Shown one piece after another: positions 1 through 64,000 of a stretch of DNA of 64,000 nt. The stretch's first letter is position 1, and each line of letters begins with the position of its first letter. The notes beneath the pieces were generated by a model, which was not told the DNA's origin, ran no database searches, and was given only the letters and a program-made list of their open reading frames with translations. Origin of the DNA: Pelagomonas calceolata. Its lineage: Eukaryota > Sar > Pelagophyceae > Pelagomonadales > Pelagomonadaceae. Both the position numbers and the translations under genes were made by a program. The stretch covers positions 248,001 through 312,000 of the forward strand of contig CAKKNE010000001.1 of assembly GCA_918797485.1 (NCBI GenBank). The letters are read 5' to 3'.

Positions 1-3000
1 TACCGCGACCGCGAGTCCCTGCTCTTCAATGAACCAGCGAAGCGCACGCTACGACTGGTCGCGCCGCGGTCCTCCTCCTTAAAATCGTCCGGGACAGAAC
101 GACTGGTCTGCGGCCGCTCTTCCGGAATCTCGGCGACGGGTTTTTCCGCCGCTCTCGCTTTGCTCGGGTCCTCGAGAGCTGATGATATAGCTTGGTCCCA
201 CCGCATGGAGGCGTTCTTCGACTTTGTATCTACTGAAGGTTCGTCCTGGATCGCCTTGGCGGACGCGCCACTCCGTTCGGCGGAGCGCGCGTGGAATCCT
301 AATCTGCGAAAGGCTTCCTCGAGTTGGGAAGCGTGCTTCGGCTTCGCGTACAATCGTTGCGTGAGCTCGTGGCGCCGCTCCTTACTCAGGTCGAGGTGGC
401 GGTTCAGCGTACCTGTGTGCGAACGGCCTCAAACTCGAAAAAGAGACCACCCCCGGCATCGTGCGATGGCCACGAGTCGCGTCGACGGCGTGGGACGCCG
501 CGAGCGCACCATATCTAACATCCCTCAGAATTTTCTTCCAGTGCCGCTCGAGGAAGACGTCGTTCCTAAAACAGAGCGACACGAAGCCCGTGTCCTCATG
601 CTCCCGCAAATTCAAATCTTCCTTGCCGAACCGATCCAGCAGCTCCAGATACACTTCCGTGGGGTCCGTACTAATTCTCAATTCGCCGTCCAGAATCATG
701 GGAATCGGCCGCGTCAGGTGAAAGCCCTTCCTCAGTTCATTTTGGGACTGGAGCTTGCCCGCGAAGTGTTCCTGCCACAACGCTTCCTCCTCTTCCTTGG
801 CCACTGCTATGGACTCCAGGTGGTGCCGGCCCGGGCTTTCTTGTTTTTGGACCAGCGCCAAAGCTTGCAGCTCGGCTGCAGGGACGTGGCCACTCCTTCG
901 GTTCGGGTCCAGAAGTCGTTTAGCTGGTCTTGCGATGCAGACGTCATCATTCACGGGCTCTGGATCTGCGTACGTTTGCTCGAACGGCGCGTCGATGCTC
1001 CGAGACGCGTCGTCTTCAGGGATGAGGCGCGAGCGGCTCGAGGGTCGCGTTGGCGACTCCATGACCACTTGCGATGAAGCCTGCTCCCCCACCACTTGGG
1101 AGATGAGCGGCCCCAGTTCCAATTTTGGCTTTGTAGGCTTATCTGATCTGTTATGAAAGATGTCCCGCAGCAACTGTCGCGTGACGGGCCCGTGCACGTC
1201 CGCCTCGACGCAACAAGTAGGCACCAACAAATGGGTCATGGGCGTGTGGCCGCAATGCTTACAAATCAAGTCGCGCACGCCCTCCTTACTGGCATAGCAG
1301 TCGCACTCGCAGCCTTTCCTCATGCACGGGCCCCTCGACACACACAACGAGCAGACGATCCTCCGGTGTAAAGAACAGGGTCTGTAGGACATCCTAGCGA
1401 AGTCGAGGAAGTCGCGCCTGCGTGGCACCGACGCCGTCGCGACACGGCCTCTGTGCACTCACGAGACGCGGTGCGGCCGCGTCGACGGCGTCGAGGCGAC
1501 GCGGCATCGCCTCGACGCCATCGCGGCGACCACGTCATGCGCGGAGCATCGCGGTCCCTCGACGCGGTCCGAACGGCCTCGAATTCGAAAAAGAAACCAC
1601 CCAGGTCATCGTGCGATGGCCACGAGTCGCGTCGACGGCGTGAAGGCGACGACAGACGCCGCGTCGGCACCAGCAGACGACGCCGTTGCGCTTCTTGTCG
1701 AACATCGACGCCCAGCCCTCGACCTCCGACGGGAGTATTGGTAAACCTTTCGCCTGCCACAACGCGTTGAGGGCCTTCCGGAACTCGAACTTCGAGCAGT
1801 TTCCCAATTCCAGATCATCATAAGGTAGAAAATGTACTTTATCTTGATCGGTGAACCACGTCTCCGGCCGCTGCCACGACTTACTTGTTGTGATCGTCGT
1901 GACGGACTCTACGTCATCTGAAGTGACGCGGTACGACGCCTTTGGCAGCAACGCCTCGAGGTCGCGCTTCCTCTCGGGCGAGACGGAACCGACCATGCGC
2001 CAGCACTCCTCAACTATCTTTCGCTTCGCAAAGCCGCGCGTCCTCCCGCCATAGCCTCGCCACGCTCGCTGGATATCATTGGCGCATTTCCGTCGCCTCG
2101 CAATTTTCTTGCGCATGATCCGCCGACAAATTAACGCGCGGAACAGCGCCTGGCACAAGGTAGCTTTTTGGACCTCCCTGGCTCTTTGTCGTCGCAGCCG
2201 CTCCACAGCCTCCCGCGACAGTTTAGCGCGGATGATCTTCGCGAGGCCCGTACTAGCTTTCTCTCTCTCCCTGAAGAGCCTTCTGGCAGCAGCGGCCTTG
2301 AAGCGACCGATACACCCGAGCATCACCCGATTCACGATCTCTCTAGCTCGTCGCTCGCGCCACGCCTCCCGCCTCTGATACTGCAACGTGTTTATGGTTT
2401 GGCGCTGCATGTTCTCCCGCAAAACGTGGCCCGCTTTGTTCAGGCGGAGGCGTTCCTTTACGACGAGCTCTCCCGAAAGACGACACCCCTCAAAATCCGT
2501 TGGATCAACTCAATAGCAGAAACACGCTTCTTGGCAGTTCTGGTAGCCACGACGCTGCGTGAACGACTTGCAGACCGCCTGGAGGCACGTGGACGGCGGC
2601 GACGCGCTCCTACATCTTCTGAGTAATTTCCTTCGGTAGGCCACGTTCCGCGAGATGTGCGCGCGGCAGAACGCTTGGATCGTGCCGATCTTCTTCCACT
2701 GCGCGTAGCGCTTCTTCTCTTGACCTGCGTGGCACCGACGCCGTGGGCGTTTCCGCGACGCGAGAGCGGTCGGAAGGCCGCGTCGACGGCGTCACGGTGG
2801 CATCGCGTCGCGTCGACGCCGTCGACGCAACTTCAAGTTGAGAAGTTGAAGTTCAACACTGACTCACCTTTCTCAAACGGCGCGTTCATCTTCCGCGTGA
2901 GCCAGTCCTCCTTTTGGGGCGGGACCTGTGTGGCACGGACACCGTCGCGAGACGAAGCTCGCGTCGCGTCGACGGCGTGAAGGCACCGCAGCACCGCGGG

Positions 3001-5347
3001 ACGCCGAGATCATGCGTATTTCACGGGATCCTCGAACTGCTTGCCGTTGTCGTACTCGATGTAGTTGTCCGAAGGACAAAAAATGTGTCTCGCCGCGTTG
3101 CTTTCCGCCAGTGCGGCCATCACCTTGCTGAGCAACTCCGAACCGGGCAGGGGCCAGCCCACGTCGACGGGAGGCCTTCCGTACTTGGCCACGTAATGCG
3201 ACACACATAATCCATCACCGTTGGGCACGGCAATCGACGCGGAAGCCTGCGCGGAACGGACGCCGTCGCGACACTGTCGATGGCGTCACGGTGACGAGCA
3301 GTCGCAAGTTCAAGTTCATTTTCACGCCCGAGTCAGCGCCTCCGTCTCGTGCGGCATGCAACACGTAGTTCTATGCCAGGGGCACGTCTCGAGGGGCTCG
3401 CCCGTCACGGGACTGATTTGTACTAAATTCTCGCACATGAGGCCCCGCTCGCGCGGCACGGACTTGTCGGGGCACCACGTACACACACTGCTGGTGGTTA
3501 ACTTGGCTCTCCGCTCGATGCACTCCCGTTCCACTTTTTCCACAATGCGCTTCCGCTCATCCGCTTCGATCTCCCACTTCGTCTTGGCATGTTGAGCTTT
3601 CTTCTTGTGGCTGACAATGACTCCTGGTGTTTTTAATCGAGTGAGGACCTCGGGCGGCACGTGCGTCTCGCGCACGTAACACGCCGTACAAAGAGCTAAA
3701 TCGTTGGGCACGGCGATAGATCGCGGCCGGATCCCGTGGTCGCCGGCGCAGTACGACATGTGCCACCTGCGCGGAGCATCGCGGTTCGGTCCGAACGGCC
3801 TCTTCAGCAAAAAAGAAACCACTCTCATGGAAGTGAGATGGACACGAGTCGTATTAATGAAGTGAAGGCACCGCGGGACGCCGAGACCGACGCGCAACAG
3901 CTGAACTCCTCGAGGACACTCACGCCGAAGCGGTCGACGACCCGCCGCCACGGGTGGACGAAGCGCTCGTTGGAACAGAGGTACTTCTTGCCTGTGGCCT
4001 CGTCCGTGTGCGTCCACTGGCACCTTATAGCCTCCTTCGCTTCTTCGCGCATCTTCCGCCTGCGTGTCGCGAGAGCGTGAAACCGCCGCGAAACCGCCGT
4101 AGCTCCCTCTCGCGACGCGTAGACTCTCGTGTGATCACGGCGACCACGTCATGCGCCGAGCATCGCGGTCGCTCGAAATCAAAAAAGAAACCACCCCCGG
4201 CGTCGTGGGTGAGATACGAGTCACATCAAGACGCGGAGCGCGCGCCGCATCTCCTCGAGCTGCTTTTCCGGGGCCACTTCTTTCCCGAGCAGCTCGGCCA
4301 TGTACTGCGCGTGCCTCCGTTCCTTCTTTAGGACTTGTGGCCAATCTTGGAGGTGCATGGGCTTCTCGCCGGGCCGGTCGAGCGTCATCAGCCGGAAGTC
4401 GCGTTGCACTTTCCTGAGGACTGCGGAACTTTCCAATTTGGACTTGTCGGCACCACTCGCTTCGGCGGACTTGATCATGGAGCGCGGCGGCTTCCAGACC
4501 CACTGCTCATGTTGTATCATGGCATCTTTGACCTGCGTCGAACGACAGCGTCGCGACACGGCCGCGGCTCCCGAGTCGCGTAGACTCTCATGCGGCCACG
4601 TCGACGGCGCCACGGCGACGTGGTATTGCGTCGACGCCATCGACGCGAACTTGAAGTTCAGAAAACTTCAGAAACAGACGCCGCGTCACGCACGTGGTTA
4701 AAATCCGTGAAATCTTGTGCTGAATCATGGAGCTGCTCGCGCAGCGCGTCGGCGTGCATGCCCGCCTCGCAGAGCTTCACCAAATGTTTGGCCCGATTCG
4801 TCTCGGCGACCATCTTCCGGCGATTATGCAACGCCTCGTTCGCGGCGCGCGCCTCCCACCTGCGTGGACATCGACGAGTGGGACCTCCGAGCGATGCACG
4901 CGACCGTATCCAGAGAGGAGCACCTCACCCAGACCCCAACAAACCTCAAATTGAAGCACAGTTGAACTTTGACGCGGCTTCGCACCAGTCCGGAGTAAAA
5001 GGAATCATCGCCAACACGCTTTCCAGCGTCGTGACCTGGGGCAGCGTCGTCTCGTCGTCGCTGCTCGAGTAGTCGGACGAGTCCTCGTCGTCCTCTTTTC
5101 CTTCGTCGCTGTCGGTCGTGACGCTGTCCTCGTCGCTCGAGTTGTATTCCCGCTCGACGCCGCCGCGCAGACATGCTACTACGTGGAGTGTCGCGTCCTT
5201 CTGGACGTTGGCGTCTCTCAGACTTCCAGTTATGTAGGTACCGTTGTGGAGGAGCCTGCCGCCTCCACAGATGTCGGCGGCGGTCGCGTCGGCTGCGACG
5301 TCGAGCGTCCGCGTGCGGCCATCGAGGTCCTCGACGAAGATCTGCAT
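1..5347 (-). CDS. Ubiquitin-like domain, IQ-motif and Cys-rich protein (IQUB-like layout), 3' end outside window
   Basis: Exons I can join in frame: 5347-4986, 4859-4694, 4532-4225, 4059-3892, 3766-3340, 3246-3025, 2925-2868, 2724-1671, 1417-510 and 412-1, still open at the edge. The first ~75 residues (MQIFVEDLDGRTRTLDV...) are a ubiquitin-like fold, followed by a Ser/Asp/Glu-rich tail. The middle holds two related Cys modules that start with a SIAVPN motif. Exon 8 carries IQ motifs (GTIQAFCRAHISRN; NDIQRAWRGYGGR) that should bind calmodulin-type light chains. Exon 9 opens with a Cys/His-rich cluster. UBL plus IQ is the layout of the ciliary protein IQUB/FAP253; that orthology is inference. 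Near 2512 the IQ frame meets a TGA while a further IQ motif (ELIQRILRGVVFRE) lies in another frame, which suggests an indel. All nine introns are introner-like. Confidence 0.75.
413..509 (-). mobile_element. Introner-type intron (A family), 97 bp
   Basis: GT-AG intron between exons 9 and 10 of the IQ gene. The donor octamer GTGCGCTC and the octamer after the acceptor, GTACGCTG, agree at 6 of 8 positions, consistent with an aged 8-bp target duplication. The interior has the A-family core (CCATCGCACGATG, then a T-rich tract, then a GAGGCCGTTCG block). Removal joins the frames exactly (VRYG/TLNRH). Confidence 0.8.
1418..1670 (-). mobile_element. Composite introner-type intron (A plus C-like segment), 253 bp
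   Basis: Intron between exons 8 and 9 of the IQ gene; TG|GTGCC donor, CACGCAG|GCGC acceptor, phase 2, giving NGVVCW/RDFLD. It holds an A-family core next to a second segment with its own terminus-like CGCGGAGCATCGCGG sequence near 1538. This looks like one element inside or joined to another. Confidence 0.75.
2725..2867 (-). mobile_element. Introner-type intron (C family), 143 bp
   Basis: Donor AAAG|GTGAGTCAG, acceptor CACGCAG|GTCAAG, phase 1. The 5' end carries the C-family signature TGAGTCAGTGTTGAACTTC. Removal gives FEK/GQEKKRY in frame. Confidence 0.8.
2926..3024 (-). mobile_element. Introner-type intron, 99 bp
   Basis: Donor CCC|GTGAAATACG, acceptor CACACAG|GTCCCG, phase 0; joins FEDP to VPPQKEDW. 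The interior contains the shared TCTCGGCGTCCCGCGGTGC segment of the A family. Confidence 0.8.
3247..3339 (-). mobile_element. Introner-type intron with a GC-AG boundary, 93 bp
   Basis: The only boundary that keeps frame is GAG|GCGCTGAC ... CGCGCAG|GCTTCC (phase 0), joining PHETE to ASASIAVPN. It therefore has a GC donor rather than GT, and the downstream exon also begins GC. The C-family TGACTCGG signature follows the first four donor bases. Confidence 0.65.
3767..3891 (-). mobile_element. Introner-type intron (A family), 125 bp
   Basis: Donor GC|GTCGGTCTC, acceptor CCGCGCAG|GTGGCAC, phase 2. The interior includes the TCTCGGCGTCCCGCGGTGC block and the T-rich tract TTTCTTTTTTGC. Removal joins exons 4 and 5 in frame. 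Confidence 0.75.
4060..4224 (-). mobile_element. Introner-type intron (A family), 165 bp
   Basis: Donor AT|GTGACTCG, acceptor CACGCAG|GCGGAAG, phase 2; joins RVLM to RKMREE. It has the A core plus an extra segment near the acceptor. Confidence 0.75.
4533..4693 (-). mobile_element. Introner-type intron (C family), 161 bp
   Basis: Donor CAC|GTGCGTGACGC, acceptor GACGCAG|GTCAAAG, phase 0; joins DFNH to VKDAM. Very similar to the intron at 37191-37353, including the CTTCAAG...AAGTT region and the acceptor side. Confidence 0.8.
4860..4985 (-). mobile_element. Introner-type intron (C family), 126 bp
   Basis: First intron of the IQ gene: TG|GTGCGAAG donor, CACGCAG|GTGGGAGG acceptor, phase 2. The two octamers agree at 6 of 8 positions, as expected of a partly decayed target duplication. 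Confidence 0.78.
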
Positions 5348-5719
5348 GGTCGTGCGCCGCGGGCGCCGCGCCGGGCAGCGGTCTGGGGCTGCCCCTTGCT
5401 CCTGGGCGCTGAGGCCTCCGGTCTCCCTTCAATACGCGGTCGCGGCCGGCAGCGCGCGCGTGAGGCCCCGCCGGGCGGTGCAAATCGGTCCGTCGGCCAG
5501 GACTGGGCCCGTCCGAGGCGCGACGCCAACAGCGCTGCGGCCAGATAATGGCTAGCTCATAGAGCTACTAGCCAGCACATAGCTTGTCGAAGCAAATCGG
5601 CTCGCAATCGACCGCAGATTGACGGTGTGAAGAGGCGCGGACGCGAATTTCGTCTCTCGTCGCTGCTCGCGGCAGAACGACTGGTCGTCGAGGCAGCCCA
5701 CTGCTGCCCACGTAGCCTC
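5348..5719. promoter_or_regulatory. Divergent intergenic region with a CTAG palindrome (5550-5573)
   Basis: 372-bp spacer between two head-to-head starts. It holds a weak member of the CTAG motif family, GGCTAG...CTAGCC, with a 12-nt spacer at 5550-5573. No other gene or RNA is evident. Confidence 0.45.
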
Positions 5720-6910
5720 ATGGAGCCGCCCCTCGACAAGGAGGACCCCCGCGGTCGCGCCGACTCCATTTTGAGCGACGCGACGCCGCCGAACTCCCCG
5801 AGGCGGCGCGGCTCCTTAGATTTGTCGACGGACGACGAGCGCCGGCCGCCGGCGACCGACTCCGTGCTCGCCGAGGAGATTAAGAGAGATATACTGGACG
5901 TCCAGGACCCCGTCGTGGCGACGGCCTGGATCGTGTTGTTGGTTTGTGGCGCCGAGGCGTGTTCCGTGGTCTGCACGGCGCGTTTGCTGCAGGCGTGGCC
6001 GTATGCACTTTCGGTAGCGTGTGCGGAGTTGCTCCTGGGACCGTTGACGGCTCTGCCGTTCTGGCTCTGTGGGGCTAGACCCTGGCCCTCGTTCTACGGC
6101 GAGGACGTGCCGCGCTTCTGGTTTCCTGCGGCGTTAGCTCTGGCTGCTGTTTCTGTGAGTGCGACCTTCGCGGCCGATGCCCGGGGCGCTCCGATCCTCC
6201 GAGACGTCGATGTGGACGGCGCCTGGCGGTCGTTGGCCGCGACGCGGCGCGACGTCGCCGCGGCCTACGCTTCGCTGTCTTGGACTGGTGGCAAGGTCGC
6301 CGCGTCGAGTACGTCGACAGACGTCCTCGCGACCTTTGATAGGTTGGGGCCTCGAAGCGCATTAGCTCCGTCCCGAGCCATGCTGGAAGCTTTAGGAGCC
6401 TACGCCGGCGCGAATCCTAGACCGTCTTCGACATATGGGGCGGCCGCGGCCGTCGCCGCCGCTCTCATAGCGTCGCATATTGCATCGATACTGTCATCGG
6501 ATGAGACGCCGGGCTTCCTGAATCGCGACGGCGAGCCCACCTCGAAGCTCGGGGTCTTGGCTTGTCTCGCGTTCGGGAGCGGATTGCTCGCAGCCACGTG
6601 GCACGCCGCGGCCCACGCTCATACGGCCCTCGGCGTCGACGAGCGCCCGCCGGCGAACGTGGCGTCGTCCCTGAGCTTGTTGGCGGGGCTGCTGCTCCTG
6701 CCGTACGCTTATCTGATCCAGGGTCCCGAAGCCCTCTCATATGATACGAATTCGAGGGTCGTCTACTTGGTCGTGGCCGCGGCCTTCGCATCCCAATTAA
6801 AAAGGGAGCTCCAGGTCCACGCCTTGCGGAGCCTGCCGCCCGGGGCCGCCGCGGTGTTGGGGGCCGCGCGGGGCCTCGCGGTCGCGCTCGCCGTGGCGGC
6901 GGGGGCCTAG
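5720..6910 (+). CDS. Multi-pass membrane protein of unknown function
   Basis: 396 residues from the first ATG in frame. The ~55-residue N-terminus is hydrophilic and Pro/Ser/Asp/Arg-rich (MEPPLDKEDPRGRADS...). About eight hydrophobic segments follow, the first near residues 65-90 and the last at the C-terminus (AAARGLAVALAVAA-type). A soluble loop of ~70 residues sits between segments 3 and 4. The even count with a short C-terminus resembles drug/metabolite-transporter relatives, but I see no diagnostic motif and do not assign a substrate. Intronless as read, and divergent from the IQ-motif gene. Confidence 0.6.
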   Translation: MEPPLDKEDPRGRADSILSDATPPNSPRRRGSLDLSTDDERRPPATDSVLAEEIKRDILDVQDPVVATAWIVLLVCGAEACSVVCTARLLQAWPYALSVACAELLLGPLTALPFWLCGARPWPSFYGEDVPRFWFPAALALAAVSVSATFAADARGAPILRDVDVDGAWRSLAATRRDVAAAYASLSWTGGKVAASSTSTDVLATFDRLGPRSALAPSRAMLEALGAYAGANPRPSSTYGAAAAVAAALIASHIASILSSDETPGFLNRDGEPTSKLGVLACLAFGSGLLAATWHAAAHAHTALGVDERPPANVASSLSLLAGLLLLPYAYLIQGPEALSYDTNSRVVYLVVAAAFASQLKRELQVHALRSLPPGAAAVLGAARGLAVALAVAAGA

Positions 6911-6971
6911 CGTTCTTCTACGGGGGCTTTTAAGGGGCTCTTAGGGTCTGGCCGCGCGAAATTGTACGTGT

Positions 6972-6991
6972 CTAGTGTCTTACAACGCTAG
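6972..6991. promoter_or_regulatory. CTAG promoter motif, reverse orientation
   Basis: CTAGTGTCTTACAACGCTAG, the reverse complement of the recurrent motif. It lies 219 bp upstream of the F-box/USP start. Confidence 0.6.
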
Positions 6992-7209
6992 CTGCGCTTG
7001 CGGCTTGGTCGCCTACTCGTGTGAGGACGACAGCGGTGCGTGTGCGCCAGACAGTTGCTTAAATTAACGTCTCTGGCGCCGTTGAGGCCAAAGCGCTGTG
7101 AATTTTTACGCGTTCGGCCGTTTCAGCTTCGGAGAGCGCCGACAGCAGAGATTGTGTGCCTTGAGCAACTAGCCGCCAGCGGACTGCGCGCGCATCGTAA
7201 CTCTGCGAC

Positions 7210-9009
7210 ATGTCGTCGCGTAGCGCTGCGGACGCGCTGCGGGCGCTGAGCCTCGGGCCAGCCAGCTCTCAGGCGACGGCCGATGCCAAAATCACGGTCG
7301 GCGCGCGCATCGCGATGACGCGCCTGGTGCCGGACGAGAGCGATCTGCGAAACGCCCGCGCAAACAGGGCCTCAGCCGCACGCTCGCAAGTCGCAGCCAT
7401 CGCTCGCAGAGCCGCACTCGCTCGCGCGGTAGAGTTCGGAGCTGCGGACACTTGTGTCGGCGTCGTCGAGGGCATCGACGGCGAACGCGTCGTTGTCAGG
7501 CTGGACTGCGGTCTGCGCGTGATCATCGGCGCGGAATCTGTGTCGTCCCGAAGTGTGGATTCGGACGACGCCCCGCCCGTCGGCGCCTTCGTCGAGCTGC
7601 AGGGCCTCGCAAGCGCGGCGTTCAACGGCCGCCGCGGCGTCGTCACGGCGACTCCGCCGGACGTTGCGGCTGTGGGCCGTGTGGCCGTCGTCATCGACGG
7701 CCGAAGCATTGCCATCAAGCGCGCAAACGTCATCTTCGCATCCGACGCTGTCGTGGATGCGAGCTCTGACGTGTGGTTTCGCGAGGAAGCCTGGGTCAAC
7801 ATCCTCCCGTTTCTAGATGCGCGAGCGCTCGCGCGGTTCGTGTTGGCGTCCCGGCGGGCCGACGGGCGACGCTGGGCCGAGGCACATGTCGAGCGGACTG
7901 TCGCTGCTGTCGCGGTGCGCGCGCCGACGCTCCTGGCGACGCGACACGAAGCCGTGCCTCTCATCCAGTGGTTGGCGACCACAGTCGAGCCGCAGCTCGC
8001 GGGCGACCGCGCCGCGGCCGCTTCCCTTGGACCGCAGGGGCGACTGCATGGTATCGCTCTTCTGCCTCTTCGCGGCGTGTCCTCTGGAGTCCTTCTTGCG
8101 TGCCGAGGGGTGCCTGGGCCGCGACGTCGGAGTGTACGCGGCGCTGGAGGCGTACGTGAATCGCACGGGCGGCCCGGACGGCCCAGATGGTGCTCGGGTG
8201 CTACTGACGACGTTGCGGCAGGTGCTCATGGAGTCGCATTCAAATTTCCCTGCCGAGGGCCAGCCCGGCGATGCGATGGATGTTTTTGCTGATATACTTT
8301 CGCATTTCGATGATATCCTTGCAAGAATACCGTGCGACCGCCCGGTGACGCTCGCATCGTCGCATTATGACGCGGACGACGCTGGCGCCGTACTAAGAGC
8401 TGCACAAAGTCAGGTTGGGCCAATGCGCCTGGTGTCCTATACGCCGAGCTTGCTAGCTACGAGCGAAGGGTTACAAAGGACGAGACGGGAGACTTCGACG
8501 TAGTTGAGCTGAACTGCTTTTTGCGGCTCCAGCCTCGCGGTGGCGCCTCCCTCTATGACATGATCGACGCTGCAATCGCACCAGAGCAATTTGGCGGCGC
8601 CTCCAACGGGACTCTCCAGAGAACCATCTGGTGCACGGGCCGCGTACTTGTATTTAACCTCATCCTCTATCAATGGGACGGAGCAACCCAGCGCACGCGT
8701 TTCAATGCCGCATTGTTGGACGATCCCATCTCGTTTCCGGTCGAGGGCCTCGACATGACGCGGTATGTCCACCGACCGGCCGCGTCCGAAGTCTTCGACC
8801 TGGTCGGCGCTGTCCTTTTCTTAAGTTACGGGAATGGAGGTCACTACGTAGCGGTGACCTACCACGAGCTCTCCCGGTGCTGGTTCCTCTTCGACGACGA
8901 CACGGTCGAGCGCCTGGACTCGCTGGAGGCCTACGTCGCCGAGGAGGGGGCGGTGCCGACGATTCTCTTCTATCGGCGCCGCCCTGCCGCAGCCCGTCCT
9001 TTGAAGTAG
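7210..9009 (+). CDS. F-box and ubiquitin-specific protease (USP-type) domain protein
   Basis: N-terminal part (to ~8030): two KOW-like beta modules (VGVVEGIDGERVVVRLDCG; VELQGLASAAFNGRRGVV), then an F-box-like helix pair (EEAWVNILPFLDARALARFV). The USP domain follows: a Cys-box region GDCMVSLFCLFAACPLESF, a middle VVELNCFLRL, and the His box GNGGHYVAVTY with FDDDTVERL. It would remove ubiquitin from substrates while the F-box could contact Skp1. The reading frame changes at about 8037 (a run of four G) and again between 8370 and 8440; both flanks are coding, so these are likely indels or very short introns. ATG 7210 is the first good start. Confidence 0.7.
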
Positions 9010-9049
9010 GACGCGTGTAAGTTGCATTTGTCACCAACGCAGTCCCCGG

Positions 9050-9072
9050 CTAGTGTCTTTACAGACCGCTAG
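9050..9072. promoter_or_regulatory. CTAG promoter motif, reverse orientation
   Basis: CTAGTGTCTTTACAG followed by ACCGCTAG; 107 bp upstream of ATG 9179. Confidence 0.6.
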
Positions 9073-9178
9073 CGCGAATTTTCAGGCGGGACGCGTCGAC
9101 GCAGATGGAATGGCTGCCCATTTTGGGCCAGACACGACGTGAGGACGCTGCCCGCGGCGCCGCGGACCATCCCTAGCG

Positions 9179-10649
9179 ATGCTGCTGCTCGGCCTCACAG
9201 CTGTCCATGCAGAGCTCTTCACCTCACCTAAAGTAGTGGCACAGTTCGGCAGGCAGAACCCGGCGCGCTACTTCGGCATCGTCGACTACAATTCCTCCTT
9301 ACTAGTCTATGCGAGGACGGGCCACTATCCGCACGCGGATCCGAATCCACGCACGCTACTGTGGACAGGATGCGACCACAACCTGAACTGCATCTCTCGT
9401 TCAAATACACAATTGGCGCCCTGGCCTTCCTCATTAGCGCACAACGCGGCCATCTACGTGGCAAATGACCAATGGTATGTGATTGGCGGGCTCTGGGGTC
9501 CGGGAACGAGAAAAAGGGGGCTCGAGCGACGGGGACCTTTCTCCAGCATAGACGAGTTGCTCGCGTCGGACGAGGGTCCGGTGTTGGTCCAAGGCGACCA
9601 CGAGGGCTGCGTCGACCGACGCCCGCGGCAACGCGGTTCCTGCGAGTTCGACGGGAAAGTGTCCGTGGTCGACGGGAGGTTGTATGCCCGGGCCAACTTG
9701 GTGAGGAGAAATGCTTCCAACGGCATGTTCGGCGGGCGGCACGTGCAAGTTCTGAAATTTGAACCGGCTTTATCGAATTTTGAATTGATCAGTGTGCGCG
9801 ACTACCGTGGAGTGGGAGCGCCGCCCGTGAGTGGGGACAACGTCTACTTCGCCGTGGTCTTGCGAAACCCCGTCGCGAAGGGCTACATATTGTTGGCGCC
9901 GGTCGTGCGCGAAGAGCCGACGCGGAAAGCGTTTATTGGGATGGCGTTTTCGTGTGACGGCGTGCACTTTTCTGAATTCTTACGAGTGCTAGAATCGACG
10001 CCGGCGTCCTACGGCCGCGGCACGGACCATCCCGTGGACGGGGTGGTCGTGCGGGGCCCAAACGCCTACTTCTACGTCCACCGAGACGTGCCCGGCGTGC
10101 GGGCCGAGGAGATCTATAAGAGCCGGCTCGTGCGGTACACCGTGCCTCTCGCGGAGCTGAAGGCCGTGGCGGAACGCCGCCTGGACTGCGCGCCCGTCCC
10201 GAGCTGTGTGGAAAACAACCAGCACTAAGTCATTGCTCGGCGATGACGCGGCGGTGCTGCCCCCATCGAGCGGTGCGGAACCGGCACCGCCACGCCATCG
10301 AGCAGGCGTCGCGTCGATGGCGTGGAGGACGACGCGAACGCGCCGTAAAATTTTGATTTCCACACAGGTCCCGCGGCCGCCGCTCGACTTCGACGCGTGC
10401 TGGCTCGCATGCTTGTCGAGAGCTCGCGCCCGCGGCGACACGCGGCGCGGCGGCTTCCTGGACTCGTGCTTGGAACCGTGCTACCCGCCGCCCGGGGACG
10501 AGTGCCGGAGCCTGCGCCTCAGGTATGGCATCCGAGCGGGGACGTCGTGGGGCGCGGCCGCCGACTCGGCCGCGGTCCAGGCGCGGTGGGCGGCATTGTC
10601 GTGTGACGAGCTCGTGGGCGACGGGGTGGCGAATAAGTGGCGAGCGTAG
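9179..10649 (+). CDS. Secreted protein of unknown function, possibly beta-propeller-like
   Basis: Exon 1 9179-10195, exon 2 10368-10649; about 433 residues. A short signal peptide (MLLLGLTAVHA) starts the protein. The body is rich in beta-strand patterns (NDQWYVIGGLWG, GKVSVVDGRLYARAN, GVVVRGPNAYFYVHRD), reminiscent of glycoside-hydrolase-43/exo-alpha-sialidase-type propellers, but I do not see catalytic residues that fix a family. Exon 2 adds a Cys-rich tail (ACWLACLSR, CLEPCYPPPGDEC). The single intron is a TIR-bearing introner; splicing from the upstream target duplication keeps phase 0 (DCAP/VPRPPLDFD). Confidence 0.65.
10204..10367 (+). mobile_element. TIR introner (B family), 164 bp, with 8-bp target duplication
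   Basis: Element starts CTGTGTGGAAAACAA and ends TTGATTTCCACACAG, i.e. terminal inverted repeats. Flanks are GTCCCGAG (10196-10203) and GTCCCGCG (10368-10375), an 8-bp duplication with one mismatch. The intron is 10196-10367: the donor GT comes from the upstream duplicate, the acceptor CAG from the element end. The interior matches the copy at 45788-45990. Confidence 0.88.
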
Positions 10650-10700
10650 TGTTATTTTCTTCTACTTAGTTCCTAGTGTTATCTTCTTCTACTTAGTTCC
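10647..10700. repeat. 27-bp tandem duplication between convergent genes
   Basis: Units 10647-10673 and 10674-10700 differ at one base. The stop codon of the plus-strand gene (10647-10649) lies in the first unit; the stop of the minus-strand MYND gene (10691-10689) lies in the second. Confidence 0.85.
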
Positions 10701-11456
10701 CCCCTCAGGCGTTGGTTTCCGTTGCGACCGGGCGCGTTTGCAGGCAGCCTTATGGCTGGACCAGTGATGGCGCTGGCACACTTGGCTGCAGTAAGGGACC
10801 TCACCGCAACCGGCGCACTTCTTCATCGAACGGCGCCAGACCTGTCCGCAGGCGGCGCAGGTACGTAGCTTTCGGCTCGCGCTTACCACCCCATCTAGCA
10901 TGAACGGTTGGTTTTTCAGCAACGGAAACCGCATCAGCATGACGGGAGGCGACGCCTCGTCGGGGAGCATGAAGACATATTCGCCCTCGGATAGTTGCAT
11001 CATGGCTCCGGACTCGCAGGGAAGCAAAACGTGACCACTCAGCGCGTAGACGTTCACGAGCGGCTCGCCTTTTGTTTTTCCCTTCTGCTCCACCTGCGTA
11101 ATTAGGGCAAAGAAGGTGCACGTCGTGTCAAAGTAAGTCGTGACGACCCGTGTGTTGCTCGTTTGCCCGAGGAGCAACTCAGTGGCGCCGGCGACGGCTT
11201 GCGGGTCCACCGGAAAGTTTTTCTGGGCGTGTTGCCGCATCCAGTCGTCGATGGGGCGCCACGCGCGCTGCTCTGTCGTCCTTCTCTTCATTGTGGCGAA
11301 TGTGCAGGCTTCAGCCTGGCCTTTGGGGTCGTGGAGGAGCTTTTTGCCGTCGTGCAGCGAGCCGAGCCCGCCGTACGTGTGCGTAGACCAATCGGTAGTT
11401 TCTCGTTTTGCTGTCGCCTCCGTCGTCTCCTGCGCCTCCTTCGTCTCTTCCGCCAT
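10689..11456 (-). CDS. MYND zinc-finger protein
   Basis: 255 residues from the ATG at 11456; the open frame extends further upstream but without ATG. Residues 1-25 are Glu/Thr-rich. The centre (about 60-190) is an unrecognised alpha/beta region. The C-terminus is a MYND finger: CAACGQ...CAGCGEVPYCSQVCQ followed by HHWSSHKAAC, i.e. the full Cys/His set. MYND fingers bind Pro-rich partner peptides; no SET domain accompanies it, so a methyltransferase role is not supported. Convergent with the secreted-protein gene. Confidence 0.75.
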   Translation of the reverse strand: MAEETKEAQETTEATAKRETTDWSTHTYGGLGSLHDGKKLLHDPKGQAEACTFATMKRRTTEQRAWRPIDDWMRQHAQKNFPVDPQAVAGATELLLGQTSNTRVVTTYFDTTCTFFALITQVEQKGKTKGEPLVNVYALSGHVLLPCESGAMMQLSEGEYVFMLPDEASPPVMLMRFPLLKNQPFMLDGVVSASRKLRTCAACGQVWRRSMKKCAGCGEVPYCSQVCQRHHWSSHKAACKRARSQRKPTPEGGTK

Positions 11457-11648
11457 TGGTAGCGATGCGCAAGCGGGACCGCCGGAGAGCACCGACGATC
11501 CCACAGCCACTGCGAGGTCAGTCGGTGGGCTGCCTGCCTCAAATACCACGCGATCGTATTGGTACACCAATGGGACTTCTAGAGACGCCCGTAGCTTGAC
11601 GGCTGCGGATTTTTTAGGCCCGGGGCAGCCCCCGCAATAAAAGCGCAC

Positions 11649-11670
11649 CTAGCGGCCTGTAACACACTAG
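11649..11670. promoter_or_regulatory. CTAG promoter motif, forward orientation
   Basis: CTAGCGGCCTGTAAC followed by ACACTAG. It lies between divergent genes, 89 bp upstream of ATG 11759 and 193 bp upstream of ATG 11456. Confidence 0.65.
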
Positions 11671-11758
11671 GAATCTAGGCTGCCCGCAAAACGCCGCCAG
11701 CGCTGCCCGCCGGCCTCTGCAGCACACGCAGAAGGCAGCACAAGCTGCCCCACGAACG

Positions 11759-12562
11759 ATGCGCACGCTCTGGCTCTGCCTCCTGCTGCTCTCCGCGAGT
11801 GCCAAGCGCAAGAAACGCAAGACAAGAAAGCAAGCTCGAAGAGATTTGGTCGGCGAGTTCGAGAAGGTGCTGCGAGGCGAGTCCGTCGACTCCCACGTGA
11901 CCTACGAGGACTTTCGGGGCCAGGAGAAGACGATGCCGGTGCGGCAGATGGCCGAGACGCTGGCCGATCAAAATCTCAATCCCCCCTTCGATAAGGATCA
12001 AGATGGTAGATTACGGTCGAAAATTAATGAGGGGAGCGGGAGTATTGATGAATTGGAGGGCGATGTCAAGAGGCACGCGCACCTCGCGCGGGCGGCTCAC
12101 CAAAAGCTGAAAGCTCTCGGGTATAATGTCGGGAGATTGACGGGCGCGAGGAGCTGGGCCCCCGACCGGAACTCGACGGGCGATGGCGAGGGAGTTGAGG
12201 GGAGAGACCCGAACGCCGTTGCGGCTTCTGACGCAAAGAAGCGGGGCCGACTCTGCGAGACGGTGCGGTTGCTGCTGAAAACAAGAGATCTAAAAAATAG
12301 CTCGCTGAAGGGCGCCGTCGCCGTGCGCCTCTCGGAATACTACGGCGTCGCGGTATTGAGAGCGGCCTGGGAGGTCGAGGACGGCCGGCGCGTGAGGGAA
12401 CTGCAAGTCCCGCCGGACGCGAAGAAGCAGCTCCACTACCTCGTGCTGCGGCGGTTCGCGTTTGAATTGGCGGGGCGGTTGCGCTTGGACCGGTGGCCCC
12501 GCTACGTGGTGCTGGCGCTGCCGACGGTCGCGGCGCTGGTCGCGACGCGTAGTAGGTATTAA
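11759..12562 (+). CDS. Secretory-pathway protein with C-terminal membrane anchor, unknown function
   Basis: 267 residues. N-terminal signal peptide (MRTLWLCLLLLSASA), then a basic stretch (KRKKRKTRKQARRD) and a Lys/Glu-rich region with one EF-hand-like loop (DKDQDGRL, about residues 78-85). A Lys-rich helical half follows. A hydrophobic segment (YVVLALPTVAALVAT) sits at the C-terminus just before RSRY. The topology suggests an ER/Golgi or plastid-ER lumenal protein held by a C-terminal helix. No family recognised. Intronless. Confidence 0.6.
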   Translation: MRTLWLCLLLLSASAKRKKRKTRKQARRDLVGEFEKVLRGESVDSHVTYEDFRGQEKTMPVRQMAETLADQNLNPPFDKDQDGRLRSKINEGSGSIDELEGDVKRHAHLARAAHQKLKALGYNVGRLTGARSWAPDRNSTGDGEGVEGRDPNAVAASDAKKRGRLCETVRLLLKTRDLKNSSLKGAVAVRLSEYYGVAVLRAAWEVEDGRRVRELQVPPDAKKQLHYLVLRRFAFELAGRLRLDRWPRYVVLALPTVAALVATRSRY

Positions 12563-12573
12563 GTATGTGTTTG

Positions 12574-14521
12574 TTAGTGGCGCTCGCGCTTGACGGCCGG
12601 CGCGGCGCGCTGGCGCTTCGCCGGCGGCTCCGGGTCCGGCTTGACGTCGACGTCGTCCTCGCTCTCGGAACCGCTCTGGATCTCGATGACGTCGTGGTGC
12701 CGCGCGACCGAGTCGAACGCGACGCCTCCGAGATGCGCGATGGCGTAGCCGTTGATCAGGACCCGGCGGCCGTTCCGCGGCTCCACCCTGACCACGCGGA
12801 GCTGCTTCTTCTTCCCGGTGACGCACAGGAGGAAGACGCGCACGCCGAACGCGTTCGCGAACCTGTGTGGAAATCAAATTTCGGGCGCCCCGCGCCATCG
12901 ATGCGATAACCTAACTCACTGGTTGATTTCCACACCGTCGCGAACGCTTGGACGAGCAGCGCCGTCTGCTGCTCGGCGACGTGGGCGCCGCGCCGCGACC
13001 GCGGGCCGCCACCGCCTAAGCGCCACGACGACCGCGGGATCTCCTCCTGCGCGCCGCCCGGCGGCTTCACGACCACCACGCGCGCGTCGCCGCCCTGGAC
13101 CGAGCACTCGACGACGCCCGAGCCGTCTTCCTTGGAGACGTCCACAAGATCACCCGCTTCGAGCGGCGGCGGCCGCGCCGCCGACGCCGCGCCGTCGTCG
13201 TAGCGCTGGCCCGCCGCCGCGTGGCCGTCGTTCGCGCTGCGGCACCGCTCGAAGTGGTCGCGCCACTCGCCCGCGTAGGGCAAAGGCGCGTCCGTCGGCC
13301 GGTAGAGGGCCCCGTACTGCTCCTCGAAGTCCACGGGCGCGCCGCTGCAGTAGTCTTCCTGTGAGAATCGACCAATGAGCCACGTCGCGTCGCTGGCGTG
13401 ATTTCGGCTCTGGTTCCGACCACCACCCTTAGCTCTGTGGCCACGGCGTGCTCCACATATCTGGAGAGCTGGTGCGTGCCGCAGAGCTGGTGGCTCAGCG
13501 CATCGAAAAGCGACCGCGGCTCGCCGACGAGCTTAAATCCTTCTCCCCGCAGCGCCTTGTCGAGCCTTCCGGAGTCGGGGACAGCCTTGGGCGCGCCCGG
13601 CCCGGCGAGCGGCGACAGCTTCGACGAGAACAGATAAGTCGGAGGCTCCGAGATCGCAAAGCCCGCCCGCAGGTGGCGGCGCAGGTCGCGCGACGACTGC
13701 CTTGCGTCCTCGATCAAAGCCGTCTCGCGGTCGAGCCAGGCCTTGGGCGTCGTCTTCGCGATGTGGAGCGCCTCGATGGCCGCGTAGCGAAAGCTGAAAG
13801 TGGCGAAGCAGTCGCGTGACACGCGCGGCGTGCGCATAGCGCCGTACTCGGAAGAGTTCGCCGCCGTCGCGATGGCATCTCCATAAGAAGTCCCCAGCCC
13901 GAAGATGTCCTTCTTCGTCGCACCCGTGGCCTGGGCGTCCTCGCCGCGCGCGCTGCCCGGGGCGGCAGCCATGAGCTTCTTGTCGCCGAGGTCCTCGATG
14001 ACCCGCGCGACCACATCGATGCGCCCGGCCTGGGACGCGGCGCCGAAGTCGCGCGTCGCGGGGCCGCCCTCTTCCACTTGTCGCAGCTGGGCGAAGCGCA
14101 TCGGCCGCACGGCGTTCGTGGCGATCGACGCCGTCGTCGCGCCGACGTAATCGCCCTCGATGCGAGCCGTCCACATGTAGCGCTCGTCGGGGCCGTAGGG
14201 GCCCGTCTGTTCGTCGCGCACCGCGTGCTGGCCAAAGAGCGACAGTGAATCGATCTTCCGGCCGTCGACGAACGTGTCCACACACAAATGGTGGCGCGTG
14301 GCGTTGACCACGACGACCTCGAAGCGCGTGCCGGCCGTCGTCGCGACGAGGCACTTGCGTTGCGCGCAGGCCGCCGCCGCCTCGGGGCTGACTTGGCCGT
14401 TCGTCGCCGCGGTACGCAGGAAGGCCCAGTCCCGCGGCGTGGTGTCGGGGTCCGACAGCTCCGGGACCGCTCGACCGTCGACGAGGACGTGGGCGCTGAG
14501 GCCTCGCGCGTCGACGGGCAT
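12574..14521 (-). CDS. OTU-like (ovarian tumour) domain protein, apparent catalytic Cys replaced by Ser
   Basis: ATG at 14521 (MPVDARGLSAHVLV...); frame upstream of it lacks ATG. The N-terminal ~330 residues are unrecognised, with a beta-rich start. Then comes an OTU-type core: GEPRSLFDALSHQLCGTHQL aligns with the family's DG(N)CLFRALSxQL box, with Ser where the nucleophile Cys is expected. Near the C-terminus GGVAFDSVARHHDVIEI resembles the catalytic His strand (HYxxV/I). A basic/acidic tail (KPDPEPPAKRQR) follows and may be an NLS. Introns: one at ~13434-13368 (TTCTCACAG acceptor) and a TIR introner at 12863-12945 whose removal restores VQAFANAFGVRVF. Whether it is a pseudo-deubiquitinase is inference. 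Confidence 0.6.
12863..12937 (-). mobile_element. Short TIR introner (B family), 75 bp, exact 8-bp target duplication
   Basis: On the plus strand the element runs CTGTGTGGAAATCAA to TTGATTTCCACACCG. It is flanked by identical TCGCGAAC octamers at 12855-12862 and 12938-12945. In the gene's sense (minus) the duplicate reads GTTCGCGA, supplying the donor GT; the acceptor is the element's CACACAG. The intron is thus 12945-12863 (83 bp) and excision restores the pre-insertion codons. Confidence 0.9.
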
Positions 14522-14959
14522 TTTCCTGAATTTTATGCTGAATGTAGCTAAAGAGCCTTCTAGCAAATATATTGCTTCCGAGACGAGATCGTAGCCTGCA
14601 GTCGGGGCCCGGAGATGGCTGAAAAAAGCTGGTAGGAGGTTTCACTACTGTGCAGCCACCCAACGATTGAAAGCGCTGGTTCTGGGGCACGAGTGCGATA
14701 TTTGCGAAGGTGGGCTATCCACGGAATGGACAGAGCCCACCGCTTTGCCCTGTTTTTGGCTTTCCGGGACCTAGGCGCTAGCGGCATGTAAGACACTAGC
14801 AATTCCGAGCTTCACTCACTTGACGCCCGGAGGACGGCCCAGACAGACGCTAGACGTGTGCAGGGGCGTTTCATATAGCGGCACACAGCCCCCGCCCACG
14901 CCGCCGACGCCTGCGCGCCATCGCTGCGCCGGCACACCAAACGCAGAGAGGCCGCAGCG
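14522..14959. promoter_or_regulatory. Divergent intergenic region with a CTAG motif (14778-14799)
   Basis: 438 bp between the OTU-like and Trm61 starts. A canonical motif, CTAGCGGCATGTAAG then ACACTAG, lies 161 bp from the Trm61 ATG and 257 bp from the OTU ATG. No other feature seen. Confidence 0.6.
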
Positions 14960-16165
14960 ATGGACCGCGGCGGCCGCTCTGGGGGCGAGCGCCAGGACCC
15001 TTTACCCGCCGCCTTCTTGGAAGTGTACACGAAGCACGGTCCCAAGCCCTACGCCGAGGGCGAAAAAGTACCGGTATATAACAAAGGGATATTTCGCAAC
15101 CCCCAGGACGGCCCCATGAAAAGTGGAGATTTAGTCATATTATACTTCGAGGACGAGTCCATGGACTATCTTTATTTGCGGCCCGAGAATTTCGCGAAAC
15201 ACAGCGGCAAATTTGGGGATTTTGATCATCGGGATTTCGTCGGAAAGGAATTTGGAGAGAAGATCTTCTCGAGGACGAATAAGGTGGGACGGAGGGGCAA
15301 GCAGTCGTCGGAAAAGGGCTGGCTGTACGCCCTGTGCCCGACGCCCGAGCTCTGGACCGAAGTCTTACCTCATAGAACGCAGATCGTCCAGACGAGCGAC
15401 CAGGCCGTCATCTGCTTCCAGCTGTCGTTGTGGGACGGGAAAATAGTGATAGAAGCAGGTACGGGCTCCGGAGCCATGACGACGGCGATGGCGAGGTGTG
15501 TCATGCCGCGCGGGTCGGTGCGGACGTTCGAATTTAATGAAGTGCGAGCGCAGAAAGCTCGGGACGAGTTCGAGATGAACGGCTTGACGGAGCCGCTCGT
15601 CGTGCCGCGCTATAGGGATGTTTGTGGGGAAGGCTTCGGGATGAGCAGGGAGGCGGACGCGATTTTTCTGGATTTGCCGGAGCCGTGGCTCGCGGTCGAC
15701 CATGCGATCGAGGCCTGTAAACACGGTGCTCGGTTCTGCTCCTACAGTCCTTGTATTGAACAAGTGCAAAAAACAGTTGATAAGTTACGAGAACGCCACT
15801 GCGACCACATCAAGACGATCGAGGTCCGCGAGCGCGAGTTCGAGGTCGTTAAAAATGAGATGGCCGAGGTCGTGGCGCCGCCGCAGCGCGTCGTCGAGGG
15901 CGCCAAGGCGCGTAAGGTCGACGACGACCAAGGCATGTGGCCGCTGCCGCCCTACATGGCCGTGCCTTACCCCGAGCAGCGGGGCCACACGGCCTACCTG
16001 ACCTTCTGCACCCTGCCCTATTCGTGGGGCTACGACGAGCGGGCGCCGTATTTGGACGGGCGCCCGCTGCCGGACCTTTCCGAGTACCCCGAGGGCATGT
16101 ACCCTACGGAAGGGGACGACGAGGAGATGGCGCCGGTCGGGCCGCCGGTCCCGCCGCCGCCGTAA
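14960..16165 (+). CDS. TRM61: tRNA (adenine-58-N1)-methyltransferase catalytic subunit
   Basis: 401 residues, a normal family length. An N-terminal beta-rich domain (GDLVILYFEDESMDYLYL) precedes a class I SAM-dependent Rossmann domain: motif I EAGTGSGAMTTAMAR near residues 166-180, the acidic strand RTFEFNEVRAQKARDEF after it, and the catalytic-region IFLDLPEPW near 235-243. The C-terminal SYSPCIEQVQKTVDKLRE matches Trm61/GCD14. The enzyme makes m1A58 in the tRNA T-loop together with Trm6, in the nucleus. The C-terminus is Pro/Asp-rich. No introns. Confidence 0.92.
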   Translation: MDRGGRSGGERQDPLPAAFLEVYTKHGPKPYAEGEKVPVYNKGIFRNPQDGPMKSGDLVILYFEDESMDYLYLRPENFAKHSGKFGDFDHRDFVGKEFGEKIFSRTNKVGRRGKQSSEKGWLYALCPTPELWTEVLPHRTQIVQTSDQAVICFQLSLWDGKIVIEAGTGSGAMTTAMARCVMPRGSVRTFEFNEVRAQKARDEFEMNGLTEPLVVPRYRDVCGEGFGMSREADAIFLDLPEPWLAVDHAIEACKHGARFCSYSPCIEQVQKTVDKLRERHCDHIKTIEVREREFEVVKNEMAEVVAPPQRVVEGAKARKVDDDQGMWPLPPYMAVPYPEQRGHTAYLTFCTLPYSWGYDERAPYLDGRPLPDLSEYPEGMYPTEGDDEEMAPVGPPVPPPP

Positions 16166-16229
16166 CTGAATGTGTTAGCTTACTTCCTTGGGAGGGCCTC
16201 CCCGGGTTCGTACGCCGCCGCCGCGGCGC

Positions 16230-20380
<4,151 letters not shown>

Positions 20381-20863
20381 TTCTTTAGCGCTGTCCTATC
20401 TCCGGCGCTCTACGCTGGCTGCTCCACTTTCAGCACACAGGCTCCATTTGACCTCACTGGCTGCCCTTTGTTTGCAAGGCGTGGGGGCTGCTCAACAACA
20501 ACACTGTAGAATTGAACGCCCGTTCAGTGGTTGTAATGCACGCTGTAGAATTGAATCCTGGACTTGTACTCGCAGCGCACAGCAGCGCGTTTGGGAGCGG
20601 CCCACACAGACACTTTACAAAAAACCGCAGCGCTGCGAGATAGCGCTGCGCCTTTGAGCGTACGCTTCCCCAAGCGCCAAACTGGACCTCGTCGGCACCG
20701 GAGCCTTCTCCTCAGATTTCGATAAAACCCGTGCGCGCTCTCCAAACGTGATCGCGCCGTGCGCTCCTTTGCCGCCGTGCACAGGTGGTGCAGTTACACG
20801 CAGGGCTGTCGCAAAGCAGCTGCCAATTCATATCTACCACTCCTCGCTGCAACAAACGCAGCA
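20381..20863. promoter_or_regulatory. Divergent intergenic region with small direct repeat
   Basis: 483 bp between head-to-head starts. Contains CTGTAGAATTGAA twice (about 20503 and 20541) around the palindrome GAACGCCCGTTC. No CTAG motif copy seen here, and no gene. Confidence 0.4.
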
Positions 20864-21720
20864 ATGGACCTCATCACCGTCCACGGCCGCCACCCGCAGG
20901 ACTGCACCGAGGATGACTGCCTGCGCTCGGGCTGGACGCTGCCGGAGTTCGTCGCGCAGTGCGCCCTCTGGGCCCTCGCATCATTAATCTACACGTTCAT
21001 CTGCTCGAGACTATTGCCGACGCGGGACTTCAATGGATCCCCGCTCTACAACTGGCTGAGCTGCCTGCCGGTGCAACTCGTCGCGTTTCCCGCCGTGGCG
21101 GCGTGGTGCGTCGCGGCGTACGACGGCAGCTTTATCGAATGGCTCTCGGCGCCCTGGGATAAGCTAGCAGCCACCCCTGAGCGGATCTTCCTCCTCCTCA
21201 TCTACGCGTACATGTTCAAGGACCTGGGCCTCTACCTGCTCGACGCGAGGATGGACGCCATGTACTGGGCGCACCACCTCGGGTGCTGGGTGATCATCCT
21301 TCAATTCTTCTTCACGACTGCCCCCGGCATCTTCATCTTCGGGCGGCGTCGCCATGGAGTTCGGGCGGCGCGGCGCAGACGATTCACTTACTGTACCCGG
21401 ACAACGGTCCGTTGGACTTCATACATGTTGCGACGATGACGCTGTCTCACGTGCCTTGCGGTGTGCGTGAGCCTTCACGCCGTCGAGCTGACGCGGTTCT
21501 GGGGGCGCCGTCGCGTGATGGCGAGGGTGTCCACGGGTCGTATGCTGCACCTCAGCGATCTACTACGCGACGATCCCGCCGACGCCGCTCTGGGCGCGCC
21601 TGATCATCATGCTCCTCGTCTTCAAGCTCGCAGGCGCGCCAGAGCAACGCCCATGCACCTCCACGGGCTCTATCTGGAGAGGCGGGCGAAGCGGTTGGGT
21701 CCCAGACATGCAGCGTCGGC
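20864..21720 (+). CDS. TLC-domain-like multi-pass membrane protein
   Basis: Starts MDLITVHGRHPQDC at ATG 20864. At least five hydrophobic segments are visible, with a conserved-looking pair KDLGLYLLDARMDAMYWAHH, the Asp/His-His pattern of TLC (TRAM/LAG1/CLN8) proteins that act in ER lipid or ceramide metabolism. Two single-G runs (near 21342 and 21365) each shift the frame; reading through gives IFIFGGVAMEFGGAAQTIHL. An intron 21461-21555 joins SHVPC to IYYATIPPTPLW. The 3' end is not resolved and overlaps the 3' end of the minus-strand MYND gene; MHLHGLYLERRAKR in another frame may be the tail. Confidence 0.55.
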
Positions 21721-22835
21721 GTCACGCGGTTCGCGGCCGGCGCCGCGCAGGCCTCCTTGTGCGCGGGCCACGCGCTCCGCTGGCACTCCTCGGAGCAGTA
21801 GTACGCCTCGCGGCAGCGCCCGCAGCGCCGCTTGCAGTTGCCCGCGCCGCAGACGTCGCAGGACTGGTCGTCGGCGAGCGACGGCGGCACGGCCGCCGAC
21901 GCCCGCCCGCCCGTCGCCGCGTCCAGGACCGGGTCCGCGCCCGACGCGCGGCGGCACTCGCGCTCGAGCGCCCGCACGGCCTTGGAGAAGTCGCCCTTGG
22001 CGGCGGCCAGGGCGCGCTTCGCGGCGGCCGGCTCGTAGCCCATGTGGCCGAGCGTCGTGAGCGCGTCGGGCGCCTCGCGCCGCAGGTCCGGCGGCGCGGG
22101 CGGCTCGTCGTCCTCCGCCTCCGCCTCCGCCGCCGTCGGCGCGAAGTCGAGGACCTCGAGGCCGCCGAGCGCCGGGAGATGCGTGGAGAGCGCCGGCCGC
22201 GGCGGAGGGGAGTAGGGAACTGATTCGCGCCGCTCGGCCAGCGCGAATAACGTCGGTGCGCCGCACCACGGCGCGCAGGCGTCCTCCCCAAGGCCGGAGA
22301 CGGCGAGGCGCGGCGCGACGGCCTTCTGAGACGGAAACCACGGCGGCACGGCTTCGTCGCCGGTCCCCACCGTCAGCGCGCCGTCCGCGACCTTCGCGCA
22401 GAGCTGCACCTCGCGCGGCCCGAAGGGCTCCCGGACTAACTCCCGCCGATCCGTCCTCCCGAAGTCGTGGGCGAAGAGGCGCTTGACGAAGCTTCGCCCG
22501 GTGCGCTGCGGCGCGGCGACTCGGGCGGGCGCGCCCAGGTCGAGGACGCGCTGGCAGTCGCGCCGCGCCGCGCTCACGAGGGCGTGGGCCAGGTCCCGCG
22601 GCGCCCGCGCGCCCGCGGCCAGGAGCAGCAGCCCCAAGATACTGTACGAGGGCGCCACGAAAATTTGGTTCCCCCCCACGTCCTCGGAGAGCCAGGCGTC
22701 GGCGTGGCAACTGGCCACGAGGGCCGCGAGCTTCGGTTCCACGTCGACGGGCCGCAGGCGCGTCCACCACGTCCATAGGTCGTCGTAGTAGGCGAGGCTC
22801 CGCGGCGGCAGCAGCGAAGCCGTCGTCCTCGCCAT
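21552..22835 (-). CDS. MYND zinc-finger protein with UBA-like helix bundle
   Basis: Reads from ATG 22835 (MARTTASLLPPRSLAYYDD) for 427 codons; a coding-looking frame with ATG at 22914 (MVVHDYNWILGSEAALDC) may be the true N-terminus if a one-base frame break near 22815 is an error. The centre is unrecognised. Residues ~262-295 (TTLGHMGYEPAAAKRALAAA) look like a UBA domain. Then a MYND finger CDVCGAGNCKRRCGRCREAY with YCSEECQRSAWPAHKEAC. The C-terminal ~60 residues are low-complexity and acidic/basic. Convergent with, and overlapping, the TLC-like gene. Confidence 0.65.
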   Translation of the reverse strand: MARTTASLLPPRSLAYYDDLWTWWTRLRPVDVEPKLAALVASCHADAWLSEDVGGNQIFVAPSYSILGLLLLAAGARAPRDLAHALVSAARRDCQRVLDLGAPARVAAPQRTGRSFVKRLFAHDFGRTDRRELVREPFGPREVQLCAKVADGALTVGTGDEAVPPWFPSQKAVAPRLAVSGLGEDACAPWCGAPTLFALAERRESVPYSPPPRPALSTHLPALGGLEVLDFAPTAAEAEAEDDEPPAPPDLRREAPDALTTLGHMGYEPAAAKRALAAAKGDFSKAVRALERECRRASGADPVLDAATGGRASAAVPPSLADDQSCDVCGAGNCKRRCGRCREAYYCSEECQRSAWPAHKEACAAPAANRVTPTLHVWDPTASPASPDRARGGAWALLWRACELEDEEHDDQARPERRRRDRRVVDR

Positions 22836-23092
22836 AAATGATCGTGAGGCACTTGGCGACGCAGTCCAGGGCCGCCTCGCTTCCTAAAATCCAGTTGTAG
22901 TCGTGGACGACCATCGCTTTTTTGGCGCTTTTGGCGCTTTGGCGCGGGCAGGGCTGTGCTCAGATATCAGATATAGTTGCCCGCGCGGCCGCTCGATGGC
23001 GTCTGGCGGCTGGCGACAGTCTAGTGTGCGCCCGGCTGCCGCGAAACTGCAACTTTTGCCGGCTTTTGAGCTAAACCACGTCGCGCGCGGAG

Positions 23093-23114
23093 CTAGCGGC
23101 TTGTAACACACTAG
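23093..23114. promoter_or_regulatory. CTAG promoter motif, forward orientation
   Basis: CTAGCGGCTTGTAAC then ACACTAG in a divergent spacer of 341-420 bp; 142 bp upstream of ATG 23256. Confidence 0.62.
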
Positions 23115-23255
23115 GAAAATAATTAAAGCTGCTCTCCCGCGGCTCAGGAGGCTCGATTTGTCCTCCCGGAGGCTGCACGACCGACGCAGTGTCGCCACCC
23201 ATCGCTCCGGCTCCGGTGCGGCAGCTTGCGATACAGCGGGCAGCCCGAACCTGTC

Positions 23256-23721
23256 ATGCGAAGAATCGCCTGGCTCCTCGCCCTGCGGGCAGCGGGCGCC
23301 CAGGACCACCCCTGCGATCTCACGCCGGCCACCGTCGCGCGCATCAACGACTGGATTTTGAACGGGAACGACCCGGGCAACAACGCCTTCGAAGCGTTAC
23401 ATTGCGCGCCGTCACGACCGTAGGCACGGCCGCCGGCGGCCTCGGCGGCGGCGCGGCCGGCGCGTTGCTAGGCGGAGGGCGTCGGCGCGCGTCGCGACGG
23501 CGCTCTGCGGCAATGGGACGACGGCGTGCCACGGCGTGACCGAGGGGGCGACGCGCCTCGTGGGCGGCCTGCTCGGCTACGTGATCGGCGCGGCGACGGG
23601 CGCCGAGGCGTCGCACCGGTATTTCGGGCGGGGCTCGTTCTTCGGGTCGCCGTCGCGCACCGCGGCTATTCGCGAGTGCGCGGAATTGTTCGGTGTGGAG
23701 GAGACCGGCATTTGCCGGTGA
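23256..23721 (+). CDS. Small secreted or membrane protein with glycine-zipper segments
   Basis: Signal peptide MRRIAWLLALRAAGAQD, then a Cys-containing lead (CDLTPATVARINDWILNG). Two Gly/Ala-rich hydrophobic stretches (GTAAGGLGGGAAGALLGG; VGGLLGYVIGAATGAEA) resemble glycine-zipper membrane segments. A C-terminal AAIRECAELFGVEETGICR ends at TGA 23719-23721. Coding potential moves between frames near 23400 and at a GGG near 23475, so the model needs two one-base corrections or short introns. Unknown function. Confidence 0.45.
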
Positions 23722-23753
23722 TCGACCGGGCCTACAAGGCCCGAACCCCGCGA

Positions 23754-25094
23754 TCACCGGACAAGGGCGGCTCCAACGGCGCCATGGCGCGCTTGAATGG
23801 CGCGCGTCGTGCTGGAGATGCCCATCGAAAGCCAGGTATCGCCGGTGTTCTTAGAGGGAGGGCTGCTAGTCGGGCGCATGCGCGAGTCGCGCGGCGGCGG
23901 CGGCGGCATGTTGTCCTCGGGCACGGCGATGGCCTTGCCCGGTTCCGCAAACTTTCGACCGCCGCTTGCACTGACGGCGCCTGCGTCCCAATAATTTGAG
24001 AGGAGAACAGCTCGCGAGCTTGGTGCTTGCCCTCGAAGCCCTGGCGCCGCCAGTCATTTTCATCTTCCAGCGCACATAGGTCGGCAAATTGATCTAACAT
24101 CGAGACGTGCGCTGATTCTGGGCATTGAAGCACCTGCTTGTATTTAGGGCGCTCACGACGCACTGCCCCAGGTCCACCAAGGCGGACCGCCCTTCGTCGC
24201 CCGCCGGGAAGCTTTCGATCGTATAGGAGCAGTCCCGGCCGGCGCTGGTACGCCAAGTCGCCGTGATCTGAGAATTTTATTGTCGCCAATGACTTTGAAC
24301 GACTGCTGCAAAGGATGGACGTAGCTACAGTGCATGTGGCAGGGCTTCGTGGAGTTCTCGCCGAAGTAGACTACCGCTGTAACATCTACCGGCACGTTCT
24401 CCGCCGTCGCCTCGCTGTGGATCACTTGCGCCGACACGGGGTTCAGCACGCCGTACGCGAGCTTCCCCATGCGCGCGCAGGCCCAGCCGAGGTCGCCCAA
24501 GCACCCGAGCGGGTCGTCCTTGGCCGTTGATTCTTTCCCGCCCCCTCTAGAAAGTCCCTACTAGCGGAGATCGTGAAGGCCACGCTCGACCCGCCGCACC
24601 TCGCCGAAGAACCGGGACTCCGCGATCGTCGACAGGATCTCCTCCGTGCGCGTGTGGTGCGAGAAGGGCACGACGTCCTGCAGCGCGACGTCTTCCGCGA
24701 CGCAAGCGTCGCGCATGACGACCGTCGACTCGTAGTCCGCCGCCGCGGGACAGCCAATTAAAACATGCTTGTGGTGCTGGGCCGCGGCCACGGCCCACTG
24801 GCTCCTCGTGCTTGTGGTGCCTCCGATAAAAACGGAGTCCACTCGGGTGGTCGCGTCGGGGTCCCTTAAAATCGCGTTGTAGCTCTCGTACCACTTGACG
24901 CCCTTCAGTTCCTCGGGCTCGCAGCTCCTTTCTAGTAATGCTCTATCACATTCCGCCGCCGCGGTGATTTTGAGTTTTCGCGTGTTTCTGCTCGCGTGGA
25001 GTAATCCTATCGCGAGCGGGTTCGCTTGGATGAGTCCTAATTTCAGCGGGTTCTCTATAACAGAATCGTCGTCTTGCCGCGGGCCGCGCATCAT
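23754..25094 (-). CDS. Gfo/Idh/MocA-family NAD(P)-dependent oxidoreductase
   Basis: N-terminal Rossmann half: KLGLIQANPLAIGLLHASRN, then VDSVFIGGTTSTRSQWAVAA and HHKHVLIGCPAAADYESTVV, which is the dinucleotide-fold plus conserved (E)KP-like region, here CPAAA instead of EKP. The substrate half continues in other frames (CLGDLGWACARMGKLAYGV; NVPVDVTAVVYFGENSTKP; IKFSDHGDLAYQRRPG), typical of dihydrodiol/glucose-fructose oxidoreductase relatives. At least two frame changes (about 24570 and 24290) are needed. The 3' end is uncertain; 23754 is the latest plausible stop. Confidence 0.6.
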
Positions 25095-25620
25095 CTACCG
25101 CGCGCGTGGCGATTTCGCTGGGTTTAAACAATCGCAGCTTGCGCGCCGCCTGCGCGCTCGCTGGAGCTCGCGTCTTCTGCGCGGTCGAAGCAGCGGTGCT
25201 AGGAACCACTTGCAGCGCTCTATGATGCCTGCCGGTGCGATGCGCACGCGCACAGGTCAAAGCCGCGCAAATTGGGAGACGATCACGACCCGATTTTTTT
25301 CATTTAGCTGATCCTCCCTATTTTTTTTTCCGCTGTTAAAGATGCGTCTCCGTCGACGCATACGTCGTCAGAAGAATCCATGAATGAGGTTGTCTTCAGC
25401 CTCATCACCCACCAGCAGACTGGAATCTGCGGCGTAAACCACTACGCGAGCGGCATAGCTCGTCAGTTGACGCGCTTAGGACCACATCGATCCCTGCTCT
25501 CACTACAGCGCTTCGCCGCCGTCTCGCGAGGACCTCTGAGGCGCAGACAGCAGTGCCTCTCGCAAGCAAGCTCAGCCGGCGCGACGAGCACAGCAAAACA
25601 ACTCAAAAGGAGGATCCACC
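25095..25620. other. Divergent intergenic region, 526 bp
   Basis: Spacer between the oxidoreductase and VTC1. It has T-tracts at 25291-25297 and 25322-25330 and is less GC-rich than its surroundings. No CTAG motif copy and no ORF with recognisable content. Confidence 0.4.
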
Positions 25621-26314
25621 ATGTTCGGCCCGCGCCGCGGCTACGACGCCATCGGCGAACCTAGTGTAAGCAACGCGGACAAGCCGCGCGTGCAGCCCGT
25701 CAAGGTCGACCCCAAGGTGATGAAGCGGCGTCCCGTGGTCTAGCGACGCCTTCACTTCCTCAATACGACTCGTGGCCATCTCACGATGACGTGGGTGGTT
25801 TCTTATTCGATTTTGAGCTGTTTCGACCACGCCGGGCCGTCGCGGCGTGTCAGAGAGACAGCGGTCGCGTCGATGGCGTCTTCACGAGACAGCGCCGCCG
25901 CGACGCCATCGTCGTGATCCCACGAGAGTCTACGTGGTCATCAGGACGCCGTCGACGCGATGCCTCATCGGACGAGGCGAGAGACCGCGATGCGCCGCGC
26001 AGGTCTTCTTCGCCAACGAGCGCACGTTTTTAGCGTGGGTGCACATGGCGTTGATGCTCGGGGGCATGGCCGTGGGCATCATCGGGTTCAGTACGAAGAG
26101 CGGGTTGTCGCCCTTGCCGGGGTTGGTGTTGTTGCCCGTGGCGATTTGTTTTGTCGTGCACGCGCTCGGGCAATACTACGCGAGAGCTAGAGCGATCCGC
26201 CGGAGGGAGCCGGGGCCCTACGAGGACAAGAACGGTCCGGTTGCCTTGGCGATCGTTCTGTCGCTGGCGGCGTGCTCGAACATCCTCATCCATTTGGTGG
26301 TGTCGTCGCGCTAG
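25621..26314 (+). CDS. VTC1: VTC1-like vacuolar transporter chaperone subunit (DUF202 membrane domain)
   Basis: Exon 1 25621-25734 (MFGPRRGYDAIGEPSVSNAD...), exon 2 26003-26314. Exon 2 opens with VFFANERTFLAWVHMALMLG, the hallmark of VTC1/DUF202, followed by three membrane helices (the first GGMAVGIIGF, the last LAIVLSLAACSNILIHLVV). About 142 residues, as in VTC1. The VTC complex makes polyphosphate from ATP and moves it into acidic vacuoles; VTC1 contributes membrane helices and lacks the SPX and catalytic domains. The ATG is in a good context (ccaccATG). The intron is an introner in sense orientation. Confidence 0.85.
25735..26002 (+). mobile_element. Long introner-type intron (A family), 268 bp
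   Basis: Donor CCC|GTGGTC (alternative donor 25738 keeps the same phase), acceptor CCGCGCAG|GTCTTC. It shares the extra inner segment (CTCGTGAAGACGCC, GATCCCACGAG, CCACGTAGAC on one strand or the other) with the intron at 40093-40349, so these two form a long A subtype. Confidence 0.8.
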
Positions 26315-26487
26315 GCGACCGCGTCGACGGCGTCACCCATATGCCGCCGCCGCGACCCGGCACACACTCTCGTCGCGTCACGGCGACGGCGCCCTCCTAG
26401 TACGTGTTTAATTCATATTCAAAGTAATTATAGACACAAACTATGGACACATTTTTCAGAAAACATGGTGGTTCTTCTGCGAATTTC

Positions 26488-27288
26488 TCACTCGGCGTAG
26501 CCCTCCTTGTCTTTACGAGACGAGACGAGCTTGCCACTTTCGTACGAAAGCACGTACAGGGAGTCGAAGTCGTCGGCCTTCCAGGTCCCGGGCTTCTCCA
26601 TGCCCAGGGCCCTGGCCAGGGACGGCAGGCGCTCGTGCTTCCACGCTATAATGATGGGACCCTCCTCGGATAGATGTTTTTTCACGTCCTTCGCGAGCTC
26701 CTCGTTGTCACTCTCCCCGAAGTGGACGTCGATCTCCAGGTCAAAGGTCCGGGCCATGGGCTCGAGCGTCTCGATGGACCGCATGACGTTCCGCGGTTTT
26801 TCCGGCTTCCGCGCATACAAGTACGAAGGGGGGTCGAAGCGAGTCCCGTCGAATAACGAGGGGAGCCAGGCACTTCTTCGAACACCTTTCGGCGTGCAGT
26901 GCGTCTCCGAGTACTTCTCGTCCTTGTCGCAGTGCCTCATGAGTACGACCGTGGCCTCCTTCTTGCGCGTATGAGCCGCGAGGATGACGTCAGGAACGGT
27001 CTGAACAGGTAAAAACTGGCCCCGCGCCGGCCCCGCGCACACACCTAGGAGTATAGAAGCACCAACACACAGCCCGCCCGCGAGCCACCGGCACCGTCCT
27101 CGACTCCGCGAGCATTCGCACTCTTCGTCGGTTTTCACTGGTGCCTCCTGCTGCTCGAGGTCGTCGACGTCCGCGAAGCTTCTAGCGGGCGGTCTCGGTG
27201 AGGGCAAGGGCGAGTGGGAATCCAACCAAGTCGTGTCCGGCGACGCCGTGCGCCAGTCGCCCGGCTCGACGCCCTTGGGGAGGAGCAT
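26488..27288 (-). CDS. Histidine-phosphatase-superfamily-like membrane protein
   Basis: 266 residues from ATG 27288. Cytosolic lead of ~60 residues, then one membrane helix (LAGGLCVGASILLGVCAG, ~68-86). The lumenal domain begins with VVLMRHCDKDEKY, matching the RHG box of histidine phosphatases with Cys in place of Gly, and has a second basic/His site IIIAWKHERLPSLARALG. The RH pair and late His are the features that form the phosphohistidine pocket. Substrate unknown. The protein ends KEGYAE. Confidence 0.65.
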   Translation of the reverse strand: MLLPKGVEPGDWRTASPDTTWLDSHSPLPSPRPPARSFADVDDLEQQEAPVKTDEECECSRSRGRCRWLAGGLCVGASILLGVCAGPARGQFLPVQTVPDVILAAHTRKKEATVVLMRHCDKDEKYSETHCTPKGVRRSAWLPSLFDGTRFDPPSYLYARKPEKPRNVMRSIETLEPMARTFDLEIDVHFGESDNEELAKDVKKHLSEEGPIIIAWKHERLPSLARALGMEKPGTWKADDFDSLYVLSYESGKLVSSRKDKEGYAE

Positions 27289-28071
27289 TTTGTCGCGCCG
27301 CGTTTGCGTCGGCTGCGGCAGCGCTCGGTGTGCCTCCGACAGCGCTGGCGGCGTCCCGCGGGCCCGCGGTCGCCGCGTATACGGCGAGTCAGATTTCGGA
27401 GGATACTACCTATGTGGCCTCGGCGGCCGCGGACGGCGTACGACCGAAGCTGGCGAGAGAGCTGGCGGTCAGAGTGACCCGCCGAGATGCTCTGCTTGCC
27501 GCCGGCGCGGCAAACTAGCCGCGCTCCGAGCGGCAGTGCGAGCGGACGTGGGCCTGCATGAGCGCCGAGTTCGGTTTCAAAGGAAACAACGTCCCAGGCA
27601 CGCACCACCGCTCCGCGACGGGACCCGTAGTACGCCTCGGCGCACACCACAACCGGCGCAGGGGCCGGGCAAGCGGGAGTCACCGCGGGAGTCGCGGCAA
27701 CCCAAGCACAGGAAGACCACACGGGGCAGCGGTCCGCCGGAGGGGGCTCCGGCGGAGCGGTGGGGCCGCGGACGGGCCTTGTGATCCTAAATCTCAGGGA
27801 CTACAGGCTACCGGCGGTTTTATGTTACATCCCATTAGGAAAGCCAGCAGCCGGACGCCGCTATTATCATCCCGCGCGACAGCCGCGTCCATAAAAAGAC
27901 GCGCGAGGCAGCCTTGAAAGGCATCGTACGGAGCCGACGGACGCCTCCCCAAGCGCGCGGCGCGTTTGGGGGCAGCTTAACGCCAGAATGGGGCAGCCCC
28001 CAAAAGAGTAGCGCCGGGAGAATGAACCGCCGCGCCCCGCAGGTTCTAAAGCAACACCTACGTAAGCAACC
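27289..28071. other. 783-bp spacer upstream of beta-tubulin, with a strong hairpin
   Basis: Contains a perfect 10-bp stem, TCCGCCGGAG/CTCCGGCGGA, with a GGGG loop at 27733-27756. Several short open frames here have no recognisable content. Presumably includes the tubulin promoter and the 5' part of the phosphatase gene. Confidence 0.4.
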
Positions 28072-29406
28072 ATGCGCGAGATCGTCCACATCCAGGGCGG
28101 CCAGTGCGGCAACCAGATCGGCGCCAAGTTCTGGGAGGTCATCTCCGACGAGCACGGCGTCGACCCGACGGGCACGTACCACGGCGACTCGGACCTCCAG
28201 CTCGAGCGCATCAACGTCTACTACAACGAGGCGACGGGCGGCCGCTACGTGCCGCGCGCCATCCTCATGGACCTCGAGCCCGGCACCATGGACTCGGTCC
28301 GCGGGCCCCTTCGCCAGCTCTTCCGCCCGGACAACTTCGTCTTCGGCCAGACGGGCGCGGGCAACAACTGGGCCAAGGGCCACTACACGGAGGGCGCCGA
28401 GCTCATCGACTCGGTCCTCGACGTCGTGCGCAAGGAGGCCGAGTCCCGCGACTGCCTCCAGGGCTTCCAGCTCGTCCACTCCATGGGCGGCGGCACGGGC
28501 GCCGGCATGGGCACGCTCCTCATCTCGAAGATCCGCGAGGAGTACCCCGACCGCGTCATGTCGACCTCCGTGATCCCGTCGCCCAAGGTGTCGGACACGG
28601 TCGTCGAGCCCTACAACGCGACGCTCTCGGTGCACCAGCTCGTCGAGAACTCGGACCAGTGCTTCACGCTCGACAACGAGGCGCTCTACGACATCTGCTT
28701 CCGCACGCTCAAGCTCACGACGCCGACGTACGGCGACCTCAACCACCTCATCGCGGCGGCGGTCTGCGGCACGACGTGCTCGCTCCGCTTCCCGGGCCAG
28801 CTCAACTGCGACCTCCGCAAGCTCGCGGTCAACATGGTCCCGTTCCCCCGGCTCCACTTCTTCATGGTCGGCTTCGCGCCGCTCACGTCGCGCGGCTCGC
28901 AGCAGTACCGCGCGCTCACGGTGCCGGAGCTCACGCAGCAGCAGTTCGACGCCAAGAACATGATGTGCGCCGCCGACCCGCGCCACGGCCGCTACCTCAC
29001 GTGCTCGTGCCTCTTCCGCGGCCGCATGTCCACGAAGGAGGTCGACGAGCAGATGCTCAACGTCGTCAACAAGAACTCGTCGTACTTCGTCGAGTGGATC
29101 CCGAACAACGTCAAGTCGGCCATCTGCGACATCCCCCCGAAGGGCCTCAAGATGGCGACGACGTTCATCGGCAACACGACGGCCGTCCAGGAGACGTGGA
29201 AGCGCGTCGCCGAGCAGTTCACGGCCATGTTCCGCCGCAAGGCGTTCCTCCACTGGTACACGGGCGAGGGCATGGACGAGATGGAGTTCACCGAGGCCGA
29301 GTCCAACATGAACGACCTCGTCTCCGAGTACCAGCAGTACCAGGACGCGACGGCCGAGGAGGAGGGCGAGTTCGACGAGGACGAGGAGGGCGACGACATG
29401 ATGTAA
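28072..29406 (+). CDS. TUBB: Beta-tubulin
   Basis: 444 residues, full length and intronless. Starts with the MREI autoregulatory tetrapeptide; [10 protein letters not shown] and the GTP-binding signature [20 protein letters not shown] are intact. The C-terminus is acidic ([16 protein letters not shown]). It polymerises with alpha-tubulin into microtubules. Codon third positions are almost entirely C or G, stronger than in neighbouring genes, as expected for high expression; this creates long false open frames on both strands. Confidence 0.98.
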
Positions 29407-29586
29407 GCAGCGCGATTACGAGGCCGCTGCGCCGAGAATGCTTCCGTCAAATCCCCCCCGACCGATCTTCGCCGACGCAACGTACGAGTAAAAAATTAAA
29501 AATAAACTCCTACATACATAACGACCGCGGCACTTCTCTACTACGGCGCGTCGACAAGGCGTGAGATCTATTGTTACGCGAGTCTA

Positions 29587-30484
29587 CTAGTAGGGCATCT
29601 GAGGCATAACCTCGGCGAAGCCCGTCCCGTCGCGTCGCTCGCCGGTGACCGCAAAGGCCGCGCCCATGCCGCCGCGTCTCCGGGAGTCGATGCGCGCGAG
29701 CGCGGTCATGATGTCGTCGTGGTAGACCTTCGCGCGCGCCAGCGCCGGGCGCGCTGGGTCCGCGTGGAACTTTATCGAGCGCCAGCTCCAGCAGGCGCCG
29801 CGCCTCGTCGAGGTCTTGCGCGACGCCCTCGGCGTTCTCGTAGCACGTGGCCATGCCGTTGAGGCCCTGGACGCAGCCCTGGTCGGCGGACATTTTATAG
29901 TAGCGGAAGCCCTCGGCCGCGTCCATCGGGACGCCGTTGCCCATGCAGTACCGGGCGCCGAGGGTCCCCTGGCACTCGACGTCGCCGATCGCCGCGCCCG
30001 CGATCCAGTACTTGCACGCCGTTTCCTGGTCCGGGACGACGCCGTTGCCGTGCGCATAGATGTAGCCGAGCTCCGCGTAGGCCTTCCCGTCGCCGCCTTC
30101 GGCGCTGCGGTGCAGCGCCGCCATCGTGCCGTGCTTCCGCTCGTAGGCCTTGAACGGCGGGGAATCGAGCGGGAGTTCGGTGTCGTCTCCGCCGCCCGCG
30201 GCGCGTGGCGGCGTCGCCTTGCCCTTCGCCGGCGTGACGCGTGGCGACGGCGACGCCGCCGCCGCGCCACCGCCCTTGCTCTTCACCGTGACCGGCTTGT
30301 CCGCGGTCGTGCATTCGACGCAGCGGCGGACCTGCCGCGCCTTCCACGCCTTCTTGGAGAAGGCATCCTGCGGCTTGTCCTCGTGGCAGGCGCTGCACGT
30401 CTTCATTGTGGTTGATATCGACGTGGCGTCCAGCTCGGCGGACAGGTCGAAGCCGTCCGGGCCGGCCTCGAGCACCTCGGCCAT
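29587..30484 (-). CDS. Sel1-repeat protein with N-terminal Cys motif
   Basis: From ATG 30484 (MAEVLEAGPDGFDLSAEL). Residues ~29-60 contain CSACHEDKPQDAFSKKAW and CVEC, a CxxC...CxxC putative zinc site often seen in algal proteins. A Ser/Pro/Lys linker leads to Sel1 repeats (YAELGYIYAHGNGVVPDQET; GARYCMGNGVPMDAAEGF; NGMATCYENAEGVAQDLDEA). Frame changes by one base near 29775 at a short A run; the continuation ends PQMPY with the stop at 29587. Probably a protein-interaction scaffold. Divergent from the ankyrin gene. Confidence 0.7.
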
Positions 30485-30837
30485 AGCTCGAGTTACGCGG
30501 CAAAGACGGAGGCAGCGATCTGTGTCGAAGGTGCGCGCTACTCCTCGCGAGCCGTGGTGCGATGCGCGCAGCCTGATCTATCCGAGTGGCCACAAGGCAG
30601 GCGCCTAGGCACAGCCAAAGCTAGCCTGCCAAATCGGGAGATAGACACACTAGCCGCACCAAAAAGAAGGGTGACTGGCGCCGATATCGCGTAATTCATA
30701 GCTATATCCAGGCCGCCGACGAGTCGTTGCGCGCCGGCGTCGGGGGCGCCCCCCACGAAGACTTCCGCTCGACGAGGCTGCCCAAGCGACGCGTGTAGGG
30801 CTGTTGTTGCATCGCATTGGTGAAAAAAAGCACAACC
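30485..30837. promoter_or_regulatory. Divergent intergenic region with a loose CTAG motif (30621-30653)
   Basis: 353-bp spacer with CTAG at 30621 and GACACACTAG ending at 30653, matching one half of the recurrent motif but with a longer gap. Confidence 0.4.
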
Positions 30838-31746
30838 ATGGGCCTCCCGCACCGCGTCATACTGTGCGCCACCCTGGCAGTCGCGCAGAACATGGGGCAA
30901 TGGGTCGGCGGCGAGCACTGCGCGGGCTCCCACTGCGGGCCCGGCAAGGACGAGAAGGAGGCAAAGCGCTGCGAGCACCCGGCCGGCGCCGGCGCCCACG
31001 TGCTCTACAACGCGTCAGTGGCGGTCGGTGACAAGACGGAGCACCTGACGACGCGGTGGGTCCACGCCGTCGTCGACGGGCGCATCCTCAATCCCCTGAC
31101 CGGCGCCTGCGCGGGCGAGACGGTTGAGGTTGACGAGTTTCCCGAGGAGTTCCGGCATCGTGCGAGCGAGAAAGGAGCGAAGGTGCTGGCGGAGGTCGTG
31201 CACGTGACGAGCGCCGACGACGTTCGGCTGATCGACGCGCTGAAGGCGCGCGAGTTTGACGTCGCCGCGAAGCTCGTGAACGAAGATCACGTGGGCGTGA
31301 ACGCGCGCGACGACCACGGCGTGCCGGCATTGTCGATTGCGGTGCAGCTGCGGCAGCCCGTGCTGGCCGCTTCTCTATTAAATGCGGTGGATCCTCGCGT
31401 CGACGTCGACGCCGCGACGCCATCCGGATACACGGCCCTCCACTTCGCCGTCGGCTCCAACGACCGCAACGTCGTCAAAGCCCTACTGCGACGAGGCGCG
31501 GACCCGAACGCGCAGATCACGCAGGAACAGTCGGGTGGCTGGGGCCCGCTGCACTTCGCCTGCCGGTTGGGTCACCTGGAGATCGCCAAATCACTCTTAG
31601 ATTTCGATGCGGATCCGTTATTAACTGGCAATGCGGGCGAAAACGCGTTCAAGGTCGCGGAGGACGCGGCGGTCCCCTACGCGACGCGCAAAAAGATCGC
31701 CGGACTACTCAACGAGGCCATGGCGCGGCGCGGCGGGGAGCTTTAA
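30838..31746 (+). CDS. Secreted or lumenal ankyrin-repeat protein
   Basis: 302 residues from ATG 30838 (MGLPHRVILCATLAVAQN), a likely signal peptide. A ~90-residue unrecognised module with paired Cys (GGEHCAGSHC) follows. Then come three to four ankyrin repeats: DDHGVPALSIAVQLRQPVLA, GYTALHFAVGSNDRNVVKAL, GPLHFACRLGHLEIAKSLL. Ankyrins in a secretory-pathway protein are uncommon. No introns. Confidence 0.7.
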   Translation: MGLPHRVILCATLAVAQNMGQWVGGEHCAGSHCGPGKDEKEAKRCEHPAGAGAHVLYNASVAVGDKTEHLTTRWVHAVVDGRILNPLTGACAGETVEVDEFPEEFRHRASEKGAKVLAEVVHVTSADDVRLIDALKAREFDVAAKLVNEDHVGVNARDDHGVPALSIAVQLRQPVLAASLLNAVDPRVDVDAATPSGYTALHFAVGSNDRNVVKALLRRGADPNAQITQEQSGGWGPLHFACRLGHLEIAKSLLDFDADPLLTGNAGENAFKVAEDAAVPYATRKKIAGLLNEAMARRGGEL

Positions 31747-31756
31747 GACATAAACA

Positions 31757-33267
31757 TTAACCGTAGCGCGCGCCTCCACCGAACCAGTCCTCTCCTTCAC
31801 TAGCCGTGCGCACGACGAGCGTCTTCGAGGCCGTGTACGCGTTTTGAGAATCGCGCCCGTTCTCTCGCCCTACACCAGATTTCAGAAAACCGCCCCACGG
31901 CGCGTCGGGACCGTTCCGGTGGTGGCAGTTGACCCAGGTCACGCCGGCGTGCAATTTTGAGGCGACGCGGTGCGCTCGCCCTACATCGCGCGTCCACACG
32001 GCAGCGCCGAGCGCGTACGCGCTCGCGTTCGCTTTTGCGATCGCGTCGGCCTCGTCGTCGAAGGGCGCTATACATACGACCGGCGCGAAGCACTCCTCCC
32101 GGAAGCACGGCAGGTCCACGCTGCCGGCGAGCACCGTCGGCCGGAAGAAGTAACCGCGCTCTGCGCACGGCTCCGAGCCGCCAGCTAAGATTTCGGCGCC
32201 GCTCTCATCCACAAAACGCCGCGCCGCCGCGAGTGCCTTCGCCGAGACCAGAGGCCCAACTTCCGTCTCCGGCGCGAAGGGATCTCCGACGCGTAGCGCA
32301 TCCGCTCTTTTCGCGAGTCGGGACGCGAACTCGTCGTAGATGCTTCGCGCGACGAAGATGCGCTTCGCCGAGACGCACGTCTGCCCCGCAGCTAAGAAAG
32401 CCGCGAAACAAGCACCAGCGACCGCTTGGTCCAGGTCGACGTCGTCAAAAATTAGTAGAGGCGCGTGGCCCGCGAGCTCGGCGCCGTACGACGCGGCGCG
32501 AGCGCCAGCGATCGCGCCGAGCGCCTGCCCGCCGCCGCACCGCCCGGTCAAATCGACGCTGGCCACGGCTTCGTGCGCCGCGAGCGCCGTCGCCGCGTCG
32601 GCGCCGCCGGGAGCACGTTCACCACCCCGGGCGGCGCGCCACTCACCGCGAAGATCTCGCCCAGTCTGATGATAGACCCCGGCGCGAGGTCCGACGGCTT
32701 GACGACGGCCGTGTTGCCCGTGGCCAGGCAGGGCGCGAGCTTCTTCGACGCGATGAGCAAGGGGTGGTTGAACGGAGTGATGAGTCCGCAAACGCCGAGC
32801 GGTACTTTCTGGACCACACACAGATGGTCCGGGTCTCCAATAAAATTCGGCGCCGCGCCCTCCGTCGTCTCGGCGAGCGACGCGTGGTACTCAAACCACT
32901 CCGGGACCCTTCCCAATTGTGCTTGGTACTCCCGCCGGGGCCGGCCCGTCTGGCGCGTCTCTATGTCACACAGCTCGGGCACGCGCCTTCGCAGCTCTTG
33001 CGCTGCGTTGCGTAGGATCGTTGCCCGCTTCTTGGCCCCTACGTCGCGCCAGGCCGGCCACGCGGCTTTGGCGGCGTCCACCGCCGCGGCGACGTCCGCT
33101 GGGCCGGCCGTCGCGCACGTCGCTACTGCTGCGCCGGTGGCCGGGTCCTCGATGTCGATTGTCGCACCGTCGGCCGCTTCGCGCAGCTCGTTCTGCACGA
33201 AGAGCGGGAAGTGCGCCATGTTTCGGCGGCATCGATGCACCCAGCGTGCGCGCACCGCGCGCAGCAT
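31757..33267 (-). CDS. Aldehyde dehydrogenase family protein
   Basis: About 500 residues, family length. Basic N-terminus (MLRAVRARWVHRCRRN) could be a mitochondrial presequence. NAD-site and catalytic regions are clear: PFNHPLLIASKKLAPCLATG, AELAGHAPLLIFDDVDLDQA with the general-base Glu, and AAGQTCVSAKRIFV with the nucleophile Cys. The tail EECFAPVVCIAPFDDEADAI and GGFLKSGVGRENG is typical. One base appears missing at about 32610 (PGG of LPGGADAATALAA); otherwise continuous. It oxidises aldehydes to acids; substrate not determinable. Confidence 0.88.
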
Positions 33268-33777
33268 GCTGTAATCGATGTGTTCTAGCTAAATCTGAGC
33301 GCTGTAACTTGGGCAGCGCTGCCGTCAGGCTCGGAAATGAGTAATGCGCTAGCGATATTACCACGGCACGCCCGGAAACACTCGAAAAACCTGGAAATTG
33401 GCTAGTCAGAGAAACCCGTTTTGTTGATGCTTTTTCGAGAAGTCCAAACACCACATGTGCCGCGCACAGAGGTACGGCGATACGGCAGGCCTTCGATCGC
33501 CCCGAGAGTTCCGCGACCCGCGCCGCCTAAAATCGGTTGCAAGCCAACGTGCGCGAAGGCTGTGCGCGTACGACGGAGCAGGCTCCGGGGTTTCCCCATT
33601 TAAGCTGCCACCACACGCACGGCTCCACGTCTACGACTCGGGGCAGCCCAACGACGCGCGCCGGGCAGCAAAGTCCCCACCCTAGCGTGAGCCCCACGCC
33701 GTCGACGCGACGCCCACCGCCGGCGGGACACGCGACGCCACGCCCCAACGACGCGGCACCACGGCCGTGACGCCACG
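33268..33777. other. Divergent intergenic region, 510 bp
   Basis: Between the ALDH and coiled-coil genes. CTAG occurs at 33349 and 33401, too far apart for the recurrent motif. No gene or RNA recognised. Confidence 0.35.
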
Positions 33778-35574
33778 ATGGCCGACGCCTCCGAATCACT
33801 AAGGACGCTCCGAATAGCCCATGCTGAATTACAGAGGCGCTGCCGCAAGCAAGCCAAGCAGCTGAAAGACAAAGACACCGCATCCGTCGGCAAGAACGCG
33901 ACCCTCCAGGCCGAGAATTTGAGCTTGCGGCAGCGCACGAAGCACCTGAGCCAGAAGCTGAAGGCCGTGCAAGAGCACGCCGAGAAGGCACGCCTCACCT
34001 ACCAGCGCCGGGCGACGGCGGAGGCGGCCGGGAGTGGCGCCGTGCGGGCGGCCGAGGAGTTCTGTCGGAGGGCGGAAGAGGCCGAAGAGCGAACGCGGGA
34101 GGCCCTGCAGGAGAACGCGGAGCTACAAAATCATGTCAAGCAGTTGAAATCAGCCTTAACGTTGCAAGGCAAGCAGATCACGTTCTCCGGGACGGCGCCG
34201 CGGACGCCCAAAGACGCTCTCGAGAGTTATCTCGCCTCGGAGGACGTCCTGGGCGTGGCGAGTCCTTCAGTACAAGCCCGGTCGCCCAATCTACATGATG
34301 ACTGGCACACGCGCTACGACGAAGCGTCGAAGCGGTTGGCCGAGGCGGAACGGACCGCTTCGGACCAAGCGGTCATGATCGCCGGGCTCCAACAACAGAT
34401 CGCGCGCGACGCCGGGCGGCCGCCGCCATCACCCTTGCATTTCGGCCGCCGAGAACCGGAACCTTTTGACACGTTCCCGCCCATCGAGGCCGCGTCGACG
34501 CGCGACGACGAGCCCACGGACTTCGCGTCGACGCGCGACGAGCCTGATTTCGAGACACCCGCCAAACGCGAGTCCCTGCCGCCCATCGACGACGCCGCCG
34601 CGGAGGTCAAGGCCGAGCTGCGGTTGATCCGGGAGAGCCAGGAGGCATTGGTGAGGAGCTTTAGGGAAAGACCGGCGGAACCCGGTGTCGTCGAGAAGGA
34701 CTCGGCGGCCCTCGCCAATGCGCGAAAGCGGGCCCAGGACGCCGAGGAGACCCTCGCCAAAGTGCGGGACGAGGCGCGTGCTCTCCGAGACGACCTCGAC
34801 CAGCGGGATAAGATCGTGAGGGAGCTGCGGAACGAAATCCAAGCTCGCGACGGGCGCGTCGCCGAGCTCGAGACGAAGGCGCGCGTCGCGTCGTTGTCCT
34901 TCGGGGACGTCGAGGCGAAGTTGGAGGCGGCGGCGGCGGCGCGGGCCGACGCCGAGGAACGCGTCAAGGAGGCGACGGCGGCGCGCGACAAGGCCGAGGG
35001 GCGGCGCGCCGAGGCGTTCCGGGCGCGCGAGGACGCCGACGCGGCGCGCGAGGCGGCCGAGGTGAAACTCGAGGAGGCCGTGGCAAGGGCGGACGCCGCC
35101 GAGGCGCGGCTCGCCGAACGGAGCGCCGCGGCGCCGGCTCCGGTCGAACGGACGCCCGCGCGGCCGACTACCGCGGACCTGCCGCTCTCCGCGGGCTCGC
35201 CGCTCTCGCCGGACGCGCCGCCGGCGCTCGCGGCGGGGCCGTTGTCTCCGCGCGACCCGCCGACATCGATCTCGCCGCGGCGCGGGGCCCCGACGCCGGC
35301 CGCGCCGGCAGCATCGACCGTCGCGCCGGCAGCAGCATCGACCGTCGCGGCGGCGGCGCCATCCGTCGAGGCGTCGAAGCCGGCCGCCGCCGCGCCGCCC
35401 GCGGAGGTGTCGCCGGACAAGGCCTCTGTGCTCGCCGTCGCCGCTCGCGTCGACGCGGCCGCGGCCGCGGCGTTCGCGGCCGGCCAGGCGGCCGCAGCCG
35501 TTAACCTGAGGCCTCCCGCGCCGGCGGCGCCGCGCGAGCTGCCGAGGGTGTGGTGGTCGGCGCCCGGGGAGTAA
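33778..35574 (+). CDS. Long coiled-coil protein, unknown function
   Basis: 598 residues, intronless. Residues 1-130 and about 280-440 form coiled coil with heptad patterns (LQAENLSLRQRTKHLSQKLK; AEERVKEATAARDKAEGRRA). A Pro/Asp linker with a repeated STRDDEP-type phrase (two copies near 240) separates them. The C-terminal ~150 residues are Pro/Ala/Ser low-complexity. Likely structural or cytoskeletal; no family assigned. Confidence 0.65.
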   Translation: MADASESLRTLRIAHAELQRRCRKQAKQLKDKDTASVGKNATLQAENLSLRQRTKHLSQKLKAVQEHAEKARLTYQRRATAEAAGSGAVRAAEEFCRRAEEAEERTREALQENAELQNHVKQLKSALTLQGKQITFSGTAPRTPKDALESYLASEDVLGVASPSVQARSPNLHDDWHTRYDEASKRLAEAERTASDQAVMIAGLQQQIARDAGRPPPSPLHFGRREPEPFDTFPPIEAASTRDDEPTDFASTRDEPDFETPAKRESLPPIDDAAAEVKAELRLIRESQEALVRSFRERPAEPGVVEKDSAALANARKRAQDAEETLAKVRDEARALRDDLDQRDKIVRELRNEIQARDGRVAELETKARVASLSFGDVEAKLEAAAAARADAEERVKEATAARDKAEGRRAEAFRAREDADAAREAAEVKLEEAVARADAAEARLAERSAAAPAPVERTPARPTTADLPLSAGSPLSPDAPPALAAGPLSPRDPPTSISPRRGAPTPAAPAASTVAPAAASTVAAAAPSVEASKPAAAAPPAEVSPDKASVLAVAARVDAAAAAAFAAGQAAAAVNLRPPAPAAPRELPRVWWSAPGE

Positions 35575-35651
35575 TTTGGGCTCAGGCTAGTTACGTCGCA
35601 GGGTCCCCCGTACCCCTCCCGCTCCCCCCGGGCCCACCCGTCCGATTTGAT

Positions 35652-35671
35652 CTAGCGGCGTAAGATACTAG
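35652..35671. promoter_or_regulatory. CTAG promoter motif, forward orientation
   Basis: CTAGCGGCGTAAGATACTAG, 201 bp upstream of ATG 35872. Confidence 0.6.
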
Positions 35672-35871
35672 CAAGCAGCTCTGGCAAACTTGACATTTGC
35701 TGTCAGTGCATCTGTTCGAGCAACTCCCCGCTGAACAGAAGACCGAGAAGGCATCATTTGATTGCTTCCGTCGATCCCTGTAGCCACTGCAAGCGCCGGG
35801 GCACGAGACTACTGAATCTGAGCCTGCCAGTGCTCATCTGCTGTCAGGTTGCTGCTTGCCCCAAATTCACC

Positions 35872-36384
35872 ATGCGGTGCTTGTTAGGACTCCTCGTAGC
35901 CAGCGCGACGGCGCTCCGACCTGTGGCGCGCCGCGCGGCCCTCAAAACTCTGAGCACGCTCGTCGCGCTGCCCACCGCCGCGACCGCCATTTCAGGAGGC
36001 GGCAAGGACTACGCCGAAGCAACCATAAAAAACCAGAACTTCGACGGCCAGAAGCTCGACAACAAGGACTTTAGCGGCGCGGACGCGGTAGACACGAGCT
36101 TCAAGAAGGCGAGCCTCCGCGGCGCGCGCTTCTTCAAATCCGACTGTGAAAGGGCCGATTTTACAGGAGCCGACCTCACGGGCGCGTCCTTCGAGAGCGC
36201 CAACTTAAAAGATGCGGTCCTCGCCGGCGCGAAAGCCGAGGGCACGGCGTTCTCGCAGACGATCTTGGATGCGAAGTCCTTCGAGGGCGCGGACTTCACG
36301 GAGGCGGTGGTCCAGCCCTACGTGCAGAAGGAGCTCTGCAAGCGGGTTTCTGGGAATACGGCGGAGAGCCTCTTCTGCCCCTGA
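35872..36384 (+). CDS. Thylakoid-lumen pentapeptide-repeat protein
   Basis: 170 residues from the ATG at 35872. Bipartite leader: signal peptide MRCLLGLLVASATALRP with an ASAFAP-like cleavage context, then a twin-Arg hydrophobic segment (ARRAALKTLSTLVALPTAATA) ending AxA, as for Tat-exported lumenal proteins. The mature part has A(D/N)LxX pentapeptides (FSGADAVDTSFKKASLRGAR; ADFTGADLTGASFESANLKD). The C-terminus has two Cys (ELCKRV...LFCP). Similar to the plant lumenal TL15/TL17 proteins. Role unknown. Confidence 0.78.
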   Translation: MRCLLGLLVASATALRPVARRAALKTLSTLVALPTAATAISGGGKDYAEATIKNQNFDGQKLDNKDFSGADAVDTSFKKASLRGARFFKSDCERADFTGADLTGASFESANLKDAVLAGAKAEGTAFSQTILDAKSFEGADFTEAVVQPYVQKELCKRVSGNTAESLFCP

Positions 36385-36470
36385 TGAGTAAGAGATACAA
36401 TTCAAGTGTTATGTACACCGTATAGAGAGAGAGATTGGACGCGCAGATGGACGTCCGGTAAAGTACGAAT

Positions 36471-39400
36471 TCAGTCGTGGGGCGGCGCCGGGTTGCCGTT
36501 CCGCGGCGTGTTCGCCGGCGAGCCCCTACATTCCGCTAAAGTAGGAGCCGTCGGCGCTATCACCCTAACTTGCCCGGACGGGCTGATCTCGCGCAGGGGC
36601 GAGCCGCGCTCCGGCGACGACGCCGCCATCGAGGACGGAGGCGAGGGCGGCGCGTCGGCGTCGGCACTTTTCATGGCCCGTTCCACTTGATCCCTTTGAC
36701 TTTCCATGGCCCTTAATTCAGCAACCGAAGCCTGGTACAAGCCGTGGCGCTGGCCCAATGAAGCTCTACTGCGAACAGCCTGGGCCTGGAAGTTGATGGC
36801 TTCGTCTAAGACAAGTAGCCCGGCCCGCCTCGCAGATAAGGAGTCGCGCTGCTGGAGCATCTTGCTACCTTGATGGCGCCGGACGCGCGCCAGGCCCGCG
36901 AGCGCGTGCGCCGCTGGTGCTGCGCCGGCGCCTCGTCGAACGTGTAATTCCTTAATGCCAGATCGAAGAACGCCCGCGCCGCGTCGAAGATGGCCATTTC
37001 GACCGTCAACGATCCTAGTGATACGGCCACTTGCGCGACGTCCAAATGCGAACCATTCCCATCTTCCCTGATACGCAGAGCCTCCATCAATTTACCCTCG
37101 GCCTTTTTGTACAATGCAGAACGCTCTAGTATTAACGTAGATCCATATAAGTCGTCGTCCTCCATTGATGAAGTGGAGGCCGAGCCCCACCTGTGTCGAA
37201 CGACAGCGTCACGACGCGGCCGCGGCTCGCTCGCGAGACGCGCAGACGCTCTGATGATCATGAAGACGGCGTCACGGCGGTGTGGCATCGCGTTGACGCC
37301 ATCGACGCGAAGTTGAAGTTCGGAAAAGTTCGGAAACCACGCTGAGTCAGCACCTTCGACCGCTAGCAGGTGGAGGCACCTTCTGATATTTCACGAATTT
37401 CTTCGCCGAGACCTGTTTTTTCAGAGAAGGTTTCCGGAGCACGGTCCGCGCGTCGCCGTGCACGACGTCGCACAACCGCTTGTTCTTCTCGCGGCCCACG
37501 CGCTGCGCGCAGTTCTGGTAGAAGGTCCCGAAGCCGTTCAAAGCACTCGCAGCAAAGGGTAGGTCGTTGCGCTTCTTCGCTATGCGCACGGCGTGCGCAA
37601 AGCAGCCCTCCGTGAGCCGGCAGCGTCGTCTGCTCTCCAAAGCTACTCCGGAACGCATGAGGCACCATCCGAGTTGGTTCAGCGCTCTTGCTAATAAGTC
37701 GAGTTCCTCGTTCGGTAACTCAGTTTCATTTTTAGCTATACAACCAGCACTAAAGTCGGCCTCCGCGAGCTCGTCGGAGTCGACGCCGAGCATCTCTAAT
37801 CCCCTTGTGAGGAGGGGTATCGGGCCTTCTCCTAAAGGCGCTTGCTCTCGGTCCACATCTCTTGGCCTAGGTGCCAATTCAAACCTCGCATAGAGTTCAG
37901 CCAACCCTAGAAAAGCTGACAATCGAGCAGCTTTCGCTAGCGATAATTTCCCGACTTCCTCTTCGACGAAGGACGGCTGCTCCATGCTTACGACCCTTCT
38001 ATAATGCTGTTCCGCTTCTCGGTACAAGCCTAGCGCCGTGGCATCCCTCGCAGCCAACAGACTATATTCTTTCGCCTTGCCGTCTAGAGACCGTGATTTC
38101 GTGCTATGATCAGCCAACAACAGATGCAAGTCCTTCGTCGTGAGTTTCAAGGCAGCGACGACCGTGTCGATGGCTCTCCGTTCGTCCGTATGCGTGATGC
38201 ATTCCCGACCTTCCAAGACACATAGACAGTCCTCGAAGAACTCCGCGATGCGCCGGTGGTACTCGCGCTTCTGCTCGTCGGGCACCACCCCATAAATCAC
38301 CTCGGCGATTTGCTGGTTCCTAAACCGGTACAGGCCCGCCGGCCGCCTGTTTCTCTTGGCTCTTTCTGATGCTCTAAACTTCTCCAGTAAATCTTCATGA
38401 TCTACTGGTTCTGCCGAATCCGATCTTAATCTAGTTTCCGTGCTTCCGACGTCCGAACTATCGCCACCCACGACACTTCCGCGACACGACATGCGGTCGC
38501 CCGCAATGGACCGTAGGTCGTCGCCCGCCACAGATCTAAAGTCATCCCCATAATTCGACGCGCGCCCGCCGCCGTACACCGAACCGCCTAGATCGCCCCG
38601 CTCCTCCGCAATTCGTTGCGACCAAGCTAGGCGCTGTGCCGCTCTAGTGTTTTGCGTATCGGTGCCATGCGAATCCGCCACGATCAACTGAGCTTTCACT
38701 AACTCGTCGATGGCGTCGTCGTTGCCGCTATCCTTCGGGCCCGGAAAGCACGTCCGCAGCGCCTCTTTATGAAACACTGCGCCAAATGCGGAAGCGAGCT
38801 TCGCGAAGGTAGTCGCGTTCAAACTCAAAGCGTCGAGCTTCTGCGTGATGATGCCTTCGAGACCCGACGGCATGATGCTGTTGTCGTCGGGCGAGGGGAT
38901 CGACAACGACTCGAGCGCCAACACGCGCCGCCAGACGCCGTCCGCCTCCTTCATGAGGTACCGGGCGTGGCGCCGCTCCAGCACCCAGGAGACGCAGGCC
39001 GTCGCCGCCACGACGGTAGCACTTCTGGCAGCGTTCGTCAGCATGGCCCGCTCGCCGACGACCGTCCCCTCGCTAATTTCGGCCACTTTCACGCCGGCCA
39101 CGAAGCACTCCATCGTCCCCTCCAGCAGGATGTAGACCGTCGACCCCTGCTCTCCTTCACTGATCACAGTTTCTCCAGGTGCGCTATGTAGTCTACGCAG
39201 TCGATGGCAGACGTACCTGTGTGGAGACGTGTGGACTCTCATGCGGTCTCAATGAAGACGTCGCGGCGGTGCGGCTTCGTGGAGACGCCAGCGCCGCCAC
39301 CAGATCAAGTTCAAGGTCAACTTCAACACCGAGTCAGTACGAGAACTTTTTTTCATCATCTAAATTAATGAAGCACGGCACTTTTCTGAGAGCGCTCCGC

Positions 39401-42400
39401 ACGACCTCGCGCGTCTCGGGCGAGGCCATACCTCTGACAGCATCTCTATCTTCATTATCGTCGGGCAGCACGTCGTCGACCTGGCCGTCCTCGAGCTTGC
39501 GCACGTGGTTCTCGATGGCGTCGCCTGCGCGGCCAGCGACCGGTGAGTCCTGCGGTGGTTTCTTTTTCGATGTTGAGGCCGTTCGGACAGGTGGACTTCG
39601 TGAGCCTCCACGCCATCGAGCAGACGCAGGGCGCCTGAAGTTTGATTTCCACACAGGTCGTCACATAACGCCAGTACTAAGACTGGTAGGCCGGCACACT
39701 TCCTCCTCACGTTTTCTACGGTGGCCGGCGTCACGGCGTGTAAGGGTACATCTAGTGCGGCGCACAACAGTCTTGACGACGCGAAGGCGTCCAAAGGCTG
39801 TAGCGTGAGGTGGAGGATGCGATCTTCGAAGGACGCTAACCGCTCCCACGCAGCGGGGAGTTCCGCGCCGCCCCTTTTAGCTAGGACGACGACAACTCTC
39901 GCTCGACCACGTCTGGCCGGCGGCTTCGCCGTTAAATCCTCGAGGAGCTCCCACGACGGCGCGTCGAGTCGATGGGCGTTGTCCAAGAGTATCAGCGTTC
40001 TTCTAGGTAGGAAGCCCTTGCCCTGACTTGAGGTGAGGGCCGCAAAGACCGCGCCCAGAAATTCGCGCTTGAAGACCGGGCTTCCAGTCAACCTGCGCGG
40101 AGCATCGCGGTCTCGCGACGCGGTCCGATGTGGCATCGCGTCGACGGCGTCCTGATGACCACGTAGACCCTCGTGGGATCGCGTCGACGGCGTCGCGGCG
40201 GCGCTGTCTCGTGAAGACGCCATCGACGCGACCGCGCCGCGACGGCCCCGACGCGGTCCGAATGGCCCCAAACTCGAAAAAGAAACCACCCACGACATGG
40301 TACGAGTCGCATCGAATGAAGGCACCTTCATAAAACGCGGAGAGCGCACTCCTCGTCGTCTTCATCAAAACACGACAGGTGACCGCCGAACTTGACGCGC
40401 TGACTCCGCGTCATCTTGCCATGAACAAATTTAGCTCGTTCCCCGCCCTCGTACTCTTCTTCCTCTTCTATGTCGAGGGCCTTGCCCACTTTCGAGGCCA
40501 GTGCCGACAGGTGGAGCAACTCGTGGGCCGAATCGTCGAGGGTGAGCGGCGACTCCCGCCCCAGAGCCTTGGGCTCGGGCTCGCTCATCCTGACGGTGAG
40601 TAGATTCCTGATGATCGACAGCCAGACGGCGAAGGGCCGGCCCTGCGAGACCTCGTCGCGTGGGCTTCCACACATTTCCACTCATTTTGATGCACGGACG
40701 GACCTCTCTGAGCAACCGAGATTTGCCTAGTCCCGACTCCCCATCGACACTAATCACGCGACACGCGTCGCCGATGTCAAACTCGTCGCCCTCTGATTCA
40801 TCTGAATACTCGCTGCCCGCCCTACTATCGCCTCGCACCGCATCTAACACTGCGCTGATGTCTCTTAATACATCATCGTTGCCCGTGAAGGCCACGTCTT
40901 CATGAGTGAGAGTATGAGCTCTATCTTTAGCTGCTTCCTCGAGGCTGAACACCTGCGCGGAGCGACGCGGTCCGAACGGCCTCAAATCGATCTCGTCTGA
41001 TGGACACGAGTCGCATGGTATGAAGGCACCGACGTGGGACGCCGAGATCGCGGACCTTGACCATCTCCGAGAAGCCCTTGGCCTTGATGGGTTCGCACGC
41101 GTTGAAGACGCAGAGCCGAGCTTGCGGAGAAACTGAGGTAGCTCGCTCGATGCCGGACTCGACGTAGACGTCCTTATCGCTCTTGGCCGCGGCGCACATG
41201 AGCCGCGCCGCTAAATTCACGGAAGGGCCCATGACGGCGTACTCGCACCTGCGAGGACGACATGTGAAGTGTTGCGGCGCCTCCACTTCACTGATACGAC
41301 TCGTCTCCATGAGACGAGGTCTCTGGTCCGAATTTGGGCCGATTCGAGTCATGACGTCGGAAATAAAACCACCCACGTCATCGTGAGACGGACAGGAGTG
41401 TAGCACGGGACGCTGGTCTGGACCGGTTCGGCGCGCCGACAAGTCCACAAAAGCCGACGCCGACCGTCACGCCGCACTTCGCCCGCAAGTCGTACCGCTT
41501 CAAGGCACTGACAATCGCTAAAGCAACATGCGCCGCCCGGTACTCGTTGTCCTCGAACGAGTGGCCCCGGACGCCGAAGAACGCGATGGCCACGACGCCT
41601 GTGTCCATCGAACGTCATTCCGGCGATGGCGTCGCGACGCGCCTCCATCTCAGGGTGACGTGGTCTCTCGACGCGGTCCGAACGGCCTCAAAATCGTGTG
41701 TGAGACACGAGTCACGGGACGCCGAGACACGGACCCTTGTCGTCGACGATGAACTGCCTTAACATCCCGCGCTTGTCCTCGACGCACAGTTTTATAGTGA
41801 GAAAGCACGTCTGCACTCGATCCAAGTCGCCACTCAGCAACGCGTCCTCGAGGTTCCGAATCTCGACGAAGACCGTACTGACCTTCCTCTGTTCGGCTAA
41901 ATGGTCCTCCGGCGCCTTCTCCACGAGCGACTTCTTCTTGTCCGGCGACAGGCTCCCGGAGTCGCCCAGTTGTTCAAAAATTTCTCGGACTGAAGGGACG
42001 AGGTACGTCTTCAAAATACTCATGTGGGCCTTCTGCGTTAATCTTGAGCTACTGTTCCCTTGGTGCTGCAACTGGATCAAGGACGGTTCCTCCTGGTCTC
42101 GCCGAAAGCCGAAATCAAACGAATTGCGCCGCGGCTGCGCTTGGATGATGCGACACTCTTTGTGTGTTTTCTTCCCTTTGTAGCCCTTGCGCTCGAGCCG
42201 CGGCCACGTTTGTGGAGAGCACGCCGTCATGCCCGCCGACGCGCACGGTTCACTGATCGTAATTTGTTGTAAGGGCTCCCCAGCAATGACCGACTCCCAC
42301 CGGTCCCGGTCCCCGACTCGGTACAAAACGTAGCTACCACACCCGATGGCGCAGTGCATCCGCAGCACGGCGGAAACGCCGTCCTCGTCCACTTTATGGA

Positions 42401-42959
42401 CTCCACCGGTGGATGCTTTAGTGAGCTCGAGCGCGCACTTCGCGGCCAGCGCACAGGCCCCGTCCAAGTCGCCCTCGCCAGCACCGGCGACGGGGAAGAG
42501 CACGAGCATCGCGTCGCCCGCGAATTTTAAGACGTCGCCGCCGTTCCTCGCTATTATACCTACGGCTCGCGTGTAGATCTCGTTGATATGTCTTTTTAAT
42601 GCATCGATCCCGAGTGACGTCGACAAAGCCGTAAACCCACTGATATCGACGAAGAGCAACGCGCCGCGGCCCGGCCTCGCGGACGGCTGATCACACGCGG
42701 CAGGTAAGCGCCTCGTGCTCTTCGACAGGATGTCTCGCACGCTCGGCGACGTCGGCGGGCAGACCTCTAATAATTCCGCATGGACAGACGCCGGCGAGAA
42801 CTTCGCGAAGGAGTTCAGGAGATCGCTTCTATTTCTATTCCGCTCGAGGCGCTTCTTTCGGGTGGTGGCGGACTGGGGTAGACAGCTACAGTACCGCACC
42901 GTCGCCTGGGCGGGCTCGTCGTCATCATCGGCGTGCTTCGGCGACGAGAAGAAGCCCAT
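36471..42959 (-). CDS. Soluble-adenylyl-cyclase-like protein with cyclic-nucleotide-binding domain
   Basis: Eight exons: 42959-41729, 41598-41424, 41248-41056, 40952-40350, 40092-39665, 39524-39341, 39216-37354, 37190-36471. C1 catalytic domain: ALLFVDISGFTALSTSLGID and VLKFAGDAMLVLFPV carry the metal-site Asp residues. C2: AIAFFGVRGHSFED and GLVGAPNRCEYAVMGPSVNL. Next a P-loop NTPase (SVDGESGLGKSRLLREV; Walker B LILLDNAHRLD), as in ADCY10. Then, unlike ADCY10, a cNMP-binding domain (GETVISEGEQGSTVYILLEG; TVVGERAMLTNAARSATV). The C-terminal part is TPR-like helices. All seven introns are introners. One-base frame breaks near 40680 and 36905. Should make cAMP from ATP. Confidence 0.82.
37191..37353 (-). 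mobile_element. Introner-type intron (C family), 163 bp
   Basis: AG|GTGCTGACTCAGC donor, CGACACAG|GTGGGG acceptor, phase 2; joins SGR(R) to WGSASTSS. Close relative of the copy at 4533-4693. Confidence 0.8.
39217..39340 (-). mobile_element. Introner-type intron (C family), 124 bp
   Basis: TC|GTACTGACTCGG donor, CACACAG|GTACGTC acceptor, phase 2; joins KKFS to YVCHRLR at the start of the cNMP-binding domain. GTAC is repeated at both boundaries. Confidence 0.8.
39525..39664 (-). mobile_element. Chimeric introner: B-family left end, A-family right end, 140 bp
   Basis: The donor octamer GTGACGAC (39664-39657) is followed by the B terminus CTGTGTGGAAATCAA. The acceptor side instead has the A core and ends GGCCGCGCAG|GCGACGCC. 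The two octamers agree at 6 of 8. Phase 1; joins ALC to DAIENHV. Confidence 0.8.
40093..40349 (-). mobile_element. Long introner-type intron (A family), 257 bp
   Basis: GA|GTGCGCTC donor, CCGCGCAG|GTTGACTG acceptor; joins DEDDEE to LTGSPVFKRE. Shares its extra inner segment with the VTC1 intron. Confidence 0.78.
40953..41055 (-). mobile_element. Introner-type intron (A family), 103 bp
   Basis: AAG|GTCCGCGATCTC donor, CCGCGCAG|GTGTTC acceptor, phase 0; joins SEMVK to VFSLEE. Confidence 0.8.
41249..41423 (-). mobile_element. Introner-type intron (A family), 175 bp
   Basis: CG|GTCCAGACC donor, CCTCGCAG|GTGCGAG acceptor, phase 2; joins GAPNR to CEYAVMG inside the C2 cyclase domain. Confidence 0.8.
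41599..41728 (-). mobile_element. Introner-type intron (A family), 130 bp
   Basis: T|GTCTCGGCGTCC donor, GGACACAG|GCGTCG acceptor, phase 1; joins DDKGPC to VVAIAFFG. Confidence 0.78.
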
Positions 42960-43467
42960 GGCTGCTCAGCTGTGCTCGGCGCCTCCTCGCGTCGCCTCCT
43001 CGCAGGCGCACGAGTCCCGCAGGCGACGATGTGGGGGTGACACTGAATCAGGCGTGCTGCCTCCCCAAGGACGGTCCCGGGGGCAGCCCGTGGGAATTAC
43101 GGCGGCTGCAAATTGCCCTCTCTCCCAAAATGCGCAAGCGAAAGGTTGCGGGTTGGGGTTGCACTAACCAAAGCTCCCGCCGCCCAGGCCGGCGCCCCGC
43201 GAGGCGTCACCGCGACGGCTCCCGCGCTCCGTCGCAGCCGCGCTCCAACTTCAAAACGAGAGCCCCCGTCACCGATATTTGCCGTGCCCTCTCGTTTTTG
43301 CTCCCAGCGCTAAATTCGCGCAGGTGCGCGGGAGGGCGCGGCCGAGCGCCGGCCACGCGCTTTGCAGTCCGTTGCGCAGCTGCAGCCGCGCGTGGGCAGC
43401 CCGGTGCGGCAGCGGCGCGCCGCCCAGGGGCAGCCTCTCCCTGCATCTGCCGTGATCCCAGGGAAGG
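42960..43467. promoter_or_regulatory. Shared spacer between cyclase and phosphodiesterase genes
   Basis: 508 bp between divergent ATGs. GC-rich; no CTAG motif, gene or RNA recognised. It must contain the 5' regions of both genes. Confidence 0.45.
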
Positions 43468-46069
43468 ATGGGCGCCGGCGGCTCGACGCAGACGCCCAAG
43501 CGGCACGACCGCCGGAGCCGAGGTTCACGCGACTCCGAGGACACGGGCAGCACCGCCTCGGCGTTCGGCCGCGGCGATAGGGAACGCTGCCTCCTCCACG
43601 CGCAAGCCGTAGATAAACACTCTACCTTATTACCGGACCACGCGCGATTGGAGCTCGAAGCGCTCATCTCAACGCTCGAGCACGGCCGCGTCTACGACGA
43701 CGACGACGATTCAAAAGCCAGTTCATTGAACGACCTCCAGCACTTCGCTCCCCACAGTAATGAGAAGGTCCAGACGTGGCTGAGAACTACTTTGTGTACG
43801 GACCAAGAAGGTCGGGATGTGAGAAAGTCCACCGACGTCACGGATGCGCGGACGTCGGTCACTGGACTGCCCTCGACGTTTCTCCTGACGGACGCTCGGA
43901 CGTCTGTATCAACACTGAGAGGTTCCCAGACCGATATCATAGCTGCTGCTGCCGCGGGTGATTTAGAAGCTTTACGTAAAACACCAAAAGAAAGAATTGA
44001 CGACGGCGACTACGACCAGCGAACAGCTCTACACTTGGCGGCGTCGAACGGCCGATTAACCGTAGTAGCGTGTCTCGTCGATGAATTGGGCGCAAATATC
44101 TCCCCAATTGATAGGTGGGGCGGGACGCCCCTCGACGACGCGGTCCGACATGCCCATACGTCTGTCAAAGATTTCCTCGAGGGTAGAGGTGGTTTAAGAG
44201 GTGTCAGTCAACCAGGAGAGTGGGACGAGGGTGCCGATTTGTGCGACGCGGCGAAGAAGGGCGACGTGGCACGGTTGCGGCGCTTGGCGATGCAGAAGCA
44301 GCAGGGCGTGAATCAGGCGGATTATGACGGGCGGTGTGCGCTACACTTGGCTTCTTGTAGTGGTCGGTTAGATGTTGTTAGAGTGCTGGTCGAGGAGCTC
44401 AATGCGGCATTGGACGTATCAGATAGGTGGGGCGGTACTGCGTTAGATGATGCGGAGCGCGAGGGTCATTCTGCTGTGGTAGACTATCTGATGGAAAGGG
44501 GCGCACCTCGAGGGTATTCTCGTCGCTCGAGACACACGCGCTGACGCTCGACGACTTCCCGGACGAATTAGATGATGTGGACGTGCAAGTAAGGGTCACG
44601 GAGGCGTGGCTCGCGGCGCTGAAAGAAAGAACGAGAGAAGACTTCGACGGACGCCGAGGACGATTTCAGGACGCTGCCCGCGTTCAAATCCGTGGACGCG
44701 TGGACGGAGGATGTCCAGTTCGACATTGATTCGTGGGAGTACGACGTGATTAAGCTCCATGAGATGACGAATGGCCATGCTCTCGCAGCTGTAGGGCCCA
44801 TCTTGTTACAACGACATAGTCTGATGGAGCGATGCGCACTCGATCAAAGTGTAGTGCAAAGCTTCTTCGCATCAATTGAAGCGAACTACGGCGAGAACCC
44901 GTACCACAACGCCCAGCACGCGGCGGACGTTTCTGTTGCAGTACATTTATTTCTGTCAGAACACGACCTCATGGAGACGCGCTTCGCCGACCCCGTGGCT
45001 TGTCTCGCGGTCTTAATCGCGGGTGTCGTGCATGATTTTGCCCACCCCGGGACGACCAATCAGCACGAGGTCAAGATTGATAGTAAGAGGCACAAGGCCT
45101 TTGGGGACGCGGGCATCCTGGAAAAGTTCCACGTCCGGGCGGCCTTCGCGTTGATGCGGCGGCCGGAGCTGAACATCTTGGCGCCGCTGGATCACGCGGG
45201 CTACGCGAGAGCGCGAAAGGCCATCGTCAAAGCTGTATTAGCGACGGATCTGGGGCGGCACATGACTTATGTGGAAAGATTGAATGAGATGGCCATGCTC
45301 GAAGGAGCTAGGTCCCACGGCACGCGCGTGAACTCCGGTCAAGAAACGTGGACGTCGCCGTTTCTCGATCCCGAGAAGTGCGGGCGGGACTTGGTGGCCG
45401 CCGTAGCTCTCAAATTTGCTGATTTGGGCCACGCCTGCAAGAAACGCGTGTTGCACGAGGAGTGGACGGCTCGCATCACGAACGAGTTCTGGGCGCTCGG
45501 GGAGCGGGAGCGGAGTTTGGACGTGGCGATCTCGCCCTTGTGTGATCGATCCACAGATATTGATGTGGCCAAGTCGCAGGTGGGCTTCTTCTCGTTCATC
45601 TGCATGCCGTTTTATACCGTGGTGGCCTGTGTGGAAATCAAAATTTTACGCGCGCGTTCCATCGACGCGACGCCTGCTCGATGGCGGCACCCGACACACT
45701 GGTTGATTTCCGCACAGGTGGTCGCCGACCTCGTGGACCCGGACATGCTTCCTCTGTCTAGACTGAAGCAGAACCTGCGGTACTGGCCTGTGTGGAAATC
45801 AACCAGTGCGTCGCGTGCACCCGACAATTCTTCACTAAGTCATTTCTCGGCGACGACGCGGCCGTGCTGGCTCCGTCGGGCGGCGAGGAACTTGCATCGC
45901 TACGCCATCGAGCAGGCGTCGCGTCGATGGCGTGGAGGCCGACTCGGCGATTCAGCACGAACGCGTCGTAAAACTTTGATTTACACACAGGTACTGGCAG
46001 ACGAAGAAACACGCGCGGCGGTGGGAGGCCCAGGCGAAGCTGGCGGGGCCCCTGCGACGGCCCTCGTGA
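43468..46069 (+). CDS. Ankyrin-repeat cyclic-nucleotide phosphodiesterase (PDE class I)
   Basis: Starts MGAGGSTQTPKRHDRRSR, an N-myristoylation-type context. Two ankyrin pairs follow (RTALHLAASNGRLTVVACLV; RCALHLASCSGRLDVVRVLV), with intervening ID(R)WGGT phrases. After frame changes near 44510 and 44650 the PDE domain begins: NPYHNAQHAADVSVAVHLFL, AGVVHDFAHPGTTN, KFADLGHACKK and KSQVGFFSFICMPFY give the HD metal-binding set and the Gln of the nucleotide pocket. Exons 45718-45779 and 45991-46069 finish the domain (NLRYWQTKKHARRW) after two TIR introners. Hydrolyses cAMP and/or cGMP. Could be two genes if the frame changes are real. Confidence 0.8.
45627..45717 (+). mobile_element. TIR introner (B family), 91 bp, 8-bp target duplication
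   Basis: CTGTGTGGAAATCAA ... TTGATTTCCGCACAG. Flanks GTGGTGGC (45619-45626) and GTGGTCGC (45718-45725), one mismatch. Intron 45619-45717, phase 0; restores PFYT/VVADLVDP. Confidence 0.9.
45788..45990 (+). mobile_element. TIR introner (B family), 203 bp, exact 8-bp target duplication
   Basis: CTGTGTGGAAATCAA ... TTTGATTTACACACAG. Flanks are identical GTACTGGC octamers at 45780-45787 and 45991-45998. Intron 45780-45990; exact excision rebuilds NLRYWQTKK. Longest B copy; the interior is shared with 10204-10367. Confidence 0.93.
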
Positions 46070-46249
46070 AGATTGTACATATTGTTTGCTGCTCCGCCAC
46101 GGAGCCTTAATTCGAGTTGCTGCCTAATGTCCATAGTACTAATGCCCGAGTCCTGGATTACGCCCGGCCTCCGCCCCCCTCGCCGTCGCTGCCTCCGAGC
46201 TCACTCCCGAGGCCCGGGGGCGACGGCGTATGAGGGCCGGGGGTCACGC

Positions 46250-47105
46250 GACCAGGGGGCGCTACGCCTCAAACAGCATAGCCAAAAAGTAAGAACGGAG
46301 CCCCTAAGGCCCAGGGAGGACGCCCCCGCCGCGTAGGCGCCCTAAGTACCCTCATTCGCCCCTCCGGAGGCTCCCGCTTTGACACTGGAGTCACATGGCG
46401 GTCACGGATACTCGCGCGGAGACGCCGGCGTCGACGCCCGCGAGCTAACGCGGATGTTCGCTTGCAACCAAGCGTCGAGGATCGATTGCCAATTCGTCGA
46501 GGACATCATATACGGCGTCTTCGCTGCGCGTAGCACCGGTTTACGTCATTTAGTCGACCGTCGCACGTCGAATAGCGGCTGGCAGCGCCAAATCCGGCCT
46601 CTGGGCTCCTTATGCTGCGCGTTCATGCCGTTTTCGTGCGCGCGGACGTTGTGAGCGAGCATACCAGTAGTGTTGCTGCCAAATCCGTCGCTGACGGTGT
46701 TCCTAAGCGCCCCGGGGCAGCTCGCAAGTGCGAGATGCTCTCACAACTTTAGCTAAAAATAGCAAATACTGCTTCAACAAAAACCTGAAGAGGGGGTTTC
46801 TGTCTCTGTACCCAGGCAGGGGAGCTTTCGGTGGCAGCCACCCACCCTAGAACCGCTGGGGTACACTCCCATAGGCTCCCAGTCTTGCCTCCAGCAGTTG
46901 TACGTAGCCACTGGGGGCCGTCCCGTCGGCCCGCGTCGCGCCAGGATAACCCGGCCCCATAGCTCCCTACCCCGGTCTACGCGTCACGGAGGGTCCCCGG
47001 GCGGCCCCCAGAACGCGCCAGGCAGCAGTGGGGCGCTCTATCGTACGCCTAGGGACGATTTATGGCCATTCCAGCATGCCGGTTGAGGCGTAGCGCCCCC
47101 TGGTC
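46250..47105. repeat. 856-bp segment bounded by ~30-bp inverted repeats
   Basis: 46250-46279 (GACCAGGGGGCGCTACGCCT...) and 47076-47105 are inverted copies with two mismatches in 30. The interior has no gene I recognise; one short open frame (46379-46654) has no family features. Candidate non-autonomous DNA transposon; a target duplication of at most ACGC is visible. The whole 46070-47184 spacer is otherwise empty. Confidence 0.55.
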
Positions 47106-47184
47106 ACGCGGAACCCGCCTCGGCCGGGAAGCAACACAAAAATAAAGCTAAACTTACACCTCCTTGGCCACGGGCAGCCCCTTT

Positions 47185-49031
47185 TTACTGGCTTTGTTGC
47201 TTGTTGCCCCGATCGAAGACCGCCCGACACGCTTTGTACGACGTCCATAAACAAAAAAGCCCGACGAGAACCGTCACCAGATTCAGGGACTCGTCCTCGG
47301 GCAGCGGAAGGTGTTCTGCTGCCCTCTGTTCTAGGTGTCGGATGTCCGAGCCGACGACGCGCGCCTCCGCCACCAACTGACGCGCCTCCTTCGCGATGAA
47401 GTGCTCGACGACCTCGGCCTCGTGGACGACCTCGTGCGCCTCCTTCTCGACGAACTGCTCGCCCCGCCAGATTTCCCTAGCTAAGTCGTCGTGCAGCGAT
47501 TTCGGCGGCGTGATGGAGTTGTGCAGGTGCTCCAGCCCCTGCGCCGCCCAGCCGCCGCCGCCGCAGTCCCAGGGCACCCAATCGATGTTCCCGTCGCTGT
47601 TGCCGGAGCCGGAGACGGTCCGATTCCGCAGATTGATACCGGTAAACGCGATCAGGTCGTCCAAGCTCCTCTTCGTGCCCAGTCCATACTTTCCTAAAGA
47701 GGACACCATAGAAGGATCACCGCCCGGCATGCCCAGCAACGTCCATATTCTTTTATTGGCCGCGTCTCTCGCTTTGATAATCGTCTGGTTGCGATTGAGC
47801 CGAGGTCCACCTGCGCGGAGCATCGCATGGACACGAGTCGCGTCGACGGCGTGAAGGCACCGCAGCACCGCGGGACGCCGAGATCGCACCTCGCCCGTTC
47901 CATTTAAAATGAGTGGGATCGCCCTGCGTATGTTTATAATCGTGGGCTATGAGCGTCTTGGGAGGAGTATATATGTCGTATCCGTGCGTGAAAAACCGAG
48001 CCGTCCTCGAGAACTCCTCGCCCCAGAAGATGTAGGGCGTGTAGGGGTCGTAGGGCACCGTCCGCTCCGCATGGCACCTACTAAATGATAAACCAGCCGC
48101 CCAGAGCGTCGTGAGCTTCGGCTTCTTGAGGAGCCGCGCCGCCTTCGCCTGCATGTTCCGCACGTGGCCGTTCTCCCACTGGATCGAACACAAGTGGGGC
48201 ACCTCCCAGACCTGCGTGGAGCATCGCGGTCTCGCGACGCGGTCCGAATGGCCTCGATATCGAAAAAGAAACCACCCAAGACCTCGTCTGATGGACACGA
48301 GTCGCGTCGATGGCGTGAAACCGCCGCAGCACCGCGGGACGCCGAGATCGCACCCCATTGACGTTTCTCATCGACCCGTCGTCGTTCAAATTCGTCGAGT
48401 CGGCGACGTACGTACTCAAAACTGCATATTCGTTCTGAGCATCATACCACTGCTGGATCTGTAACGTGTCCCAGTCCTGGGCGAAGGTCATGTGGCTATC
48501 GGTCCTTAGGCAGAACTCGGCACTGTCCGGTAACATGTCCGTGTCTTGCGCGCGCGCCCACGTCGGGCCCTTGGCCTCCTCCGACGAAAAGCGTTTGATG
48601 GAGATTTGACCTCTCCTAGGGCAGGGCGCATCTGCGGGTAAGTTCTGAGCGATTCTCGCGTCGTCGCAGTACTTTTCTAAACAATCGAGGTCCTCTGGGA
48701 GGTTCTGCTGGATCACTGCCACTCGTATTCTATCGGGGTATTTGGCTCGCAAAAACATGTTCGTGATCGTGTCCGGGCAGATCGAATCTCTGAATGAGGC
48801 GATGGCCGCATACACGATCGATTGGTCATGATCGCTTGCGCTGCCGACGGGCGGGCACGGTTTTGGGATGTCTTCTCTATCAACGATCCTTAACCACTTG
48901 CCGTCATGGGGACCGACCCAGACGCAGGGTTCCCTCTGGGGCGCCGGGAGCGTGCACTTCCGATCGAGCGGGTCGCAGTCCGGGCCCAGGCCGGCTTCTA
49001 CTACTGCTGCGAGTGCTAGCAGCCATTTCAT
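47185..49031 (-). CDS. GT60-type GlcNAc-transferase-like protein (Skp1 Gnt1 family fold)
   Basis: Exons 49031-48354, 48211-47890, 47810-47185; phases agree. Sign of secretion: MKWLLALAAVVEAGLG. The GT60 signature is clear: QSIVYAAIASFRDSICPDTI, RIRVAVIQQN, GPTWARAQDTDMLPDSAEFC then LRTDSHMTFAQDWD, where the (D)xD-like TDSH would bind UDP-sugar and metal. The second exon carries the acceptor region (PYDPYTPYIFWGEEFSRTAR). A C-terminal Glu/Ala helix and one membrane helix (VTVLVGLFCLWTSYKA) end the protein. Cytosolic Gnt1 modifies hydroxyproline on Skp1; this one has secretory and membrane signals, so its substrate is probably different. Confidence 0.82.
47811..47889 (-). mobile_element. Short introner-type intron (A family), 79 bp
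   Basis: G|GTGCGATCTCGG donor, CCGCGCAG|GTGGACC acceptor, phase 1; lacks the T-rich core and is the shortest A copy. Confidence 0.8.
48212..48353 (-). mobile_element. Introner-type intron (A family), 142 bp
   Basis: GGG|GTGCGATCTCGG donor, CCACGCAG|GTCTGGG acceptor, phase 0; joins RNVNG to VWEVPHL. Full A core present. Confidence 0.85.
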
Positions 49032-49463
49032 GGTGCTGCTGCAGTCGTTTTGTCGTCTCAGCGACGTCGCGGCGTCGCACGCGAGGCAGCGAAGCCGTCT
49101 GTGGCAGTCCTGGGGCTCTTGCGCGGCGTCGCAGCGACGTAGACTGGTGAGCCGGACGTATGCGAGACCTGGCGTGTGTGCGCGATGCAGCTGCTGGCCA
49201 ACGCAGCCCTGCGACGCTCGTTGGCTAGCACTTGGCCAAATTTTTTTAGCTTTTGGCTAGTAGGGTTACGCTAGGCGTGCAAAAAGGGAAGAGGCAAAAC
49301 TGGGCCTGTGCCGCTTAACCTCGCCTACAAATTGGCAACTAGTACTTGCGCTACACCTTTGACAGCCCTCTGCCGCTGTGGACGCCGTACGGTCGCCTCG
49401 CGTGCCGTAGTTTTGTTTGTACTGCATACAACTGTGATTGGGTCAGACCCGAGAAGCAGCACC
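49032..49463. other. Divergent intergenic region, 432 bp
   Basis: Includes TTGGCTAG-type words at 49212 and 49253 and a T-run at 49241-49247. No recognisable gene or RNA. Confidence 0.35.
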
Positions 49464-50288
49464 ATGGCGACCGAAGGGACGCCGTTCCGCGATAGGTACG
49501 CCAGCGAGGCGCGCGCGGCCGCGGCACGCGCGCACGCGCCGCCATTGGAAGAACCCCCGACGCCCGTGCCCCGGCGCGTGCACGCGCCGTCGTCGCCCGC
49601 GCCGCGACCGACCGCCCCGACGCCGACGCCGCCTTCCAAATTACTGCAGCGCTACCTCGCCTCCGAGGCGACGAAGATACCGGAATCGAGCGCATCGGGC
49701 GGCGCGGCCCTTGAGGCGGAGGTACGAGCGCGGACACGCGCCTTGGAGCTCGAGGTGGCGCGCGCCGACGGTGCGAGCGCGGTCGCCCGTGCCGACGGTG
49801 CGAGCGCGCACACGACGTACCATGGCCGGCGGCGCGTGCGAAACGACGGTGACGGCCTCGACGGCGCGGCGCGCGGCGTCGACGCCGCGGCTCGGGCGGT
49901 GCGGCGCGCGCGGGCCGCGAGCGCGCGCGTGGACAAAGAGAACGACGCCGGCGTCTCGCTCGAGGTCCTCAAGTTGGCGCGAGACGTCGCTCGCCACATC
50001 GAGGCCTCGAGCCGCGTGCTCCAGGACGCGACGGCAGTGCTGGCGAAGTTCGAGGATCCGGCGAACGAGAAGGCTTTGTCTAGAGATCAGGTCCGAGCGT
50101 TCGACGCGGACGGTGGCGCCGAAACGGCAGCTCCGGCGCGTCCGGGCGACGAGGACGCTTGGACGGACGGCAGCTCAGGTGCCCTGACGCCGCGGCGCGA
50201 TGCTGCGCCCTGCGCGGAGTCGGACGCCTGGACGGACGCCTCGGACGACGAACCCCCGCCTCCGCCGACGCCGCCCCCCGAGGACTGA
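49464..50288 (+). CDS. Low-complexity Ala/Arg/Pro protein, unknown function
   Basis: 274 residues from ATG 49464. N-terminal third Pro/Ala/Arg-rich; a short duplicated phrase VARADGASA near residues 107-123; a helical stretch (VSLEVLKLARDVARHIEASS) near 186-206; acidic Trp-containing tail with two AWTD(G/A)S copies. No domain recognised. The open frame and stop are clean, but coding status rests mainly on composition. Confidence 0.5.
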   Translation: MATEGTPFRDRYASEARAAAARAHAPPLEEPPTPVPRRVHAPSSPAPRPTAPTPTPPSKLLQRYLASEATKIPESSASGGAALEAEVRARTRALELEVARADGASAVARADGASAHTTYHGRRRVRNDGDGLDGAARGVDAAARAVRRARAASARVDKENDAGVSLEVLKLARDVARHIEASSRVLQDATAVLAKFEDPANEKALSRDQVRAFDADGGAETAAPARPGDEDAWTDGSSGALTPRRDAAPCAESDAWTDASDDEPPPPPTPPPED

Positions 50289-50323
50289 CCATTTTGCAAG
50301 TAAAAAAACAAAATACACATCTA

Positions 50324-51112
50324 TCACTCCTCCTCGAGCGCCCGGAACCGCGCCAGCAGCGAGTCCTCCGCGCCGCCCGGGAACGGCGACACGGCCTCGC
50401 CCCGCGACTTCGCCACCACAGCCCGCGCCACCAAGTAATCCAGGTCGTCGCACCTCACTCTAAGCGCCTCGACGTCGGCCTCGGCCCGCTTCAACCGTTG
50501 GGTAGCGTCGACGGCCTCGGCCTCGGCGACCGCGCACCGCTTGTCCAATGCTATCCGAGCCGTGAGGTATTTTCGAGCAGAATCATCATCACCGTCCTTC
50601 ACGGCCCGCTCCGCGGCCTGCTGCGCCGCGTCCCTGTCTCGTTTCAAAGTTGCGGCAAAGGCAGAGGCCGACTCTAATGCACTTTGGACATATCCTCTAG
50701 ACTCGTCGGCCTCGGCCAAGTCGCGACTAGCCTCGCCGACGTTCCGGATGACCTCGTCGTCGACGCCCAATGAGGCCAGCCGCTGCTCCATCTGTTTTTT
50801 GGCAGAAGCCGCTTGCCCGACGTTCGAGCCGACGCTCGCGCCCATCAGCATGCCCAGGGGCCCGAGTAAAAAGCTGCCGACGAGCGCGCCGGTGACAGCT
50901 CCTCCTAAGCCTTGATCTGCCTCTACGGGTGTGTTCGCGGCCCTTGCTAGGATCCGTTTGGCCTCGTCGAGCGTCCGCTGGCGCTCGGGGTTATTGTCCT
51001 TGGTTGCCCTCAGCACCTTGTGCACATTGTGGTGGGCTGTTCGTGGGAGGACGAAGCCTTCGACGATGATCGCTGTGGCCAGGAGCGCTGCGATAGCGTG
51101 GCGAAGGGCCAT
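50324..51112 (-). CDS. Plastid-targeted glycine-zipper coiled-coil protein
   Basis: 262 residues. Leader MALRHAIAALLATAIIVEGF with VEGF|VLPR resembling stramenopile plastid signal cleavage. A glycine-zipper membrane segment (AVTGALVGSFLLGPLGMLMG) spans about 71-95, followed by a long helix rich in Ala/Glu/Arg (RDAAQQAAERAVKDGDDDSA...) with a coiled-coil pattern reminiscent of PspA/VIPP1 but without enough to assign. Likely a chloroplast membrane-associated protein. Divergent from the DUF3007 gene. Confidence 0.6.
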   Translation of the reverse strand: MALRHAIAALLATAIIVEGFVLPRTAHHNVHKVLRATKDNNPERQRTLDEAKRILARAANTPVEADQGLGGAVTGALVGSFLLGPLGMLMGASVGSNVGQAASAKKQMEQRLASLGVDDEVIRNVGEASRDLAEADESRGYVQSALESASAFAATLKRDRDAAQQAAERAVKDGDDDSARKYLTARIALDKRCAVAEAEAVDATQRLKRAEADVEALRVRCDDLDYLVARAVVAKSRGEAVSPFPGGAEDSLLARFRALEEE

Positions 51113-51264
51113 TTTTGGCTTTGGACTAGTTGCTCTCCTCTTGGCTCAAATCTGGCGGAAGTTTCACACGCGCGTGGACTGCGGCGTGCCAGGGCTAGTC
51201 GATCGCTGTCGTGCGTGCGCGTACACGCTAACAGCCGTCTATCGATGCGATGGCAAAGCAATTG

Positions 51265-51286
51265 CTAGTGTCTTTATCGACGCTAG
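51265..51286. promoter_or_regulatory. CTAG promoter motif, reverse orientation
   Basis: CTAGTGTCTTTATCG then ACGCTAG between two divergent plastid-protein genes; 89 bp from ATG 51375, 153 bp from ATG 51112. Confidence 0.6.
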
Positions 51287-51374
51287 CGCTTCGTGGTCGG
51301 AGTTTACGAGGCGCTAGCGGTGCCCCTGCGCGACCCTGCGAACAAAAAGAGGAGCTGTGACATCGCTGAGAACC

Positions 51375-51884
51375 ATGCGGACCGCGTGTGGCCTCCTCGG
51401 CCTGGCTTGGGCCACAGCAGCCTTCCACTGCCCGGCACGACGAATCACGGCCGCAGCGCGGCCAATCGCGCGGCGAGCGCCGGCCCACGCCGCCGCCGCG
51501 CCCGCGCGACCCACGACGGCGCTGCGCGCCGGTAGCGACGACGAGGAGAAGCGCCTCCCCTGGTTCTTCGACCCCGGGACGTACGGCGGCGTCATCGTCT
51601 TGACTATTTTCTTGATCGTAGCGCCATTGGCGTTAAAAAGCGCCCTCGAGGCCTCGGGCATGGACGGCAACCAGGTCGGCGTGGCCCTGTCCGGCGTCTT
51701 CGTCATCGGCGGGTCGTTACTGTGGGCCTTCTCGTACGTGTTCCGCGTCTTCTCCAAGGACATGACCTACTCGACGCAGCTCAAGCAGTACGAGGACGCG
51801 GTCATCCAGAAGCGCTTCGAGGAGCTCGAGGACGACGAGGTCGACGCGCTGCTCGGGGAGATCGAAAGGGAGAGCGCCTTGTAA
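51375..51884 (+). CDS. DUF3007 plastid membrane protein
   Basis: 169 residues. Leader MRTACGLLGLAWATAAFHCP has the A-x-A-F plastid signal motif, followed by an Arg/Ala transit region. The mature part has two membrane helices (GGVIVLTIFLIVAPLALKSA; VALSGVFVIGGSLLWAFSYV) and the family tail FRVFSKDMTYSTQLKQYEDA then VIQKRFEELEDDEVDALL, which is characteristic of DUF3007 of cyanobacteria and plastids. Function not established. Confidence 0.82.
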   Translation: MRTACGLLGLAWATAAFHCPARRITAAARPIARRAPAHAAAAPARPTTALRAGSDDEEKRLPWFFDPGTYGGVIVLTIFLIVAPLALKSALEASGMDGNQVGVALSGVFVIGGSLLWAFSYVFRVFSKDMTYSTQLKQYEDAVIQKRFEELEDDEVDALLGEIERESAL

Positions 51885-52016
51885 GTAGCTGAGTACTCTA
51901 TCACATGGTTACCAGGCTTCGACGGCGTGCGGATTCCAACAGCACGCCGTCGCCGTGGCGGCGCGGGAGCTACAGCAGCTCCAGGAGGGCGTCGAGCGCA
52001 GCGATCGGCGCGGGCG

Positions 52017-53069
52017 CTACAGCAGCTCCACGCGCGTGATCTCCACCCGCCGCAGGAGCTTGCCGGGGAAGATCTTCGACGCGCGGCCGTCGCCGAAGGC
52101 CTTCGCCGCGCCGCGGAAGGCGTCCTTCTGGGCGCGGTAGAGCGCGGCTGCCCCCGGCACGTCTGTCGAGGGGCCGACGGCGTCCAGGGAATATGCGTTG
52201 AGCGCGCCGACGGCGGTCACGAGGCCCGACGGATCGCGGACGACGCGGCCGAACGCCTGGTTCGTCGCGTCCAACGCCTTCGAACCGGCCACGGTCAGTC
52301 CGAACGCCTGAGGAGAATCGCCGCGCTGCCGCGTCAGTATGCCCGCAGCGTCGTGCGCCACCGCGGACGGCTCTTTTCGCAACTTTGCGGCGATGGCTTC
52401 GGCATTCCGCGAGAGGACCTCGCCGCCGTCGCGACTCCGCACCAGGATCTGCTCGCCGCCGATCGAGCGCGTCTCGACGCCCCGCAGGCGGCGCGCGGCG
52501 TAGATGACGGGCGCGTCGGCGGCGCGCTCGTCGAGGATGGCCGACGCGTACGTCGGCGCCTCCGCGGCGGCGGGATCGCCGAGCGCGAAGGCCAAGAAGG
52601 TAGCGACGGCCGCCGGCGCACGGCCGAAGAGCTCTACGTCGACGTCGCCGATCCGCGGCGGCTCGGGATCCTCCTCACCCTTCGCTCTCACGTAAAACGT
52701 GCCGTCCGGCCGCGCGATGCGCATCGAGAGGCGCACGGTCGTCGTGGCCGCCGCCGTCCCGTCGAGCGCGGCCTTCTGCGCCGCAAGGACTGCGGAGGTC
52801 TCGCGCGAGCTCTGCGTGCGCTGCGTCGACGGCGTCATCACGGCGGACGGCGCCTGGCCGAGCCGCTCGCTGCGCGCCGCCGCAAAGGTTTCGTCGGCGC
52901 TCTCCGTCGGGACGTCGAGGAGCCAGTCGGGCGCCGCGACGGCTGGCGGCGCCAAGGTTGCAGCTAGGGCGCCGCCCAATGCGCTGCGCCGGCCCACAGC
53001 TGCCTTTGGATAGGTCATAGCTTTGCTCAAAGGCATCGATGCGATCAGGATGGTGAGCTGTCGCATCAT
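52017..53069 (-). CDS. Thylakoid-lumen cyclophilin-like protein
   Basis: 350 residues from ATG 53069. Leader has a first hydrophobic part (MRQLTILIASMPLSKAM), then a twin-Arg segment GRRSALGGALAATLAPPAVA ending AxA, indicating Tat export to the lumen. The body (RIGDVDVELFGRAPAAVATF...) follows the cyclophilin pattern G-x-I-x-I-E-L... and ends PGKLLRRVEITRVELL, the usual last strand. The catalytic FxxQGGD-type loop is not recognisable, so isomerase activity is doubtful. Confidence 0.68.
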   Translation of the reverse strand: MMRQLTILIASMPLSKAMTYPKAAVGRRSALGGALAATLAPPAVAAPDWLLDVPTESADETFAAARSERLGQAPSAVMTPSTQRTQSSRETSAVLAAQKAALDGTAAATTTVRLSMRIARPDGTFYVRAKGEEDPEPPRIGDVDVELFGRAPAAVATFLAFALGDPAAAEAPTYASAILDERAADAPVIYAARRLRGVETRSIGGEQILVRSRDGGEVLSRNAEAIAAKLRKEPSAVAHDAAGILTRQRGDSPQAFGLTVAGSKALDATNQAFGRVVRDPSGLVTAVGALNAYSLDAVGPSTDVPGAAALYRAQKDAFRGAAKAFGDGRASKIFPGKLLRRVEITRVELL

Positions 53070-53227
53070 GACTGCAAGTTGGTTGCGTCGCGTGTGCGGC
53101 ACGAGTGCGCACAAACTCTTCACGAGCGTATTCCCGAGCAGATAGTGTTCACCTGCCGTGGCCACGGCCAGCGATCACCGCCGTCAGCGCGCGCTAGGGC
53201 ACGTCAAAAACGCGCTCTCCTTGCTTG

Positions 53228-53249
53228 CTAGAGTCTTACATGCCGCTAG
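53228..53249. promoter_or_regulatory. CTAG promoter motif, reverse orientation
   Basis: CTAGAGTCTTACATG then CCGCTAG; between divergent genes, 188 bp from ATG 53437 and 159 bp from ATG 53069. The whole spacer 53070-53436 has nothing else recognised. Confidence 0.62.
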
Positions 53250-53436
53250 CTCGCAGCGGCGGCCGAGTAGGGCGTGTGGGACGGACGAGGGCGATAAGAC
53301 ACGTGGCGGCATCTCTGCAAGACGTCTCCTTGCGTATCGCGCTGCGGAAGCGACGTGTGCGCGCAGGGGAGGTCCCGAAACCGCCGGCGAGACAGAGCGC
53401 CCTCCCGAGACGCCAGGCGCCGCGGCGCGCTGAAAA

Positions 53437-55590
53437 ATGAGCCTCCTCGAAGTTGACGGCAACGCCATCGCATCACTAACATGTGAGCCCGCGTCCCTCG
53501 CCCTCCCGCCGGTGCTCCGCGTGAACGTGAGCGACGGCTACGAAAGAGATTCAGGAAGATGGGCGCGGCTGCGAGGACGGTGCTTTTTGGTACCAAGCGA
53601 CGCGGACGGCCGCGCGCGGCTCGAGGCGTATTGTGCTGATTTGGCCAAACCTAGACCTCCCAACCCGTACGGCAAAGCTGCCGTGCTGCAACGAAGCAAC
53701 GATGGAAGGCCGACGGCCGTCATCCCGCCCGCCGTCGCCCGGGACGGGCGCGCCGTCTGTTTGTTCGATGAAGATGGTTCATTGAGCGATGTGGCGGTGC
53801 GCGTCCTGGACGAGAGAGGTACTCCTACGGCGCAGTTCGCCCTCCGGGGGGCCTGTCCTTTGACCAATATTGAGGTCACGACCTATTCCAGAGATCATGC
53901 TTTTCTGTTGCGAGCGACGGCGGCGGACTGTTGCGTGGTGCCCTTACAAGCTTCATCTGAGGATGATGGCCAGCGAGCAAGACAGTTCGGGACCTGGTTA
54001 AGGCAGCGCAACAAGTTCGCGAACGCGGGACGAGGTGCTTGGTTAACGTCGGCGACCGACGGGAGTTTGGAGCTCGTCATTGACCGTAATGCGCTCACCG
54101 ATGTCGAGCCGCGCGGGCCGTCGTCGCCGGCGTTCCCGCCGCCGCCCGACGTCGTACCGCCACCACCACCGTCGATGGACAACGCCAATCAACGAGCCGC
54201 GGCGGACTTCTACAATTCTCTGAAACGAACAAGACAGCAAGGGGAAAGAGGCCAGACGCGAATCTATCACTTGAGACGCCTGAACAACTGGGTCAAGGCC
54301 GAGATCATTTCCCAAGCGTGTAAGGGCAAGGAGGCGCCAGCTATATTGGACTTAGCCTGCGGGAAGGGCGGCGACCTCGGAAAGTTCATCCGGGCCGCGC
54401 CCGGTAGATATGTGGGTGTTGACATCGCGAAGACGTCGCTGGAGGACGCCGTGGAACGGTTAGAATCTGACTCGAGACGGTGGGGCGCCGTGCCCGTGAC
54501 CCTTGTGGAATGCTCTCTGGGCGGCTCATCCATACTAGAAGCGGCACCGCGCCAGGTCTACGCCGACAGTACGTGGTCCACGGCACCCTACGCCGTACCT
54601 CCATCTTTATTTGATGTGGCGTCGATGCAGTTCGCCTTACACTACATGTTCGAGAGCGAACAAAGAGCATCAAGATTGTTTAGTGATGTTTTTGGCGCCC
54701 TCAAACCGGGCGGTTCGTTAGTCGCGACGACGGTGAACTGCACGGCGCTGTGTGCGCGTATTCTATCGACGGCGAATCCTGCCTCGTCGGATATGACGCC
54801 GCCTTCCACGGACATAGCAGAATGGTATGTTGCCGTTGTTGATCATGAGCCCCCTATGGATGAAAAGGGTTTAACTCTATTAAAGGACGCCCTCAAACGT
54901 CGAAGGCGGGTCCTGGAGGTGTGGTTAAGTAAAGAGACATATCTACAATTATGTGGGTTGGAACCGGGTGCTGAAACACCAAGATGTGGGTTAAGATATT
55001 GGTTCCGGCTGCTGGATGGGGACGGCTCGACGGCGGTCGACGCTCCCGAATGGTTGGCACCTAGAGAGGTCATCGACGACCTCGCCCAGAAAGCGGGCTT
55101 ACGAGTCGACGGCTACACACCGTTCGCGGAGTTCGTCGAAGCACGGGCCCAGACGCCGGAGGGTCGCGCATCCCTCGAGCGCATGGGCGTGCCCGACACG
55201 TCCGGATCGTTGTCCCAGGCGGAGTGGGACGTCGCCAGTCTCTACGTCGTGTTGCGACTGACGAAGCCCATTATAGCAGGCCCGGACCCCATGGCCCTGG
55301 CCTTCGGCAAGGTCAAGAAGGCCTGGGGGTCAAGATGGGACGGCTTGAAGGGCGCCGAGAAGATCTCGTTGGTGCAGCGGTGCGCTTCGGGCCAGAGCGG
55401 GTGGGAACCGCCTCCCCAATCCCTCGCGGTCGACGCGGACTTCGGCGACGACGATGACGAGGCGCCGCTCGCCGTGGACAACGATTTCGGCGATGATGAT
55501 GATGAGGACATGCTCGGGCCGGCGTCTCCCTCGTATCCGCCGCCGCCGCTGCGGCCGCGGGCGTCGTCGTCGCCGATCATGACGGGGTGA
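53437..55590 (+). CDS. mRNA cap guanine-N7 methyltransferase
   Basis: 717 residues, intronless. The N-terminal ~260 residues form an extra unrecognised module. The methyltransferase starts at RIYHLRRLNNWVKAEIISQA; motif I LDLACGKGGDLGKFIRA binds SAM, YVGVDIAKTSLEDAVERL follows, and SMQFALHYMF is the conserved cap-pocket stretch of Abd1/RNMT. GLRYWFRLLDG and the late DVASLYVVLRL complete the fold. It methylates the 5' cap guanine in the nucleus. The C-terminus has a WW-like GWEPPPQ phrase and acidic repeats (DFGDDDDEAPLAVDNDFGDD). Confidence 0.9.
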   Translation: MSLLEVDGNAIASLTCEPASLALPPVLRVNVSDGYERDSGRWARLRGRCFLVPSDADGRARLEAYCADLAKPRPPNPYGKAAVLQRSNDGRPTAVIPPAVARDGRAVCLFDEDGSLSDVAVRVLDERGTPTAQFALRGACPLTNIEVTTYSRDHAFLLRATAADCCVVPLQASSEDDGQRARQFGTWLRQRNKFANAGRGAWLTSATDGSLELVIDRNALTDVEPRGPSSPAFPPPPDVVPPPPPSMDNANQRAAADFYNSLKRTRQQGERGQTRIYHLRRLNNWVKAEIISQACKGKEAPAILDLACGKGGDLGKFIRAAPGRYVGVDIAKTSLEDAVERLESDSRRWGAVPVTLVECSLGGSSILEAAPRQVYADSTWSTAPYAVPPSLFDVASMQFALHYMFESEQRASRLFSDVFGALKPGGSLVATTVNCTALCARILSTANPASSDMTPPSTDIAEWYVAVVDHEPPMDEKGLTLLKDALKRRRRVLEVWLSKETYLQLCGLEPGAETPRCGLRYWFRLLDGDGSTAVDAPEWLAPREVIDDLAQKAGLRVDGYTPFAEFVEARAQTPEGRASLERMGVPDTSGSLSQAEWDVASLYVVLRLTKPIIAGPDPMALAFGKVKKAWGSRWDGLKGAEKISLVQRCASGQSGWEPPPQSLAVDADFGDDDDEAPLAVDNDFGDDDDEDMLGPASPSYPPPPLRPRASSSPIMTG

Positions 55591-55665
55591 GTGAGTGTAA
55601 AATTAGGGAATAGCATGGCAGGTATCCTCCAAAACCCGGGTTGATGGCCCAGAGCGTGGAAATCC

Positions 55666-55685
55666 CTAGCGGCGTAAGACACTAG
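55666..55685. promoter_or_regulatory. CTAG promoter motif, forward orientation
   Basis: CTAGCGGCGTAAGACACTAG, 129 bp upstream of ATG 55814. Confidence 0.63.
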
Positions 55686-55813
55686 CAAAGCTGCACTGTT
55701 TTTCATCCGGCCAGGCCCGTGAAGGAGCGACATCTATAACGGTTTGAATATTCCTGCTGTTTCCTGCTAGTTGTAAGAGATTCCCCACACGCCGGGAAGC
55801 CCTAGCGGAGAGG

Positions 55814-56511
55814 AATGAGAGGGTTGATTGGCGGCGTTTTGGCACTCGCGCTCTGGGGCGCCCTGGCCGGCGCGCCGGCCGGCGGAACTCGCCTGCGTGG
55901 CCGGGCGCCGCTGGCCGGGTCGCGGCGGCTCCTCTACCACGGTGATGACTACGGCTACGTCGACGACGGCTACTAAGGCGAACGCCGGCTTCTTCGTTCC
56001 GTCCGACGGCGCGTCAAGGCCCCAGCAGTGCCCGGCGGGGAAATTCTTGGGCACGTCCGGCGCTCGCGAGTGCGAAGACTGCTCAAAAGGCACGTACGCC
56101 AACTCACCGGGCCAGACGAGCTGCAGGCCTGCCTCCGCGGGACATTTCGTCGGGAAGTCCGGCGCGACGACGCAGAAGAAATGTGACGCGGGCGCTTACT
56201 CGAGTGGCGCGGGCAACGACGCCTGCGAGCCCTGCGAGCCGGGAAAGTTCTCCTCTAAAACGGCGACGGCTGATTGTAGCCTCGCGGCGAGAGGCCACTT
56301 CGTCGCCGGCGAGGGCGCCACGGCCACTGCGGCCGCGACTACCGCGACCAGGTCCTCTGCGGCGTCTACCTGGCCAAGCCCTGAGCGGGCGGTCATCACA
56401 CCGACGGCCGGGAGCGGTCGTCGACATACATTCCTTCCCCTACCCTTTGTCCTGGACGTTCGGTCCCTTGCTGCCCCATATAGGACTTCCTCGGCGTCGT
56501 CGCGACGCTAG
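55814..56511 (+). CDS. Secreted Cys-rich protein with ephrin-receptor-like (GCC2/GCC3) repeats
   Basis: Signal peptide MRGLIGGVLALALWGALAGA from ATG 55814. One frame change near 55975 leads into repeats of the form CPAGKFLGTSGARECEDC, TYANSPGQTSCRPASAGHFV, CDAGAYSSGAGNDACEPC: the C-x-G-(x)n-C-x-x-C pattern of extracellular ephrin-receptor-like domains. The 3' end is uncertain: this frame stops at 56511, another coding-looking frame (CGRDYRDQVLCGVYLAKP) stops near 56382. Probably cell-surface or matrix. Confidence 0.6.
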
Positions 56512-56566
56512 GCGCTCTCACCGCCTAAGAATGTCGAGGAACACGCTCTGTCACACAAAAACAAGT

Positions 56567-57382
56567 TTACCGTGTCCGTCTCCCCTTCTCCGCGTTTAGA
56601 ATCGCCGGGCTGACGGCACGCGGGTCTGCCCCGGGAATCGTGTACCAGCCCGTGATCGCGAGTCTGGGTAGGCTCTCCCGTGGCGCGTCGACGGCCGTCA
56701 CGCGGTGCGGCAGCGGGTGCGCGCCACTTCCGACGCGGAAGGCCGCGAGGCTGTTGAACTTCGGAGATACGGCGTGGCCCATGACGTGGCCCTCGGCAAA
56801 CTCCAAGTCACCCCCCCTAAATGCATTGTCGTCAGGAGTCAGGTTCAGGACGAAGGCCACGTGCCCCAATCCAACATCGGTATGGATGCCGAGCCAGCCG
56901 CCGCTCTGGAACGCGGACGCGAACCAGTCGGTCAGGTTCGCGACGGGCCCGCCGATCGCGTCTTCGAGCCGTGGCCGTATCAGCGCGTCCACAGTTTTTT
57001 CGAGGAGTGCGTGGGCGGTGGAAGCCCGGTCCAGCTCGTGCTTCGAGTAAATAAAACCGCCTCGTTTATCTCTGCAGTATACAGCGGCGGCTTGCGCCGG
57101 CGCGGAGTCCTTTGTACTCATGCGCATCTTCTTGTTGCCGCACTCGCACGCGTTGCCGCTTCGTCGGCAGTTCGTGGCGTAGAGGAAGCTGTTTTGCTGC
57201 CACGCCCGTTGTAATAAAGAGCCGAGGCGCGCCGCGGCGGCGTGGGGCAGGGCTGGCCTTATGGAATGGACGCAGCCGCCCGCTAAGCGCCGATGGTTGC
57301 GGGCGCTGCACCACGTCGCGTTGGTTGCTGTCGCGGTGCGGGCACAGAGGACGAGCGCGGCGACGGCGCGTCCGCCGGCCAT
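56567..57382 (-). CDS. 2-oxoglutarate/Fe(II) dioxygenase, prolyl-4-hydroxylase-like
   Basis: 271 residues. N-terminal hydrophobic leader (MAGGRAVAALVLCARTATAT). The double-stranded beta-helix shows H167-x-D169 (GGWLGIHTDVGLGHVAFVLN), the strand NLTPDDNAFRGGDLEF, and the distal His226 in HPLPHRVTAV with a later Arg, the iron and 2OG ligands. A Cys pair (NACECGNKK) precedes the catalytic core. Close to Ofd1/P4H-like enzymes; substrate is not evident, but the leader suggests the secretory pathway. Confidence 0.82.
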   Translation of the reverse strand: MAGGRAVAALVLCARTATATNATWCSARNHRRLAGGCVHSIRPALPHAAAARLGSLLQRAWQQNSFLYATNCRRSGNACECGNKKMRMSTKDSAPAQAAAVYCRDKRGGFIYSKHELDRASTAHALLEKTVDALIRPRLEDAIGGPVANLTDWFASAFQSGGWLGIHTDVGLGHVAFVLNLTPDDNAFRGGDLEFAEGHVMGHAVSPKFNSLAAFRVGSGAHPLPHRVTAVDAPRESLPRLAITGWYTIPGADPRAVSPAILNAEKGRRTR

Positions 57383-57529
57383 TGTTTGTGATTGGCCTGA
57401 CCAATGGGGTCACCGACAGAGGGGCAGCGGGGCAGCCTGCACGCGTGCCTGGCGACGTCCCGCCGGCCCTCCGAGCCCCCCGTTGACCGCTGTGGGCGGC
57501 GCTGCTCCGATTTTCCTATCCTGGCAGTG

Positions 57530-57549
57530 CTAGCGTCTTCGCATGCTAG
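57530..57549. promoter_or_regulatory. CTAG-flanked motif, divergent member
   Basis: CTAGCGTCTTCGCATGCTAG in a 335-bp divergent spacer (57383-57717); 148 and 169 bp from the two ATGs. Core letters differ from consensus, flanks are kept. Confidence 0.45.
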
Positions 57550-57717
57550 CTTTTCTGCCTGGGCGCGCGGGCTGTGGAAATCAGGCTAGTTGAGCCCATC
57601 TGTGCCGCGCTATCGCATTTGTGCGTCGCCACAGAACGCTGAGCCGCTGCGCCGTTGCTAGATCACACCGCATCCGCCGCGCCAACTACACCCCTACGCC
57701 GCCGCCGCAACACAAAG

Positions 57718-58740
57718 ATGTCCTGGTGCACGATAGAAAGCGACCCGGGAGTCTTTACCGAATTAGTAGAAAAGTTCGGCGCGTCCGGCTGCGAGTTCGC
57801 CGAATTATACAGTCTGGACGACGCGGAACTCGCACAACTCCAACCGGTCTTCGGGCTCATTTTTCTCTTCAAGTGGACGGGCGAGAAGGACGACCGGCCC
57901 TGTTGTGATGAGGTGCCCGGGCTCTTCTTCGCGAAGCAGGTCGTGTCGAACGCGTGTGCCACGCAAGCGATTCTCGGGTGTCTGCTGAACAGGGCCGACG
58001 CGGAGGGCTTGACCCTGGGCCCGGCGCTGGAGGAGTTGAAGACCTTCGCCGCCGACTTACCGTTTGATATGAGAGGGTTAGCTATAGAAAATGCGGAAAA
58101 AATACGAACCGCGCACAACGCGTTCGCGAGGCCCGAGCCGTTCGTGTCCGATGATCGCAAGGCGACGAAGGACGACGACGTGTTCCACTTCATCACCTAC
58201 GTGCCGTTCGGCGGTCGCGTTTATGAATTGGATGGGCTGCGGCCGGGGCCTTGTGATTTAGGTGAGTCTGGTAGCGATTGGCTGGGCGTGGCGCGTTCCG
58301 CAATTCAAGCGAGGATCGAAAAGTATTCAGCTTCAGAGATCAAGTTCAATCTGATGGCCATCATCCGGGATAAGAGAGCCGTGTTGCAGGAAAAACGCGC
58401 TTTGTTGGAGGCCGCGGGCGACGCTGGTTCTGTGGCCGAGTGCGACGCTGATCTAGCTAGAGAGGTGGCCAAGCGGGAGATGTGGAGTGCGGAGAACGTC
58501 CGGCGCCACCACAACTACGTGCCTTTGGTGGTGGACCTGTTCAAGGTCTTAGCGGAGAAGGGGAAGCTCGCGGAGATGGTATCTGGGGCGCGGGAGAAGG
58601 CCGCGTCCGCGAAGGCAATGTTTTTTCTTCTTTCGTTGTGTCGTGGCGCGTCGTCGTCGATGGCGCAAGCTTCGTCGATGGCGTACGGGCGACCCGAGGC
58701 GCGGTCACGCGCGGTGCGCCTGGCTCTGCCTCGCCTGTGA
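57718..58740 (+). CDS. Ubiquitin C-terminal hydrolase, UCH37/UCHL5-like
   Basis: Start ATG 57718 (MSWCTIESDPGVFTELVEKF). The UCH catalytic set is visible: FFAKQVVSNACATQAILG with the nucleophile Cys and the NxC context, FHFITYVPFGGRVYELDGL with the catalytic His and Asp, and FGLIFLFKW before. A C-terminal coiled region then RRHHNYVPLVVDLFKVLAEK matches the UCH37-like domain that binds the proteasome subunit Rpn13. It trims ubiquitin chains at the proteasome. The last ~35 codons look unlike the family, so an unseen intron or frame error near 58610 is possible. Confidence 0.85.
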   Translation: MSWCTIESDPGVFTELVEKFGASGCEFAELYSLDDAELAQLQPVFGLIFLFKWTGEKDDRPCCDEVPGLFFAKQVVSNACATQAILGCLLNRADAEGLTLGPALEELKTFAADLPFDMRGLAIENAEKIRTAHNAFARPEPFVSDDRKATKDDDVFHFITYVPFGGRVYELDGLRPGPCDLGESGSDWLGVARSAIQARIEKYSASEIKFNLMAIIRDKRAVLQEKRALLEAAGDAGSVAECDADLAREVAKREMWSAENVRRHHNYVPLVVDLFKVLAEKGKLAEMVSGAREKAASAKAMFFLLSLCRGASSSMAQASSMAYGRPEARSRAVRLALPRL

Positions 58741-58900
58741 CCTGTGTTTTCTGTCTGAACTACGTAGTTTCCCACCGAGAAGGCGCTGATTTGAGACGTC
58801 TGCATTCGGGAGGTAGGGTCAAAGCTACTAGCCCAAAAAGACGCCGCGCATCAGAGCTTGATTAATCCTGGTACACTGCCGCTAGAACCTCAGCGCTCAA

Positions 58901-60103
58901 ATGAAGCTCGTCATCGCGCTCCTCCTATCGGCACCTGCCTCTGCTATCGTTGGCGGCACCGCGCAGCGTCCCGACACCACGCGAACAAAACACCTGACCA
59001 CACGAAGATGAGTGCGCGCGCACACCCCATCAAACGCGCCACGCTGTACGCCGACGCCGCGCCCCCTCGCAGAGGTCTGGGAGAAGCACGAGGTCGAGGC
59101 CGCCGGCTTCGTCTGGCGCGGCAACGCCACGGCCAAGTCGAGCCACGACTTGTTGCACAAGAAGATCAAAGACGATGATTTGCCGGACGCGTTCACGTGG
59201 GGCAATGTCGACGGCGTCAATTATTTGACGATGTCGCGGAACCAGCACATCCCCCAGTACTGTGGAAGTTGCTGGGCCCACGGCTCCGTGTCGGCTTTGG
59301 CCGATCGGGTCAAGATCGCTAGAAAAGCTAAGGGTGTGGACCTCAACCCGTCGGTGCAGCACATCCTGAATTGTGGGGGAGGCGGCTCCTGCCACGGTGG
59401 AAGTGTCGACGGCCCCTACCAGTGGCTCCACAAGCTCTCCAAGGAGGGCAAAGGTATTAGTCTGGAGACGTCCAATCCCTACCTAGCTTGTTCGTCGGAA
59501 AGCAAGGACGGCATCTGCAAGGGCCAGGACTGGTCTTGTAGCGACATCAACGTCGCGCGGACTTGTTCTACCTTTCCGTCGGCGGGCGGCTTCTGCGCGG
59601 CAATTGCTGATTACCCGCAGATCACGATCGACGACTACGGTTCTATTTCTGGTCAAAAAGCGATGCAGAAGGAGATCTACGCGCGCGGGCCCATTTCGTG
59701 CGGCATCGACGCGTCGGCCATCCTCGAGTACCAGAGCGGCATTGCCGTGCACAAAGGGCTCCTGGAGACGGTCGACCACGTCATCTCCGTCGTGGGCTGG
59801 GGCAAGGAGAACGACCAGCAGTACTGGATCGTGCGGAACTCCTGGGGCGAGTACTGGGGCGAGATGGGCTACATCCGCGTCGCGTTTGGGAGCTTGAAGG
59901 TCGAGCAGCAGTGCGCGTGGGCCACCGTCAAGGACTACACGGCGCCCGAGAAGAAGAACCAGGTCCACTGCTTCGAGGACGGCGGCAACTGCAAGGTCAA
60001 GAAGGACAAGCCCGTCCCGGAGCTGCTCGAGAAGGTCGTCGGCGTCGTCGAGCCGGCGCTGCTCAAGGCGGCGAAGAAGCTCCGCGGCGGCGTCGTCGCG
60101 TGA
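58901..60103 (+). CDS. Cathepsin Z/X-like papain-family cysteine protease
   Basis: Signal peptide MKLVIALLLSAPASAIVGG from ATG 58901. The frame meets a TGA at 59009-59011 before the mature enzyme, so an intron is likely, plausibly GTTGGCGG (about 58938) to CCCTCGCAG (about 59071). The mature part: RNQHIPQYCGSCWAHGSVSA is the cathepsin Z active-site block with the catalytic Cys; DHVISVVGWGKENDQQYW has the His and YWIVRNSWGEYWGEMGYIRV the Asn. The C-terminal extension is Lys/Val-rich. A vacuolar/lysosomal carboxypeptidase. Confidence 0.88.
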
Positions 60104-60255
60104 GGCGGCGCCGTGTGACTGTGTGATTCCCCCCATCCCTTGCCGTGTTCATAAGAGATTAGAACGAGTTTCTGCTTGCTGTCGCGGCGATGGCGTGGGG
60201 ACTTGTGTTTATGCACGCGGCCTTGCTGCCATCAGCGGCCGCGCCGATCAGGTCC

Positions 60256-62154
60256 TCAGGCGCGTCGCCCGCCCGCCGCCGCGCGGCGTGGGACGCTCGA
60301 GCTACTGAGACTGTCAGTGAGGCGATCGGACTCCGGGCGCCTCGTCCGGCGCTTTTTGGATGGCGGGTTGTTCCGGAGCCACGCGATCCCCTCGGCCAGC
60401 GTCATGGCGCGGCCGGCTTCGGGGTTCCAGGGTACCGTCTGCTTGCCGTCGTCGCGGTGCGACTCGAGCATATAGTAGAAGGGCGTCTTGTCATCCGGGC
60501 ATTCGTGCGTGGGGACGTCCGCCTCGATGAGCGCCCTCGCGGCGTCGCTCACGAGTCGCTGGAGCTCGCTCTTCTGTGCCGTGAGATACATCGCGTTCGT
60601 CCCCTGGAAGTCGGCCCGCTCGCGTTCGTCCGCCGCCTCCTGCTTGACCGCGACCAGGCGCTCGCTCGTCGCCCGCGCGTGTTGTGTGAGCAGCTCGTTT
60701 TCGACGGGCGGCGGCGCGGCGTCGTCGCCAGCGTCGTCGTCCTGAGTCAGATCGACCACCTTGGGCTCGTAGTGCTCGAGTTTGCGCTTGAGCGTCGCGT
60801 TCTCATCCCTCAGTTGCGACCGGCATCCTCCGTCTAGTACCCGTTCGCCAAGCGCATGCAACGTCTTCGCGGCCTCCTGCTTGCAGGTGGGGGTGCCGTA
60901 TTTCTGCATTCCGTCGAGCGGCTCGATAGCGCCGGCTGCGATGATCGCAGCCTTGGATTCATGGTCGTGGGCGAGAGACCGCAATGCGTGAGCGGCAGCC
61001 GCCTTGTCGTCGGCCTTGCCGTTCCTCAGTACTGTCACGAGCGGCGAGAGAGCGCCGGCGGCGATGATCACGGCACTCTTGCGGGCATCGTAGGCGATTC
61101 TAGCCAACACCTTTGCAGCAGATCTCTGGCCAATCTCCGAGCCGTTCGCCACGATTTCCACGAGCCGCGGGATGGCACCGGTCTCGACGATGGCGTCACA
61201 ATTGGCGGCTTTTCTGACGAACGCACCCAAGGCCTGCAAAGCCTGAGTCTGAGTAGGGGGCGACGTGGTTGAAAATAATACTACGAGCGCCTCACTAATG
61301 GTGGCACGAGTGGCGCCGTCGTCGCCAGCAATGACCACCAACGCCTTTGAGGCGGCTGCCGCGAGACGGAGTTTCTGCCCCCCGTCTTCATCGTTCTCAC
61401 CGAGATTCCCGGCAGTTGTCACGAATTCAAGGAGCGGCGAGATGCAGCCGGCCTTCTTAATAGCGTCGCAGGCGAGTTTATTCCCACTGGCGAGTTGCCC
61501 TAATATTCCCACGGCGCGCCGCTTTAAATCAATACCACCGTCGTTCGTCACTACCGACAAGAGAGCCCCGATGCCACCGGCGTCGGTAATCAAGGCACGA
61601 TTGGCGGATGTCTTGGCGATTTGGCCCAAAGCCTTAACGGCTTTTGTGGTAGCGGGTTTCCCTGCACCCTGCCTGGAACGCAATGAGTTTATAAGTCGCT
61701 CGACTTCCGTGCGCACGTCTTCCACAGGCGCGGGAGGTGGTGGCGAAGCTGAGTCGGCGGACGGCGCTTGCGCGCGCTCCGCTTCCTCGGTTGCGGCGCC
61801 GACGACCACCGATGGCGCCACGGTGGCCGGAGCCGCCGCCGGCGCTTGTGAACCGGGCGCGAAGAGGTCCGCGAGCAAAGTGAGGACACCTATTAAAGGC
61901 GCGTCCGTCGGCGCGCCCTCCTCGTTGTTCGCGGCCCGCCTCGCCGCCTCCCTAATGAACGCTGCAGCGTTCGCGTCATTCATCCGCAAGTTCTGTGTCG
62001 CGAGTGCTTTTTGCAGCGCGTCGCCGTCAATGGTCGCACAATTCTGTCTACGTAAAGCCACCTTGAGGCCGCGCAATTTCGCGGGTGTCACATTCTGGCG
62101 CCTGAGCTCCGCAACGCCGCGAGCGCACTGCACTACATGTAGTGAGGCCTCCAT
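60256..62154 (-). CDS. Armadillo-repeat protein, probably nuclear
   Basis: 632 residues from ATG 62154; upstream frame has no ATG. Residues ~1-60 form a small helical unit with an EF-hand-like flavour. An Ala/Pro linker leads to about seven ARM repeats (KAVKALGQIAKTSANRALIT; KRRAVGILGQLASGNKLACD; SAAKVLARIAYDARKSAVII; AAHALRSLAHDHESKAAIIA). A coiled coil (SQLRDENATLKRKLEHYEPK) and a C-terminal part with NPEAGRAMTLAEGIAWLRNN and the basic KKRRTRRPESDR (likely NLS) follow. Scaffold role inferred. Confidence 0.75.
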   Translation of the reverse strand: MEASLHVVQCARGVAELRRQNVTPAKLRGLKVALRRQNCATIDGDALQKALATQNLRMNDANAAAFIREAARRAANNEEGAPTDAPLIGVLTLLADLFAPGSQAPAAAPATVAPSVVVGAATEEAERAQAPSADSASPPPPAPVEDVRTEVERLINSLRSRQGAGKPATTKAVKALGQIAKTSANRALITDAGGIGALLSVVTNDGGIDLKRRAVGILGQLASGNKLACDAIKKAGCISPLLEFVTTAGNLGENDEDGGQKLRLAAAASKALVVIAGDDGATRATISEALVVLFSTTSPPTQTQALQALGAFVRKAANCDAIVETGAIPRLVEIVANGSEIGQRSAAKVLARIAYDARKSAVIIAAGALSPLVTVLRNGKADDKAAAAHALRSLAHDHESKAAIIAAGAIEPLDGMQKYGTPTCKQEAAKTLHALGERVLDGGCRSQLRDENATLKRKLEHYEPKVVDLTQDDDAGDDAAPPPVENELLTQHARATSERLVAVKQEAADERERADFQGTNAMYLTAQKSELQRLVSDAARALIEADVPTHECPDDKTPFYYMLESHRDDGKQTVPWNPEAGRAMTLAEGIAWLRNNPPSKKRRTRRPESDRLTDSLSSSSVPRRAAAGGRRA

Positions 62155-62416
62155 GTGAGCTAGGACTGCTGCGGTGCCGCCTGATACCGCTCTTTTTGTG
62201 AAAATTTCGACCTGTAGAAGGTGTCTTGAGTGTCTTGCATCCACCAGCTTAGCTCTATCGTCTGTTGCGACCGAGAGCCAAAATGAGTTCGGAGAGCAAA
62301 AAAAAAACCCGTGCCGCAGAAATTCTGGAAGTCAAGTCCTGGCCAGCACGCCGCCGCCGCGGCAAGAAGAGACTAGAACGAATGTCTGTTACACGAGCCC
62401 CACCACCAGGAACTCT

Positions 62417-63154
62417 CTAGGCGACCGGCGCCGCCTCGGCCACGGCCTCGGCCACGTCCGCGACCGCCGCCGCAGCGCCGCCCGCCGGCGCCAGCAGCAA
62501 CCCGCCGAGCGCGTTGTCCACGGCGTTCAGGAACGGGATCTGGTAGATCATGCTGTACGCCGAGAAGATAATGAGGCCGAGCATCGCCAAACGGCCGTTC
62601 CAGAGCTCCGCCGCGGGGGTTAATCCGGTGTCGAAGGCCGGCACCAGACCGGCGGGCTCCTCGTCGGGCTCCCCCGGTTCGAGGAGGAGCGTGTCCTGGA
62701 ACGGGAGCGGGCAGAACGCGGCACACAGCGACACCACCAAAAAGTGGATGTTCGCGACGAGGATGCACGCGCGCTCGTTCGTGATCGTGATGCCGCCGCC
62801 CTTGCCGCCGGAGATGATGGCGAGCGTGCCCCACTGCTTGAAATCTAAGAGCTTCTCGGGGTCGGGGATGAGGCCGTGGGCCTTGCAGTAGCCCGTCGCG
62901 ATGATGAAGGCCCAGCCGAACATGGCGTGGCGCCCGTTCCACCGTTCCGCCTTGACGGACACGCCCCAGCCATAGCTGTTAAATTCGGGGAACTGCTCCT
63001 GGAACATTTCCGTGCCCTGCTCCATGAAGCCGCCCGGCGACGATTTTAATGTGGAGTCCGTGTACTTCTCGACGACCTTCGAGACCTTCGAGACCGGCGC
63101 CACCAGGGCGGAGGCCCCGGCCACGAGGGCCAACGCCGCGACGGTCCGCGCCAT
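62417..63154 (-). CDS. Fucoxanthin chlorophyll a/c light-harvesting protein (Lhc family)
   Basis: 245 residues from ATG 63154. Leader MARTVAALALVAGASALVAP carries the plastid signal-transit junction. Helix 1 has ERWNGRHAMFGWAFIIATGY and helix 3 ELWNGRLAMLGLIIFSAYSM, both with the E-x-x-N/H-x-R chlorophyll-binding motif. Helix 2 (ACILVANIHFLVVSLCAAFC) lies between. Binds chlorophyll a/c and fucoxanthin-type carotenoid in the thylakoid. The C-terminus is Ala/Val/Glu-rich. Supports a chlorophyll-c alga. Confidence 0.93.
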   Translation of the reverse strand: MARTVAALALVAGASALVAPVSKVSKVVEKYTDSTLKSSPGGFMEQGTEMFQEQFPEFNSYGWGVSVKAERWNGRHAMFGWAFIIATGYCKAHGLIPDPEKLLDFKQWGTLAIISGGKGGGITITNERACILVANIHFLVVSLCAAFCPLPFQDTLLLEPGEPDEEPAGLVPAFDTGLTPAAELWNGRLAMLGLIIFSAYSMIYQIPFLNAVDNALGGLLLAPAGGAAAAVADVAEAVAEAAPVA

Positions 63155-64000
63155 CGTGACGACCTGCGTTTCGTTCGTAGGGGGTGAGTGGGGTGCCGGC
63201 GGCGGCGCGCGTCGACGTCGCGCGACTGGGGTGTGTGGAGGCCTCTCGCCATGGCGACCGGAGGCGGCCGCCCTCGTGGCTCACCCAAGGACGGTCTAGA
63301 CAGCCTGGCAGCGTCCAGGCGCGTCAGACTGGGGCCGAGGCCACGCCGACTGGCGTCAAGGTGGCGCGCCGCGCAGGGCGGCCGGCCTCCGCTGGCGCGC
63401 TCTGTCCGAGGTCGTACCGTTCATGCGAACGGAGGCCCTTCGGCCGAGACGAAGTGAGCAGTGCGTCCATGGCGAGCGGCGCCGTCACGGAGGCCCGACA
63501 GCTGCGCGCCGCACGGCTAGGATGGCCCGCAATAGGCCATCCAGCCATGAGCAGATGAGCAGGCGGTCCTCTGTTTGCCGCCGCCGTCACGCAACGCAAA
63601 AGCTACGAGCCGTAGATGATCCATAAGAGAGTTCGAAAACGGGCTGCGAATGAATAATGCACGGTCAGGCACCGAGTAAATAGGGCGGTCTCACCTCCTT
63701 GACGGCGCACCCAAATCGAGCCTCCGCGGCCGACCCCCCTATTTCCCGCTCAAAGCTCGCCGGGCGGCCCCAGAGCCGTCCCCTGTACGCCTACAAACCA
63801 CGGCGGCGGCGCGTTGGCCAGCCATCGGCCGGCGCGCGGCGGCGCGGTGCAAAAACTAGACACAAAGGTGGCCCACCGCGCGCCCACACCACAGAAGCAT
63901 ACCTCAAACTACCATTACCCGAAAACTAACGCGCCTCGTCGCAAGGCGGCGGCCCGACCGGCGGCCGCGGCGGCCCGGGCGCCGCGAAGTTCCGCCGTCT
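63155..64000. other. Right-edge spacer without recognisable gene
   Basis: 846 bp, GC-rich. It begins with the Lhc 5' region. No ORF here shows a family feature, and no RNA gene, motif copy or introner was found. Confidence 0.4.

Follow-up and report, generated by a model that had tools for sequence, protein, structure and literature searches.

Five predicted introns and their host genes

The window, a 64,000-nucleotide stretch of a Pelagomonas calceolata contig, contains five predicted introns that share a 15-bp terminus and are flanked by 8-bp target-site duplications (TSDs; Table 1). Four of the five elements carry terminal inverted repeats (TIRs) at both ends; the element at 39525-39656 has an exact 5' TIR and a decayed 3' end (...GCGCAG) that no longer forms a TIR and keeps CAG. 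Searching the window for the 15-mer with up to three mismatches gave 10 matches against 0.69 expected, with a maximum of 5 over 100 shuffles. Nine of these matches are ends of the five elements, and the remaining one, at position 4860 with three mismatches, is a stray. Neither Rfam families nor tRNAs were detected in scans of the window. An earlier sequence-only reading had described five introns with a shared terminus, four as a full inverted pair, and octamers of which two are exact, two have one mismatch and one has two, with GC at the start of one downstream copy; all of this was found at the five places as described.

Table 1. Predicted introner introns of the window, their target-site duplications (in gene sense) and the phosphodiesterase host gene.
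Feature	Coordinates	Strand	Details
Intron 1	10196..10367	+	TSD copy 1 GTCCCGAG 10196-10203, putative donor; element 10204-10367, subfamily A, 164 bp, ends CAG
Intron 1, TSD copy 2	10368-10375	+	GTCCCGCG, predicted to stay in exon; 1 mismatch to copy 1
Intron 2	12863..12945	-	TSD copy 1 GTTCGCGA 12945-12938; element 12937-12863, subfamily B, 75 bp
Intron 2, TSD copy 2	12862-12855	-	exact
Intron 3	39525..39664	-	TSD copy 1 GTGACGAC 39664-39657; element 39656-39525, 132 bp
Intron 3, TSD copy 2	39524-39517	-	GCGACGCC; 2 mismatches; starts GC
Intron 4	45619..45717	+	TSD copy 1 GTGGTGGC 45619-45626; element 45627-45717, subfamily A, 91 bp
Intron 4, TSD copy 2	45718-45725	+	GTGGTCGC; 1 mismatch
Intron 5	45780..45990	+	TSD copy 1 GTACTGGC 45780-45787; full-length element 45788-45990, subfamily A, 203 bp
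Intron 5, TSD copy 2	45991-45998	+	exact
Host gene of introns 4 and 5, class I 3'5'-cyclic nucleotide phosphodiesterase	44623..45618	+	open frame before intron 4

The elements of introns 1 and 5 match the subfamily A profile (over positions 1-203 in intron 5), that of intron 3 matches the subfamily B profile weakly, and that of intron 4 is reversed relative to gene sense. Introns 1 and 2 have confidently coding flanks with a continuous frame once the intron is removed, and neither host protein has a Pfam match. Removal of intron 3 leaves an ORF of 295 aa that is open across the junction, for which Pfam gave only a sub-threshold match to AAA_16. The phosphodiesterase frame opens at 44623, which is not necessarily the start codon, and in the spliced translation the gene continues at 45718-45779 and then from 45991. 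The spliced protein matches PDEase_I (1.5e-59) and PDB phosphodiesterases (2.2e-49). Its first junction, at residue 332, is crossed by a gap-free alignment to PDB 6ezu, while the PDB alignment ends only 3 residues away from the second, at residue 352, which is therefore weakly tested. Introns 4 and 5 are both outside the set of copies with confidently coding flanks, intron 4 because a short exon follows it.

A dispersed element with a shared terminus

In the 32.4-Mb genome, an exact search found 1,562 occurrences of the 15-bp terminus (790 forward and 772 reverse), and the same pattern read backwards, used as a control, occurred on neither strand. These termini place many similar predicted introns in unrelated genes and positions, as is characteristic of introners. 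The TIR has the start CTGTGTGG, the elements have CTGTGTGGAAATCAA ends, and the same module, reading ...TTGATTTCCACACAG at the acceptor side, is found at both element ends. There are at least two subfamilies, with common ends and an internal hairpin; for the element at 45788-45990 the predicted fold is a long hairpin (z -4.08). Pairwise identity among 52 full-length copies of subfamily A has a median of 91.6%. The full-length element is 203 bp long, and the shorter copies probably arose by internal deletion. Viral contigs contain no exact copy of its 21-bp left end.

Copies were sampled near exact termini, or as near-full-length copies with exact ends, so that decayed copies are under-represented. 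One duplicate copy (L094) was dropped, and 31 unpaired single ends were excluded from the TSD count; a search turned up a matching octamer for a few of the latter, which were not added to the sample. The flanking octamers match at seven or more of eight positions in 85 of the 106 sampled TIR pairs, 62 of them exactly, compared with 1.0% when octamers were mispaired. Per position, identity is 0.83-0.93 within the octamer and falls to 0.17-0.30 over the next five positions, which fixes the TSD length at 8 bp. The other 21 pairs, matching at six positions or fewer and nine of them at the chance level of four or fewer, have no convincing duplication, owing to age or other events, and TSD decay shows no significant link to element divergence (rho 0.24, p 0.09). 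From their TIRs and fixed-length TSDs, the elements are almost certainly non-autonomous, MITE-like copies of a TIR transposon, and hence introners of the DNA-transposon type.

Target preference, splice sites and reading frame

Coding flanks were tested in 105 of the 106 copies, one being left out for its short flanks. Gene sense was assigned by codon usage, and flanks were called confident at a cut-off, chosen by the authors, of 8 log units for each flank and between senses; the downstream flank was scored over 210 bases, 8 of which are the octamer itself. By this measure 62 copies are confident, and the flanks of 43 are too weakly coding to test. The TSD was said by the sequence-only reading to start with GT in the sense of the host gene. 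This holds for 46 of the 62 confident copies, but about a quarter (15) start with GC, and one starts with CG. All 62 elements end with CAG, which is also the end of the TIR, so that the TSD would provide one splice site (a GT or GC start in 61 copies) and the element the other.

The insertion target resembles a palindrome, approximately GTCGCGAC preceded by c and followed by g. Among the 51 confident copies with a TSD of at least 7/8, 20 (39%) read GT or GC at the antisense end, where matched codon positions give 17.5% (p 2e-4), and 27 (53%) have C at position 8, against 29% (p 3e-4). This symmetric preference is real, and it could be argued that the GT/GC rule reflects the target choice of a transposase alone, with no contribution from splicing or selection. 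Such an explanation predicts equal numbers of sites in antisense only and in sense only, whereas in these 51 copies GT or GC is found in sense only in 31, in antisense only in 0, in both in 20 and in neither in 0 (sign test, p 9e-10). It also leaves unexplained the continuity of the frame and the one-sided constraint on the 3' TIR (see below), and is therefore very unlikely. The clean 31:0 split depends on counting GC donors as well; for GT alone, the same copies divide into 35 sense-only, 6 antisense-only, 3 with both and 7 with neither. In all 85 well-duplicated copies, the start is GT or GC in the best codon-usage sense in 83, on the other strand in 31 and on neither in 0. Since the target is palindromic and the sites are nevertheless one-sided, target preference can be separated from selection for splicing.

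Removal of TSD copy 1 together with the element keeps the frame in 61 of the 62 confident copies, compared with 11 if nothing is removed. Left in place, the insert introduces an in-frame stop in 43 copies and shifts the frame in 17 more. The single failure (L096) has octamers matching at 4/8 and is the copy that starts with CG. Conserved domains scoring above cut-off, including SET, kinesin, ABC and phosphodiesterase domains, span the junction by at least 10 residues in 12 of the 20 junction peptides scanned. Alignments to PDB sequences are gap-free at five of six junctions (kinesin, SETD2-like, RsmB/NOL1-like, ABCA-like and the first phosphodiesterase junction of the window), and the sixth is too close to the alignment end. 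The copies are predicted introns, whose splicing we infer from these sequence features.

The outer six bases of the TIR are under unequal constraint. In 38 confident copies, 0 of 228 positions are mismatched at the 3' end and 13 of 228 at the 5' end (p 2e-4), and with 27 copies of less certain sense added, the counts are 1 and 14 of 390 (p 9e-4). Positions 7-15 show no difference between the ends (9 vs 14 of 342, p 0.40), and the guess that a branch point lies inside the TIR (TTGAT) is therefore not supported by that test. Frame, domains, gap-free alignments and the constraint confined to the 3' TIR all favour the earlier proposal that the upstream TSD copy acts as donor, the terminal CAG as acceptor, and that splicing would rebuild the exon.

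It is highly improbable that the element brings its own 5' splice site and leaves part of the insert in the message. Subfamily B, which begins ...AACCAGTGAGTTAGGT, does have GTGAGT near its left end, and family 4 of the Aureococcus sp. TARA MAG, an introner of a related alga that likewise has an 8-bp TSD, has both splice sites of its own and lengthens the message by 12 bp (PMC9860276). Use of GTGAGT, however, would leave 26 nt, and retention of either 8 or 26 nt keeps the frame in none of the 62 copies. Retention of 12 extra nt would keep it in 61 of 62, and only five protein alignments argue against it; they suggest that here, in contrast to family 4, the exon is restored. Even less probable are ordinary, unspliced MITEs in pseudogenes or non-coding DNA: their TIRs and TSDs would be of this type, and 43 of the 105 copies have no confident coding flanks, but the frame continues in nearly all copies that do, with conserved domains crossing the junctions. 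Reverse splicing of spliced RNA copies into transcripts or DNA, an origin proposed for some fungal introners (PMC9860276), is scarcely credible. The copies are intron-like and lie in genes with one clear splice unit, but exact 8-bp TSDs and 15-bp TIRs fit DNA transposition, while reverse splicing predicts no TSD and sense insertions only, against 41 vs 19 in the two orientations relative to gene sense and 2 unclear (n=62).

Known introners, proposed mechanism and possible hAT relationship

The origin of these introns from a DNA transposon, as the sequence-only reading had it, is supported by TIRs, 8-bp TSDs and insertion in both orientations, and introners of this kind are already known. In 2016, Huff, Zilberman and Roy reportedly described the introners of Aureococcus anophagefferens as short non-autonomous DNA transposons with TIRs and an 8-bp TSD, which is said to supply one splice site. 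Pelagomonas calceolata itself was treated in 2022, presumably by Guerin et al. In the available passages of that work, a 210-bp intron peak is compared to introner elements, and the introns described here are very probably the same, as indicated by the matching assembly and the 210-bp peak (PMC9481584). The suggestion that the family may be undescribed therefore stands in part: the passages give the length peak only, and any analysis of TIRs, TSDs, splice sites or target would be in the supplementary material of that work. Both algae belong to the Pelagophyceae and share a characteristic intron length of about 210 bp, according to the same passages (PMC9481584). The introners of Symbiodinium microadriaticum are described as also having TIRs, a 3' splice site in the element and a 5' splice site from the TSD, which is 4 bp long instead of 8 bp (PMC9860276).

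In the proposed mechanism, cut-and-paste chemistry would insert the element and duplicate an 8-bp target, and the octamer often starts with GT or GC because the target favours the palindrome. In gene sense, the upstream TSD copy would become the 5' splice site, and the TIR (...TTGATTTCCACACAG) at whichever end lies downstream the 3' splice site, so that both orientations would work. Splicing would then excise TSD copy 1 and the element, and TSD copy 2 would remain in a restored ancestral exon. We infer a transposase and insertion polymorphism, unlike the TIRs and TSDs, the preferred target, the continuous frames and domains and the constraint on the 3' end, which were observed. Whether the palindrome G[TC]CGCG[AG]C (flanked by c and g) and the acceptor module at both ends together make the element a symmetric, pre-adapted intron maker is evenly balanced. 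If so, a usable 5' splice site would lie at either end of the target and splicing would often be possible at birth, irrespective of landing orientation or gene direction, with selection clearing the rest, and target choice would explain why few transposon families flood genes with introns, which bears on the long-standing question of the origin of spliceosomal introns. With a chromosome-scale assembly, hundreds of copies and many intact scars, insertion preference and cell tolerance become separable in this alga. A single genome suffices for the sign test of sense against antisense and for the comparison of constraint between the two TIRs, and both can be applied to any TSD-bearing introner family.

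The sequence-only reading had also called for an autonomous element with these TIRs and a transposase; none was found when the genome was searched with transposase family models. No genome match was obtained for PF21787 and PF21789 (P), PF18758 (KDZ), PF10551 (MULE) or PF12762 (Merlin-type), the first three of which matched no control genome either. Two apparently complete hAT elements, with CAGGGCAGCAGAAGG and CTAGGTTGCC ends, were rejected as partners for their different TIRs; one, on C4, contains a hAT dimerisation match, the other, hAT-like and on C5, a DUF659 match below the Pfam cut-off. A partial relative of the latter, on C3, has an end that differs by one mismatch from that of the C5 element. 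A hAT transposase with the introner TIRs was not among the matches, although a diverged one could be missed, and the TIR start CTGTGTGG differs from the typical hAT start. The 8-bp TSD is shared with hAT transposons, and the introner target comes close to their consensus nTnnnnAn: position 2 of its palindrome is T, and position 7 is A or G.

Introner copies and their insertion scars

The introners of Pelagomonas calceolata (MITE-like transposon copies with terminal inverted repeats, TIRs, that are read as introns) are a known kind of element, partly noticed before; what is added here is a palindromic target preference and a one-sided constraint on the TIR. A survey of 548 putative introner families reports varied arrangements of target site duplications (TSDs), TIRs and splice sites (PMC9860276), and its main text does not contain 'pelago'. 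No other paper devoted to this family was found by title or abstract opening, in a search outside which most subscription literature lies. The alga's introns had already been likened to introner elements in 2022, on the basis of a 210-bp peak in their length distribution and with reference to Aureococcus anophagefferens (PMC9481584). The suggestion that the family may be undescribed is therefore only partly right.

All five introner segments proposed by the sequence-only reading were present when the window (G+C 0.59-0.68) was read at each place, and four of the five carry complete TIR pairs, as it had claimed; in the fifth, the 5' TIR and the closing CAG survive (see table). The assembly comprises 32,445,274 bp in 8 contigs, and the RCC100 genome is described in PMC9481584 as 32.4 Mb with 63.6% G+C, in six nuclear contigs plus plastid and mitochondrion. 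Across the whole assembly, the suggested search returned 1,562 exact 15-mer termini (790 forward, 772 reverse), which count element ends and not copies, versus 0 in either direction for the 15-mer read backwards. The left end CTGTGTGGAAATCAACCAGTG is followed by CACACAG 168-188 bases downstream at 144 places, and for the left end of subfamily B, CTGTGTGGAAATCAACCAGTGAGTTAGGT, there are 77 occurrences, spread over contigs C1-C6.

TSDs were tabulated for 106 TIR pairs (at most 3 mismatches per end, spacing at most 450 bp) found in 101 loci that total 318.6 kb, the window among them, with one duplicate excluded and 31 single ends unpaired. The octamers match at 7 or 8 of 8 positions in 85 of 106 pairs (62 exact, 23 at 7/8), as had been anticipated, versus 1.0% of comparisons between mispaired octamers; 21 pairs match at 6/8 or fewer, 9 of these at 4/8 or fewer. 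Flank identity is 0.83-0.93 across the eight octamer positions versus 0.17-0.30 at the next five, and alternative repeat lengths of 4-12 (8 excepted) fit 0 to 9 of the 106.

Sampled elements measure 60-206 bp. Subfamily A is 203 bp long; subfamily B has the same two ends, shares the internal hairpin (CCACGCCATCGAGCAG...GTCGCGTCGATGGCGTGG) and is otherwise different. A simple motif rule assigns 69 of the 106 to A, 17 to B and 20 to neither. The full-length window copy is predicted to fold into a long hairpin with paired ends (z -4.08). The 52 full-length A copies diverge from their consensus by 1.5-8.6% (median 5.4%) and include no pair above 98.5% identity, so no very recent burst is visible in the sample.

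Reading frame and protein continuity

Gene sense and frame were called independently for each flank using codon usage trained on 80 ORFs from long loci; the octamer was not a criterion in the sense call, yet 8 of the 210 scored downstream bases belong to it. Clearly coding flanks on both sides were obtained for 62 of 105 copies. Removing the first TSD copy with the element leaves the frame unbroken in 61 of these 62, and removing nothing does so in 11; if unspliced, 43 would contain an in-frame stop and 17 more a frame shift. With 8 or 26 nt left in the message, the frame is kept in 0 of 62. Retention of 12 nt is indistinguishable from full removal by frame, but is countered by the protein alignments at the junctions tested. 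The octamer, claimed to start with GT, does so in 46 copies and starts with GC in 15 and CG in one, the latter (L096) being the single failure of the frame test. Insertion phases are uneven (phase 0, 29; phase 2, 24; phase 1, 9), and the CCAGTG end comes first relative to the gene in 41 copies, with 19 reversed and 2 unclear (p 0.006).

Of the 62 copies, 61 have 40 or more open residues on each side of the junction; twenty junction peptides were selected from these by eye and scanned against Pfam. In 12, an above-cut-off domain extends 10 or more residues to either side of the junction (ABC transporter, kinesin, SET, RsmB/F, chlorophyll-binding, kinase, APH-type phosphotransferase fold, Pyr_redox_2, FkbM methyltransferase, TPR, acyltransferase and zf-CW). 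The junction lies at most 3 residues from a domain edge in two of the 20, one has a sub-cut-off match, three a domain not reaching across, and two no Pfam match. Residue-by-residue comparison of six junctions with the best PDB sequence was gap-free in five (see table); that of intron 5 lies three residues from the end of the phosphodiesterase alignment. Among the other window host proteins, one gave a sub-threshold AAA_16 match and two matched nothing in Pfam. Taken together, continuous frames, spanning domains and gap-free junctions argue, at the level of sequence, that splicing would rebuild the pre-insertion exon as proposed.

Junctions and elements referred to in the text
Feature	Coordinates	Observation
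Window element	39525-39656	partial TIR pair
Intron 4, window phosphodiesterase	45619-45717	gap-free versus PDB sequence
Kinesin junction		gap-free versus PDB sequence
SETD2-like junction		gap-free versus PDB sequence
RsmB-like junction		gap-free; homologue lacks five residues within the dozen preceding the junction
ABCA-like junction		gap-free; octamers of this copy match at only 2/8, perhaps an old insertion
hAT element, apparently complete	C4:4499549-4503199	perfect 15-bp TIR CAGGGCAGCAGAAGG; exact 8-bp TSD TTGCTCGC
hAT-like element, apparently complete	C5:1220521-1223389 (L112+L111)	TIR CTAGGTTGCCAYTAAC; 8-bp TSD ACACTCGG
End of a diverged relative (L113)	C3 near 5.1997 Mb	one mismatch versus the C5 TIR
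Double introner (L082)	C2:3731640-3732053	TSD-element-TSD-element-TSD
Decayed hairpins	L026 6152-6203, 8411-8491; L010 9080-9161	no recognisable TIRs

Target preference and acceptor constraint

Target sites were analysed in the 51 confident copies whose octamers agree at 7/8 or better, where the consensus around the retained octamer is approximately GTCGCGAC, preceded by c and followed by g. At the antisense end, which is under no splicing demand, GT or GC stands in 20 of 51 copies (39%), compared with 17.5% at matched codon positions (p 2e-4); C occupies octamer position 8 in 27 of 51, compared with 29% (p 3e-4). Therefore, the transposase itself probably favours a palindrome starting with a donor-like dinucleotide. 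This preference cannot be the whole explanation of the GT/GC rule, because GT/GC is found on the sense side only in 31 copies and on the antisense side only in 0 (p 9e-10; 35 versus 6 when GT alone is counted). Genic insertions that splicing could not remove are therefore absent from the sample, as would be expected under selection.

The acceptor side was assessed in 38 confident copies, leaving out those fetched by a required CACACAG end. At the TIR that provides the 3' splice site, the six outermost bases show 0 of 228 mismatches versus 13 of 228 in the 5' TIR (p 2e-4), and 1 versus 14 of 390 when 27 copies of less certain sense are added (p 9e-4), while the inner nine bases show no difference. 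This contrast indicates that the TIR end is held only where it would serve as acceptor. All 13 changes in the outer six bases of the 5' TIR fall at the three T positions (2, 4 and 6), where 11% of cells are affected, compared with 3.5% at A/T positions of the inner TIR (p 0.007); biased conversion, removal of cryptic GT donors or freeing of the 3' site from pairing in the TIR stem could account for them.

hAT elements and other repeats

No mobilising enzyme for the introner emerged from searches by transposase family, among them KDZ, MULE, P-element and Merlin-type models, some of which had no positive control. The ends of both hAT-type elements in the table are unlike the introner's, and neither element could be tied to it. 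In the C4 element (positions 6550-10200 of L010+L011, C4:4493000-4507000; one genome match by protein search), a 721-aa frame contains a hAT dimerisation domain; in the C5 element, an 832-aa frame matches DUF659 and the hAT dimerisation domain below threshold.

L082 holds a head-to-tail pair of full-length introners separated only by a shared octamer (GTCGCGGA in gene sense, the sense being that of the best codon fit). The arrangement looks like two hits on one site, and its product would be either an exon of 8 bp or a single double intron. The decayed hairpins resemble the introner interior (CGCCATCGA...TCGATGGCG), and the one in L010 sits inside the C4 hAT element; they are perhaps an older introner generation or a separate palindromic repeat.
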